DNA from: Pseudomonas sp. GM78
GTDB lineage: Bacteria > Pseudomonadota > Gammaproteobacteria > Pseudomonadales > Pseudomonadaceae
DNA: 46,986 bases
Assembly (NCBI RefSeq): GCF_000282475.1
Contig: NZ_AKJF01000128.1
Location: 1-46,986, forward strand
Direction: 5' to 3'
Shown: one piece after another, positions 1-46,986 of the stretch
Layout of the letters: each line of letters starts with the position of its first letter
How positions within the stretch are numbered: the stretch's first letter is position 1
The notes under the pieces: model-generated
Seen by the model: only the letters and a program-made list of their open reading frames with translations
What the model was told of the DNA's origin: nothing
Databases searched by the model: none
Program-made: the position numbers and the translations under genes

Positions 1-107
1 GTGGTGGGGCAAAGCCTTTTGGTTCCTTTTTGGCGTTTGAAAAAGGGACTCGCCGTAAGGGCGAAACCCTAGGTGGGCGTTACCGCAGCAACGGATATGT
101 ACCAGGT
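1..107. repeat. Pseudomonas-type repeated intergenic element
   Basis: The stretch is made of short hairpin-forming parts: TCCTTTTT facing AAAAAGGGA, a CGCC/GGCG hairpin around position 51-63, and CGTTACCGCAGCAACG near 78-94. The ending (CAACGGATATGTACC) is one I recall from many intergenic copies in Pseudomonas genomes. It lies just beyond the stop of the minus-strand aldehyde dehydrogenase, so it could act as an mRNA end. The family assignment rests on memory, not on a search. Confidence 0.5.
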
Positions 108-110
108 TGA

Positions 111-1601
111 TCAGTGAGCAATACACACCGACTTGAGCTCGGTGTAAGCCTCAATCACCGCACGACCAAACTCACGCCCCATACCCGACTGCTTGACCCC
201 ACCGAATGGCATCGCCGGATCAAGCAATACGTGGGCATTGACCCAAACCGTACCCGCTTCGATGCGCGGCACCAGATTCATCGCCTTGCCCAGGTCGTTG
301 GTCCAAAGGCTGGCAGCCAACCCGTAACGGTTGTCGTTGGCCAGCGCGATGACCGCGTCTTCATCGTCGAACGGCATCACGCCCAGCACCGGACCGAACA
401 CCTCTTCGCGCGCAATGGCCATGCTGTGGTCGATGTCGGCGAGGATGGTCGGCTGGACAAAGAAGCCCTCGCCTTCCAGCAACTCGCCGCCAGCCACCAC
501 CCGCGCACCTTCCTGGCGGGCCAGCTCGATGTGCTTGAGCACGCTCTGCTGCTGCTTGCGCGACACCAGCGGGTTGATCGCCGCCGCGCAGTTCATGCCC
601 GCGCCAATCGGCATCGCCGAGACCGCCGCCGCCAGGGCCTCGACGAATTTGTCGTGGATCGAGCGATGCACGTAGAAGCGCGAAGCCGCCGCGCACACCT
701 GGCCATTGTTCAGCAGGCCACCGAGGATCGCACCCTGCACGGCTTTTTCGATGTCGGCATCGGCGAGCACGATCATCGGGTTCTTGCCACCCAGCTCCAG
801 GGAGAAGCGTGTCATGTTTTCCATGCACGCAACGCCGACGCTCTTGCCCACGGCGGTGGAGCCAGTGAACGACACTTTGCTCACCAGCGGGTGCGCGGTC
901 AGCACGCCGCCGACCGAAGCGCCGCCGCCGGTCACCACATTGAACACACCGGCCGGAATGCCCGCTTCGAGAGCCAGCTCGGCCAGGCGCATGGCGGTCA
1001 ATGGGGTTTCCATCGCCGGCTTGATGATCACCGTGCAACCGGTGGCCAGCGCCGGCATTAGTTTCCAGGCGGCGATCAGCAGCGGGAAGTTCCACGGCAC
1101 GATGCCAACCACGACGCCCACCGGCTCACGCTTGGTGAACGCCGTGAACTTGGCGCCCGGCGGCAACGGGATCGACACGTCGAAGGTCTGCCCTTCGATC
1201 TTGGTCGCCCAGCCAGACATGTAGCGCATGAACTCCACCGTGGCGTTCAGGTCCAGGGCGCGAGCCATGTTGATCGACTTGCCCTGGCTCAGGGTTTCCA
1301 GCTGTGCCAGCTCTTCGGCATGCTCTTCCACCAGGCGGGTGAAGTTCAGCAGGATGCGCTCACGGTCCGCTGGACGCAGGCCCGACCACACGCCGGACTT
1401 GAAAGCCTGGTGCGACGATTGCACGGCGCGCTCGACGATTTCCAGAGGCGCGTCAAGGGTTTGACACAGGGTTTGCCCGGTGGCCGGGTTGACCACGGCA
1501 ATGTTCTGACCTTCGGCAAACACCCACTGGCCATCGATAAAGCAGCCGTGTTGGCGATCGAGGAATGCAGCAACCTGCGGCAGGATTTCAACGTTGCTCA
1601 T
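111..1601 (-). CDS. NAD(P)+-dependent aldehyde dehydrogenase, arylacetaldehyde type
   Basis: This is a full-length (496 aa) cytoplasmic member of the ALDH superfamily that oxidises an aldehyde to its acid. Visible signature residues are N171 in PWNFP, K194 in the cofactor region (VIIKP), E269 in LELGGKNP and the nucleophile C303 in NNGQVCAAA. The overall sequence resembles phenylacetaldehyde (FeaB/PeaE-like) and indole-3-acetaldehyde (AldA-like) dehydrogenases, but the substrate cannot be read from sequence. The start has a good ribosome site (AAGGTGA). It follows a cytochrome c gene on the same strand with a 51-bp gap, suggesting a two-gene operon. The aromatic amine dehydrogenase and auxin-degradation genes elsewhere in the window make indole-3-acetaldehyde or phenylacetaldehyde attractive substrates. 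That is inference, because the gene lies about 20 kb from aauB. Confidence 0.9.
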   Translation of the reverse strand: MSNVEILPQVAAFLDRQHGCFIDGQWVFAEGQNIAVVNPATGQTLCQTLDAPLEIVERAVQSSHQAFKSGVWSGLRPADRERILLNFTRLVEEHAEELAQLETLSQGKSINMARALDLNATVEFMRYMSGWATKIEGQTFDVSIPLPPGAKFTAFTKREPVGVVVGIVPWNFPLLIAAWKLMPALATGCTVIIKPAMETPLTAMRLAELALEAGIPAGVFNVVTGGGASVGGVLTAHPLVSKVSFTGSTAVGKSVGVACMENMTRFSLELGGKNPMIVLADADIEKAVQGAILGGLLNNGQVCAAASRFYVHRSIHDKFVEALAAAVSAMPIGAGMNCAAAINPLVSRKQQQSVLKHIELARQEGARVVAGGELLEGEGFFVQPTILADIDHSMAIAREEVFGPVLGVMPFDDEDAVIALANDNRYGLAASLWTNDLGKAMNLVPRIEAGTVWVNAHVLLDPAMPFGGVKQSGMGREFGRAVIEAYTELKSVCIAH

Positions 1602-1652
1602 AAATCACCTTTCATTCAGATGGACGAGCCGGCGGGCCGGCGAAAGCGTCAA

Positions 1653-2042
1653 TTAGTGTTGTTCTTTGAGGAAGCACACCACCGCCTGGCGATCATCTGC
1701 CGAGGCCATGCCCATGTAGGGCATGTAGGTGCCAGGCACATAGGCCTGGGGTTGCGTGATCAGTTGCGCGATGTTCTCGGCTTGCCAGTCGATGTTCTTG
1801 TTGCGCATGGCTTGCGAGTAGTTGAAGCCTTCCAGCGAGCCGGACTTGCGCCCCACCACACCTGCCAGGTTCGGCCCCATCATGCCGGCCGTGCCTTTGC
1901 TCACCGCATGGCAGACCCCGCACTCATTGGCGAACAGTTCGGCGCCACGCTGCTGCTGCGGTGCGCAATCGGCAGCGACGGCGGCCTGCGCCAGAGTGAC
2001 GGACAACACAGCAACGAGGGACAAACGCAGGGTGGTGAACAT
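1653..2042 (-). CDS. periplasmic monohaem cytochrome c (class I)
   Basis: A 129-aa protein with an N-terminal Sec signal peptide (residues 1-24, cleavage near AVAAD), one CXXCH haem site (C41, C44, H45) and a likely axial methionine in PGTYMPY (M107). It belongs to the c2/c550-like small cytochromes that carry electrons from periplasmic dehydrogenases. An in-frame TTG 33 bases upstream is possible, but the ATG gives a standard signal peptide and has AAGG about 10 bases before it. It lies just upstream of the aldehyde dehydrogenase and is probably co-transcribed. That pairing is reminiscent of alcohol or amine oxidation modules, in which a periplasmic enzyme passes electrons to a cytochrome and the aldehyde is oxidised in the cytoplasm. 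Its real partner is unknown. Confidence 0.85.
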   Translation of the reverse strand: MFTTLRLSLVAVLSVTLAQAAVAADCAPQQQRGAELFANECGVCHAVSKGTAGMMGPNLAGVVGRKSGSLEGFNYSQAMRNKNIDWQAENIAQLITQPQAYVPGTYMPYMGMASADDRQAVVCFLKEQH

Positions 2043-2299
2043 GAGAAACGACCTTGAAAATCCGCGCGTTCGCAATCAAGGCGAACGCCAACACTGAAAG
2101 TGCCGAGGCTTTGGTGCTTCGGCAGGTTGAGAGGATTGTCGGTGGTCGGTGACCCGCAGGTTTTGCCCTGCCTGCCAGTTGTGTTGGCGGTTCTGCCAAA
2201 CTGCTGCACGGGCGCGATCAGCGATAGCCAGGCTTGATCCAAAGTTCTGCCTATACTGCAATCCAGCCGCCCTGATCACCTGCGCTGAGGAACTGCTGG

Positions 2300-3016
2300 A
2301 TGAATGTGACCGACTATTTTGATCGAACAAGAATCGTCAATATTGTGTCAAGAAAGGATCGCCGCGTAGAAACGGTACAAGAATTCGCGCGCAACGGTTT
2401 TCCCTTTGATCATGAAAAAGTCAGCTTTTTCCCGGCTGTAACGCCCAGTGAGGACAATGGCTTCCCGAGCCTCGGGGCCAGGGGCTGCTTCATGAGCCAC
2501 CTGGGGATACTGGAAGAAGCGATACACCTGAATGTGAAAAACATACTGATCCTGGAGGATGACATACAGTTTTCCAGGCGCATTTCCCACTATGGAAAAC
2601 AGGCCATCGAGTCCCTGGAAGGCATGGAGTGGGACATCGCCTACTTTGGCCATCCGTTTGAAGGCGACTCAAGCTCGCCCACCTGGAAAGCCGTCGACCA
2701 GCCTATACACCTGTCGCATTTCTATGCGGTAAACGGCAAATGCATTACCCGGTTGCGCGATTTCCTGCTGCAGATCCTGGAGCGCCCGCCAGGGCATCCT
2801 GACGGCGGGCCGATGCACTATGACGCCGCCCTCAATACGCTGATTCATTCGAACAAAGACGTTCAGGCCTACTATTTCACTTGGAACCTGGGCTACCAAC
2901 GACCCTCGCGCACGGACTTGCATGCGCTGTCCCTGTTCGACAGGACGCCTGTCCTGCGCGATGTCATGGGCATGCTCAGGAAGTTGAAGGCCATGAACCT
3001 GAGAAGAATTCGATAG
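2300..3016 (+). CDS. glycosyltransferase family 25 (LPS-type)
   Basis: A 238-aa protein with features of GT25 enzymes that modify lipopolysaccharide. The N-terminal VNIVSRKDRR segment (about residues 13-22) is followed by GARGCFMSHLGIL (about 60-72) and the acidic ILILEDDIQF motif (about 83-92), expected to bind the metal and nucleotide sugar. The ATG at 2300 is preceded by TGAGGAA at a good distance. No membrane segment is seen, so it probably acts at the cytoplasmic side of the inner membrane. It stands alone between the divergent cytochrome gene and an outer-membrane protein gene, and no sugar-nucleotide genes adjoin it. The transferred sugar cannot be inferred. Confidence 0.8.
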   Translation: MNVTDYFDRTRIVNIVSRKDRRVETVQEFARNGFPFDHEKVSFFPAVTPSEDNGFPSLGARGCFMSHLGILEEAIHLNVKNILILEDDIQFSRRISHYGKQAIESLEGMEWDIAYFGHPFEGDSSSPTWKAVDQPIHLSHFYAVNGKCITRLRDFLLQILERPPGHPDGGPMHYDAALNTLIHSNKDVQAYYFTWNLGYQRPSRTDLHALSLFDRTPVLRDVMGMLRKLKAMNLRRIR

Positions 3017-3068
3017 TGTTCTGACCCCGCTCTCTTTAACCAGAAACACTCCACCTTCCCTTCTCGAT

Positions 3069-3090
3069 CAGTGCACCCATGTGTGCACTG
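3069..3090. promoter_or_regulatory. perfect inverted repeat upstream of the outer-membrane protein gene
   Basis: CAGTGCAC and GTGCACTG form perfect 8-bp arms around a 6-bp spacer, 131 bases before the start at 3222. The symmetry fits a dimeric repressor or activator site. A stem-loop in RNA is the alternative, but no T-run follows it. The binding protein is unknown. Confidence 0.4.
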
Positions 3091-3221
3091 TCACCCCGCC
3101 ATGCAATCTGGCAAGCACAACCAACTCTTTGGCACCGAGGCAACAAGGCGCAAAAAATCCCGGCATTAGTATCTGGAGCGACCGCAACCCTGCGCTCAAG
3201 AACAAGAACGGATGCCACACC

Positions 3222-4544
3222 ATGCTCAAGTCCCCCTTGCTTCGCCTCTCTACACTGGCGTTGATGATCAGTGCCGGCCAGGCGAGCGCCTACGAACTCT
3301 ACGCCAGTGACGACAGTCATCTGAACGCCACCCTGGAAGCGGTTTTCGGCGTGTTCCACAGCCAGGAAAACTACGCCCTGTCGGGTCGTCTCGACGAAGG
3401 TTCGTCGTCGTGGCGCGAGGGCTACATCAAGTACGGCCTGAGCTTCGACCAGGGCCTGGCGGGTGTCGGCACCGCCTACGGCGCGGCGAACATGCTCAGC
3501 TCCGGTACTTGGGGCGACGGTGACGCCGCCGGCTTCACCGACGGTTCGGAACGCACCACCAAGTTCGAAGACGCCTACCTCGGCTGGCGCTCGAGCGATC
3601 TGTTTCCGGTGCTGGGTACCGACGGCATCGACCTGTCTTTCGGTCGCCAGAACATCATGGTCGGCGACGGCTTCCTGATCAACGGCGATGCACTGAACCT
3701 GGGCAAAGGCCTGGCCGACGGCGAGTTCAATCGCGGTGGCGCCTACTGGCTGGCGGCGCGCAAGGCCTTCGACGAAACCGCGGTGTTGCGTATCGGCGGC
3801 AAGGAAGGCTGGCGCAGTGACCTGATGTGGTTGAAATCCAACAACCGCGCCCAGGCCAAGACCGAAATGTACGTCGGTACCCTGGAGCACGTGGCCGAGG
3901 CCGGGACCGTCGGCTTGACCTACATCGACACCAAGGATGTCGACGAGGAGTTCGCCTCCCCCGCGCAACTCGAGCGCGATGGCATGAAGACCTACAGCCT
4001 GCGCGCGACCGGCAACGCCGGGGTCAAGGACCTGTTCCTCTCCGGCGAATACGCCAAGCAGGACAAACCCCACACGGCCACCGAAGACGCCTGGTACCTG
4101 GAAGCTGGCTGGACCTTTTCCGAGGCGCCATGGACGCCGTATGCCGGCTACCGCTACAGCCGTTTCTCGGAAGGCTACGACACGCTGTTCTACGGTTTCA
4201 GCCGCGGCTTCGGCACCTGGTTCCAGGGTGAAGTGGCGGGCAACTACGCCGGCCCGTTCAACACCAACTCGCGCATCCAGCAACTCAAGTTCACCGTCTC
4301 GCCACTGGAGAACCTGACCGTCGGCGCGATGTACTTCAACTTCGACACCATCGACCGCGACCTGGGCAACACCGATGGCCACGAAGTCGACCTGTACGCC
4401 GAATGGCACCTCAACGACCACATCACGGTGATGCCGCTGGTCGGTCTGTTCCAGCCGGACAAGAGCGCCGACCAGGGCGGTACGCAGTTGGGCAACAACG
4501 ACAAGAACCTCTACAGCCAGCTGATTTTCGCCAGCTCTTTCTAA
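3222..4544 (+). CDS. outer-membrane beta-barrel protein, alginate-export-like
   Basis: A 440-aa precursor. The signal peptide spans residues 1-23 (MLKSPLL...GQASA), and the mature part is rich in alternating amphipathic strands with aromatic girdles. It ends in Phe (FASSF), the usual C-terminal signal for assembly by the BAM complex. The style and length fit the alginate-export/porin-like barrel families that pass small anions or oligosaccharides, but the exact family and cargo are uncertain. The reading frame stays open upstream, yet the signal peptide fixes the start at 3222. It is followed after 53 bases by a chemoreceptor gene, so uptake and sensing of a shared compound are possible (inference). 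Confidence 0.75.
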   Translation: MLKSPLLRLSTLALMISAGQASAYELYASDDSHLNATLEAVFGVFHSQENYALSGRLDEGSSSWREGYIKYGLSFDQGLAGVGTAYGAANMLSSGTWGDGDAAGFTDGSERTTKFEDAYLGWRSSDLFPVLGTDGIDLSFGRQNIMVGDGFLINGDALNLGKGLADGEFNRGGAYWLAARKAFDETAVLRIGGKEGWRSDLMWLKSNNRAQAKTEMYVGTLEHVAEAGTVGLTYIDTKDVDEEFASPAQLERDGMKTYSLRATGNAGVKDLFLSGEYAKQDKPHTATEDAWYLEAGWTFSEAPWTPYAGYRYSRFSEGYDTLFYGFSRGFGTWFQGEVAGNYAGPFNTNSRIQQLKFTVSPLENLTVGAMYFNFDTIDRDLGNTDGHEVDLYAEWHLNDHITVMPLVGLFQPDKSADQGGTQLGNNDKNLYSQLIFASSF

Positions 4545-4552
4545 GTCATGCC

Positions 4553-4577
4553 GGGGCAGTGGCGCATCCGCTGCCCC
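4553..4577 (+). other. GC-rich hairpin between the porin-like gene and the chemoreceptor gene
   Basis: GGGGCAG and CTGCCCC pair around an 11-base centre that can itself add two more pairs. No T-run follows, so it is not a classical terminator. It sits directly before the GGAAAAAGG ribosome site of the chemoreceptor and could stabilise the porin mRNA 3' end or tune downstream expression. Confidence 0.4.
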
Positions 4578-4597
4578 CGTGGAAAAAGGCCTTTCCC

Positions 4598-6724
4598 ATG
4601 CACAGAAGATTCCTCACGATCCAGAGCAAGATCACCCTGCTCGCCGGCCTCTGTCTGGTGTTGGTGGTGGGCTTGCTGATGGGCCTGTCGCTATACCAGA
4701 CGCACAAGAGCAGCCAGCAAGTGGCCCGGGCCAGCAGCGACATGCTCGCCGACGCGGCCAGGGAACACATGCAGGCCCTGGGTAAAGTGCAGGCCATGCA
4801 AGTGCAACGCACGTTCATGCAGACCCACGAATTCGGCCAGGGATTGTCGCGGTATTTGCTGTACCTCAGGCAACTCCAGCACCAGGGCCATCTGACCCGC
4901 CAACAACTGCGCCAGGAGCTGAGCACCCAGCTTCAACAGGCCCTGATCGACAAGCCCGACCTGCTCGGGCTTTACGTCGTTTTTGAACCCGACGCCCTGG
5001 ACGGTGCCGATGCCGGCTTCGCCAACAAGCCGGAGCTGGGCAGCAACGAGACCGGACGCTTCTCCCTGTATTGGGTGCAAAGCAAACCCGGTGAACTGCA
5101 AGCGGTGATCGGCGATGAAGGCCTGCTGGCCAACACCGAGCCAGGGCCCAGCGGCACACCCTACAACGCGTTCTACACCTGCGCCCGCGACACCCGCCAG
5201 GCCTGCGTGCTGGAGCCCTACTTCGACGAGGCATCGGGCAGTCGCAAACTGGTGACCAGCGTCGCCTTCCCGCTGCTGGAGAACGGCAAGGTCATCGCCG
5301 TGGTCGGTCTCGACATCAACCTCGCCGCCTTGCAAAAGAACAGCGAGTCCAGTGCGCTGCAGCTGTTCGACGGCCATGGCCAGATCAGCATCGTCAGCCC
5401 CCGTGGCGTGATTTCCGCCAACAGCCAGGACATCAGCCGCCTCGGGCAACCGATGGACAATGCCCAGGTGATGGACGCCTTGCGCCTGGGTCAGCCGAAG
5501 GTGTTTGTCGACCCACAGCAAATCAAGGTCCTCGAACCGCTGCCACCGATTACCGGCGCCGCGCCCTGGGGTGTGCTGGTCGGCGTGCCGCAGGAAGTAT
5601 TGCTGGCACCGGTCGCCACCCTGCAAAAACAACTCGATGCCCAGGGCGTGCAAAGCACTGCGCTGGAGCTGCTGCTCGGTGGCGGCTCGGCCCTGCTTGG
5701 CCTGCTGCTGATCGGGTACACCGCACGGCGCATCACCCGGCCGCTGCAAATGCTGACTCGGGTCATGGAGGGTATCTCCCTTGGCGAGGGAGATTTGACC
5801 CGGCGCCTGCAGGTGCAGTCACGGGATGAAATCGGCCAGTTGGCTACGGCGTTCAACCGTTTTGTCGAGCGCATCCATCACTCGATCCGCGAAGTCTCGT
5901 CGGCGGCCCATGGCGTCAACGAAGGCGCCCGCCGAGTGCTGGACGCCTCCAATTCGTCGCTGGGCAATTTCGACGATCAAGCCACCCGCACCACCAGCGT
6001 GGCCGCCGCGATCAACCAGTTGGGCGCTGCCGCCCAGGAAATCGCCAACAACGCCTCCGATGCCTCGCATCAGGCCTCCAGTGCCCGGCAACAGGCCGAA
6101 GACGGTCGCCAGGTGGTGCAACGCACCATAGATGTGATGCACGAGCTGTCGGCAAAAATAAGCGCGTCGTGCGTAAACATCGAAGTGCTCAACGACAAGA
6201 CCGTGAACATCGGGCAGATCCTCGAAGTGATCAAGGGCATCTCCCAGCAGACCAACCTGCTGGCGCTCAATGCCGCCATCGAAGCGGCACGTGCCGGTGA
6301 AGCCGGCCGCGGCTTTGCCGTGGTGGCCGACGAGGTGCGCAGCCTGGCCGGCCGCACCCAGTCCTCGGCGCAGGAGATCCAGCAGATGATCGAGGAGCTG
6401 CAAGTGGGCGCCCGCGACTCGGTCACCACCATGACCGAAAGCCAGCAGCACAGCGAAGAGAGCGTCACCATCGCCAACCTCGCCGGCAGCCGCTTGAGCA
6501 GCGTGACCCAACGCATCGGCGAGATCGACAACGTCAACCAGTCTGTCGCCGCCGCCACCGAAGAACAGACGGCCGTGGTCGAGGCCTTGAACGTCGATAT
6601 CACGCAGATCAATGCGCTGAACCAGCAGGGCGTGGAGAATTTGCAGGCGACGTTGCGGGCTTGTACTGAGCTGGAGCAGCAGGCGGCGCGGTTGAATCAG
6701 TTGGTGGGGAGTTTTCGTATCTGA
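4598..6724 (+). CDS. methyl-accepting chemotaxis protein with periplasmic Cache-type sensor
   Basis: A 708-aa transmembrane chemoreceptor. TM1 is at about residues 12-34, a large periplasmic domain at about 35-352, TM2 at about 355-375, a HAMP domain at about 376-430 and a signalling coiled coil to the C-terminus. The coil contains the conserved hairpin-tip sequence around QQTNLLALNAAIEAARAGE and the following RGFAVVADEVRSLA. The periplasmic part looks like a double-Cache (PDC) sensor (LLGLYVVFEPDALDG; VIAVVGLDINLAAL). The ATG has GGAAAAAGG upstream. Longer in-frame starts inside the preceding gene are rejected because they precede TM1 with unrelated sequence. The ligand is unknown. Its neighbours are a porin-like protein upstream and an amine permease operon downstream. 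Confidence 0.92.
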   Translation: MHRRFLTIQSKITLLAGLCLVLVVGLLMGLSLYQTHKSSQQVARASSDMLADAAREHMQALGKVQAMQVQRTFMQTHEFGQGLSRYLLYLRQLQHQGHLTRQQLRQELSTQLQQALIDKPDLLGLYVVFEPDALDGADAGFANKPELGSNETGRFSLYWVQSKPGELQAVIGDEGLLANTEPGPSGTPYNAFYTCARDTRQACVLEPYFDEASGSRKLVTSVAFPLLENGKVIAVVGLDINLAALQKNSESSALQLFDGHGQISIVSPRGVISANSQDISRLGQPMDNAQVMDALRLGQPKVFVDPQQIKVLEPLPPITGAAPWGVLVGVPQEVLLAPVATLQKQLDAQGVQSTALELLLGGGSALLGLLLIGYTARRITRPLQMLTRVMEGISLGEGDLTRRLQVQSRDEIGQLATAFNRFVERIHHSIREVSSAAHGVNEGARRVLDASNSSLGNFDDQATRTTSVAAAINQLGAAAQEIANNASDASHQASSARQQAEDGRQVVQRTIDVMHELSAKISASCVNIEVLNDKTVNIGQILEVIKGISQQTNLLALNAAIEAARAGEAGRGFAVVADEVRSLAGRTQSSAQEIQQMIEELQVGARDSVTTMTESQQHSEESVTIANLAGSRLSSVTQRIGEIDNVNQSVAAATEEQTAVVEALNVDITQINALNQQGVENLQATLRACTELEQQAARLNQLVGSFRI

Positions 6725-6745
6725 CATGGATGCTGCCTGATCAAC

Positions 6746-6911
6746 CGCCATCGCGAGCAGGCTCGCTCCCACAATTGGATCTTTGTCATACACAAATATT
6801 GTGTTCACTGAAGATCCCCTGTGGGAGTGAGCCTGCTCGCGATGAGGCCAGCACATCCAACATCTCCCGCGCCTGACACTCCGTCATCGCGAGCAGGCTC
6901 GCTCCTACAGG
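6746..6911. repeat. REP triplet / REPIN (copies at 6746, 6820 and 6885)
   Basis: Three REP copies alternate in orientation (+,-,+) with core GCGAGCAGGCTCGCTCC. The first two form an inverted pair with a loop containing a TGGAT...ACACA...TGTGTT...GATCCC spacer. Nearly the same triplet with a related spacer occurs at 10686-10843. The elements separate the chemoreceptor from the permease operon and probably act as an mRNA 3' end. Confidence 0.9.
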
Positions 6912-7069
6912 GTTTGTGTCCAATCTGGCACCCACAACCAACCACATGGCATGCACGCAAACATGCCGCGCCGCACCCCGCGCGTAGTATCGAAGCGCAA
7001 AGCAACGCTGAACCCCCTCCATTTCTCACTAAAAACAATAAATCGACCTTCGGGTCGCGGGAGATTTCT

Positions 7070-8383
7070 GTGCTCAAGAAAAGTGCGTTGGGCTGGCCTA
7101 AGATCGCCGGCCTTGGAATTGCGTTGGTGGTGGCCGGGCAGTTTTCCGGCTGGAACTTTGGCCTGGCCGCCGGTGGCTGGCTGAACATGCTGATCGCCAC
7201 CTTGTTGATGGCGCTGCTGTGCGGTGGGCTGGCGTTATGCGTGGCGGAGCTGTCCACCGCGTTGCCCAGCGCGGGCGGTGTGTTCGTGTATGCGCAAAGT
7301 GCGTTCGGGCCGTTCGTGGGTTACCTCGTCGGGGTGGCTTGTGCGTTGGCCCTGACCATCGGCACCGGGGCGGCGGCGACGTTCATTTGTGCCTACACCG
7401 AGTCGATTTTCGGTCTTGGCGGCTGGCCGGTGAAAATCGCCCTGTTCGCGGTGATCATTGGCATTCACCTGCGCGGCGTGGGCGAGGCCATGGGCCTGAC
7501 GTTCATTGCCGGCGTGATTGCCGTCGTCGCCCTGCTGACGTTCGGCGTGGCCATGGCACCGCATGTCGAACTGGCCAACCTGCTGGCGTTGCCGGCGAAT
7601 GTCGCCACCCCCGTCAGCCTGGGCGGCATCTTCGCCTGCGTGCCGTTCGCGATCTGGCTGTTCATCACCGTCGAACAAACCGGCTCGGCGGCGGAAGAAG
7701 CTGAAAACCCGGGTCGCACCATGCCCCGCGGCATTCTGGCGGCCATTGGTACCTTGTTGATCACCGCGTTGGTGGTGCTGGTATGCGCACCGGGCGCCGG
7801 CGGTGTCGAACTGGTGGGCTCGGCGGGCGACCCGTTGTACGCCGCGATGTCCAGCAACAGCGCGTTCGGTGAAGGCTCGTGGCTGGCCAAGGTGATTGGC
7901 TGCGGTGGCGTATTCGGTTTGATCGCCACCTTCTTCTCCCTGGTGTACGCAGCTTCCCGGCAACTCTTCGCGATGGCTCGCGACGGCCTGTTCCCGCAGT
8001 GGCTGGGCAAGACCGGCAAACGCGGCACGCCGTATCCGGCATTGCTGCTGATCGGCGCCATCGGCTTGCCCTTGTCCGAAGTCGATCCGGCCACGGTGAT
8101 GCTCGCGGTCGTGCTGCTGCTCAACGTTTGCTACCTGTGCATTTTCGGCGCGTACCTGCGCATCAAGGGCAGCCAGCCCGGCCTGCCACGCCCCTTCCGC
8201 CTGATCGGCGGCAAGCTGGTTGCCTGGTTGGGCCTGGCCCTGACGCTGGTGGTGGTCGCCGCCTGCTTCCAGCTTGACCTGAGCATGCTGATCGCCCTCG
8301 GCGTGACCTTCGCCCTGTGTATTTTCAACTTCCTGCTGCGCACTCGCCGCACCGCCCCAATCGAGGTTCCAGACCATGCCTGA
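7070..8383 (+). CDS. APC-superfamily amino acid/amine permease (ethanolamine-permease-like)
   Basis: A 437-aa polytopic inner-membrane protein with about 12 hydrophobic helices. The N-terminal GLGIALVVAGQFSGWNFGLA resembles the start of ethanolamine permeases of the APC superfamily. The conserved EQTGSAAEEAENPGRTMPRG segment (about residues 200-219) is the family consensus after TM6. I chose the GTG start at 7070 because GGGAG lies 6 bases upstream and it begins immediately before the first helix; the open frame further upstream crosses REP DNA. Its last codons overlap the start of the PLP enzyme by 8 bases, so the two are translationally coupled. The substrate is probably an amino alcohol or related amine, given the kinase and PLP enzyme behind it (inference). 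Confidence 0.88.
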   Translation: MLKKSALGWPKIAGLGIALVVAGQFSGWNFGLAAGGWLNMLIATLLMALLCGGLALCVAELSTALPSAGGVFVYAQSAFGPFVGYLVGVACALALTIGTGAAATFICAYTESIFGLGGWPVKIALFAVIIGIHLRGVGEAMGLTFIAGVIAVVALLTFGVAMAPHVELANLLALPANVATPVSLGGIFACVPFAIWLFITVEQTGSAAEEAENPGRTMPRGILAAIGTLLITALVVLVCAPGAGGVELVGSAGDPLYAAMSSNSAFGEGSWLAKVIGCGGVFGLIATFFSLVYAASRQLFAMARDGLFPQWLGKTGKRGTPYPALLLIGAIGLPLSEVDPATVMLAVVLLLNVCYLCIFGAYLRIKGSQPGLPRPFRLIGGKLVAWLGLALTLVVVAACFQLDLSMLIALGVTFALCIFNFLLRTRRTAPIEVPDHA

Positions 8384-9653
8384 CACTCTCCTGCAACGCC
8401 GTCACCGCGTACTCGGCAGCGCCTCGCCGCTGTTCTACGACAAGCCCCTGCACCTGGTGCGCGGCGAAGGCGTGTGGCTGTTCGACGTCGACGGTCGCCG
8501 TTACCTGGACGTCTACAACAACGTGCCCTGCGTCGGTCACTGCAACCCCCACGTGACCGAGGCCATGCACCGCCAGGCCACCACGCTGAACATCCACACC
8601 CGCTACCTCGATGAGCAGGTGGTGCGCTATGCCGAACGCCTGACCGCGACCTTCGGCCAGCCGCTGGACACCGCGATGTTCACCTGCACCGGCACCGAGG
8701 CCAACGAACTGGCGCTGCGCCTGGCGCGCTACGCCAGCGGCGGCACCGGCATCATCGTCAGCGATTACAACTACCATGGAAATTCCGCGTCGCTGGCGCA
8801 GGTCACCACTGCCCTGCCCTCGCCGGAACCCTTCGCCGCCCATGCCCGCGCCGTGCCGATTCCGTGCCTGTACCGGGCACCGGCAGGCACCAGCGAGGCG
8901 CAGCTGGCGGAGCGATACGCGGCCAATATCGCGGCCGCCATTGCCTCGATGCAGGCCCAGGGCATTCGTCCCGCCGCGCTGCTGATCGACACCTTGTTCG
9001 CCAACGAAGGCTTGCCCCGGGTGCCGGCCAGTTTCGTCGCCAAGGCTGCCGAGTTGATCCGCGCCGCCGGTGGCCTGTTCATCGCCGATGAAGTGCAATC
9101 GGGTTTCGGCCGTACCGGCGACCACCTCTGGGGGCATCAGGCCCACGGCGTCGTGCCGGACATCGTCACCCTCGGCAAACCCATGGGTAACGGCTACCCG
9201 CTGGCCGGGCTGATCACCCACAAGGCGCTGGTCGAGTCATTCGGACGCAACGCCATGTACTTCAACACCTTCGGCGGCTCGCCTGTAGCGGCGGCGGTCG
9301 GCATGGCGGTACTGGACGAGATTGAACAAAAGCAGCTACTGCAAAACGCGCAAAGCGTCGGTGCTTATGTGCAGCAGCGTTTGCAGGTTCTGGCAGACAA
9401 GCACTCGATCATTGGCGACGTGCGCGGCAAGGGCCTGTTCTTCGCCATGGAGCTGGTGCGTGACCGCGCCAGCAAGGAACCGGCCGGGCTGGAAGCGCGC
9501 AAGGTGGTCAACGACATGCGCGAGAACGGCGTGCTGATCAGCAAGATCGGCGCCGGCGACAACATTCTCAAGCTGCGCCCGCCGCTGGTGTTCAGCCGCG
9601 AGCACGCCGACCTGTTCGTCGACACCCTGGACCATGCCCTGAGCGCGATTTGA
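8376..9653 (+). CDS. class-III PLP enzyme, aminotransferase or amine-phosphate phospho-lyase
   Basis: A 425-aa fold-type I enzyme of the class-III aminotransferase family. The phosphate-binding/active-site region is CTGTEANELA, D238 in the ADEVQ motif contacts the PLP ring nitrogen, and K268 in TLGKPMGNGYP is the Schiff-base lysine. The sequence style is close to the AGXT2L1/AGXT2L2 group, whose characterised members are not transaminases but phospho-lyases acting on phosphoethanolamine or 5-phosphohydroxylysine. An APH-fold kinase gene follows after 9 bases, which supports the phospho-lyase reading: the kinase makes an O-phospho amino alcohol and this enzyme eliminates phosphate and ammonia to give an aldehyde or ketone. 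An ordinary omega-transaminase is the alternative. Confidence 0.85.
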   Translation: MPDTLLQRRHRVLGSASPLFYDKPLHLVRGEGVWLFDVDGRRYLDVYNNVPCVGHCNPHVTEAMHRQATTLNIHTRYLDEQVVRYAERLTATFGQPLDTAMFTCTGTEANELALRLARYASGGTGIIVSDYNYHGNSASLAQVTTALPSPEPFAAHARAVPIPCLYRAPAGTSEAQLAERYAANIAAAIASMQAQGIRPAALLIDTLFANEGLPRVPASFVAKAAELIRAAGGLFIADEVQSGFGRTGDHLWGHQAHGVVPDIVTLGKPMGNGYPLAGLITHKALVESFGRNAMYFNTFGGSPVAAAVGMAVLDEIEQKQLLQNAQSVGAYVQQRLQVLADKHSIIGDVRGKGLFFAMELVRDRASKEPAGLEARKVVNDMRENGVLISKIGAGDNILKLRPPLVFSREHADLFVDTLDHALSAI

Positions 9654-9662
9654 GGATCTGCC

Positions 9663-10676
9663 ATGACTGAATTCCACACCCTGAGCCACGATCAGCAAGT
9701 CGCCCGGTTGCACGACCTGGCGCGCCACGCCCTGCAACACTGGGACGGCGATTTCGGCGACATCGAACTGGTGAAGTTCCGCGAAAACGCGGTGTTCTCT
9801 GCCCGCCGCCACGACGGCCAGCGGGTCGCCCTGCGCATTCATCGCAACGGCTATCACTGCGAAGCGGCACTACGATCCGAATTGCAATGGATGGAAGCCC
9901 TGGAAAGCGCCGGTATTACCGTGCCACAGATCATTCGCGCCCGGGACCGGCGCCACCTGATCGAAGTGCGCCATGCCGATATCGGCGAACGCCATGTCGA
10001 CATGCTCGCCTGGTTGCCGGGCACCACGGCCGGCACCTCGGAGACCGGGGTGCAGGCCGATACCGAAATCGATTTCCTGTTTGCCGAGGCCGGCGCGATC
10101 GCCGCGCGCATTCATGTGCATTCGACGGATTGGCAGCAGCCGGACGAGTTTGTCCGGCATGCCTGGGACGAGGAAGGCTTGATCGGGGCCAATCCGTTCT
10201 GGGGGCGTTTCTGGGAGCTCGAACAGCTGAGCGATGAGCAACGGGACCTGCTGCAACAGGCCCGGCGTACGGCGCGCAAGGACCTGCGCCAATACGGCCG
10301 CCATCTGGGCAACTTCGGCATGATCCACGCCGACCTCGTCCCGGAAAACCTGCTGATCGAAGGCCCGCGCCTGCGCTTGATCGACTTCGACGACGCCGGG
10401 TTTGGCTGGCACATGTTCGAGCTGGCGACCGCGTTGTATTTCTGCCTGGATGATCCGCGCTATGAGCAGATCAAGGCGGCGCTGCTCGAGGGTTACCACA
10501 GGGTCAAGCCGTTGACCGAGGCGGATCGCAGGACGCTGGCGTTGTTCCTGATGCTGCGCGGCACCACGTACCTGGGCTGGATTCATACCCGCCAGGGCAC
10601 GCCGACGGCGATTGAAATGGCGCCGATGTTGATTGAGCGGGCTTGCCGGTTGGCCCGGGAATATTTGCACGCCTGA
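9663..10676 (+). CDS. APH-fold small-molecule kinase (hydroxylysine/amino-alcohol kinase-like)
   Basis: A 337-aa protein of the aminoglycoside-phosphotransferase/choline-kinase fold. The catalytic loop is MIHADLVPENLLIEG (H222, D224, N229) and the metal-binding DFDD follows at 241-244. A typical N-lobe (ENAVFSARRHDGQRVALRIHR) precedes them. The ATG has GAGGA at the right distance. It is the last gene of a three-gene operon with a permease and a class-III PLP enzyme, and REP repeats follow its stop. Family members phosphorylate hydroxyl groups of amino alcohols, hydroxylysine, choline or homoserine. An antibiotic-resistance role is unlikely given the catabolic neighbours. Confidence 0.85.
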   Translation: MTEFHTLSHDQQVARLHDLARHALQHWDGDFGDIELVKFRENAVFSARRHDGQRVALRIHRNGYHCEAALRSELQWMEALESAGITVPQIIRARDRRHLIEVRHADIGERHVDMLAWLPGTTAGTSETGVQADTEIDFLFAEAGAIAARIHVHSTDWQQPDEFVRHAWDEEGLIGANPFWGRFWELEQLSDEQRDLLQQARRTARKDLRQYGRHLGNFGMIHADLVPENLLIEGPRLRLIDFDDAGFGWHMFELATALYFCLDDPRYEQIKAALLEGYHRVKPLTEADRRTLALFLMLRGTTYLGWIHTRQGTPTAIEMAPMLIERACRLAREYLHA

Positions 10677-10685
10677 TAGACCGAC

Positions 10686-10843
10686 TTCGCGAGCAGGCTC
10701 ACTCCCATACTGGATTTTTTTCGTACACAGATCCTGTGTTTACGGAGATCCCTGTGGGAGTGAGCCTGCTCGCGATGGCGGTGTCTCAGTCACCTTAGTT
10801 GCAGGATGTGCTGACCTCATCGCGAGCAGGCTCGCTCCCACAG
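10686..10843. repeat. REP triplet / REPIN (copies at 10686, 10753 and 10818)
   Basis: The copies have +,-,+ orientation and the same core as the 6.75-kb triplet. The spacer of the first pair (TGGATTTTTTTCGTACACAGA...) is clearly related to that earlier spacer. The element closes the permease-PLP-kinase operon and ends 4 bases before the stop of the convergent DUF6124 gene. Confidence 0.9.
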
Positions 10844-10847
10844 GGGA

Positions 10848-11159
10848 TCAGCTGTGTGTCGCAGACTCGGATGAATCCAGGTTATCCAGCGCCCGGTTCA
10901 CCGCCAACTCTCCCAACATGATCACTTGGGCGATACCCAGCAGCGTGTTGCGGTGCGAGCCTTGCAGAAACCCCGCCAGGTCATTGCTCATCACACTGGC
11001 CGAGGCCAACGACTCGCAGGCGTGAGCCAGCAGGGTTTGGGTGTCGATATCGGGGTTGATGGTGAACAGTGTGGAGGGTTTGTGCGGGGTGGCCATGATA
11101 TGGGCGGCCGGGTCTGGGCATGAATCGGTGCTCGGTGGATCAGGCGTTACCTTGAACAT
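10848..11159 (-). CDS. DUF6124-type small Pseudomonas protein, function unknown
   Basis: A 103-aa protein beginning MFKVTPDPP and containing KPSTLFTINPDIDTQTLLAHACESLASASVM, then GELAVNRALDN near the C-terminus. This pattern is one I recognise from a small, highly repeated Pseudomonas family (DUF6124, earlier named DUF3077). No signal peptide, membrane helix or catalytic motif is visible. The predicted helical C-terminal half could mediate protein-protein contacts. The start has GGAAAAG 8 bases upstream. It faces the kinase operon and has a long leader with inverted repeats. Confidence 0.75.
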   Translation of the reverse strand: MFKVTPDPPSTDSCPDPAAHIMATPHKPSTLFTINPDIDTQTLLAHACESLASASVMSNDLAGFLQGSHRNTLLGIAQVIMLGELAVNRALDNLDSSESATHS

Positions 11160-11627
11160 GATTTTCTTTTCCGTTGTGATGCAGCCACTCCATCGCTACT
11201 AAACGTGGGGTGGCGGCTGTACGCAGGTTAGTAGACCGGGGAAAAGAAGAAAGCCGGCGCGCCCAGGGACGCCCTACGCACAGCCACCATCAAATTCAGG
11301 TATGGAATTACCTGTATGACCGTCACTCGTGCACCTTCTAATACCACGGGCTACTAAACCCGATCACTGGAGATCAGTGACGCGAATCAAGTTACCGATG
11401 GCTGCCAAGGTGCACAAGCCGGCGGATTCTGGCGTACCTGTAGGCAATGACGCAAGGCACTGTAGTTTGCAGGAAGTTGATCTGACAGCCATTAAACACG
11501 TGCTTCGACCTGAGACCGCCTTCGCGGGCAAGCCTCGCTCCTACGGGTTTGTGTCGTTCACAAACGTTGTGATCGACTCGCCCTTGTAGGAGCGAGGCTT
11601 GCCCGCGAAGAACGATAACGCGGTCTA
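11160..11627. other. 468-bp non-coding region: structured leader plus REP pair
   Basis: The side next to the DUF6124 gene holds CTACTAA at 11196 and TTAGTAG at 11228 as a perfect inverted pair, then another CTACTAAACC at 11351. A TCACTG-GAGAT-CAGTGA hairpin lies at about 11364-11380, and a REP pair fills 11521-11613. Short open frames through the region overlap the REP pair and have no convincing start or family. I see no RNA gene I can name. Confidence 0.5.
11521..11613. repeat. REP inverted pair, GCGGGCAAGCCTCGCTCC variant
   Basis: TTCGCGGGCAAGCCTCGCTC at 11521 is mirrored by AGCGAGGCTTGCCCGCGAA ending near 11609. It lies immediately downstream of the minus-strand flavin reductase stop, so it can protect or end that transcript. 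Confidence 0.85.
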
Positions 11628-12140
11628 TCAGCAATGCGCCCCAGCGTGTTCCAGGCGATGGAACAACCGGTTGAAATACACCAGGCTATCGCGCGGTTCG
11701 CGCACCCCAACCTTGTCCAGCTCCACGAACATCACCGAGTGCGAGCCCACTTCCTTGCATTCGCTGATGCGCCCCTCCAGTTGCACCAGGGCGTCGCGCA
11801 GCACCGGTACATCGGCGGCGCCGTCGTCCCACAGGTCCCAGGCAAAACGTTCGGCCATCGGCACCTGGGTCATGCCGGCGAAGTGCCGGGCCAGTTCTTC
11901 CTGTTCGCCACACAGCACGTTGACGCACAGGCGGCCGTTGTTGCGGAAGACGTCGTGGGTGGCGCTGTTGCGGTTGACGCACACCAGTACCGTGGGCGGC
12001 GAGTCGGTTACCGAGCACACGGCGCTGGCGGTGATGCCGCAGCGCCCACCCGGGCCGTTGGTGGTGATGATGTTCACCGCAGCAGGCAGCTGCGCCATGG
12101 CGTTGCGAAAGTCGATTTGCTGCTGGCTCAGGTCGGCCAT
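11628..12140 (-). CDS. iacG: HpaC-like flavin reductase, probable IacG
   Basis: A 170-aa flavin reductase-like domain protein (FMN-binding split-barrel fold). FRNAMAQLPAAVNIITTNGPGG near the N-terminus and GITASAVCSVTDSPPTVLVCVN are typical of HpaC/RutF-type NAD(P)H:flavin reductases, which supply reduced flavin to two-component monooxygenases. The ATG at 12140 has GAAGGAAGGGG upstream. In iac clusters the flavin reductase is IacG, thought to serve the flavoprotein oxygenase IacA. IacA is encoded 8 kb away here, with the rest of the cluster between. It is divergent from the response regulator gene, and the region between carries a palindrome and a candidate shared regulatory element. A 4-hydroxyphenylacetate monooxygenase partner is the alternative, but no hpaB is in the window. 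Confidence 0.78.
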   Translation of the reverse strand: MADLSQQQIDFRNAMAQLPAAVNIITTNGPGGRCGITASAVCSVTDSPPTVLVCVNRNSATHDVFRNNGRLCVNVLCGEQEELARHFAGMTQVPMAERFAWDLWDDGAADVPVLRDALVQLEGRISECKEVGSHSVMFVELDKVGVREPRDSLVYFNRLFHRLEHAGAHC

Positions 12141-12260
12141 GTCGATGCCCCTTCCTTCAGGAGGACCGCTTTGAAACGGCCCGTAGGTGATGGAACAAGA
12201 CTAAGGCTGTGGGCACGGCGCAACCATTCTGACGATCCCCATGGCGAGGTTAGGTTTCCG

Positions 12261-12272
12261 CTAGTCGACTAG
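12261..12272. promoter_or_regulatory. perfect 12-bp palindrome CTAGTCGACTAG
   Basis: The palindrome is in the divergent region between the iacG-like gene and the response regulator gene. Its right half begins the 19-bp element shared with the iacA upstream region, so it may be a full dimer site for the response regulator. Confidence 0.45.
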
Positions 12273-12286
12273 GTGGTTTCTTTATC
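12268..12286 (+). promoter_or_regulatory. candidate response-regulator element, copy A
   Basis: ACTAGGTGGTTTCTTTATC matches copy B at 21280-21298 (minus strand) at 16 of 19 positions. It lies 112 bases before the response regulator start and 127 bases from the start of the divergent flavin reductase. The function is inferred from repetition and position only. Confidence 0.5.
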
Positions 12287-12398
12287 GCAAGGGCCGGCGA
12301 CAGTGGGTATCCTGCTTACAGGCTGGAAAAAACACAGCCGATGCGTGCCGCGCGTTCGCGTGCGAAAACAATAATTAGAATTTTCGTGGCAGCCCCTG

Positions 12399-13028
12399 AT
12401 GGAAACCCGCAAACCGATTGTTTACATCGTTGACGACGACAAAGACCTGCGCACCTCGCTGGCCTGGCTGCTGGAGTCGGTCAGCGTGCAGGCGCAGTGC
12501 TTCGCCGGCGCCGAAGAATTCCTCAGCCAGTACGACCCCAGGCAGCCCGCGTGCCTGGTGCTGGATGTGCGCATGCCGGAAACCAGCGGTTTCCAGTTGC
12601 AGGAGATTCTCAACCAGCGCGGCAGCACCTTGCCGACCATTTTCGTCTCGGCCCATGGCGACATACCGATGTCGGTCACGGCAATGAAGAACGGCGCGCT
12701 GGACTTCGTCGAGAAGCCCTACAATCCGCAGCAGATGATCGACCGCATCCAGGCGGCGCTCAAGACCGCCGTGCACGCCCAGGCCGATCAGCAGCAGCGT
12801 CAGAACCTGCAGGGCAAGCTGGCGCTGCTGACCAGCCGCGAGCGTGAAGTGTTGATGCTGGTGATCGATGGCAAGGCCAGCAAGGTGATCGCCCGGGAGC
12901 TGAACATCAGCGTGAAGACCGTTGACGTGCACCGCACCAAGATCAAGGAAAAGATGGGCGTGAGCAGCATTGCCATGCTGGTGCGCGAGGTGCTGCATCT
13001 GCCGGTGGATGAGCCTGCGCGGCATTGA
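12399..13028 (+). CDS. FixJ/NarL-type response regulator with LuxR HTH
   Basis: A 209-aa two-domain response regulator. The receiver domain (about residues 6-120) has the acidic pocket DDD at 12-14, the phospho-acceptor D56 in LVLDVRMPE, S84 and K106. The LuxR-type helix-turn-helix is at about 143-200 (LTSREREVLMLVIDGKASKVIARELNISVKTVDVHRTKIKEKM). No histidine kinase adjoins it. The soluble PAS kinase 8.4 kb away, on the other side of the iac genes, is the obvious partner, as in StyS/StyR- or TodS/TodT-like aromatic catabolic regulation. The start codon has a weak ribosome site. It probably activates the iac genes. No MarR-type IacR is present in the window. Confidence 0.9.
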   Translation: METRKPIVYIVDDDKDLRTSLAWLLESVSVQAQCFAGAEEFLSQYDPRQPACLVLDVRMPETSGFQLQEILNQRGSTLPTIFVSAHGDIPMSVTAMKNGALDFVEKPYNPQQMIDRIQAALKTAVHAQADQQQRQNLQGKLALLTSREREVLMLVIDGKASKVIARELNISVKTVDVHRTKIKEKMGVSSIAMLVREVLHLPVDEPARH

Positions 13029-13051
13029 GTGATGGGTGGCGGTCATGACGC

Positions 13052-13135
13052 CGCCATCGCCAGCAGGCTGGCTCCCACAGGTTGATCCCGGTTGTACACC
13101 GCAGATCCACTGTGGGAGCCAGCCTGCTGGCGATG
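13052..13135. repeat. REP inverted pair, GCCAGCAGGCTGGCTCCCAC variant
   Basis: Two copies in opposite orientation (13052-13080 and 13111-13135) sit between the convergent response regulator and AraC-type genes. That is a natural place for a bidirectional mRNA end. Confidence 0.88.
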
Positions 13136-13150
13136 AACGATGACGCGGTG

Positions 13151-14071
13151 TCAGTGCTGGCTATAGCGCTTGCGATAAGCACCCGGCGACACGCCAAAGC
13201 GCGATTTGAACGCCGACGAGAAGTAGCTGGAATCGGAAAAACCCCAGGCGTAACACAGCGCCGACAGCTTCTGCTCGACATCGGCACGGCGCAGGTTTTC
13301 CGCGCAGAAGTCCAGGCGCCGGTGCTTGATGTATTGCGCCACCACCAGGCCACGCTTGGAGAACATCCGGTACAGGCCACGCACGGAAATACCCACTTCA
13401 CGGGCAATCAGTTCGGGGCACAGTTCTTCGTCGCTGAGGTGCGCGTCGATGAAGGCGATGATTTTGCGGAACTGCCGCTCATGGGGATCGGCAGCGCCGT
13501 CACGGGCGCTGATCCCCGGCAGCAGCAGGCTGGCCAGGGCGTCGAGCACCGCCTCGCTTTCCTGCATGTCCAGCCCTTCCTGCTGACGCGTCTCCAGCAC
13601 GAGCTTGTTGGCCATCGCCGCCAGGGGGCTGTTGGCGCCGATGCGCGTGGCGCAGTTGACGGCAGTGAAGTGTGACCCCCGCTCCACCACCTGACGCGGC
13701 AGGATCAGCGACAACTGGCGCGAGTCATCTTTGTAGGTCATGTCGCTCGGGCGGCTGGCGTCGATCAGGGCGATGTCGCCACAGCCCAGTTGCGTGCGGT
13801 TGTCGCCCTGTTCCAGGTGCGAGCTGCCGCGCAGCTGGAACACCGCGTAATAGTGGCCGTCGCTGCTGGTGCTGACGTCCTTGCTGGTGCGATACAGATG
13901 CACGTGCGCCATGTCGACCACACTGAGGTTGATCGCGCCGCTGCGAAATTCTGTCAGTTGGCCGTAGAAGTCGGTGTCCAGCGCCCGGGCGTCAAAACGC
14001 CCGCAGGCCTGGTTTACCTGGCTCAGCCAACTTTCGAACGCCTCGTTGCGCACCGTCGATGCTGTAATCAT
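13151..14071 (-). CDS. AraC/XylS-family regulator, FeaR-like
   Basis: A 306-aa transcription factor. The N-terminal sensor domain (about residues 40-180) resembles the AraC-binding-like domain of FeaR and related activators. Two helix-turn-helix motifs follow at about 200-302 (ELIAREVGISVRGLYRMFSKRG and SALCYAWGFSDSSYFSSAFKSRFGVSPGAYRKRY). FeaR controls aromatic amine oxidase and phenylacetaldehyde dehydrogenase in enteric bacteria. By analogy this protein may respond to aromatic amines, aldehydes or arylacetic acids and control iac, aau or the aldehyde dehydrogenase gene (inference). GAGGC precedes the start. It lies downstream of iacF in the same orientation, so it could be read from the iac operon as well as from its own promoter. 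Confidence 0.85.
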   Translation of the reverse strand: MITASTVRNEAFESWLSQVNQACGRFDARALDTDFYGQLTEFRSGAINLSVVDMAHVHLYRTSKDVSTSSDGHYYAVFQLRGSSHLEQGDNRTQLGCGDIALIDASRPSDMTYKDDSRQLSLILPRQVVERGSHFTAVNCATRIGANSPLAAMANKLVLETRQQEGLDMQESEAVLDALASLLLPGISARDGAADPHERQFRKIIAFIDAHLSDEELCPELIAREVGISVRGLYRMFSKRGLVVAQYIKHRRLDFCAENLRRADVEQKLSALCYAWGFSDSSYFSSAFKSRFGVSPGAYRKRYSQH

Positions 14072-14223
14072 GTCCGCAAAGCCTCACGTTTTTGTTGTTA
14101 TTTTTCGACCGCTTCGCCGAGCGGTTCGGTAAAAATGTCTGGTGTTCCAGCCTTCTCCTCCCTGGGTGGCCGCCGGGCGCCCATTCAACAGGCACCGGCG
14201 CACGCTTTCCAGCGTCCTTTACG

Positions 14224-15174
14224 TCAAATGTCCAATACCAGACGAGCGGAAAGTGCCCGTGAAACGCAGGCGCAAATTTGCTGGTTGGAGGCCTTTTCCT
14301 TGTTGGAAAGGCAGTTGTCGCGGTGCTCCGGCACGCCTTCCAGCACCTCGACGATGCAAGTGCCGCAGATGCCTTCGCGGCACTCGGTGTCGATGTCGCA
14401 ACCATGAGCCTGCAACACATCCACCAAGCTGGTGTTGGCCGGCACTTGCAGCACCACGCCGGAACTGGCCAGCTGCACTTCGAAACCGCCGGCCGGGGCA
14501 CTGTTGGCCGCCGGGTCCGCAGCGAAGTGCTCAAGGTGAATGGCCTCATCGGCGCGACTGCGCGCCGCCACTTCCACCACTTTGTTCATGAACGGCGCCG
14601 GGCCGCAGGTGTAGACGTGGGCCGCCGGGTTGGCGCGGTCCAGGCAGGTGCTCAATGCAGTGTCCAGGTCACCCGGTTCGACGCCGTAGTGGAACTCCAC
14701 GTGGTCGCCGAAATTCGTCGCCAGCAGTTCGGTAAACGCGGCGTACTGCGCCGAGCGGGCGAAGTAATGCAGGCGGTACGGCTGGCCACTTTCCGCCAGT
14801 CGATAGGCCATGCTCAACAGCGGCGTCACACCGATGCCGGCGGCGAACAGCACATGCTCGCGGGCATTGGGGTCGAGGCGGAACAGGTTGCGCGGCGCGC
14901 CCATTTCCAGCTCCATGCCCTCTTCCACTTGCTCATGCAAGGCTTGGGAGCCACCGCGCGACTGTGGCTCCTTCTTGACCGCCACCAGGTAGGCGCGGCG
15001 ATCCTGCGGCGGGCTGCACAGCGAGTACTGGCGGGTCACCCCGGTCGGCCCGGTCAGGTCGACGTGGGCACCCGGTTCATAGGTGTCGAGCGGCTGGCCG
15101 TCACTGCGCACGAGGCGAAAGGAACGGATATCCTGTGCTTCGTCGACGATCCTTTCGATTTTCACCTTCATCAT
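14224..15174 (-). CDS. iacF: NADH-dependent ferredoxin reductase of the IAA dioxygenase, IacF
   Basis: A 316-aa phthalate-dioxygenase-reductase-type electron-transfer protein. The flavin-binding barrel carries RQYSLC (48-53), the NAD-binding domain carries AAGIGVTP (111-118), and the C-terminal plant-type [2Fe-2S] domain has ligands C265, C270, C273 and C288. It would pass electrons from NADH to the Rieske oxygenase IacC/IacD. Two adjacent ATGs (15174 and 15171) are possible; AGGTGA suits the second slightly better. It is separated from iacE by a 174-bp gap holding an inverted REP pair, so its expression may be uncoupled from the upstream genes. Confidence 0.87.
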   Translation of the reverse strand: MMKVKIERIVDEAQDIRSFRLVRSDGQPLDTYEPGAHVDLTGPTGVTRQYSLCSPPQDRRAYLVAVKKEPQSRGGSQALHEQVEEGMELEMGAPRNLFRLDPNAREHVLFAAGIGVTPLLSMAYRLAESGQPYRLHYFARSAQYAAFTELLATNFGDHVEFHYGVEPGDLDTALSTCLDRANPAAHVYTCGPAPFMNKVVEVAARSRADEAIHLEHFAADPAANSAPAGGFEVQLASSGVVLQVPANTSLVDVLQAHGCDIDTECREGICGTCIVEVLEGVPEHRDNCLSNKEKASNQQICACVSRALSARLVLDI

Positions 15175-15228
15175 GGCATCACCTGAAATTCATTTTTTTT
15201 GTTTAACGGTACAGACTGGTTCGCCCCC

Positions 15229-15330
15229 TGTAGGAGCGAGCATGCTCGCGATGAACCTGAGGCCGCCACGGGGTGTCAGGTTTCCAGCGTCATCGTTGAC
15301 GACCATCGCGAGCAGGCTCGCTCCTACAGG
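15229..15330. repeat. REP inverted pair inside the iac operon
   Basis: A minus-oriented copy (15229-15254) and a plus-oriented copy (15304-15330) lie between iacE and iacF. This placement within a co-directional gene run could reduce read-through or protect the upstream mRNA. Confidence 0.88.
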
Positions 15331-15348
15331 GGGGCACTTTTCTGCTGC

Positions 15349-16089
15349 TTAGCGCATGAACAGGCCGCCGTTGACGTCCAGGCACGCACCGGTTACGGAG
15401 GTGGCGTTGTCGGCGATCAACAACAGCACGCTGTCGGCGATGAACGCCGGGTCGCCGAGGGTGCCGGCCGGGATCATTTTCAGGATCTGTTCCAGACGCT
15501 CCGGGGCCACGGTTTCGCGCACCACCGGCAAGTCCAGCGGACCTGGCGAAATGCTGTTGACCGTCACGCCTTGCGGCGCCAGTTCACGGGCGAAAACTTT
15601 GGTCAGCGTCGCCACGCCGCCCTTGGCCGCGGCGTAATGCGCGCCGGTGGCGGTGCCGCCGTTCTGCCCGGCCAGGGAGGCGATGTTGACGATGCGGCCA
15701 AAACCACGCTCGGCGAAGTGCGCGCCGAACACCTGGCAGGCGACGAAGGTGCCGCGCAGGTTGATCGCCATCGACTCGTCGAACTCTTCGGGCGTGATGT
15801 CCATCAGCGCCGCGACTTTCGACACCCCGGCGTTGTTCACCAGGATGTCGCAGCCGCCCCAATGCTCGACCAGCACGTCGCGGGCATGCTGGAAGTCGGC
15901 CTTGCTGCGCACATCCAGCTCAATGGCGACAGCGCTGGCACCGCTGGCATCCAGCTCGGCAGCCAGGCGCCGCACGCCATCGAGGCGCACGTCCGCCAGG
16001 GCGACGCGATAACCCGCCCCGTGCAGACGGCGGGCGATGCACTCGCCCAGTCCGCGCGAGGCACCCGTTACAAGGGCTACTCGACTCAT
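15349..16089 (-). CDS. iacE: short-chain dehydrogenase/reductase, IacE
   Basis: A 246-aa classical SDR with the cofactor motif TGASRGLGE (residues 8-16), NNAG at about 86-89, the catalytic Ser in NIASLAGQNGG and YAAAK as the Tyr/Lys pair. IacE enzymes are thought to act on an oxidised indoleacetate intermediate during IAA breakdown, using NAD(P)(H). The identification as IacE rests on order: it follows the iacC-iacD pair with a 10-bp gap and precedes iacF. The start has GAGGG. A generic 3-oxoacyl-ACP-reductase label would be the alternative without this context. Confidence 0.85.
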   Translation of the reverse strand: MSRVALVTGASRGLGECIARRLHGAGYRVALADVRLDGVRRLAAELDASGASAVAIELDVRSKADFQHARDVLVEHWGGCDILVNNAGVSKVAALMDITPEEFDESMAINLRGTFVACQVFGAHFAERGFGRIVNIASLAGQNGGTATGAHYAAAKGGVATLTKVFARELAPQGVTVNSISPGPLDLPVVRETVAPERLEQILKMIPAGTLGDPAFIADSVLLLIADNATSVTGACLDVNGGLFMR

Positions 16090-16099
16090 GATGTTGCCC

Positions 16100-16600
16100 T
16101 CACAGAAGGAAGCCGAGCGCGCTCAGGCTGTCGGTGGAGTTGATCAGCCGCACCACTTTGCGCTCCAGGGTCGGCACGCCATCGGTGAAACGGATGCGGT
16201 GGTTCAGGTCGGCCACGAACGGCGTGTGCACGCCGCGCTTGTAGGCGTACAGCAACTGCGCCGAGTTGACTTCGACGATGTCGCCGGCCGCTTCGACCAG
16301 GCGGAAACGCGAGATCGTGCGGATGGTTTTCGCCGCGTCCACCGCCGACGGCGAGTAACCGGCAGTCAGGCGTTCGATGCGCAGGTCACGCATGCGTGCG
16401 TCGTCGTAGGCGTAGTTCAGCGTCGCCTCGAAGTCTTCGGTGTCCGGGTCGATCGGCACGATGTACTTGCCGCTTTCGCTCCACAAGCTCGCCCACTCGG
16501 CGTAGTTCTTGTGGTCGAGCAGTTCGGCCTCGCGCCAGATGAACTCGATGGCCTGCGCCAACGGGCCGGAAAAACCGTTCAGGGTGTCTTGATTGCTCAT
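16100..16600 (-). CDS. iacD: Rieske aromatic-ring dioxygenase small subunit, IacD
   Basis: A 166-aa beta subunit of an aromatic-ring-hydroxylating dioxygenase (NTF2-like cone fold). AIEFIWREAELLDHKNYAEWASLWSESGKYIVPIDPD is typical of this family. The start overlaps the stop of the alpha subunit by 4 bases (ATGA), which fixes the start and implies coupled translation in equal amounts. The subunit has a structural role in the alpha3beta3 oxygenase and holds no metal. Confidence 0.88.
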   Translation of the reverse strand: MSNQDTLNGFSGPLAQAIEFIWREAELLDHKNYAEWASLWSESGKYIVPIDPDTEDFEATLNYAYDDARMRDLRIERLTAGYSPSAVDAAKTIRTISRFRLVEAAGDIVEVNSAQLLYAYKRGVHTPFVADLNHRIRFTDGVPTLERKVVRLINSTDSLSALGFLL

Positions 16601-17880
16601 TGGCTCATCATCCTTTTCCACATGTCGTAGGCTCCGCGCATGCCGCCCTCGTCGGTGGCGTGGCTGACCTTGTCGCCGTTTTCAGCGGTGATTTCGCGGT
16701 TCAGGCCGCGGTTGACCAGGATCGGCGCGTCGACGCCGGCATACGAGCCGCGCTGCACGCGGTCCCAGGCTTCGGCATCGTCGGGGCTGCCGAAACCGAA
16801 CGGGCCCTGGAAGTGTTCGTGGATACGCATGCGTTCGCGGTTGGCGATTTCCGGGCCGCCGTCCATGCCGAGGGCAACGTGGCGGATCTCGGTCTCGGTG
16901 ACCGACACCGGACGCAGCACCCGGAAGAACGACATCGACATCGCCACGTTGGGGAACAGGTTCAGGTTGAAACCGGCGCCGTGCAGCGAGCGCACGATGC
17001 GGCGCACCTGATCGGCCGGCATGGTTTTCGACAGTTCCTCGGTGACGTGGGCAAAGCGTTCCTGCAACTGTTCGGTGCCGTCATCGTGATCGAGATCGAC
17101 GTGCTCCGGCACCATCACCATCACGCTGTGGCCGTTGCCCAGCGAGTGCGTGACGGCCTGCTCGTCGGTCATGAACGAAAGCATTTCCGAGGTTTCTTCA
17201 TCCACCGACGACATGAACGACTTGTGCACGATCGGGAAGTGGTAACCGTCGGTGGTGTTTTCCAGCTGGATCTTCCAGTTGCCCTTGAAGCTGAACTTGT
17301 GTTCGCCCTGGGTCTTGATCGGGTAACCGGCGCCCTGCTTCATGAACAGGTCCATCCAGTGCTTGGCGCCGCCGAGGAAGTCCTCCAGCGGTTCGATCTC
17401 GTCGTTGTAGCTGGCGAAGACCATGCCGGCATAGCTTTCCACGCGCAGGCTGGTCAGCGGCAATTCCGACTTTTCCAGGATGCCTTCATAGCCGTCCGGA
17501 TACGGCAGCGCGCGCAGCTTGCCGTCCAGGCCATAGGACCAGCTGTGGTACGGGCAGGTGAAACCGGTGGCGTTGCCCTTGTGCTTCTCGCACACAGTGG
17601 CACCGCGGTGGCGGCAGCGGTTTTCCAGCACGTTGATGTTGTTCTTCTTGTCGCGAACGACGATCACCGGGCGACGGCCAATGGTGGCAGTCTTGAAGTC
17701 GCCACTGTTGCGCACTTCGCTCTCGTGGGCGACCCACACCCAGGTGCGGTAGAAAATCTTCTCGAGCTCGGCTTCGAACAGCGCCGGGTCGTTGTACAGC
17801 GAGACGTCGACACGGTCGTGCTGGACCAGCTCTTCGGGGCTTTTCGACGTTGCGATCAGCCGGTATTCATGAGTGCTCAT
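16597..17880 (-). CDS. iacC: Rieske aromatic-ring dioxygenase large subunit, IacC
   Basis: A 427-aa catalytic alpha subunit. The Rieske [2Fe-2S] ligands are C89, H91, C109 and H112 (CRHRG...CPYHSW). The mononuclear iron site has H214 and H219 in TTDGYHFPIVH, with D211 as the bridging acid, and the third ligand probably comes from the DDAEAWDRV segment near the C-terminus. I set the start at 17880, where GAGGAGAA lies upstream; longer in-frame sequence reads through the intergenic region and is not family-like. In IAA degradation this oxygenase is thought to act on a late intermediate on the way to catechol. Electrons come through IacF. Confidence 0.9.
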   Translation of the reverse strand: MSTHEYRLIATSKSPEELVQHDRVDVSLYNDPALFEAELEKIFYRTWVWVAHESEVRNSGDFKTATIGRRPVIVVRDKKNNINVLENRCRHRGATVCEKHKGNATGFTCPYHSWSYGLDGKLRALPYPDGYEGILEKSELPLTSLRVESYAGMVFASYNDEIEPLEDFLGGAKHWMDLFMKQGAGYPIKTQGEHKFSFKGNWKIQLENTTDGYHFPIVHKSFMSSVDEETSEMLSFMTDEQAVTHSLGNGHSVMVMVPEHVDLDHDDGTEQLQERFAHVTEELSKTMPADQVRRIVRSLHGAGFNLNLFPNVAMSMSFFRVLRPVSVTETEIRHVALGMDGGPEIANRERMRIHEHFQGPFGFGSPDDAEAWDRVQRGSYAGVDAPILVNRGLNREITAENGDKVSHATDEGGMRGAYDMWKRMMSQ

Positions 17881-17909
17881 GCGGTTCTCCTCATGGCTTC
17901 TTGTTAGAT

Positions 17910-19028
17910 TTAAAGGGTTGAGGCTTGCAGCTGCGCACCGAAGGCGCAGACGAGTTCGTCCTGACCTTTGCGACCGACGATCTGCAGGCCGACTTTCAGC
18001 CCGCCGCAATCGAGTTCCACCGGCACCGTCAGCGCCGGATGGCCGCTGAGGTTGAAGGGACGCACCAGCGGGGTCATGCCGGCCACGGCCTTGCTGCCGC
18101 TGCGCGCTTCGCTCAGGGTCGGCGGCAGGCTCGGCATGGTCGGCAACAGCAACACAGCGAAGTCTTCCAGCGCGGCATCCACCTGCTGGGTGAAACGGGT
18201 GCGCACGGCTTCTGCCTCTGCGAGCTCTTCACGAGTAGTGCGGCTGGCCGCCAGCAGGCGGGTTTCCACATCGGCACCGATCAGGCCTTTGCCGGTCAGG
18301 TGACCGAACGCGGCCCAGTTTTCGAAATTGATCACGGTGAGGCCGGCGGCGAACGCGGCTTCGAATTCGCTCAATTGCAGGTGGCTGCGGCGCCAGCCCG
18401 CGCGGTCGGCGGCAGCACCGAGGCTGGCTTGCAGATGGGCATCACAGGCCACGTCGAGGAAGCCGACCTTGGCGCCGTCACCTGGCAAACCTTGCATGTT
18501 GAAACCCGGGCAAATCACCTGCATGGCGGCGATCAGGTCTTCCATGGTCCTGGCGAACGGCCCGACGCAATCGAGGCTGGACTCCAGCGGATGCGCGCCG
18601 ATACGACTGACACGGCCGTAGGTCGGCTTCAATCCTGCGATGCCGCAGCAGGCCGCCGGTACCCGCACCGAACCACCGGTGTCGGTGCCTAGGGCGATGT
18701 CCGCCAAACCGGCGGCGACGGCCGATGCCGAACCGCTGGAAGAACCGCCCGGCACCCGATCAGGGGCTTGAGGATTCACCGGCGTGCCGGTCCAGTCGTT
18801 GATGCCGGTGACGCCAAAGGCCAGTTCATGCAGGTTGGTCTTGCCGACGATCTGCCAGCCAGCGTTGAGAATCGCGTCCACCACTTCGGCGTTTTTCGTC
18901 GCCGCCGGCGCATCGGCAAAGGCACGGCTGCCGGAGCGGGTCGGATAGCCGGCGATGTCGATGGAGTCCTTGATGGCCACGCGCTTGCCGTTGCCACCGA
19001 GGAGAAATTCGCTGATGAACGTACTCAT
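17910..19028 (-). CDS. iacH: amidase-signature hydrolase, IacH
   Basis: A 372-aa amidase-signature enzyme. The Ser-cisSer-Lys triad is visible as K20 (VAIKDSID), S96 (VPGGSSSGSA) and S120 (GTDTGGSVRVPA). Its start overlaps the stop of the preceding gene (ATGA), and a GGAG site lies inside that gene, so translation is coupled. It is shorter than GatA-type amidases (about 480 aa) but close to what is expected for IacH. Its role is proposed to be hydrolysis of an amide or amino-acid conjugate or an intermediate; it is not assigned to a defined essential step as far as I know. Confidence 0.85.
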   Translation of the reverse strand: MSTFISEFLLGGNGKRVAIKDSIDIAGYPTRSGSRAFADAPAATKNAEVVDAILNAGWQIVGKTNLHELAFGVTGINDWTGTPVNPQAPDRVPGGSSSGSASAVAAGLADIALGTDTGGSVRVPAACCGIAGLKPTYGRVSRIGAHPLESSLDCVGPFARTMEDLIAAMQVICPGFNMQGLPGDGAKVGFLDVACDAHLQASLGAAADRAGWRRSHLQLSEFEAAFAAGLTVINFENWAAFGHLTGKGLIGADVETRLLAASRTTREELAEAEAVRTRFTQQVDAALEDFAVLLLPTMPSLPPTLSEARSGSKAVAGMTPLVRPFNLSGHPALTVPVELDCGGLKVGLQIVGRKGQDELVCAFGAQLQASTL

Positions 19029-19495
19029 GCGCACAACTCCTTATTGAACAGCCGTTGCGTGCGGAAATGCGCGATCAGCCACACTCCGTCGACACAACGG
19101 AAATCGATGTTCAGCCGAGTGCCGAACAGTTCGCTGCGCTGATCGGCGTAGGTGGAGATCTGCTGCATGATCCACTGCCCCTGCGCCGAATTACCGTCGA
19201 CCACGATCGACTCGCTGGTGAGGTAATGCAGGTTCAGCTGGAAGTGGTCCGACGGCGGCAGGTAACCGCCGACAAACGCCGCCACGGCCTCGCGTCCACG
19301 ATGCTGGCCGAAGGTCTGCGCGGTCTCGCGGCCAACGCCTTCCCAGATCGCATCGAGGCAGAACAGCTCGGCCAGCTCGCTGACCTGAGTCGGCGCCCGC
19401 GGCACGTCGCAGAGATCCATGTAGCGCGCCATCAAGCGACGCACCGCGCTTTCCCCTTCGAGCGTTGTCAGACGCTGCAGCAAGGCCTCGTTCAT
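19025..19495 (-). CDS. iacI: SnoaL/NTF2-like protein, IacI
   Basis: A 156-aa protein of the SnoaL-like polyketide-cyclase/NTF2 fold (ARYMDLCDVP...LAELFCLDAIWEGVG...GREAVAAFVGGYLPPSDHFQLNLHYLTSESIVVDG). Such proteins form small cone-shaped barrels that can be enzymes or helpers. It starts 3 bases after the iacB stop and overlaps iacH by 4 bases, so it is firmly in the operon. IacI is known from other iac clusters, with no firm biochemical role that I can state. Confidence 0.83.
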   Translation of the reverse strand: MNEALLQRLTTLEGESAVRRLMARYMDLCDVPRAPTQVSELAELFCLDAIWEGVGRETAQTFGQHRGREAVAAFVGGYLPPSDHFQLNLHYLTSESIVVDGNSAQGQWIMQQISTYADQRSELFGTRLNIDFRCVDGVWLIAHFRTQRLFNKELCA

Positions 19496-19498
19496 GGC

Positions 19499-19870
19499 TT
19501 ACACCTTGGCCGCGTCAGGGATGGTCAGCGGGCGACCGATGCGCGCTTCGACCTTGGCGTAGCGCCACAGGCTGTATTCGTTCACCGGCGTGGTGCGGAA
19601 CAGGTTGCAGGCGTCGATCACCGTCTGGTGGCAGTCGACGTCGGCCATGATGTACACGGTCCAGGGCGAGGTAGTGGACGGGCCGACCATCAGGCGGTCG
19701 TCATCCATGGCGCCGAGCACGGTGATGCCGGGCATCGCGCCCAAGTCGCCCATCATCTTGCTGAAGCCTTTCCACACGCTCAGGCCTTCGCCGGTGGGCA
19801 GGTCGAAAAAGTTCTGGGTGATGCCGATGCAGAAGACGACGCGCAATGGTTCTTGAGTGGTTTGGGTCAT
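19499..19870 (-). CDS. iacB: IacB, small conserved protein of IAA degradation
   Basis: A 123-aa cytoplasmic protein without signal peptide or known catalytic motif. Its place between iacA and iacI, 26 bases after the iacA stop, is the main reason for the name. The sequence (VVFCIGITQNFFDLPTGEGL...YIMADVDCHQTVIDACNLFRTTPVNEYSLWRYAKVEARIGRPL) looks like a small ferredoxin-like alpha/beta domain, as in EthD or antibiotic-biosynthesis-monooxygenase relatives; this fold guess is weak. It may assist the IacA oxygenase. AAGGATC precedes the start. Confidence 0.78.
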   Translation of the reverse strand: MTQTTQEPLRVVFCIGITQNFFDLPTGEGLSVWKGFSKMMGDLGAMPGITVLGAMDDDRLMVGPSTTSPWTVYIMADVDCHQTVIDACNLFRTTPVNEYSLWRYAKVEARIGRPLTIPDAAKV

Positions 19871-19896
19871 GAGTATTGATCCTTGAATTAGAGGTT

Positions 19897-21060
19897 TCAG
19901 ATGTAGCCCGGGAACGGCGGTACGCCGAGGAACACCGAGCCGGCGCCGTCATACAGCCCTTCGCTGAGGAAGGCGTGCTGGGTCACCACCATCGAGTCGC
20001 GCAGGTAGCGTTGCAGTGGATGGCGCAGGTAAATGGCGGTGGTACCGGCCAGGCTGTAGGCGCTCTGCACCACCTCGGCGCCGGCCTGGGACACGTGAAT
20101 GGCAGACAAACGCAACAGGCTGGTCTGCTCCGGGGTGACCGGATTACCCGCAAGGATCGAGTTCCAGACCTGTTCGGTGGCGTTGTAGAAGAAACCGCGG
20201 GCGGCAGTCAGCTTGGCTTCGGCCTTGGCGATTTCGATGCGCACGTAGGCGCGGTCGGACAGTTTCGGCGCGCCGGTGATGCCACTGCCGCCAGCCATGC
20301 GGCTGATTTCATCGAGGGCAGCGCGGGCCAGGCCGAGGTTGACCACCGCCAGCACTTGCGCGGCATAGGCAATCGAGGGGTAACGGAACAGCGGTTCGTC
20401 GATGGTCGAGGCACCGCCGCGGATGAAGGTCCAGCGCTCGTCGACGCGCTTGTCGGACACGCGCAGGTCGTGGCTGCCGGTGCCTTTGAGTCCGACCACG
20501 TCCCAGTTCTCGACGATCTCTACCTGCTCCGGGCGGAACACCGCGGTGCGCGGCTTGCCGCCCGCAGCGCCGATGCCCACACCCAGCAAGTCAGCGCCCT
20601 TGCAGCCGCTGGCGAATTTCCAGGTGCCATTGACCTGATAACCGCCCTCTACCGCTTCGGCCGGTTGCAATGGAAACAGGCCGCCAGCGAATACCAGGTC
20701 AGGGCTTTTTGCATAGAGCTCAGCCAGGGTTTCGCGTGGCAAAGCCGCCAGGTAGACGCCGGCACTGCCGAAGCTGGCAACCCAGCCCGCCGAGCCGTCG
20801 GCTTCGGAGATGCGCTCGATCATTTGCAGGAACAGGGCCGGCGCCAGGGCGTCACCGCCGAAGCATTTTGGCGTGGCGGCACGGTAGATGCCCACTTGCT
20901 TGAAACGCTCGATCATGTCCCGCGGCACATGGGAGCCGGCGTCGAACTCGTCGCGGCGCTGGCGCACTTCATCCAGTACCTGCGCAAAGGCCTGGCTGTC
21001 GACGACATTCTCGTCAACGCCGATCGATGCGTCTTGTTGCGCAACCGCTGAACGCAGCAT
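19897..21060 (-). CDS. iacA: flavin-dependent IAA monooxygenase, IacA
   Basis: A 387-aa acyl-CoA-dehydrogenase-fold oxygenase of the HsaA/DszC-like group D flavoprotein monooxygenases. Characteristic stretches are SEADGSAGWVASFGSAGVYLAAL, WKFASGCKGAD, WDVVGLKGTGSHDL and the C-terminal helical part ending near RHPLQRYLRDSMVVTQHAFLS, where the conserved RDS site usually sits. IacA carries out the first oxidation of indole-3-acetate (to a 2-hydroxylated product), using flavin reduced by a partner reductase. The ATG at 21060 has GGAG 7 bases upstream, whereas the ATG at 21066 is too close to that site. It is the first gene of the iac operon, 326 bases from the divergent kinase gene. Confidence 0.88.
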   Translation of the reverse strand: MLRSAVAQQDASIGVDENVVDSQAFAQVLDEVRQRRDEFDAGSHVPRDMIERFKQVGIYRAATPKCFGGDALAPALFLQMIERISEADGSAGWVASFGSAGVYLAALPRETLAELYAKSPDLVFAGGLFPLQPAEAVEGGYQVNGTWKFASGCKGADLLGVGIGAAGGKPRTAVFRPEQVEIVENWDVVGLKGTGSHDLRVSDKRVDERWTFIRGGASTIDEPLFRYPSIAYAAQVLAVVNLGLARAALDEISRMAGGSGITGAPKLSDRAYVRIEIAKAEAKLTAARGFFYNATEQVWNSILAGNPVTPEQTSLLRLSAIHVSQAGAEVVQSAYSLAGTTAIYLRHPLQRYLRDSMVVTQHAFLSEGLYDGAGSVFLGVPPFPGYI

Positions 21061-21112
21061 GGGCATTCTCCGTTTTGATTATTGTTAGTGGGGGGACACC
21101 GCACCGCTCTAC

Positions 21113-21199
21113 CTGTAGGAGCAAGGCTTGCCCGCGATGGCGCCCTTGAGTACGCCATCGCGGCGGTGCGGCGATCCGACAAGCCTTGCTCCTACAAGG
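21113..21199. repeat. REP inverted pair, diverged
   Basis: CTGTAGGAGCAAGGCTTGCC starts the left copy and AAGCCTTGCTCCTACAAGG ends the right copy. The inner parts are CGATGGCG and CGCCATCG. The right copy has an insertion of about 15 bases between its two halves. Confidence 0.82.
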
Positions 21200-21279
21200 G
21201 ATCGGCGTGGTCACCCTTGCATTGCGGTCCAGTGTAAAAACCGCTGCGCAGCGCAACTATTGGTGCGTGCAGCCCCCCG

Positions 21280-21298
21280 GCTAAAGAAATCCCCTAGT
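21280..21298 (-). promoter_or_regulatory. candidate response-regulator element, copy B
   Basis: Read on the minus strand it is ACTAGGGGATTTCTTTAGC, oriented toward iacA. It matches copy A (12268-12286) at 16 of 19 positions. It lies 220 bases upstream of the iacA start and 87 bases before the kinase start, so it could serve either gene. Confidence 0.5.
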
Positions 21299-21385
21299 TG
21301 CACACCGGTTACCTCTGAGCGCGTCCCCCTGTGCGAGCAGGTATAAAGCGCCATACTGGAACCCTCTGCCGTAAAGGGCTTTGCG

Positions 21386-22870
21386 ATGTACTTGCCAAAA
21401 CCAAACGATTTCCATGCGCTGATCGAAGCCATGCCGCTGTGCATCATTCTTCACGATGCGCACACCAAGGAAATTCTCTGGGCCAACGCTGCCGCCCTGG
21501 CGGCGCTGGGTTTTACCCTGGAAGAACTGACGCCGCTCAAAGCCCCGGACATGACCCGCGACGCACCGAAGTACCGGCGTTCGGTGGGCCTGCGCTGGCT
21601 GGAAGGTGCCGCGCGCACCGGTCAGCGCGCCATCGAATGGTGCTATCGCTCCAAGCAAGGGGTGGAGATTCTTTCCGAGGCCGTGGCGACCCTGGTGCAC
21701 CTGGACGGTCGCGATGTGCTGATGGTGCAGTTCCGCGACATCTCCAAGGAGGACAAGGTCAAGCGCGACCTCAAGCGCTTCGAAAGCCGGCTCAAGGCGT
21801 TCATGCAGGATCTGGCCGAGGGCGTGGCGGTGCTCGGCCCCGAGGGCGATATCGGTTTTATCAGCGACTCCGGCGCGCACTTGCTCGGCAGTGAAGTCCA
21901 TCAATTGATGGGCGAGAACTTCCTGGCCTGGTGCGATGAGGATTCGCGCCAGCGTCTGCTGCAACAGTTCGCCCACGAGACACCGGAACACACGCCGTTC
22001 AACGTGCATTACCAAGTACAGCGGCGCGACGGCGAATGGCGCTGGCATGACGCAACGTGCCGCTATATAGAGATTGAGGATGACCTGGTCGGGCATCTGC
22101 TGCTGTTTCGCGACGTCACCGAGCAGGTGCAGGCCGAAGAAGCGCGCCGGCTCAGCGAGCAGAAACTCGAATACCTGGCGCGCTACAACGCCATGGGTGA
22201 AATGGCCGTGGCCATCGCCCATGAACTGAGCCAGCCGCTGGCTGCCACCCGCAATTTCATCGAGGGTGCGGTGATTCGCCTGGGCAACGCGGCCGACGCC
22301 GATCAAGGCGTCACCTGGGGCTTGCAGAGCGCCGTGCGGCAAATCGAGCACGCCTCGGTGATCATCAAGAGCGTGCGCGATTACGTGGTGAAACTGGAGC
22401 AAAGCGAAGAGCTGATCGACCTCAACGAGCTGCTGCGCGAAACCCGCTATTTCATCAGCCTGCGGGCCGATCCAAGCCTGGTGCGCGTGGACGTCGTGAC
22501 CTCACCCGAGCCGCTGCGGGTCAGTTGCGAGAAGGTGTTGATTGGCCAGGTCATCCTCAACCTGGCGTTCAATGCGATTGAAGAGATGGCCGATCTGCCG
22601 CTCGAACGCCGGGTGTTGCGCATTCATGCCAGCGCCGCCGACGGCGTGGCGCTGGTGCGCATCGAAGACAGCGGCCGCGGCATCCAGGCCCAGGCGCAAG
22701 AGAAGCTGTTCGATGGCTTCTTCTCGTCCAAGGTCAGCGGCAACGGCATCGGCCTGGCGCTGTGCAAGAACATCATCGGCCGTCATCGGGGCGATATCTG
22801 GGCGCAAAACCTGGAGCCATGCGGCGCCGTATTCACCTTCTCCCTTCCTCTCCTCGCCACCTCCGCCTGA
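21386..22870 (+). CDS. soluble PAS-PAS sensor histidine kinase
   Basis: A 494-aa kinase without transmembrane segments. Two PAS-like domains (about residues 8-120 and 140-248) precede a dimerisation/phosphoacceptor domain with H279 in VAIAHELSQPLAATRN. The ATPase domain has the N box (NLAFNAIEE, N392/N396), G1 (EDSGRG, about 427-432), F box (FDGFFSSK) and G2 (GNGIGLALCKN, about 452-462). A cytosolic ligand such as IAA or an IAA intermediate could bind the PAS domains, as aromatics do in TodS/StyS-type kinases (inference). No receiver domain is attached. The FixJ-type regulator at 12.4-13.0 kb is the likely phosphorylation partner. It is divergent from iacA, and its ribosome site is weak. Confidence 0.9.
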   Translation: MYLPKPNDFHALIEAMPLCIILHDAHTKEILWANAAALAALGFTLEELTPLKAPDMTRDAPKYRRSVGLRWLEGAARTGQRAIEWCYRSKQGVEILSEAVATLVHLDGRDVLMVQFRDISKEDKVKRDLKRFESRLKAFMQDLAEGVAVLGPEGDIGFISDSGAHLLGSEVHQLMGENFLAWCDEDSRQRLLQQFAHETPEHTPFNVHYQVQRRDGEWRWHDATCRYIEIEDDLVGHLLLFRDVTEQVQAEEARRLSEQKLEYLARYNAMGEMAVAIAHELSQPLAATRNFIEGAVIRLGNAADADQGVTWGLQSAVRQIEHASVIIKSVRDYVVKLEQSEELIDLNELLRETRYFISLRADPSLVRVDVVTSPEPLRVSCEKVLIGQVILNLAFNAIEEMADLPLERRVLRIHASAADGVALVRIEDSGRGIQAQAQEKLFDGFFSSKVSGNGIGLALCKNIIGRHRGDIWAQNLEPCGAVFTFSLPLLATSA

Positions 22871-22885
22871 TCCCCCCGCGATCTG

Positions 22886-22995
22886 ATCATTCCCACGCTC
22901 TGCGTGGGAATGCCTCAACGGACGCTCTGCGTTCGGCTCTGGAAGGGACGCGGAGCGTCCCGGGCTGCATTCCTTTGCTTCGCGTGGGAACGATC
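22886..22995. repeat. second repeat family (CACGCTCTGCGTGGGAA type)
   Basis: TTCCCACGCTCTGCGTGGGA forms its own hairpin at 22890-22909. GGACGCTCTGCG is mirrored by CGCGGAGCGTCC further on, and CGCGTGGGAACGATC closes the element. This is a repeated intergenic type distinct from REP that I recall from pseudomonads. It separates the kinase gene from aauB. Confidence 0.7.
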
Positions 22996-23147
22996 GATCA
23001 ACGCACCGCTGACTCCTCTGGCACAGATACACAAACACTTGGCAGGCAGGGCAATTCCCGCGATTGCCGGGCGAGGCACTATTCGATGGTCAGAATCTGC
23101 CCACTCACCCGCGATCCGCGTTACCAATAATTCAGGAAGTTCCCCTT

Positions 23148-24299
23148 ATGCGAACAAACAGGATCTCCGTACAGTCAGCGCTAGGCCTGAGCCTGCTTGT
23201 ACTCGGCTTGAACAGTGCCCGCGCGGACCTGCCCGCCGACACCGGCATCGGCCAGACCACCTTGGCCTTCCCCGCTGAACCGCACCGGGCATTCGTCGTC
23301 GATGTCGAGTTCGAAAGCTTCGTCGCCGGGCGTGTCACCGTGGTCGACCCCGACCAGAAGCGCGTGCTCGGCATGGTCCCGACCGGCTTTGCCGCGCCTT
23401 CGGCCCTGAGCCATGACGGCAAGCTGATCTACAGCGCCGACATCTGGTATTCGCGCGGCACCCGTGGCACCCGCACCGACGTGCTGACCGCGTGGGACAG
23501 CTCGACCCTGTCGCCGGCCTGGGAAGTATTGATCCCGAACAAGCGCGCCGAGTCGCTGACCCAACGCTACGGCCTGAAGACCAGCGGCGATGACCGTTTC
23601 GTCTACGTCTACAACTTCACCCCGTCGACTTCGGTGACTGTGGTCGATACCCAGGCCAAAGCAGTGGCCACGGAAATCGCGATTCCCGGTTGCGTGCTCA
23701 ACTACCCGATCGGCAAGCGTAAGTTCGCCTCGCTGTGCGGCGACGGCAGCCTGCAGGTCGTGACGATCAACGACGAGGGCAAGGAAACCGCGCGCAGCCG
23801 CACGCCGTTCTTCGACCCGAACGCGGAAAAACTGGTGGAGCGTGCGGTCAACGTCGGCGACACCTACTACTTCACCACCACCACCGGCACCCTGCGCGGT
23901 GTGGATTTCAGCGGCGACGCGCCGAAGATCCTGCCGAGCTGGTCGCTGGTCACCGATGAAGAGAAGAAAGCCGGTTGGGCACCGGGCGGCTGGCAGCTGA
24001 TGGCAGTCGCGCCGAAGCTGAATCGCTTGTACGTGCTGATGCACGACGCCCATGAACCGATGAAGTGGGAAGACCCAAGCCCCCTGATCTGGGCCTTCGA
24101 CCTGAAGACGGGCAAGAAAATCGGCACCCTGGAAGCACCGGTACCGGTGTGGAGCATGCAGGCGACGGGTGATGACAAACCGTTGCTGTTGGGCACCGAC
24201 GTTGAAGGCGGCTTGCAGATCTTCGACCTCAAGACCAACAAGCACACCGGCAGCATGGCCAAGGTCGCGAAAACCGCGACTCAGGTCATGAGCTACTAA
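23148..24299 (+). CDS. aauB: aromatic amine dehydrogenase large (beta-propeller) subunit, AauB
   Basis: A 383-aa periplasmic protein with a Sec signal peptide (about residues 1-26, cleaved near SARA) and a seven-bladed propeller-like repeat pattern. Key stretches are RAFVVDVEFESFVAGRVTVVDPDQKRVLGMVPTGF near the N-terminus and WAFDLKTGKKIGTLEAP...LLLGTDVEGGLQIFDLKTNKHTGSM at the end, as in methylamine and aromatic amine dehydrogenase heavy chains. It pairs with the quinone-bearing small subunit encoded 1.2 kb downstream. The enzyme oxidises primary arylalkylamines such as phenylethylamine, tyramine and tryptamine to aldehydes plus ammonia. GGAAG lies 8 bases before the start. The order aauB-E-D-A matches the aromatic amine utilisation operon described in Alcaligenes faecalis. 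Confidence 0.9.
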   Translation: MRTNRISVQSALGLSLLVLGLNSARADLPADTGIGQTTLAFPAEPHRAFVVDVEFESFVAGRVTVVDPDQKRVLGMVPTGFAAPSALSHDGKLIYSADIWYSRGTRGTRTDVLTAWDSSTLSPAWEVLIPNKRAESLTQRYGLKTSGDDRFVYVYNFTPSTSVTVVDTQAKAVATEIAIPGCVLNYPIGKRKFASLCGDGSLQVVTINDEGKETARSRTPFFDPNAEKLVERAVNVGDTYYFTTTTGTLRGVDFSGDAPKILPSWSLVTDEEKKAGWAPGGWQLMAVAPKLNRLYVLMHDAHEPMKWEDPSPLIWAFDLKTGKKIGTLEAPVPVWSMQATGDDKPLLLGTDVEGGLQIFDLKTNKHTGSMAKVAKTATQVMSY

Positions 24300-24312
24300 C
24301 CGAGGTTCGGCC

Positions 24313-24852
24313 ATGCAATCAGATCCGATCTTCATCCTTGCCAGCGCCATCGCCATTGCGGTGCTGCTGGCCAGTGCCGCGACCCACAAGGTGCGGGCGC
24401 CAGCGCGCTTTCGCAAACAGCTTGCCGATTATCAACTGCTGCCTGACGCGCTGGTGCACCCGAGCGCGCGGTTGATTCCGCTACTGGAACTGGCCATTGC
24501 CTTCGCGTTGCTGGTGCCGGTCAGCCGTCCCTGGGCGGCGTTGAGCGCGGCGGGCCTGTTGGCACTGTACGCCGCTGCCATCGGCATAAACCTGTGGCGC
24601 GGTCGTCGCGACATCGACTGCGGCTGTGCAGGTCCCGACCAGGCGCAACCGTTGCGCCCGGTCCTGCTGCTGCGCAACAGCGTGCTGGTGGCGCTGGCGC
24701 TGCTGGCCAGCGTGGCACCGATTGCCCGCGACATGACTGTGTTCGATGGCTTCGTGACCCTGGCGTCTGCCGCCGTCGCGCTGCTCATCTACGCCGCGGC
24801 CGATGGTCTGGCGGCGAACTCCCCTCTTCTGCTCAAATTGATTGGTAGGTAA
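24313..24852 (+). CDS. aauE: MauE-like membrane protein for small-subunit maturation, AauE
   Basis: A 179-aa inner-membrane protein with about four to five helices and a CGC motif (C103, C105, DIDCGCAG) between helices, as in MauE/DoxX-like redox membrane proteins. MauE and MauD work together in export and disulfide folding of the cysteine-rich small subunit. It starts 13 bases after the aauB stop and ends 5 bases before aauD. Confidence 0.88.
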   Translation: MQSDPIFILASAIAIAVLLASAATHKVRAPARFRKQLADYQLLPDALVHPSARLIPLLELAIAFALLVPVSRPWAALSAAGLLALYAAAIGINLWRGRRDIDCGCAGPDQAQPLRPVLLLRNSVLVALALLASVAPIARDMTVFDGFVTLASAAVALLIYAAADGLAANSPLLLKLIGR

Positions 24853-24857
24853 TCAAA

Positions 24858-25484
24858 ATGGAAGGCTTGATAGTTTCCAACGTTCTGCTCTGGGTATTGC
24901 TGGTGGCCGTGGCGTTCGTCGTCATGGGCCTGGTCCGTCAGATTGGCGTGCTGCACGGCCGTCTGGCCCCGGCCGGCGCGCTGATGATGGACAAAGGCGT
25001 GGCCGTCAACGAAGCCGCACCGCAAGTGACCGCTGCCGACCGTAATGGTCGCCCGGTGAACTTCGGTTATGCCGGTGAGAAATCGCAACTGCTGTTCTTC
25101 CTCTCGCCGACCTGCCCGATCTGCAAATCGCTGTTGCCGGCGATCAAGTCCATCGCCAAGGAACAGGCCAGCACGCTGGACGTGGTGTTCGTCAGCGACG
25201 GCGACATGGACGCCCAGCAAGCGCTGATCCGCGAACACAAACTGGAAGACGCCACTTATGTGGTCGGTCCGGAAGTGGGCATGACCTACCAGATCGGCAA
25301 GCTGCCGTACGCCGCACTGATCGACAAGTCCGGCACCCTGCGCGCCAAAGGCCTGGTCAACTCCCGCGAGCACCTGGACAGCCTGTTCGAAGTCGAGCAC
25401 CTCAAGCACGCCACGCTGCAGCAGTACCTCAATGCTCAGCCCCACGACCACGCTCACGATCATAGCCACGGCCATAGCCACTGA
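24858..25484 (+). CDS. aauD: MauD-like thioredoxin-fold protein with His-rich tail, AauD
   Basis: A 208-aa membrane-anchored thioredoxin-like protein. One N-terminal helix (about residues 5-25) is followed by a periplasmic redox domain with C86 and C89 in SPTCPICKSLLP. It is needed for folding of the small subunit of amine dehydrogenases (known for MauD). The last 15 residues hold seven histidines alternating with Asp, Ala, Ser and Gly, suggesting metal binding. That tail is not a feature I expect in MauD proteins generally. The gene is tightly packed between aauE and aauA. Confidence 0.9.
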   Translation: MEGLIVSNVLLWVLLVAVAFVVMGLVRQIGVLHGRLAPAGALMMDKGVAVNEAAPQVTAADRNGRPVNFGYAGEKSQLLFFLSPTCPICKSLLPAIKSIAKEQASTLDVVFVSDGDMDAQQALIREHKLEDATYVVGPEVGMTYQIGKLPYAALIDKSGTLRAKGLVNSREHLDSLFEVEHLKHATLQQYLNAQPHDHAHDHSHGHSH

Positions 25485-25502
25485 TAAGGCAGGGAGACCT
25501 TC

Positions 25503-26024
25503 ATGAAACTGCTGGATCTGTTGTTCGAGCGCTCCTCGCGCCGTGTTGCCGACACGACTTCGCGCCGCAAACTGCTGGCCCGCATGGGCTCGCTGATCGT
25601 TGCCGGTGCCGCCCTGCCCGTGCTGCTGCCGCTGGACCGTACCAGCAAGGCGCTGGCCGCCACCGACCCGAAAGCCGGCGACCCTGGCGATCCGAACAGC
25701 TGCGACTACTGGCGCTACTGCTCCATCGACGGCTTTCTGTGCAGTTGCTGCGGCGGTTCGGTGACTTCCTGCCCACCGGGCACCGAGGCCTCGCAAGTGA
25801 CCTGGATCGGCACCTGCCGCAACCCGGCCGACGGCAAGGACTACATCATTTCGTACAACGACTGCTGCGGTAAGCAAAGCTGCGCCCAGTGCGCCTGTAC
25901 CCGTAACGACAGTGAAGAACCGGCCTACCGTCCGTTCAACAACAACGATGTGAACTGGTGCCTGGCCGCCAAATCGCACATCTATCACTGCACCGTTTCG
26001 ATCATCCGTGGCGTGGCGGTCTGA
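25503..26024 (+). CDS. aauA: aromatic amine dehydrogenase small subunit (TTQ-bearing), AauA
   Basis: A 173-aa precursor with a twin-arginine leader (TSRRKLLARMG at 19-29, hydrophobic stretch to about 44, cleavage near KALAA). The mature part has 14 cysteines (C67, C73, C80, C82, C83, C90, C105, C121, C122, C127, C130, C132, C153, C163), consistent with the disulfide-dense fold of the family. The two tryptophans expected to be cross-linked into tryptophan tryptophylquinone are W101 (VTWIGTC) and W152 (VNWCLAA). The conserved core CDYWRYCSIDGFLCSCCGG is intact. A GGGAGA ribosome site precedes it. It is followed by a strong terminator. Confidence 0.92.
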   Translation: MKLLDLLFERSSRRVADTTSRRKLLARMGSLIVAGAALPVLLPLDRTSKALAATDPKAGDPGDPNSCDYWRYCSIDGFLCSCCGGSVTSCPPGTEASQVTWIGTCRNPADGKDYIISYNDCCGKQSCAQCACTRNDSEEPAYRPFNNNDVNWCLAAKSHIYHCTVSIIRGVAV

Positions 26025-26035
26025 CACGCACCACC

Positions 26036-26066
26036 GCCGGTTGCCCTGGCAATCGGCGTTCTTTTT
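26036..26066 (+). terminator. rho-independent terminator after aauA
   Basis: GCCGGTTGCC and GGCAATCGGC form a 10-bp stem with one G-T wobble and a 2-base loop, followed by GTTCTTTTT. It should end most aauBEDA transcripts before the cytochrome gene. Confidence 0.82.
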
Positions 26067-26070
26067 AAAA

Positions 26071-26137
26071 AATCGCAGCCTGCGGCAGCTCCTACATTGA
26101 CCGCGTGCTCCTGTAGGAGCTGCCGCAGGCTGCGATC
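26071..26137. repeat. REP inverted pair, TCGCAGCCTGCGGCAGCTCC type
   Basis: AATCGCAGCCTGCGGCAGCT at 26071 is mirrored by AGCTGCCGCAGGCTGCGAT ending at 26136, with TTTTC after it. It lies between the aauA terminator and the cytochrome gene. Its stem is a different REP class from the others in the window. Confidence 0.88.
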
Positions 26138-26168
26138 TTTTCAAGGCACAACAAATTAGGGGTTCGAA

Positions 26169-26690
26169 ATGCGTCGTTTGCTAATCCTCGGCCTGGCCTG
26201 CGCCCTGACCACCCCACTCGCCCATGCCCGGGCCATCCCGGACCCGACGCAGCATCACGCGCCGGGCAACGAGGAACTGCAAAAGCCCATCGCCGAGGCC
26301 GGCTACAGCGTGGGTGTGAACTATCAGTTGCAATGCGCCGGTTGCCACCTGGGCAACGGCATGGGCTCGGCGGCCAATGACACGCCGCGAATGACCGGGT
26401 TTGTCGGTAACTTCCTGAAAGTCCCCGGCGGTCGCGAATTCCTGGTGCGCGTGCCGGGCATGTCGCAATCGGCGTTGAATAACGCGCAACTGGCTGACCT
26501 GCTCAACTGGCTGATGCGCGAGGACGGTATGGCCGGAAAAAGCCGACCCGCCGATTACCAGCCCTACAGCGCAGACGAAGTGGCGGCACTGCGCGCCAAA
26601 ACCATGCTCAACCTGCCTGGCACCCGCGCCGAACTGATCAGCAAGATGCGCGCCCAAGGCATCGCCATCGAAGACGGGATGAGTAACTGA
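26169..26690 (+). CDS. monohaem cytochrome c of the aau cluster
   Basis: A 173-aa periplasmic protein with a signal peptide (about 1-22), one haem site C56-A-G-C59-H60 and a likely axial Met in RVPGMSQSAL (M98). A monohaem cytochrome gene also follows aauA in the published A. faecalis aau region, where it was named orf-2. It may accept electrons from AADH directly or through an azurin-like protein. The terminator and REP pair in between suggest it has its own promoter or lower expression than aauBEDA. Confidence 0.83.
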   Translation: MRRLLILGLACALTTPLAHARAIPDPTQHHAPGNEELQKPIAEAGYSVGVNYQLQCAGCHLGNGMGSAANDTPRMTGFVGNFLKVPGGREFLVRVPGMSQSALNNAQLADLLNWLMREDGMAGKSRPADYQPYSADEVAALRAKTMLNLPGTRAELISKMRAQGIAIEDGMSN

Positions 26691-27009
26691 CGGCGCTGCT
26701 CATCCGCTCTTCCCGCCCAGGCAATTCAAGTGCTACCGATGGTCGTCCAATCCCCCCAAAAGCAGGCCGGCCGGCGCCTGCGTCAATGCTGCAGACTAAA
26801 CTTCGTCCATTGCGTGAATGAATCCACACTGCTGCTAAAGTGATAGCACGGGATGCCGCTTTTTCCCCTGCCTGCAAATTTCGGTGGACGGTGGATTTCT
26901 CGACTATAAGTAGCTTGCCGCTGAGGCTAAAGCTCTGAAACGAAGGTGGTTTTGACCTGGATCGCGTTCGGGTTGGGCGCGAGGGGGGCAGCAAAAATGG
27001 GATCTGATC
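26691..27009. other. 319-bp non-coding region between the aau and exopolysaccharide loci
   Basis: I see no gene, REP copy or clear terminator here. The region marks the boundary between two unrelated functional blocks and must contain the promoter of the priming glycosyltransferase; I could not assign one with confidence. Confidence 0.45.
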
Positions 27010-28434
27010 ATGATTTTTGAGCCGAGCAGTAGCCGTTCCGTACTCCAGCGAAGAAGTAGTACCAGTATCTTTATCCAGGCAGGCCTCGATAGCCTCGCTG
27101 TCACCGGTGTCGCGTGGTACCTGATTGTTTATCACGTCGGCTTCATCACGCAGGCTTATGTGATCATGGTCCTGCTGTTGCTGGGGGCATTGGCCGTCGT
27201 CTACGACCACTACGCCATTTATCGAAGCAATGTCGGCTTTGCCATCAAGGCCTTCAAACTGTTCAAGGCGTGGACCGCCGCTTTTTGTTTTCTCGTCGCC
27301 ATGGCCTTTCTTACGAAACAGAGCGAACAGTACTCACGCTTGCTGGTGGGTGAGTTGTTCGTCATCGGTTATTTCGCCCAGCTGCTTTTGCACCTCGCGA
27401 CCCGTGAACTGCAAAAGAAATTCCTGGCTCACCCCACCCAACGGGACAACGCACTGATCATCGGCTCGGGCGAGCTGGCGGATTTCCTGCATCAGAAAAT
27501 CAGCAACAATCCCTGGCTGGGTGAACGAGTGGTCGGCTCCGTGTTGATCGGGGCGGCCGATGACCAGGGCAAGGACGGCTCGGAAAACCCCAACCGCCTG
27601 GCGATACTGGGTCATATTTCCGATCTGGACGACCTGGTCGTGCAGCATTCCATCCGCACCGTCTACTTCGTCACGCCACTGGACGGCTCGCAGGTGATCA
27701 AGGATGTGTACTTGAAGTTGTTCGACAAGCACATCTCGGTCAACTGGGTGCCGGACATCTTTTCCCTGCGCCTGATCAATCACAGCGTTCGAGAGATTGC
27801 CGGCATTCCCGTGCTGACCTTGTCCGAAACGCCACTGATGGGCATGCGCCTGCTGCTCAAGAACCTTGAAGACCGCGTGCTGGCGTTTCTGCTTTTGCTA
27901 TTTGCAGCGCCAGTGCTGGCCATCGTCGCCATTGCCATCAAGCTCGACAGCCCGGGGCCGGTGTTCTTTCGCCAGCAACGGATGGGCTGGAGTGGCGGAC
28001 CTTTTCGCATCTGGAAGTTCAGGAGCATGGTCGTCCATCAGCCCGAAGACGGTGTGGTCAAGCAAGCACAAAAGAATGATCCGCGCATGACCCGGGTCGG
28101 CGCCTTCATTCGACGCACCAGCCTGGATGAGCTGCCGCAGCTGTTCAACGTGCTGATGGGCGAAATGTCCCTGGTCGGGCCGCGTCCGCATGCCATCCAG
28201 CACGATGCGCAGTATTCGCCCGACATCGCCGACTACTTTGCGCGCCACAACATCAAGCCTGGCATCACTGGCCTGGCCCAAGTGCGTGGATATCGTGGCG
28301 AAACCAAGGATATCGAGCAAATGATTCGCCGGGTGGATTCGGACATCGAATACATCAACAACTGGTCGCTGTGGCTCGACTTCGTCATCCTTGCCCGAAC
28401 AGTGACGGCCTTCTCTGGCAAGCATGCCTACTAG
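27010..28434 (+). CDS. undecaprenyl-phosphate glucose (hexose-1-P) phosphotransferase, WcaJ/Pss type
   Basis: A 474-aa polytopic enzyme that transfers a hexose-1-phosphate from UDP-sugar to undecaprenyl phosphate, the first step of Wzx/Wzy-type exopolysaccharide assembly. Four N-terminal helices (about residues 22-135) and a CoA-binding-like middle domain ([14 protein letters not shown]) precede a further helix at about 288-310. The catalytic bacterial sugar transferase domain follows ([53 protein letters not shown]). The transfer to glucose rather than galactose is assumed from the WcaJ-like length. It is convergent with the long minus-strand glycosyltransferase block. Confidence 0.92.
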
Positions 28435-28461
28435 TCGTGTCTTGAGCGATATCTAACGCCG

Positions 28462-28486
28462 GGTAGCGCTGACCATCAGCGCTACC
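28462..28486. terminator. bidirectional hairpin between convergent genes
   Basis: GGTAGCGCTG and CAGCGCTACC form a perfect 10-bp stem with a 5-base loop, placed 27 bases after the priming transferase stop and 36 bases beyond the stop of the convergent GT61-like gene. No long T-run follows on either strand, so termination is likely weak or rho-assisted. Confidence 0.5.
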
Positions 28487-28522
28487 GGGTTACCAACAGG
28501 AAAGGAAAAGCCTGGAAAGATG

Positions 28523-29635
28523 TCAGGCCGGGAACAGGTCGAGCGTGCGCTCAACCTCATCGGGGTCGATCCTGAAACCTTCGCCGTCCGGAGTGCCCAC
28601 CACAAAACCGAAGTTCTGCCGGTCGCGATCCGTCAGGTACTTGAAGAAGCAGACGAAACGATCCGGAGGTTGCAGGATCAGCAGCGAACCGCCGGGTGCA
28701 AGGACATTGACGCCGTGTATGAGTTGGCTGCCTTCGATGCCGATCACTGTCCTGGCCCCGGCACAGGCGGCGACGATGCTCGCCACATCCATTTTCGATG
28801 GGTCGATGATGCGAAATCCCCGGCGCTCGCGCAGACGCTCGGCCAGTTCCAGTTCATTGCGCAACAACCGCAACTCGCCCTTGTTGCCCCGCAGCACGAA
28901 TACCCCCGGATGCGAAACGACATTGACATGCGACAGCAACTTTTCAGACATTGCGCGAAAGCGCAGGTGCTTGTGCCGGTTCTGACTGATGTCGTCAAAG
29001 ATCACCAATTCACGAAAAAAACCGTTGCGCAAACGAAGCGGGTTCATGCCCAGCCACTTTTCATAGCCGGGGGCGTGAAGTATCCCGTGCCTGGTTGCGC
29101 TAACCTCGGTTTCGGCGAGCGCCGTGGTCACCGGCACGCCCTCCTCGCAAGCCATTGGATAGGTGATGCAATCATCCACCATCCACGAGCCAAACCAGGT
29201 GTTGCCACCCACAGTGCAATACATCGCCCCGCGATCGATTTCGTTTTCGATGCGAATCTTCGGCAACCAATGGGCCCTGGGCGATAACCAGGTTTTGGCA
29301 TCATCCTTGTAAAGCGCGCCGTCGATCAACCACGCGTCCTTGAGCAGAAAGGCCCGAGTCGGACCGTGCTGGACGGGACCGTTACCCTCCATGGTGCGAC
29401 GGGGATGTTCGAAGGGATAAAACTGCCACCCCGTCACGCGTTCAAGCTGGTTGGGCAGGTAAAAAGCAGGCGGAGCAATCGATACATCCGCCGGAGCCAC
29501 TTCCCAGGTTTTGACCGCGACACTTTGCAGGTTCTGCGGCGGTTTCCTGACAAGTTTCTCCTTGAAAATGTGTTTATACGCAGCAAAACTCCATTTCGCC
29601 CCAGCGCCGCTCACCAACATATTCGATTGCGACAT
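28523..29635 (-). CDS. glycosyltransferase family 61-like protein (DUF563)
   Basis: A 370-aa protein resembling the GT61/DUF563 enzymes. The middle segment NTWFGSWMVDDCITYPMACEEGVPV is followed by C-terminal ERRGFRIIDPSKMDVASIVAACAGARTVIGIEGSQLIHGVNVLAPGGSLLIL, which carries the family's typical G(P)HG-like region as IEGSQLIHG. A transferred pentose or hexose in the exopolysaccharide repeat is likely, but the sugar is unknown. The ATG at 29635 is chosen over an upstream GTG because it has a GAG-rich site. It is the last gene of the minus-strand polysaccharide block. Confidence 0.78.
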   Translation of the reverse strand: MSQSNMLVSGAGAKWSFAAYKHIFKEKLVRKPPQNLQSVAVKTWEVAPADVSIAPPAFYLPNQLERVTGWQFYPFEHPRRTMEGNGPVQHGPTRAFLLKDAWLIDGALYKDDAKTWLSPRAHWLPKIRIENEIDRGAMYCTVGGNTWFGSWMVDDCITYPMACEEGVPVTTALAETEVSATRHGILHAPGYEKWLGMNPLRLRNGFFRELVIFDDISQNRHKHLRFRAMSEKLLSHVNVVSHPGVFVLRGNKGELRLLRNELELAERLRERRGFRIIDPSKMDVASIVAACAGARTVIGIEGSQLIHGVNVLAPGGSLLILQPPDRFVCFFKYLTDRDRQNFGFVVGTPDGEGFRIDPDEVERTLDLFPA

Positions 29636-29704
29636 AAGGATTACCACTCTACGTTCAAATACAAATAGCGTTTGCCGTCCCTGTGCGCAAAATCAAGACT
29701 CCAA

Positions 29705-30847
29705 TCAGTTGCAAATAATGGTTTCCAGAACAGGGGGCGATTTCAGATGACTGTATCGCCCCCGTAAAGTCTCGAGCAGTTGTTCTTGTGGCGCCTTTGC
29801 GCAATGCAGATAAACCTTGCCGAGCCCACCAAATCCCATTTCGCGATAACGCTCGGCGACGTCTTCATCACTTTCCCCGTCCGGCAAACCCAGATGCAGA
29901 GTCAGTTTTCTACCCTCTACGGCAAACAAGGGGGTTTCCCAGAGAAATTGCGCGACGCCCACCTTGGGCAGGCGAACAAATAGATAGCCGTGGTTATTCA
30001 GCGTATCGACATCGCCACCGCGCCGTCTTTTCCACTCCAGCAAGCCATCGTCCGGGCGCGCCAGGCAGGTGCCGATATCGTAATAGTCGAAGCCGTTTTC
30101 CAACGCCCATTCCAGCGCCATGAAGGTGGTGATCGAGTTGATTTCCCGTAGCTTTTTCGCGTCCGAATAGACTGTTTCGGGGTAGCCGAAACGGATCGTG
30201 CTCCAGTAGCGTTTGCCTGCGCGGGTAATCACGCAGCCAAGGTGACAGGCGACCACTTCGTCTTCCAGCAGCACCAGGTCCAGGCGGCCAGCGGTTTTCG
30301 CCACCCTGCGCACCTCCTGCTGCTCGATTTGCGAAGCAGACGTGCCATGCCTTGCGCTGGCATAAGGTTGCAGCATGCCTTGGTCGGCGCTTTCGATTTC
30401 ATCATCGTTCAACGCCTGTTTAAGGCGGTAGCGCAAGCGGTTCTTGCGAAGATTGCGGCGCAATTCGGAGTTGTACCTTGCGGTGATGTCCTCGATCGAC
30501 CGGCCCAGGGGTACTACAGCGCTAAGATACTGGGGCACACAGAGTGCACCCGGCGTCGGTATTTCACTGACAAACACCGTCCGACCTGACTTATCCGTCT
30601 TAACTTGCTGATTGGCTACCTGAGGTTCAGCACCCATGAGAACTTTCACAAATTCGCGCTGTGCCTTGCGGCCCATATAGAGAATGTCGTAAGCGCTATC
30701 TTCGCGCAGCTTGAACCTGACAAATTCCCAGCGCCAGAAACAGGCCCGAGCGGCAATATCGCGCAGCCAGGCGTGAACTTTCCTCAGTTCAAAGCGTACC
30801 GACGGCGTGATCAACTGACGCAACTGTGCCTTTACATATTCTTTCAT
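29705..30847 (-). CDS. GNAT/FemAB-like acyltransferase (BioF2-type) of the polysaccharide locus
   Basis: A 380-aa protein with the C-terminal GNAT-like domain seen in polysaccharide-locus acetyltransferases (GRLDLVLLEDEVVACHLGCVITRAGKRYWSTIRFGYPE; LEWALENGFDYYDIGTCLARPDDGLLEWKRRRGG). The N-terminal ISELRRNLRKNRLRYRLK-like segment resembles FemAB-type aminoacyltransferases. It may add an acyl or aminoacyl group to a sugar intermediate. No ribosome site is recognisable before the ATG, where the DNA is AT-rich (TTAATTAATTAG). The gene appears lower in GC than its neighbours, hinting at separate acquisition. Confidence 0.72.
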   Translation of the reverse strand: MKEYVKAQLRQLITPSVRFELRKVHAWLRDIAARACFWRWEFVRFKLREDSAYDILYMGRKAQREFVKVLMGAEPQVANQQVKTDKSGRTVFVSEIPTPGALCVPQYLSAVVPLGRSIEDITARYNSELRRNLRKNRLRYRLKQALNDDEIESADQGMLQPYASARHGTSASQIEQQEVRRVAKTAGRLDLVLLEDEVVACHLGCVITRAGKRYWSTIRFGYPETVYSDAKKLREINSITTFMALEWALENGFDYYDIGTCLARPDDGLLEWKRRRGGDVDTLNNHGYLFVRLPKVGVAQFLWETPLFAVEGRKLTLHLGLPDGESDEDVAERYREMGFGGLGKVYLHCAKAPQEQLLETLRGRYSHLKSPPVLETIICN

Positions 30848-31086
30848 TTTGTATTAACACTAATTAATTAAAGAAAGATTATTCGGAAGTTCGAATCAAG
30901 GAATAACAGACGGAAAACCAGGCTTCGATTCGAAGGCGCTTGACGTCAAACTTTCGTCGCCCTTCGCATAAAAGGCGAAACAAATCTCTACCGCGCCAGC
31001 AAGTCGTCGCTTACATGAGCAGTAAAGATGCTATGCCAGAGTTTTGCAAGATATTACAGAGCCAATCCTGCTCATACGCCCCGACC

Positions 31087-31830
31087 TCACCCGCCAGTCG
31101 GCGCTGTGCAGGCAAGCGTTCTCAATATGAACATCGGGTTACCGACCACGTAGCGACTGAACAGGCGCTTGGGCTCACTGACCAGCCTGAACACCCATTC
31201 GCAACCCAGGCCCCGCATCCATTGCGGAGCGCGGTTCACCTTGCCACCGAGGAAGTCCAGGATCGCCCCCCCACACACGATCAGGCAAGGCACGCCGCTG
31301 GCCGCCAGCCGCGCAGCAACGACCTCCTGCCGGGGCATGCCCATGCCCAACACTATCAGTTCCGGCTGATGTTGCCGGGCGAGCGTCAGGTAGGTCTCGA
31401 CGTCGGCGAAACCATGGTGGGCAGACACGAGATTGACTGCCAATGCCGTCTCGCAATGCTTTGCCGCATTGCCCAGGAAAGGCTCTTGCGTGCCCCACAA
31501 CGCCACGCGCCGTCCTTTGTAGGCCGACAGTAATTTGGGAATCAAATCCGTGCCGTTCATGTTCAGCCCAGGCTCCCTGCCCATTCGGCGAAACAGGATC
31601 GACATGCCGGAGCCATCGCGCAGCAACACGTCGGCGGCCGACAGTGCCTGATAGTAGGCGTTGTCCTTGGCAACCAGGTTCATGGCATGGGCATTGACGA
31701 ATCCAAGCACCGTCGCCCGTTGCGGCCTGGACAACGTCTCGATCAGGCGCTGCTCTTGATCGGCATCTTTGATGACCCTGAGTGTCTGGATGATCGTTTG
31801 CCAATTGTGCTGCCAGGCCAATGTGCGCAT
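31087..31830 (-). CDS. WecG/TagA/CpsF-family glycosyltransferase (GT26)
   Basis: A 247-aa GT26 enzyme. The family block is visible from VLGFVNAHAMNLVAKD to YYQALSAADVLLRDGSGMSIL, and the second conserved block LIVLGMGMPRQEVVAARL followed by VCGGAILDFLGGKVNRAPQWMRGLGCEWVFRLVSEPKRLFSRY is complete. Members transfer ManNAcA, GlcA or related sugars to lipid-linked intermediates. It overlaps the preceding GT2 gene by 1 base (TGATG), so it is coupled to it. Confidence 0.92.
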   Translation of the reverse strand: MRTLAWQHNWQTIIQTLRVIKDADQEQRLIETLSRPQRATVLGFVNAHAMNLVAKDNAYYQALSAADVLLRDGSGMSILFRRMGREPGLNMNGTDLIPKLLSAYKGRRVALWGTQEPFLGNAAKHCETALAVNLVSAHHGFADVETYLTLARQHQPELIVLGMGMPRQEVVAARLAASGVPCLIVCGGAILDFLGGKVNRAPQWMRGLGCEWVFRLVSEPKRLFSRYVVGNPMFILRTLACTAPTGG

Positions 31831-33017
31831 CAGGAGTCATCTCGCTTGGAACGCACCCATTCCACCTGGCGTTTGACCAGGAAGCCCAGGTACAGGGGGA
31901 TTTTCTTCAATGCGTAGAACGGTGCATACAGCAAGGCGGAAAAGGCGATGATGGCGCGACCGAACTGGCTCCACGCCAGCAAGATGGTCACCATCAACAG
32001 GCCCACCCCGACCGATGCGATCAAGGCCGGCAGCCATGCGCCGAACAACCAGAACACCAGCCAGGACAGGATAAACGCCGCGCCCAACAACAACGTCAGC
32101 AAGGCCAGCGGCGGTACCAATAGATCCAGGGTCATGGCCAGCAGGTTGAAGTTGCGTCGGGCAAGCGACTCCACGAGCAATTTTGGCGCGTCCCCCAGGA
32201 TCACGCCCAGGTGACCATGCTCCCAGCGCGTACGCTGGGTCGTGAGGCCTTCGTCACTGCGCGGGAAATAGCTGGTCACCAGGGCATCGGGGCAAAACAA
32301 CGGCGGCTTGCCGCTGCGACAGAAATCCAGGCCCATTTTCAGGTCTTCAACGATGTGGCCACTGGCAAGGGTGATCAAGGGCAGGTCGCGCCAGACGAAC
32401 GCCATGCCCGTGCCCATCAACTGACAGGGCAACCCCAACCGGGCCCAGCCTTGTGGCCGCACCCGATTCTTCACGCACCAGGCAAACTCGGCGATCTGCA
32501 CCTTCAGCCCGGAACCCGTTGGGGCACGCATCAGGTCAAGCGCCTGGGTCGGCCGCCCCGAGTCGATGCACTGTATGGCCAGGCGTTCGATGAAGCCTTC
32601 GTTCACCTGGCAATCGGCATCGACGATGATCAGCACGTCCGGCGCATCGCTGGCCAGGTGACGCGCGCCAAAATCCAGGGCATAGCCCTTGCCACGCTGC
32701 TGGGCATTGCTGCGCTCCACCACCTCGGCGCCGGCCGCACGGGCCATCGCGGCGGTATCGTCAGAACAGTTGTCGGCGACCACCAACAGGCGGTCGCCCT
32801 CCTGCAGTTGCGGGCGCAGGGAATTCAAGGTGGCCTGGATAATCGAGGACTCATTGTGGGCCGGCACCAGCACTGCGACCCGAGGTCGCGGGCGTTGCGC
32901 GAGCGCTTGTGTTCGCACCGGCAAACCCGCCAGCAGTACCTGCACGAACAGCACCAACACCGGCAGGAGGATGATTGCCAGCGGTACACCGAGTAGCCAA
33001 TTGAGGAATGTGATCAT
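31830..33017 (-). CDS. membrane-bound glycosyltransferase family 2
   Basis: A 395-aa processive-like GT2. One N-terminal helix, then VLVPAHNESSIIQATLNSL, the DXD motif in IVDADCQVN and the QXXRW motif in TTQRTRWEHGH, and two to three C-terminal helices (about residues 300-370). It builds the repeat unit at the cytoplasmic face of the inner membrane. The start overlaps the GT4 stop by 4 bases (ATGA). Confidence 0.9.
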   Translation of the reverse strand: MITFLNWLLGVPLAIILLPVLVLFVQVLLAGLPVRTQALAQRPRPRVAVLVPAHNESSIIQATLNSLRPQLQEGDRLLVVADNCSDDTAAMARAAGAEVVERSNAQQRGKGYALDFGARHLASDAPDVLIIVDADCQVNEGFIERLAIQCIDSGRPTQALDLMRAPTGSGLKVQIAEFAWCVKNRVRPQGWARLGLPCQLMGTGMAFVWRDLPLITLASGHIVEDLKMGLDFCRSGKPPLFCPDALVTSYFPRSDEGLTTQRTRWEHGHLGVILGDAPKLLVESLARRNFNLLAMTLDLLVPPLALLTLLLGAAFILSWLVFWLFGAWLPALIASVGVGLLMVTILLAWSQFGRAIIAFSALLYAPFYALKKIPLYLGFLVKRQVEWVRSKRDDS

Positions 33018-34216
33018 GCTTGCGCCTTGAACAGATGAGCCAACTTGGTCGCTTCGGTATCGATATCGTGGCGCTCCAGCACTCGCTGATAAGCCGCCTC
33101 GCCCATGCGTTGCAACTGCTCGACAGGCTGTGCCAGGCAGTCCGCCAGCGCCGCCGCCAACTCTTCCACCGCGCCGGCGGGAAACAGCCAGCCGTTCTCG
33201 CCCTGGCGCACCAGTTCGGGAATGCCCGCCACATAAGTCGTCAGCACCGGCCGGCGCAACGCCATGGCTTCCATGATGACCACCGGCAAACCTTCGGCGA
33301 AGCTCGGCAAGACCAGGGCCCGGGCGGCGAGAATTTCCGTGCGCACCTGCTCGCTGCTGATCCAGCCGGTGATGCGCACACGCGATTGCAGGCCATGCCG
33401 GGCAATCAGTTCTTCGATCTGCGGGCGCATTTCGCCGTCGCCGGCCAGGACGATCTCGAACGCCACACCCTGTTCGGCCAAGCGCCGCGCGGCCTCGAGC
33501 AACAGCAATTGGCCCTTCTGCTCACACAACCGCCCCACGCAGACCAACCGCGGCGCAGACGGCATCGCCACCGCCGGCACATCGTGGAAGGCCCGCTCCA
33601 GGCCACAATGCACGACCTTGACCCGCGCCCAGTGCGCATGTTCGACCCAGCGATACAGCTGGCTGCGCCCATAGGCGCTGATGGCCGCGACAAACGCCGA
33701 ACGCCGGACTTTCTCGCCCAGGTGGATGAACTGCGCCTTGTCGAACTCTTCCGGGCCATGCACGGTAAAACTGTACGTCGGCCCGCCGAGTGCGTTGACC
33801 AGCATCACCACTTCGGTCGAGTTGGTGCCGAAATGGGCATGCACGTGCCGGGCGCCGAACGCCTGTACCCAGGACAGCACGCTGCATGCCTCGAGCAAAT
33901 AGACCAGATGGTACGGCCAGGACCGATCGGCGTGCCGGCCCATGCGCAACGCCAGCCACAGCGTCGAAAAGAACCGCCGCGGCTGGGCACGCAGCACCTG
34001 CAGCGCAGGTCGCAACAGCGCTTTGACGCCACCCTCCAGCACATAGCGGGTCTTGCCGCGTTCGGACTCGTCCTCGGCGTCCACCAACTCGCCGTCCCAA
34101 CCTCGCAGCGCGATGCGTTGAACCTCAAAGCCCTGGCGCTCCAACGCCAGGATCTCGCGACGAATGAAGCTATGGCTGACCTTCGGGTATTGATTGATGA
34201 AATAAGCGATACGCAT
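33014..34216 (-). CDS. glycosyltransferase family 4
   Basis: A 400-aa GT-B fold enzyme. The N-terminal domain starts with MRIAYFINQYPKVSHSFIRREI, and the C-terminal domain carries LVCVGRLCEQKGQLLLLEAARRL and the donor-binding EX7E motif in EGLPVVIMEAMALRRPVLTTYVAGIPELV. The ATG at 34216 is preferred to an in-frame GTG two codons upstream. It follows the DUF535 gene after 71 bases and is coupled to the next GT2. It probably adds an early or middle sugar of the repeat unit. Confidence 0.9.
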   Translation of the reverse strand: MRIAYFINQYPKVSHSFIRREILALERQGFEVQRIALRGWDGELVDAEDESERGKTRYVLEGGVKALLRPALQVLRAQPRRFFSTLWLALRMGRHADRSWPYHLVYLLEACSVLSWVQAFGARHVHAHFGTNSTEVVMLVNALGGPTYSFTVHGPEEFDKAQFIHLGEKVRRSAFVAAISAYGRSQLYRWVEHAHWARVKVVHCGLERAFHDVPAVAMPSAPRLVCVGRLCEQKGQLLLLEAARRLAEQGVAFEIVLAGDGEMRPQIEELIARHGLQSRVRITGWISSEQVRTEILAARALVLPSFAEGLPVVIMEAMALRRPVLTTYVAGIPELVRQGENGWLFPAGAVEELAAALADCLAQPVEQLQRMGEAAYQRVLERHDIDTEATKLAHLFKAQA

Positions 34217-34287
34217 GGGCACCCGGCTTGAATGTCGTCGAAGTTGTCACTGCAGGTACCCCCACAGTAGTCCAGTAACCGGTCACG

Positions 34288-35211
34288 TCAATTCACTGCG
34301 TAGCTGCCGATCAACACCTGGTCGATCCTGGCAAAGGTATCGTCCAGCAACTCATAGCGCCGGCGATACATGGCGCGTTTTTTTGAAGCAATGGTGTCCA
34401 GTGGCTTTCTGGACGATGCCATGGGAATTTCAAAAAAATCTTCGCGCGCAGAAGGTGTCGCCCCGTGCTCAAGCCAGATCGAATCATAATTGGCGGCCAG
34501 CTCCTGGGCTTTATGCGCGCCAAAGTACGGGTGGCGATGATGACGATAGACATCCCCGACCGCGTAGATTTTTTCGACACCGATATTGCCGGCGATGTAC
34601 TTGATCACTTCAATCAGAAAACTCCTGGGCCGCAGGCCTTCGAAGTCCTTGGTGACATCCCTGTAGATGGCAAGCGACCGGTCGCTCTCGATACCTTTGT
34701 GTATGCCCTGCACGGCACCAATGAAGATGCAAAGCTCACCGTCCGTGCAACACAAGGTGAAGGCGATCGAGGCAATGCGCAAATCGCCCTGGAACAGGTT
34801 CAGCACCAGCTCGCCTTCACGCATGAACCAGAACGGGCGGTCCAGCACCAGGGTACAGCCGGCGGACCACGCCGTCAGGTCGCTCAGGACCAGGCTGTCG
34901 TCGCGCCCGAACAGCAGCAGCTGCGGGCAGCTTTTGGTGACCACCTCGTAGTGCGAGGCCATGACGCCCAATTTGTCCTGGGAGTTCCAGCTCTTGCTGA
35001 TGTAGGGCCAGTGGATGACGCCCAGGCAATCGCCGCCGAGCTTCTCGATACCGCTATCGCCCAAGGCGTTGGACATACGCCCGAAAAACAGATTCAGCTC
35101 GGTCCAGTTCTTGCCCACCAACAGCGCAAACTTGAGTTTGTTCTTCAGGGCCCTCAGGGAATAGCCAGCGTGCAGGGAGAAGACGCTTTTGACGATTATC
35201 CAATAGTCCAT
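34288..35211 (-). CDS. VirK/YbjX-family protein (DUF535)
   Basis: A 307-aa protein of the DUF535 family. It has the C-terminal sequence VYRHHRHPYFGAHKAQELAANYDSIWLEHGATPSAREDFFEIPM and the conserved KKRAMYRRRYELLDDTFARI end. Family members in enteric bacteria are linked to virulence and envelope stress or LPS modification, but no reaction is established. In this operon it may help transport or modify the exopolysaccharide. It lies 7 bases after the next GT2 and starts with a GAGAC site. Confidence 0.8.
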   Translation of the reverse strand: MDYWIIVKSVFSLHAGYSLRALKNKLKFALLVGKNWTELNLFFGRMSNALGDSGIEKLGGDCLGVIHWPYISKSWNSQDKLGVMASHYEVVTKSCPQLLLFGRDDSLVLSDLTAWSAGCTLVLDRPFWFMREGELVLNLFQGDLRIASIAFTLCCTDGELCIFIGAVQGIHKGIESDRSLAIYRDVTKDFEGLRPRSFLIEVIKYIAGNIGVEKIYAVGDVYRHHRHPYFGAHKAQELAANYDSIWLEHGATPSAREDFFEIPMASSRKPLDTIASKKRAMYRRRYELLDDTFARIDQVLIGSYAVN

Positions 35212-35218
35212 CGAAGTC

Positions 35219-36205
35219 TCACTTGTATTCGATCAATGCGGATTTGCCGGCACCGAACCTGTTCAAAAGAAACTTGACCTGCCCGAACATCTCGGGAAAT
35301 TTGCCCAGCACGAGGAAGAACGCCAGTAACCAGTTTTGCCGTGCAGGGCCAGCGCCCCGCCTCGCCAGGCGCGCGACCTGCAGCGGATAGACCAACAGCA
35401 CCAGCAGCCCGGGCCAGCCCAGCATCAGCGTGGCAATCACTGTTGCCAGCGGCACGCCCAAGCCCCAGAACCAGGCCCGACGCGACTCGCGGCGCCAATG
35501 GCGCTCCGGTGCGCCCCCGTGTAAAAACGCGCCCTCGGCAAAGGCATAACCGCCGCGCAGGGTACGCCGCCACCATTGAGCAAAGCGGGTCATGCTCGCA
35601 TCGTGCAAGGTCATTTCCGCAGGCAAGCGCCAGACCTTCCAGCCCTTGGCTCGCAGGCGCACGCAAAGCTCCGGCTCTTCCCCGGCAATCAGGTCCGGCC
35701 GGTACCCGCCCGCGGTGACGAAGGCGTCGGCGCGCATCAGTGCATCGCCACCACAGGCGCTGGTCGCACCGGTTGGCGTATCCCATTCGAGATCGCACAT
35801 CAGGTTATAAATGGAACGCTGCGGAAAACGTTCGCGGCGCCGCCCGCACACCACCGCCACCTCAGGGTGGGCCTCAAGAAAGGCCTGTGCATGGGGCAGC
35901 CAGCTGGCGACCACCTCGCAATCGCCGTCGACGAACTGCACATGACGCATCGACGGCAACAGGCGTTGCAGTCGGGCAAAACCTTCATTGCGCGCACGTG
36001 CGGCCGTGAACGCAATGCTCATGTCCAGTTCGACCACCTCGACGCCAAGCCGTCCGGCCATCTGTACCGAACCATCGGTGGAGCCAGAGTCGACATAGAC
36101 GATCTGCTGCACCGCCCCGACCAGCGAAGCCAGGCAGCGCTCGAGGCGCTGGCCTTCATTGCGACCGATGACCACGACGCCAACCCCCGTCGACACCGTG
36201 CTCAT
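35219..36205 (-). CDS. glycosyltransferase family 2 with C-terminal membrane helices
   Basis: A 328-aa GT2. VVVIGRNEGQRLERCLASL opens the fold, VDSGSTDGS and VDGDCEV supply the nucleotide and metal motifs, and two hydrophobic helices follow the catalytic domain at about residues 245-275, with a basic loop to the end. It overlaps the acyltransferase gene upstream by 4 bases. Confidence 0.88.
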   Translation of the reverse strand: MSTVSTGVGVVVIGRNEGQRLERCLASLVGAVQQIVYVDSGSTDGSVQMAGRLGVEVVELDMSIAFTAARARNEGFARLQRLLPSMRHVQFVDGDCEVVASWLPHAQAFLEAHPEVAVVCGRRRERFPQRSIYNLMCDLEWDTPTGATSACGGDALMRADAFVTAGGYRPDLIAGEEPELCVRLRAKGWKVWRLPAEMTLHDASMTRFAQWWRRTLRGGYAFAEGAFLHGGAPERHWRRESRRAWFWGLGVPLATVIATLMLGWPGLLVLLVYPLQVARLARRGAGPARQNWLLAFFLVLGKFPEMFGQVKFLLNRFGAGKSALIEYK

Positions 36206-36726
36206 GAGTATTGCTCGGCATCAGCGAGCTTGCGCTGCTTGATGGTCGCCGGCACGCCGACGGCCACCGAGTTGTCAGGTACATCGGTCAATACCACGGC
36301 ATTGGCGCCGATCACCACATTGTTGCCGATGCGAATATTGCCCAGCACCTTGGCGCCGGTGCCGATATCGACGTTGTTGCCCATCACCGGGGCGATCGGC
36401 TCCTTCACGTTCTTGAGCCCCACGACCACGCCATTGCGGATTCGGCAGTCATCGCCGAACTGCGCATAGCCACTGATAACGATGCCGCCGAAATGATCGA
36501 TGACGAAGTTGCGCCCGACCACCACCTCGCACGGCAGCTCGATGCCTGTCACGATCTGCACCAGCTTGAACAGCACTTTGTAGATAAAGGAGAGCAATTT
36601 GCGTAACAGCGCCGGGCGCACGCCATAGCGCCAACGCCCGAAGCGATACACCAGCATCACCCAGAAACCCTGGGCGCCCCAATCACCCTCGTATGCTCGC
36701 AAGTCCGCACGTATGTTTTCGAACAT
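36202..36726 (-). CDS. serine O-acetyltransferase-like hexapeptide acyltransferase
   Basis: A 174-aa CysE/left-handed beta-helix protein. The hexapeptide turns are visible in GIVISGYAQFGDDCRIRNGVVVGLKN, PVMGNNVDIGTGAKVLGNIRIGNNVVIGANAVVLTDVPDN, which is the family's C-terminal core, and AVGVPATI closes the domain. Homologues in polysaccharide loci acetylate sugar hydroxyls rather than serine, and its neighbours support that here. Substrate is unknown. Confidence 0.87.
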   Translation of the reverse strand: MFENIRADLRAYEGDWGAQGFWVMLVYRFGRWRYGVRPALLRKLLSFIYKVLFKLVQIVTGIELPCEVVVGRNFVIDHFGGIVISGYAQFGDDCRIRNGVVVGLKNVKEPIAPVMGNNVDIGTGAKVLGNIRIGNNVVIGANAVVLTDVPDNSVAVGVPATIKQRKLADAEQYS

Positions 36727-36734
36727 GGCCTGAC

Positions 36735-37691
36735 CTACCGTGTGGGTTGACTACCGAGTTTGGTTTTACGCAGCAGTGCCCAGGTCACACGGGTGTGTTG
36801 CCAACACGCCTTGATGGCGGCCCGACCGCGACCTTTCAACAAAGCCTTGAGCCCCAGGATCAGGTCACACAGGCCGACCAGCAGCATGTGCAAGGCCAAC
36901 CCCGGCAAACCGTGATGCTTGCGGAAATACAACAGCTCGCTTTCGATTTGCAGCGTCTGCAACTGTCGGCCGTCCATGTTCAGTTTGTCGACCGACTTGG
37001 CACTCTCGCCACCGATATGCACCACCGACGTGTGGGGGTAGTAGACCACCTTCCACCCCGCCTGCTTGACGCGCCGGCAGTGATCGACTTCCTCGTAGTA
37101 GAGGAAATAACGCGGATCGAACAAGCCGACCTTGTCGATCACTTCACGGCGGATCAGGTAATAGCAACCCGGCACCCAGTCGCACTCGCGCACCGAGGCA
37201 TGATCCCAGGCCAGGTCGTCGACCAGTTTCACCCAAGGGAAAAAGCGCTCAAGCCCGGCAGTCACGAGGAACACATTCAGCGGCGTCGGAAAGTAGCGGC
37301 AGGAGGGTTGCAGCTCGCCGTCCCGACCAACCAGGCGTACACCGAGGATCCCGCAATCGGGATGAGCCTCCATGTACTCCAGGGTCTTGGCCAGGGTGTC
37401 GTCGGACACAAAAGCGTCGGTGTTGAGCAGCAACGCGTACTTGCCCTCCAGGTGCTCAACCAATTGATTATTGGCCCGGCCAAAGCCGACATTGTCTTTA
37501 TTGGCCAGCAACACGGCCTCTGGACAAATACTGCCCAGGCAATCCAGCGAATTGTCCGCCGAGGCATTGTCCACTACCAGGTAGCGCGCCGGGTCGGCAC
37601 TCTTGGACTGGCGCAGCGCATTGAACATGGGCTGCAACAGTCCCGCCGTGTTGTAGTTGACCACGAGCACATCCAGTGGCGCGCTACTCAT
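36735..37691 (-). CDS. glycosyltransferase family 2 (rhamnosyltransferase-like)
   Basis: A 318-aa GT2 with PLDVLVVNYNTAGLLQPMFNAL, VVDNASADNSLDCL, ALLLNTDAFVSDDTLAKTLEYM, and FDPRYFLYYEEVDHCRRVKQAGWKVVYYPHTSVVHIGGESAKS, the typical signatures of rhamnosyl-type transferases. The start at 37691 overlaps the upstream stop by 8 bases; an in-frame TTG five codons earlier is less likely. The sugar is not predictable. Confidence 0.88.
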   Translation of the reverse strand: MSSAPLDVLVVNYNTAGLLQPMFNALRQSKSADPARYLVVDNASADNSLDCLGSICPEAVLLANKDNVGFGRANNQLVEHLEGKYALLLNTDAFVSDDTLAKTLEYMEAHPDCGILGVRLVGRDGELQPSCRYFPTPLNVFLVTAGLERFFPWVKLVDDLAWDHASVRECDWVPGCYYLIRREVIDKVGLFDPRYFLYYEEVDHCRRVKQAGWKVVYYPHTSVVHIGGESAKSVDKLNMDGRQLQTLQIESELLYFRKHHGLPGLALHMLLVGLCDLILGLKALLKGRGRAAIKACWQHTRVTWALLRKTKLGSQPTR

Positions 37692-38301
37692 TGGCTTTCT
37701 CGCCAAAGAAGTACTGCGTTCTCATGGCCCTGAGCTTGGGCTCGTAATCCGGATCAAAGTGAGTGCCGCGGTGGCGGATGAGATCTATCCACGGATAGGC
37801 TTCACAACGCTCTTCGATTTTCTTGAGCAGATCTTCAACGGTGCAGAGCACCTTCGCCGGGTTACCCCCCACCACGACTCCGGGCGGAACATCCTTGGTG
37901 ATCACGGCACCGGCGGCGACGATTGAATTCGGACCGATGGTGACGCGCGGCATGACGATAGCGCCATAACCGACGAAACTGTTGTCAAGGATATCGACCG
38001 CACCGACGGAGTCGAGCGTTTTGCCCGCGCTGACCTCGAACAGGCCAATGATGCCGTCGTGCCCGAACACTGTGCAATCGGACAAGCCGACGTTGTTGCC
38101 CAGGCGCAGCAGCGAAGGGTCGGGGATGTTGCAACCGGGATTGATCCACACGCCCTTGCCGACCGAGTGTATACCTCCCCAGCGCGCCAGGAACTCTGCC
38201 CATTCGAAGCCTGTGGGGTGACAAAACCTCTTGTATAAACCCTTCCCCCGACCTGTTTTCCATGCGTAGTAACTTATTGCACGCCTTGCTAGCCCAATCA
38301 T
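37684..38301 (-). CDS. hexapeptide-repeat O-acyltransferase
   Basis: A 205-aa left-handed beta-helix acyltransferase, longer than CysE-like neighbours. Hexapeptide repeats run through VWINPGCNIPDPSLLRLGNNVGLSDCTVFGHDGIIGLF and NSFVGYGAIVMPRVTIGPNSIVAAGAVITKDVPPGVVVGGNPAKVL. It presumably acetylates or succinylates a sugar of the exopolysaccharide. It is coupled by overlap to the following GT2, and a 113-bp gap separates it from the GMC oxidoreductase. Confidence 0.86.
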   Translation of the reverse strand: MIGLARRAISYYAWKTGRGKGLYKRFCHPTGFEWAEFLARWGGIHSVGKGVWINPGCNIPDPSLLRLGNNVGLSDCTVFGHDGIIGLFEVSAGKTLDSVGAVDILDNSFVGYGAIVMPRVTIGPNSIVAAGAVITKDVPPGVVVGGNPAKVLCTVEDLLKKIEERCEAYPWIDLIRHRGTHFDPDYEPKLRAMRTQYFFGEKANE

Positions 38302-38414
38302 CCTGTCAGCCTCACAAAAGTCAGCGTTTCACATCGGTTCCAAGACCAGATGCACCATGGTTTTGTTGTTTTTGTGGCACCCCGATTTGGTTGCTCTCCC
38401 TAAGACTTTTCAAT

Positions 38415-39881
38415 TCAAGAATACCTGCCTGTCGCAGGGCCCATTTGATGGTTGAGGTAATCCGCCAACCGCAGCGTCAGCTGCAGCAGCGGCATGGTTG
38501 GATTGCTCGCGCCAGCGGTTGAAAACACACTGCTGCCAGCGACGTACAGATTATTGGTGCCGAACACTTTGCAGTTCTCATCGACCACCCCGAATTCAGG
38601 GGAGGTCGCCATCCGGGTCGTCCCCATGTGATGGGCATGCGGCACGACCTTCAGTGGCAAGGAAACGTCATACACCGCTTCCTCCAACTTGACATAGCCA
38701 AGCCCCTCTTCGGCAAAACACTTTGCCACTTCCAGGCCTATGCTTTTTACCGTCTCCCTGTCTTCAGGGGCGAGCTCCCAGTGGATGTTGGCCTTTCTCA
38801 TCCCCAGCTCATCGTGCTCTTCGGTCAACGCGACGCGACTCTTGCGGTTGGGAAACTGCTCGATCATCGTGGAGAGCTCGCCGTCACCGGGACAGTTGAA
38901 CTTGGTAATGAACTCGATCTTGTGCGCCATGCCAGCCTCGCAAGCCAGGTTTTCGAAAAAGCCCTTGATTGCCGCCATGCGCCCATAGGTTTCCACGGCC
39001 GACAACAGTGAAGCCGTGACATTGCCTTTACCGGAGTGATGCTCGATCACAAACGCATCCTTGGTGTAGAACTGCCTGGCCTCCCGGCTTTCGCCGTTGT
39101 TGAGGATGAAGGTACCGAGGGCGATGTTCAGGTGTTCCATGAAGCATCGACCGACCAGGCCATCCTCGGTGACAACGCCAGCGGCGGCCAAGGATTTGCT
39201 GTTGAGCAACTGCCTGGCATTCTCAATCGCGCCAGTGGCCAGGATGAATTGCCTGGCCGAGATGTGCGCTTGATTGCGTTCGTAATCGGACACTACGACG
39301 GCGGTGATGCGACCGGTCTTGCTGTCGAAATCCAGGTCGACGCAATTGCAATTGATGAAGACGTCCAGGCCCTCGGCCTCCTCGAGCTCCTTGGCATATT
39401 TTTGTGCAAATCGAGTCGGCGGACTGAGCAGGAAACGGTCGGCTTCGAATTCGTCGCTGTGAAAGGCCGCGTTGACGGTCTTGAATCCCGAGTCCAGCGG
39501 CAGGTCCAGAATGGCCATGGCCGCTGGCAGATTGCGCTCCATCTCGGAAAACGCGATGGGCCAGCCGGGCAAATTCACCGGAGGGGACAGGGTAAAATCC
39601 GAAGGTTCGAAGGGACGGCAACGACCCGCCCAGTGGTTGGAGGTACCCCCCAGGTAGCGCAGGCGGGTTTCTTCAGCGAAGACATCCAACCCCGTGGAAG
39701 GACAATTGTAGAGGTTTTGCGAATACGGCGCATATTCGCGCCCCCCGCCCTCGAGAAGCACTACGCGCCAGCCATTGCCGGCCAAACGCAAGGCTAGCGT
39801 AATGCCGGCCGGGCCTGCACCAACGATGCAGAAATCATAGTGATCGCGCAGGTCTTTCTGCGTTTGGTAGTCTTTGATCAT
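38415..39881 (-). CDS. GMC-family FAD-dependent oxidoreductase of the polysaccharide locus
   Basis: A 488-aa glucose-methanol-choline-type flavoprotein. The FAD-binding motif GAGPAG is at residues 21-26, and RLRYLGGTSNHWAGRCRPF, the GTTRM-containing segment HAHHMGTTRMA and NLYVAGSSVFSTAGASNPTMPLLQL complete the family pattern. It has no signal peptide of its own. A 60-aa gene with a twin-arginine leader ends 8 bases upstream, as small Tat subunits do for some periplasmic GMC dehydrogenases, which suggests co-export. It may oxidise a sugar or lipid-linked sugar. No clear ribosome site precedes the ATG, so its translation may depend on the small gene. Confidence 0.86.
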   Translation of the reverse strand: MIKDYQTQKDLRDHYDFCIVGAGPAGITLALRLAGNGWRVVLLEGGGREYAPYSQNLYNCPSTGLDVFAEETRLRYLGGTSNHWAGRCRPFEPSDFTLSPPVNLPGWPIAFSEMERNLPAAMAILDLPLDSGFKTVNAAFHSDEFEADRFLLSPPTRFAQKYAKELEEAEGLDVFINCNCVDLDFDSKTGRITAVVVSDYERNQAHISARQFILATGAIENARQLLNSKSLAAAGVVTEDGLVGRCFMEHLNIALGTFILNNGESREARQFYTKDAFVIEHHSGKGNVTASLLSAVETYGRMAAIKGFFENLACEAGMAHKIEFITKFNCPGDGELSTMIEQFPNRKSRVALTEEHDELGMRKANIHWELAPEDRETVKSIGLEVAKCFAEEGLGYVKLEEAVYDVSLPLKVVPHAHHMGTTRMATSPEFGVVDENCKVFGTNNLYVAGSSVFSTAGASNPTMPLLQLTLRLADYLNHQMGPATGRYS

Positions 39882-39889
39882 ATTTGCAG

Positions 39890-40072
39890 TTACCGGAAAT
39901 GCGCGGCAGGTAACACCCACCCGTTGATAACGACAAACTCCGATTTTCCTGCAGGAGGCCGGGCCCCAACCCCGGTGAATTTCATCGCCAGCCCCCCCAG
40001 GCTTAACAGGGCAAATGCCCGAATGAGACCTCTGCGACTAATGACAGAGGCATTCAACTCGCGTTCACTCAT
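39890..40072 (-). CDS. 60-aa protein with twin-arginine leader, partner of the GMC oxidoreductase
   Basis: This small gene was chosen as real because of its leader and its spacing. Residues 12-19 carry a Tat motif (ISRRGLIR), followed by the hydrophobic stretch AFALLSLGGLA; a cleavage site near GVGA would leave about 25 residues. It stops 8 bases before the GMC oxidoreductase start. Known Tat-leader small subunits of gluconate or fructose dehydrogenases are about 180-250 aa, so this would be an unusually small version. It could equally be a membrane-anchored leader peptide only. Confidence 0.6.
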   Translation of the reverse strand: MSERELNASVISRRGLIRAFALLSLGGLAMKFTGVGARPPAGKSEFVVINGWVLPAAHFR

Positions 40073-40151
40073 CGTTCACGGCTCCACGGCATCGAGATTG
40101 CATCTGAGATTCAAAGGGTGCTTCAACGTCAAGAAACCCTGGCCAACCGCT

Positions 40152-41534
40152 TCAACCGAAAAGCCACCTGGAAACGACCAGCACCAGCTCACCACACAAG
40201 GCCCCCACCACCAGCATAGGCAACACGATCAGTTCACGCTTGATATCGAGGATACCCACGCGACGATTGACATACACAACCAGCACCAGGGTCGGCAACG
40301 TATGCAGGGCGACACCCCAGATCGCGTAATCGACCCCGCCGATAGCCAATAACAGTGGCACCAGCACCCACAACGAAACAACCCGAATGATGTTGTCGAT
40401 GGCCTGGTACTTGGTGAGTCCCAAGGCGATCCAGACTTGATTGGCCACGATGTAGCGCATCACGAAAAACGACGTCGAAAGCACGGCCATCATGTGGCCT
40501 GCCTGGGCGTAACGGTCGTCGTACAACACCTTGATGATGAGTGGACTGGTGACCCAGAGGAATCCGCAAAGAAACAGCAGCGCAACGTCCACCATCATCT
40601 TGAAGCGGTAATACAACCTGCGCAGCCGCTCGAGGTCGTTGGTTCTCGAGGCCTCACCGAAGGCCGGCAGGGCCACGGCCCCGACCACTTTCAATACACC
40701 GGTCTGAAGCGCGCCCAGGATCAGTCCGGCAATGGAATACACGCCCATTTCGGTGACGGTCATGCTGCCGCCGAAAATGATCCGGTCCCCCTGCATGGAC
40801 AGTACGCCCACGGCCGAAGACAACAGTATCCAGCGACCGAAGACCACCAGTTCGTCGAGCGCGGCACGTTCCCACTTCAGACGGTTGGACGGTCCCTCGA
40901 ACCAGAAATGCCCAAGCAGTGTGCTGGCCAGGGCCGCGGCCAGGCCGGCAGCCACCAGCGACCAGATGGAGCGGGTAAAGTAACCGATGGCCAACATCAC
41001 CAGCAGGCCGACCACCTGGGAAAGAAATTCGGCGATAACCACTTTCTTTTGCTGGAAAGCGCGAACCGCCAGGTCGACTTTCGTCGACTGGAACCCGTAG
41101 ATGATCGCGGTAAGACCGGTCCAGGCCAATACCATCGGCAACTCCGGCGCGGCGTAGGTGGAGCTGTGCGACCAGAAATCGATGGATTGCGCATACCAGG
41201 CAGCGACGGCGAGAAACAGGGTCAAGGCAAACAACACAAAGCCGCGCACGATCTGCACGGTCCAGAGGGTATTGAGAAAAACCGGATCGTCGCCGCGCGG
41301 GCTCTGCAGGATGTTCTGGCGCAACCCTACATCGGACAGCAGGTGCAGAATGAATAAAACGGTGGCGGCGATGCTGATGATGCCGAACATTTCCGGCATC
41401 AGGAGGCGGGTCATCACCAGGTTGCCGGCCAGGCGCATCACTTGAGAGGTGACCAACGCCACCAGGTTCCATGCCCCAGCAGATATTGCTCGCCCGCGAA
41501 GGCTAAACGTTGGCGAGATGTTTACTGAAGGCAT
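40152..41534 (-). CDS. lipopolysaccharide/O-unit flippase, Wzx type
   Basis: A 460-aa MOP-superfamily flippase with about 12-14 hydrophobic helices. The start GAWNLVALVTSQVMRLAGNLVMTRLLMPEMFGIISIAATVLFILHLLSDVGLRQNILQS is typical of polysaccharide flippases. It moves the lipid-linked repeat unit across the inner membrane. I chose the ATG at 41534, just before the first helix; upstream in-frame ATGs would run into the start of the divergent polymerase gene. It is the first gene of the long minus-strand block. Confidence 0.9.
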   Translation of the reverse strand: MPSVNISPTFSLRGRAISAGAWNLVALVTSQVMRLAGNLVMTRLLMPEMFGIISIAATVLFILHLLSDVGLRQNILQSPRGDDPVFLNTLWTVQIVRGFVLFALTLFLAVAAWYAQSIDFWSHSSTYAAPELPMVLAWTGLTAIIYGFQSTKVDLAVRAFQQKKVVIAEFLSQVVGLLVMLAIGYFTRSIWSLVAAGLAAALASTLLGHFWFEGPSNRLKWERAALDELVVFGRWILLSSAVGVLSMQGDRIIFGGSMTVTEMGVYSIAGLILGALQTGVLKVVGAVALPAFGEASRTNDLERLRRLYYRFKMMVDVALLFLCGFLWVTSPLIIKVLYDDRYAQAGHMMAVLSTSFFVMRYIVANQVWIALGLTKYQAIDNIIRVVSLWVLVPLLLAIGGVDYAIWGVALHTLPTLVLVVYVNRRVGILDIKRELIVLPMLVVGALCGELVLVVSRWLFG

Positions 41535-41636
41535 AACATCAATCCCGTATTGGACGACACGAAAGGTACTATAGTCGCTATTAGGCAAACCACTAGCCAT
41601 TAGCCATCGCTCACTCATCAAATATATCGGTAGCCC
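41535..41636. promoter_or_regulatory. divergent promoter region between flippase and polymerase genes
   Basis: This 102-bp region must drive both the flippase block (minus) and the polymerase-hydrolase genes (plus). TATAGT at about 41570-41575 is a possible -10. No repeat, JUMPstart-like element or clear operator could be identified. Confidence 0.35.
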
Positions 41637-43163
41637 ATGCCTGAGCACTTTCGCGCGTTAGTCGTCATCCTGGTCCTTGCCGGTATCGTCTTCGCTTTTG
41701 CACGGCGACCGGCGGCAGATCTGATCCCTCTCAGTGATTTCACCCGTCGGCGCAATCTATGGTTCGCATTGACGCTGGTGGCCTTTGTCTCCCACAGCTT
41801 CTGGGTGTATGCGGGCGTTACCGCTATCATCCTGACGGTCACGCGACAGCGTGAGCGCAACCCCGTGACGTTGTTTTTCTTCCTGTTGTTTCTCATTCCT
41901 CCGGCCTCGGCGCAGGTCCCCGGCTTCGGCCTGGTCAACTATTTTGTTGACCTGAACCATGTACGTATATTGTCCCTGTGCGTGCTGCTCCCGGCGTTTC
42001 TCGCCTTGCGCAGGAAGCCCGATACTCTGCCCTTCGGACGCATCTGGCCGGACAAACTGCTGCTCGCCTTTCTCCTCCTGACTGCCGCGCTTTCCCTGCG
42101 CCAGACCACGCCCACAGACACGTTGCGTCACTCGCTCACTCTGTTCTTCGATGTTTTTCTGCCTTACTACGTTGCCAGCCGGGCGCTGAAGAATGTCAGC
42201 GATTTCAAGGACGCACTGTTGGGCTTTTTACTCGCGGCCATGGTGCTGTCGCTGATCGGCCTCTTCGAATTTTCCCGCCGATGGCTGCTGTACAACGCAC
42301 TGACCGACGCCATGGGCGTGCAATGGGAAATCGCCACCTATCTGAGCCGTGGCGGCTCGCTGCGCGCCAGCGTCACCACCGGCCAGGCCATTGCGCTGGG
42401 CTATGTCATCGCCGTGGCCACCGGCTTTTACCTGTTCCTGCAGGAGGGCGTGCGCAGCAAAATGCAGCGACGACTCGGCGCCCTCCTGCTCGCCGGAGGC
42501 CTGTTTGCGCCCCTGTCGCGCGGCCCATGGATCGGTGTCGCCGTCATGATCGTCATGTTCATCGGCACCGGCCGTTATCCAGTCAGGCGCCTGATGCTGC
42601 TCGGGTTCGCCGCAGTGCTCTCCCTGCCCTTGCTGGCCGTCTTGCCCGGCGGGCAGAAAATCATTGATCTGCTGCCCTTCATCGGCTCGGTGGAAGCCGA
42701 GAACATCACCTACCGCCAGCGCTTGATCGATAACTCGCTGATCGTCATCCAGCGCAATCTGTGGCTGGGCTCCTTCGATTACCGCAGCACCCCTGAAATG
42801 CAGTCAATGATCCAGGGCCAGGGCATCATCGACATCGTCAACACCTATATCGCCATTGCCCTGCAAATGGGCGTTATCGGGCTGTCGCTGTTCGTGTCTT
42901 TTTTCGGCACGATCGTGTTCGGCATTCGCAAGGCGATGCGTTCGTTCCCCAACCGGGACGATGAGTCGTACCGCCTCGGGCGCGCCTTGCTGGCGACTCT
43001 GGCCGGGATATTGGTGACCATCATCACCGTCAGCAGCATTACCGTAATCCCCGTGGTGTATTGGTCGGTAGCCGGGCTGGGCGTGTCCTATGCTCAGATG
43101 GCGCGCAGGCTCAAGCGCGCACAGACGGAAAGCAGCAAGAGTACCCTCCAACGGACCTGGTAA
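41637..43163 (+). CDS. O-antigen/exopolysaccharide polymerase, Wzy type
   Basis: A 508-aa membrane protein with 10-12 hydrophobic segments and a large periplasmic loop (about residues 330-400). It fits the O-antigen ligase/polymerase superfamily (LLAGGLFAPLSRGPWIGVAVMIVMFIGTGRYPVRRLMLLGFAAVL; YIAIALQMGVIGLSLFVSFFGTIVFGIRKAM). It joins repeat units delivered by the flippase. Family assignment of Wzy proteins from sequence is always loose. It ends 5 bases before a secreted glycosidase gene. Confidence 0.85.
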   Translation: MPEHFRALVVILVLAGIVFAFARRPAADLIPLSDFTRRRNLWFALTLVAFVSHSFWVYAGVTAIILTVTRQRERNPVTLFFFLLFLIPPASAQVPGFGLVNYFVDLNHVRILSLCVLLPAFLALRRKPDTLPFGRIWPDKLLLAFLLLTAALSLRQTTPTDTLRHSLTLFFDVFLPYYVASRALKNVSDFKDALLGFLLAAMVLSLIGLFEFSRRWLLYNALTDAMGVQWEIATYLSRGGSLRASVTTGQAIALGYVIAVATGFYLFLQEGVRSKMQRRLGALLLAGGLFAPLSRGPWIGVAVMIVMFIGTGRYPVRRLMLLGFAAVLSLPLLAVLPGGQKIIDLLPFIGSVEAENITYRQRLIDNSLIVIQRNLWLGSFDYRSTPEMQSMIQGQGIIDIVNTYIAIALQMGVIGLSLFVSFFGTIVFGIRKAMRSFPNRDDESYRLGRALLATLAGILVTIITVSSITVIPVVYWSVAGLGVSYAQMARRLKRAQTESSKSTLQRTW

Positions 43164-43168
43164 CGCTC

Positions 43169-45802
43169 ATGACGAGTTTTTTTTACCGCATGCCCTTGCT
43201 GTCAGTCTTTCTCCTGTTTCTTGTCATTTGGCCATTGAACGTCCGGGCGGCGGAATGGGTTGCCAGCGTGGATGAACACAGTGGCCTGCCCCAGGTTACG
43301 CGTGGCGGCAGCCCAGCCGTCGCCTCGCAATTCGTCTTTTGGGGCGGCAATTGGGACTGGGCGGATTTTACCCCCTCGCTCAAGGTGATCTCGCCCTTTG
43401 TCTACGCCATGCAGGGCAAGAGCCAGATCCTGGACTTCGACGCGACCGGGCAGATTCGCAAGGAAAACGAGCAGACGCTGAGCATCAACCTGGTGCTGGA
43501 TGCCCGCACCCTCAAGTCGAACGTGATGGGCGGGGGCATCGTCTTCAACTTCGACCCGGCCCTGGCCGAAGAAATGGGCGAACCGGTGTTGCTGCCTGGC
43601 AACCGTGGCTGGACCTGGGGCAAACCCCAAGGGCGGCGCATCGAAATGCGCTTCGAGCCCGCGCTGGAGAGGGTGTATTTCGAACCCGGTGATCGCTCCC
43701 AGGTGCGGGCGTTCCTCTACAAGGACCGGATCAAGCCCGGTCGCGAAAACTTCACAGCCACGTTCAGCGTGTCTGGCGATGTGGTGCTGGGGCCGACCGA
43801 CGCCGAGCGCTTTGGAATTGCGGATCCGAAAAGCTGGCCGAGTGACAGGCTGGACTGGAAGACTGCGCCGGTCGACCTGTCCTTTCTCAATGCCCAGGAA
43901 AAACCTGCGGGCAAGCGCGGTTTCGTCAAGGCTGTCGGCGAGCAACTGCTGTTTGCCGACAACACCCCGGCACGCTTCTGGGGCACCAATCTGTCGGCCT
44001 ATACGTTATTTCAAACACCCGACGATGCGATCAAGCTGCAGGCCAAGCGCCTCTCGGCCCTGGGTTTCAATCTGGTGCGACTGCATCACCATGACTCGCT
44101 GTGGGTCTTTCCCAACATCTTCGGTGACGGCCGGGAGGTGCATGATACCCAGCGCCTGAGCCAGGAATCACTGAAGAAGCTCGATTGGTGGATCAAGTGC
44201 CTGAAGGACGAGGGCATCTATGTCTGGCTCGACATGCACGTCGGACGAGGCCTCTGGGCGAACGACAACATCTTTGCCTTCGATGAATTGCCGAAGAACC
44301 AGTATGGCATCGCCGACCTCAAGGGCTACGCCTACGTAAACGTCACGATCCAGCAGGCCATGAAACGCTTTGCCAAAGATTACCTGAGCCACGTAAACAG
44401 CTATACGGGCCTGGCCTACAAGGACGATCCGGCGATCGCCGCCGTGCTGATCACCAACGAAAACGACATCACCCAACACTATGGCAACGCCCTGTTGCCC
44501 GACAAGTCTGTGCCCAGGCACAACGAGCTGTACATGAAGGCTGCCAAGGCCTTTGCCAAACAGCACGACCTGTCAGAAAACCAGACCTGGCGGTCCTGGG
44601 AGCCTGGCCCCGCCAAACTGTTCCTCAACGACCTGGAACGGCGTTTCAACGCCGACATGATCGATTCCTTGCGCGAGACAGGCGTAAAAGTGCCGATTGC
44701 CACGACCAGCAGTTGGGGCGGCAACGGCCTGAGTGCCCTGCCCGCCCTGACCGCCGGGGACGTGATCGACGTCCACAGCTACGGTGGCCCGGGACAGCTT
44801 GAGAAAAACCCGCTGACCAGCGCCAATCTGCTGGACTGGATCGCCGCCGGCCAGGTCGTCGGCAAACCCCTGACCGTCACGGAATGGAACAACGAACCCT
44901 TCCCCATCGCCGACCGCCATTCGCTGCCACTTTATTTGGCCGGCACGGCCAGTCATCAGGGCTGGGATGCGCTGATGCAATATGCCTACAGTCAGGAGGA
45001 CCTCAACGGGCAATCGATATCGGCCGACAACTGGCACGCCTACAGCGACCCGGCCATGCTGGCGACCTTGCCCGCCGCCGCCTTGCTTTATCGGCGCGCC
45101 GACGTTCACGAAGCGAAGACGGCCTATGTCTTCGCACCGACGCCGCAGACCCTGTTCAACCAAAGCATCACACCGGCCAATTCGGCCCTGCTGCGCACCG
45201 CCATGGAGAAAGGCAAGCTGCAGATCGCCATGCCAAAGACGCCGCAACTGCCCTGGTTGCAACCGGGCATCATCGCCAGCAACGCACAGGTGTTCCATGA
45301 CCCGGCCCAGTCGCTGCTGGACGCCACGGCCAGCGAGTCCACCACCGACACCGGTGAACTCAAGCGCAACTGGAAACAAGGCCTCTACACCATCGATACG
45401 CCTCGCACCCAGGCGGCCACCGGCTGGATCGGCGGTGAGTCGATCAAGCTGGGCAATATCCAGGTGAACATCAATACCGCCTACGCCAGCGTGGTGGTGC
45501 AAAGCCTGGACGACGCGCCCGTCGGCAAGTCCGCGAACCTGTTGATTTCCCTGGGCACCCGGGCCATCCCCAAAGACAACAACAAGACGCCCTTCTACGT
45601 GGAACCCCTCGAGGGCACGCTAACCCTGCTGGCCCCCCCGGGCTTGACCCTGTTCACCCAGGGCGGGCCTCCTGGACAACCTGGAAAACTGCCTGCCACC
45701 TACCAGGATGGCCGCTACACGATCAAGTTCGACGGCCTGCAGGCGCACAATTGGCTGTTCCTGAAAAAAAATCCATCGCAAGCGAGTGATAGTCTCAAGT
45801 GA
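43169..45802 (+). CDS. secreted glycoside hydrolase, GH5/cellulase-like
   Basis: An 877-aa exported protein with a signal peptide (about residues 1-28, cleavage near VRAAEW). The central (beta/alpha)8-type region runs from about residue 265 to 640. The probable acid/base Glu is E431 (ITNEND) and the probable nucleophile is E572 (VTEWNNEP), the spacing usual in clan GH-A. Beta-rich domains of unknown role lie before and after the barrel. It is adjacent to the polymerase, so it may trim or release the polymer made here. A role on plant polymers is the alternative. The start was set at the signal peptide; longer frames lie inside the polymerase gene. Confidence 0.82.
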   Translation: MTSFFYRMPLLSVFLLFLVIWPLNVRAAEWVASVDEHSGLPQVTRGGSPAVASQFVFWGGNWDWADFTPSLKVISPFVYAMQGKSQILDFDATGQIRKENEQTLSINLVLDARTLKSNVMGGGIVFNFDPALAEEMGEPVLLPGNRGWTWGKPQGRRIEMRFEPALERVYFEPGDRSQVRAFLYKDRIKPGRENFTATFSVSGDVVLGPTDAERFGIADPKSWPSDRLDWKTAPVDLSFLNAQEKPAGKRGFVKAVGEQLLFADNTPARFWGTNLSAYTLFQTPDDAIKLQAKRLSALGFNLVRLHHHDSLWVFPNIFGDGREVHDTQRLSQESLKKLDWWIKCLKDEGIYVWLDMHVGRGLWANDNIFAFDELPKNQYGIADLKGYAYVNVTIQQAMKRFAKDYLSHVNSYTGLAYKDDPAIAAVLITNENDITQHYGNALLPDKSVPRHNELYMKAAKAFAKQHDLSENQTWRSWEPGPAKLFLNDLERRFNADMIDSLRETGVKVPIATTSSWGGNGLSALPALTAGDVIDVHSYGGPGQLEKNPLTSANLLDWIAAGQVVGKPLTVTEWNNEPFPIADRHSLPLYLAGTASHQGWDALMQYAYSQEDLNGQSISADNWHAYSDPAMLATLPAAALLYRRADVHEAKTAYVFAPTPQTLFNQSITPANSALLRTAMEKGKLQIAMPKTPQLPWLQPGIIASNAQVFHDPAQSLLDATASESTTDTGELKRNWKQGLYTIDTPRTQAATGWIGGESIKLGNIQVNINTAYASVVVQSLDDAPVGKSANLLISLGTRAIPKDNNKTPFYVEPLEGTLTLLAPPGLTLFTQGGPPGQPGKLPATYQDGRYTIKFDGLQAHNWLFLKKNPSQASDSLK

Positions 45803-45826
45803 CCTCGCAGGTCACTGGTCTCTTTT
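45798..45826 (+). terminator. probable terminator after the GH5-like gene
   Basis: AGTGACCT and AGGTCACT form a perfect 8-bp stem with a 3-base loop, followed by GGTCTCTTTT. The left arm includes the stop codon of the hydrolase gene. It separates the hydrolase from galE. Confidence 0.6.
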
Positions 45827-45881
45827 GAAGGACGGGTCATGCGCCTCGCGCTGACACCGCAACGATGTCAAGGAGAGCTGC

Positions 45882-46859
45882 ATGAAATTTCTGGTGATTG
45901 GCGGCGCGGGCTACATCGGTTCACACATGGTCAAGCAGCTGCTTGGCGCGGGGCATGAACTGGTGGTAGCGGACAATTTTTCCACGGGCTATCGCAGCGC
46001 CGTGCTGGGCGGGACACTGGTCGAACTCGACATCGCCGACGCCCAGGCGCTGGACGCCTTGTTCAGAACCCACGACTTCGATGCCGTGTTCCACTTCGCC
46101 TCTTTCATCCAGGTGGGCGAGTCCGTCACCGAACCGGCCAAGTATTACCAGAACAACCTGGCGGCCACCCTGACGCTGCTCAAGGCCATGGTTCGTGCCG
46201 GGGTCAAACGCTTCATCTTCTCCTCGACCGCCGCCGTTTATGGCGACCCGGAGTATGTGCCCATCGATGAAGCGCACCCCAAGGCCGCGATCAACCCCTA
46301 TGGTCGCAGCAAGTGGATGGTGGAGCAGGTGCTGGAAGATTTCGACCGTGCCTATGGGCTCAAGTCGGTGTGCCTGCGCTACTTCAACGCCGCCGGCGCG
46401 GACCCCGATGGGCAGTTGGGTGAACGCCATGAACCGGAGACCCACCTGCTGCCGCTGATCCTGCAGGCCGCCTCGGGCCGGCGCAAGACCATCACCGTCT
46501 ACGGCTTTGACTACGACACGCCGGACGGCACCTGTATTCGCGACTACGTCCACGTCGTCGACCTGGTGGCCGCCCACGCTCTGGCCGTGGACTATTTATT
46601 GGCGGGAGGTAGCAGCACGGCCTTCAACCTCGGCAATGGCCAGGGCTTCTCGGTGCAGCAAGTGATCGACACGGCGCGCCGCGTGACCGGCCGGGACATC
46701 TTCATCAGTGAAGCGCCACGCCGCGCTGGCGACCCGCCGCGACTGGTGGCGGATGCTCGCAGGGCTAACACCCTGCTGGGCTGGCGACCGCAATATGCCA
46801 CGCTGGAACAGATCGTGGCGCATGCCTGGGCGTGGGAGAAGAAGTATCCGTGGCAGTGA
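45882..46859 (+). CDS. galE: UDP-glucose 4-epimerase, GalE
   Basis: A 325-aa extended SDR enzyme. The cofactor motif GGAGYIGSHM is at residues 7-16, STAAVYGDP holds the catalytic Ser, and the YGRSK motif gives the Tyr/Lys pair. It interconverts UDP-glucose and UDP-galactose, supplying UDP-Gal for the exopolysaccharide. The start has AAGGAGAG. It is separated from the hydrolase by a probable terminator and 79 bases, so it may have its own promoter. Confidence 0.93.
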   Translation: MKFLVIGGAGYIGSHMVKQLLGAGHELVVADNFSTGYRSAVLGGTLVELDIADAQALDALFRTHDFDAVFHFASFIQVGESVTEPAKYYQNNLAATLTLLKAMVRAGVKRFIFSSTAAVYGDPEYVPIDEAHPKAAINPYGRSKWMVEQVLEDFDRAYGLKSVCLRYFNAAGADPDGQLGERHEPETHLLPLILQAASGRRKTITVYGFDYDTPDGTCIRDYVHVVDLVAAHALAVDYLLAGGSSTAFNLGNGQGFSVQQVIDTARRVTGRDIFISEAPRRAGDPPRLVADARRANTLLGWRPQYATLEQIVAHAWAWEKKYPWQ

Positions 46860-46900
46860 AGGCGGCGTATTTAGTCGACATAATCCAGGCAGGCTTGAAG

Positions 46901-46986
46901 GCCGCCTTCGCTGGCAGGCCAGCTCCCACAGTTGATCGGGTACATCCGCGAGCGACGGGTCGGCTGTCAGGCCGCCTTCGCTGGCA
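46901..46986. repeat. REP copies at window end (direct repeat, second copy cut)
   Basis: GCCGCCTTCGCTGGCAGGCC starts at 46901 and its first 16 bases recur at 46971-46986, where the window ends. The two are in the same orientation, unlike the inverted pairs elsewhere. Confidence 0.75.

Follow-up and report, generated by a model that had tools for sequence, protein, structure and literature searches.

The window analysed here, a stretch of 46,986 nucleotides from Pseudomonas sp. GM78 (GCF_000282475.1, contig NZ_AKJF01000128.1, positions 1–46,986, forward strand), carries at positions 111–26690 an amine/auxin island that we interpret, with a probability of roughly two in three, as a hub for arylethylamine catabolism, one exit of which leads to auxin degradation. 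In the full mechanism proposed, aromatic amines (tryptamine, 2-phenylethylamine and perhaps tyramine) would reach the periplasm via a porin and be oxidised there to arylacetaldehydes by the TTQ amine dehydrogenase AauAB, with electrons passing to c-type cytochromes, after which a cytoplasmic arylacetaldehyde dehydrogenase would yield the corresponding acids. Tryptamine-derived indoleacetate would then be degraded to catechol by the products of iacA to iacI, under a separate FixL/FixJ-like two-component system, and phenylacetate would leave via the paa pathway, the genes of which are located beside aau in some other genomes and, in the present genome (where both PaaA and a CatA over its cut-off are present), on another contig than the island.

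The first-pass annotation had delimited the island to this same span and listed nine iac genes, aauBEDA with an adjoining cytochrome c gene, and an arylacetaldehyde-type dehydrogenase; open reading frames and family matches bore out this list, and the right-hand boundary is correct, an exopolysaccharide cluster beginning at 27010. Absent from that annotation were cytC2, feaR, rr and hk, as well as a porin, a chemoreceptor and a permease/phospholyase/kinase set placed between the aldehyde dehydrogenase and iac. All nine iac genes match a single block of genome G245, taken as P. putida 1290, at 41–63% identity (individual values below). The genes are as follows.

111..1601, minus strand: aldH, arylacetaldehyde-type aldehyde dehydrogenase (PF00171)
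1653..2042, minus strand: cytC2, small c-type cytochrome with one CXXCH in its translation (ATG at 2042 read from the sequence)
3222..4544, plus strand: OprD-like outer-membrane porin, named by reading of the sequence (start chosen)
4598..6724, plus strand: methyl-accepting chemotaxis protein (PF00015, HAMP, PDC sensor; start chosen)
7070..8383, plus strand: eatP, amino-acid/ethanolamine-type permease (TIGR00908, 334 bits, under the 382 cut-off; GTG start tentative)
8376..9653, plus strand: amt, class III PLP enzyme, closest to amino-alcohol-phosphate phospholyases
9663..10676, plus strand: aph, APH-fold small-molecule kinase (PF01636; PDB 6ef6, 164 bits)
11628..12140, minus strand: iacG-like flavin reductase (HpaC, 226 bits, exceeding the 206 cut-off; 51% to the G245 iac-block homologue)
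12399..13028, plus strand: rr, FixJ-like response regulator (PF00072 and PF00196; FixJ model 205 bits, under the 255 cut-off)
13151..14071, minus strand: feaR, AraC-family FeaR-type regulator (NF007243 FeaR, 359.6 bits, exceeding the 199 cut-off)
14224..15174, minus strand: iacF, reductase (41%)
15349..16089, minus strand: iacE, SDR (53%)
about 16100..16600, minus strand: iacD, ring-hydroxylating beta subunit (PF00866; 44%)
16597..17880, minus strand: iacC, ring-hydroxylating alpha subunit (63%)
about 17910..19028, minus strand: iacH, amidase-family (52%)
19025..19495, minus strand: iacI, SnoaL-like (46%)
19499..19870, minus strand: iacB (57%; family searches gave no match)
19897..21066, minus strand: iacA, flavin monooxygenase of acyl-CoA-dehydrogenase fold (56%)
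21386..22870, plus strand: hk, PAS histidine kinase, FixL-like (FixL model 154 bits, under the 850 cut-off)
23148..24299, plus strand: aauB, amine dehydrogenase large subunit (PF06433)
24313..24852, plus strand: aauE (PF07291 MauE)
24858..25484, plus strand: aauD (TIGR02661 MauD, 212 bits, exceeding the 189 cut-off)
25503..26024, plus strand: aauA, TTQ subunit (PF02975)
26169..26690, plus strand: cytC, monohaem c-type cytochrome directly 3' of aauA (one CXXCH; PF00034 under its cut-off, E 0.0019)

The class of the amine dehydrogenase was assessed against the aau cluster of Alcaligenes faecalis, which we take to encode the aromatic amine dehydrogenase (AADH). AauA is identical to the A. faecalis AADH beta subunit at 65 of 118 residues, and W101, W152, D120 and T164, the TTQ tryptophan pair and the catalytic Asp and Thr, are conserved between the two in the alignment; AauD and AauE are likewise present, although these are fitted by MauD- and MauE-family models, which is a point against the aromatic reading. 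PDB scores favour AADH over methylamine dehydrogenase (MADH) both for AauA (167 versus 133 bits) and for AauB (175 versus 142 bits), but AauA scores 169 bits against 3c75, an MADH light chain that includes the leader, and AauB is distant from all. The curated MADH cut-offs were missed (TIGR02658, 179 versus 454 bits; TIGR02659, 179 versus 197 bits). Since AauB and A. faecalis AADH are only remote relatives, and the group 2 TTQ dehydrogenases found in this genus are about equally remote, the putative aromatic specificity is assigned by nearest relative. MauG acts in TTQ formation, and no MauG-family gene (PF03150, E ≤ 0.001) was matched across the whole genome. A cytC homologue follows aauA in all 60 genus loci and in 79 of 80 named loci (the two sets overlap). 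A further difference from A. faecalis is that aau in the window is tied to a promoter repeat, an aldehyde dehydrogenase and acid-degrading genes.

The aldehyde dehydrogenase has as its best NCBIfam match the phenylacetaldehyde dehydrogenase StyD (661 bits, under its 850 cut-off) and as its best PDB match the phenylacetaldehyde dehydrogenase 4o5h (549 bits). It probably forms one operon with cytC2, a homologue of which adjoins aldH in four other genomes (G042, G027, G285 and G089). Its distance of 20 kb from aauB had been named as a weak point of the proposed route; the gap is real, but it is eased by the promoter repeat that the two share and by the finding that 14 of 47 aau genomes have a homologue as the direct neighbour of aau, about 2 kb away at most. 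The window resembles the tynA-feaB-feaR system of E. coli in having a FeaR-type regulator and an arylacetaldehyde-type dehydrogenase, and differs from it in that a TTQ dehydrogenase stands in place of the copper amine oxidase TynA of E. coli, and in that iac or paa exits lie alongside.

Among the remaining genes, the porin gave no NCBIfam family match, and its homologues occur beside aau in Pseudomonas, Marinobacter, Alloalcanivorax and Salinisphaera loci. The nearest solved relatives of Amt are phospholyases, not transaminases (5g4i, 459 bits; the ethanolamine-phosphate phospho-lyase 6tor, 344 bits; next, 188 bits), and 18 of 398 genomes hold copies at ≥84%, every one of them together with group 1 aau. 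The TIGR00908 match of EatP starts at residue 85 of a long open reading frame. Together, permease, kinase and phospholyase may convert beta-hydroxylated amines to the same arylacetaldehydes.

The distribution of these genes was surveyed in 398 genomes of the genus Pseudomonas, 47 of which carry window-type aau and 351 of which lack it, with two genes scored as linked throughout when ≤25 kb apart. The iacA gene is present in 44 of the 47 aau genomes as against 39 of the 351 others (odds ratio 117), and PaaA in 43 of 47 as against 60 of 351 (odds ratio 52), the Fisher values overstating certainty because the genomes are related by kinship and not independent. Linkage to aau was observed for iacA in 31 of the 47 genomes, in several arrangements, and for paa in 10, with both linked in four; in the other 16 genomes iacA is not within 25 kb, for some because contigs end. 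The juxtaposition of aau and iac is thus recurrent and not peculiar to this strain. Three aau genomes lack iacA (one of them 78% complete) and four lack PaaA over its cut-off, so that neither exit is obligatory.

These figures bear on the claim, made from the window, that the locus forms a single linear route from tryptamine through indoleacetaldehyde and indoleacetate to catechol, with aau dedicated to tryptamine. The tie between aau and iac on which this claim was built stands, and iac is both more often linked to aau than paa and more strongly associated with it; moreover, all four aau genomes without PaaA carry iac. However, paa is itself associated and linked with aau, two genomes (G128 and G230) retain aau and paa with iacA absent, and the promoter elements of the amine genes and iac differ (see below). 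As paa is tied to aau almost as strongly as iac, a restriction to tryptamine is too narrow, and we consider it quite unlikely. The island is probably a hub with two exits, iac and paa, and phenylethylamine, in addition to tryptamine, probably enters it through aau.

The converse possibility, raised as a weak point from the outset, is that aau serves phenylethylamine or tyramine only (or methylamine) and that its proximity to iac reflects the clustering of plant-compound genes in islands. The paa association, which is real, and the FeaR and phenylacetaldehyde-dehydrogenase-like relatives agree with this, as does the published reading of the P. putida 1290 island, in which 'methylamine' and 'phenylacetaldehyde' genes within the iac island were noted as concerning compounds other than indoleacetate (PMC6624763). 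Yet the associations of aau with iac and with paa each persist within strata of the other, the tie to iac holding both among paa-positive genomes (40/43 versus 9/60) and among paa-negative ones (4/4 versus 30/291). Furthermore, two distinct iac types are joined to aau in several arrangements, and no such gathering was seen for the group 2 TTQ dehydrogenases as a control, none of 13 having either iacA or PaaA at a distance of ≤25 kb (the 11 genomes with group 2 only had iacA in one case and PaaA in five). We consider this reading unlikely.

It might also be supposed that aau and iac are chance neighbours inherited jointly as parts of a single ancestral island, and most linked cases do fall in a single AauB clade that shows the gene order of the window. 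Against this, linkage occurs in more than one clade and its state changes at least 10 times on the AauB/D/A tree (in which 29 of 83 inner branches are weakly supported), iac of differing type lies on either side of aau, and one genome (G211) lacks iacFEDCHIBA at the aau locus and has another iacA elsewhere, which makes such an origin highly improbable. Compact versions of the island were found in G204 and Pseudomonas sp. 30_B. Beyond the genus, no coupling of aau and iac was seen in the material covered: the class sample's 12 remaining genomes had no IacA above 31% identity, and in the named aau loci of other genera the flanking sequence, up to 10 kb, was free of iac.

The proposed arylethylamine hub is further delineated by its promoter elements, which are listed below.

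2173..2198, minus strand: operator-like direct repeat TGGCA-N16-TGGCA, 131 bp before cytC2-aldH
3109..3134, plus strand: the same repeat before the porin (-113)
6926..6951, plus strand: the same repeat before the permease (-144 from the chosen start)
23019..23044, plus strand: the same repeat before aauB (-129)
12269..12284, plus strand: box CTAGGTGGTTTCTTTA in the iacG/rr intergenic region
21282..21297, minus strand: box CTAGGGGATTTCTTTA in the iacA/hk intergenic region

The repeat, first spotted by eye in upstream regions of the window and counted afterwards, has four perfect copies in the window (0.03 expected), which are those before cytC2-aldH, the porin, the permease/phospholyase/kinase set and aauB. 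Exact copies occur in 67 of 88 unique aauB upstreams, 31 of 39 unique porin upstreams and eight of nine permease upstreams; P. putida W15Oct28, P. entomophila and P. delhiensis are among the sources of the 21 aauB upstreams without one. Scores before aldH are low (4/41 exact, 14/41 when one mismatch is allowed), which is partly due to the intervening cytC2. No exact repeat was found on the iac side (0/39 iacA, 0/34 iacG, 0/32 iacF, 0/37 hk and 0/26 rr upstreams), where the promoters share another box and lie beside the FixL/FixJ-like pair; with such different elements, the amine genes do not appear to share a regulon with iac. We propose that a FeaR-type regulator would bind the TGGCA repeats and join the four sets of genes behind them into one regulon, a putative pairing based on the nearness of gene and sites, and feaR adjoins aau with no iac between in two other genomes (G038 and G316).

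A more ambitious joint reading, which we advance tentatively and regard as rather doubtful in its entirety, is that of one FeaR regulon acting as a two-entry, two-exit auxin machine. Arylethylamines would enter through the TTQ dehydrogenase and octopamine- or phenylethanolamine-type compounds through the kinase-phospholyase pair; the pooled arylacetaldehydes would be converted by one dehydrogenase to indoleacetate and phenylacetate, which iac and paa would destroy. Every cell would then necessarily pass through both plant auxins, producing them and using them up itself, and some of either may escape at roots.

The first-pass annotation knew of no description of aau beside iac, but the neighbourhood in P. 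putida 1290 is partly in print, albeit under another reading (PMC6624763). That strain, if correctly taken as G245, resembles the window in having aau-type TTQ genes, an aldehyde dehydrogenase (46%), a porin and iac close together, with aau 11.8 kb from iacA; the window differs in its other iac type, in its two-component pair and in the position of iac between the aldehyde dehydrogenase/porin/chemoreceptor genes and aau. A two-component pair accompanying iac is also a feature of the iac-like operons of plant Pseudomonas with LuxR-IacS, in which such a pair replaces MarR (PMC11630574); the terms 'amine dehydrogenase' and 'tryptamine' have no occurrence in the main text of that paper. If the hub reading is true, this would suggest that the 'methylamine' genes of P. 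putida 1290, a model auxin degrader, merit re-annotation, and a defined candidate regulon would be available.

Auxin-degrading bacteria are mostly seen as consumers of auxin already in their surroundings. Were the island such a hub, many iac-bearing Pseudomonas would also produce indoleacetate themselves, from tryptamine, so that its synthesis and its breakdown would be two halves of one meal, and their iac genes would profit from, or protect against, auxin made within the cell.

All of the iac, aau, cytochrome c and arylacetaldehyde-type dehydrogenase (ALDH) genes claimed by the first-pass annotation were found in the window, which is one entire contig (C128) of a 7.29-Mb genome in 235 contigs and carries, from left to right:

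1653-2042: cytC2, a small cytochrome c gene, before aldH (the ALDH gene)
then: glycosyltransferase, OprD-like porin and chemoreceptor genes
7070-10676: permease, class III PLP enzyme (amt) and APH-type kinase genes
then: iacG, a FixJ-like response regulator gene and a FeaR-type AraC regulator gene
then: iacFEDCHIBA and a PAS histidine kinase gene
then: aauBEDA, encoding a TTQ amine dehydrogenase
26169-26690: cytC, a monohaem c-type cytochrome gene directly after aauA
27010-46859: an exopolysaccharide cluster adjoining the amine genes (sugar transferase, glycosyltransferases, flippase-like and Wzy-like proteins, epimerase)

The iac-aau block proteins are 95-100% identical to those of a contig that bears the name Pseudomonas umsongensis DSM 16611, and the FeaR-type regulator scored 360 bits against a cut-off of 199. 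All nine iac genes match a single block (41-63% identity) of P. putida 1290, whose iac genes are tied to growth on indoleacetate (PMC6624763), and a catechol 1,2-dioxygenase exceeded its cut-off in the window's own genome. According to the available part of one report, tryptamine itself is not oxidised by IacA of Caballeronia glathei (PMC7225977), so that a preceding step of amine oxidation would be required.

With regard to the nature of this front end, AauA shares 65 of 118 residues with the beta subunit of the aromatic amine dehydrogenase (AADH) of A. faecalis, including both TTQ tryptophans and the catalytic Asp and Thr. AauB scored 175 bits against AADH and 142 against methylamine dehydrogenase (MADH), the curated MADH subunit models remained below cut-off, and no MauG-family match was obtained in the window's genome, in a search that was positive in just two of 14 control genomes. 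For these reasons methylamine dehydrogenase was judged the less fitting name, although the MauD model did exceed its cut-off. Placement of aau on the AADH side is favoured by sequence comparison, but AauB is remote from all characterised large subunits compared. The cytochrome gene following aauA was present in 60/60 loci of the genus sample and in 79/80 named loci (overlapping sets), the sole exception (L204) being a locus that ends shortly past aauA; its product may act as electron acceptor or help to form TTQ.

PF02975 was matched at 60 places in 58 of 398 sampled Pseudomonas genomes, and identity and neighbourhood divided these matches into a window-like group 1 (47) and a group 2 (13). 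IacA at 50% identity or more was encoded by 83 genomes. The gene was present in 44 of the 47 group 1 genomes versus 39 of the remaining 351, and lay within 25 kb of aau in 31 of the 47; the neighbourhood is thus not confined to this strain. Group 2 cannot be treated as ordinary MADH, as it also falls on the AADH side, and is usable solely as a same-family control: iacA was within 25 kb in 0/13 cases and anywhere in the genome in 1/11 group-2-only genomes. With these 13 matches (e.g. L063 and L069) the genus has a further type of TTQ amine dehydrogenase, which shows no iac linkage and is roughly as remote from the A. faecalis enzyme as that of the window.

Among the named loci, the window's gene order recurs in P. 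umsongensis, P. moorei, P. vancouverensis and others, while P. segetis displays the order iac-kinase-porin-aau-ALDH, P. marincola (G042) being alike with 12 kb in between. In P. schmalbachii, iac lies on the opposite side of aau, and P. putida W15Oct28, P. entomophila and Pseudomonas sp. BGr12 have a second iac type (40-62%) next to aau. On a tree of AauB/D/A, made by a quick method with gains and losses lumped, at least ten changes of iac linkage state were counted, 29 of 83 inner branches being weak. The tree rows derive from the 105 of 140 loci that passed an identity and integrity filter (86 unique); eight rows near contig ends carry no linkage state, and for part of the rows the state was assigned manually from distances. 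Outside the genus, the 12 further class-sample genomes bearing PF02975, of any type, had no IacA above 31% identity. Loci of Marinobacter, Salinisphaera and Alloalcanivorax combine aau with ALDH and porin homologues, and no iac was present in the flanking sequence of at most 10 kb.

The position of the ALDH gene, 20 kb from aauB, had been regarded as a weak point of the proposed locus. An ALDH (46-95% identical) was encoded within approximately 2 kb of aau in 14/47 group 1 loci, upstream of aauB in eight (G128, G230, P. putida 1290 (G245), G265, G278, G289, G311 and G340) and downstream of cytC in six (G027, G042, G073, G089, G204 and G285). Within the window's clade, a 92-100% identical ALDH lies beyond iac in 11 of the 14 iac-linked genomes whose far side was examined; it is absent there from G301 and G277 (within the stretch examined) and from G042, where the copy is on the aau side. 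Furthermore, the ALDH-porin part is near aau in G049, G038 and G211 without the iac core in between. Since ALDH adjoins aau elsewhere and the ALDH-porin part occurs near aau without this core, iac has been inserted into, or lost from within, an amine module. The G211 locus (L079) retains iacG, the response regulator, the FeaR gene, the kinase and aau, iacFEDCHIBA being missing between the FeaR gene and the kinase; another iacA (55%) resides on a separate contig.

A direct repeat, TGGCA-N16-TGGCA, precedes cytC2-aldH, the porin, the permease and aauB, these being the window's four perfect copies. With one mismatch at most, the unrefined N16 form matched 12 times in the window versus 6.1 expected, while a refined pattern, its fixed A taken from the four window sites themselves, matched four times versus 0.03 expected and, genome-wide, 12 times versus four for a reversed control. 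As genus and named loci overlap, 300-base upstreams were recounted after removal of identical ones, excluding those with a missing gene start or a locus end: the exact repeat was found in 67/88 for aauB, 31/39 for the porin and 8/9 for the permease (84/106, 37/45 and 8/9 before removal). It was absent from the unique upstreams of the chemoreceptor (0/21), iacA (0/39), iacG (0/34), iacF (0/32), the histidine kinase (0/37) and the response regulator (0/26), and allowing one mismatch added 1/32 for iacF. The gap between the ALDH gene and aau in the window is made less of an obstacle by their direct adjacency elsewhere and by the common repeat. We infer that cytC2-aldH, porin, permease and aauB form one regulon of the amine arm with FeaR as candidate binder; a FeaR homologue (at least 48%) occurs at 31/60 genus and 18/80 named loci (short flanks, overlapping sets). 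The E. coli-type FeaR motif, TGNCA-N8-AAA, exceeded shuffles in the upstreams of aldH (18/49), aauB (32/106) and the porin (28/45); it was rejected as the window's element, being absent from the displayed window upstreams, which carry TGGCA-N16-TGGCA. The refined pattern has eight more exact copies in the genome, on C36, C94, C108, C198 (two), C203, C206 and C208, six of them within long ORFs of high GC3 and those on C206 and C208 outside such ORFs; since over-long ORFs likewise contain the porin and permease sites of the window, ORF position is not decisive.

A different box, CTAGGKGRTTTCTTTA, is common to the two iac promoters (two copies in the window versus 0.02 expected) and conserved in alignments, from which it was first read before being counted. 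It would suit as a binding site of the adjacent two-component pair; for Pseudomonas iac operons, LuxR-IacS pairs are described in the available part of PMC11630574. These upstream scans yielded no element common to the iac and aau promoters.

The presumed aminotransferase (amt) is closest to phospholyases and adjoins the kinase gene. Copies of at least 84% identity occurred in 18/398 genomes, all 18 with group 1 aau, and were missing from 29/47 group 1 genomes; among the 18, the copy was on another contig than aau in four and 55-68 kb away in two. A single block of G204, with repeats in between, unites the genes for porin, kinase, phospholyase, permease, FeaR and ALDH with aau. The permease-phospholyase-kinase set or the phospholyase-kinase pair was also seen beside TTQ dehydrogenase genes at L160, L212, L214 and L274, including distant MAGs. 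Hydroxylated arylethylamines would be a guess at the substrate of this possible second entry to the hub. Octopamine phosphorylation in Pseudomonas would be a lead, but a literature search on it gave nothing relevant.

The iac island of P. putida 1290 is said to hold genes for plant compounds besides indoleacetate, among them methylamine, phenylacetaldehyde and opines (PMC6624763), and rhizoSMASH, in the part available, lists phenylethylamine, paa (phenylacetate) and iac as separate items. No description of TTQ amine oxidation joined to iac was found in the open-licence literature searched, subscription papers falling mostly outside this search, and the coupling is not described in the available parts of PMC7225977, PMC11630574, PMC8383072, PMC11676955, PMC9613470, PMC9543091, PMC12462448, PMC3390384 and PMC6779718.

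PaaA exceeded its cut-off in 103/398 genomes, namely 43/47 of group 1 and 60/351 others, and lay within 25 kb of aau in 10/47, accompanied by iac in four (G042, G059, G261 and G339). Although iac and paa are themselves associated (both in 49 genomes, odds ratio 7), the aau-iac association persists in paa-positive (40/43 versus 9/60) and paa-negative genomes (4/4 versus 30/291), as does that of aau with paa among iac-positive genomes (40/44 versus 9/39). The linkage of paa to aau and their association favour a hub with paa as second exit over a route restricted to tryptamine. The gene observation is confirmed; the tryptamine-to-catechol interpretation, a route inferred from genes, is partly supported: the aau-iac linkage is recurrent, but tryptamine alone is too narrow. 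What is new is the recurrent combination of known modules with a common promoter element.
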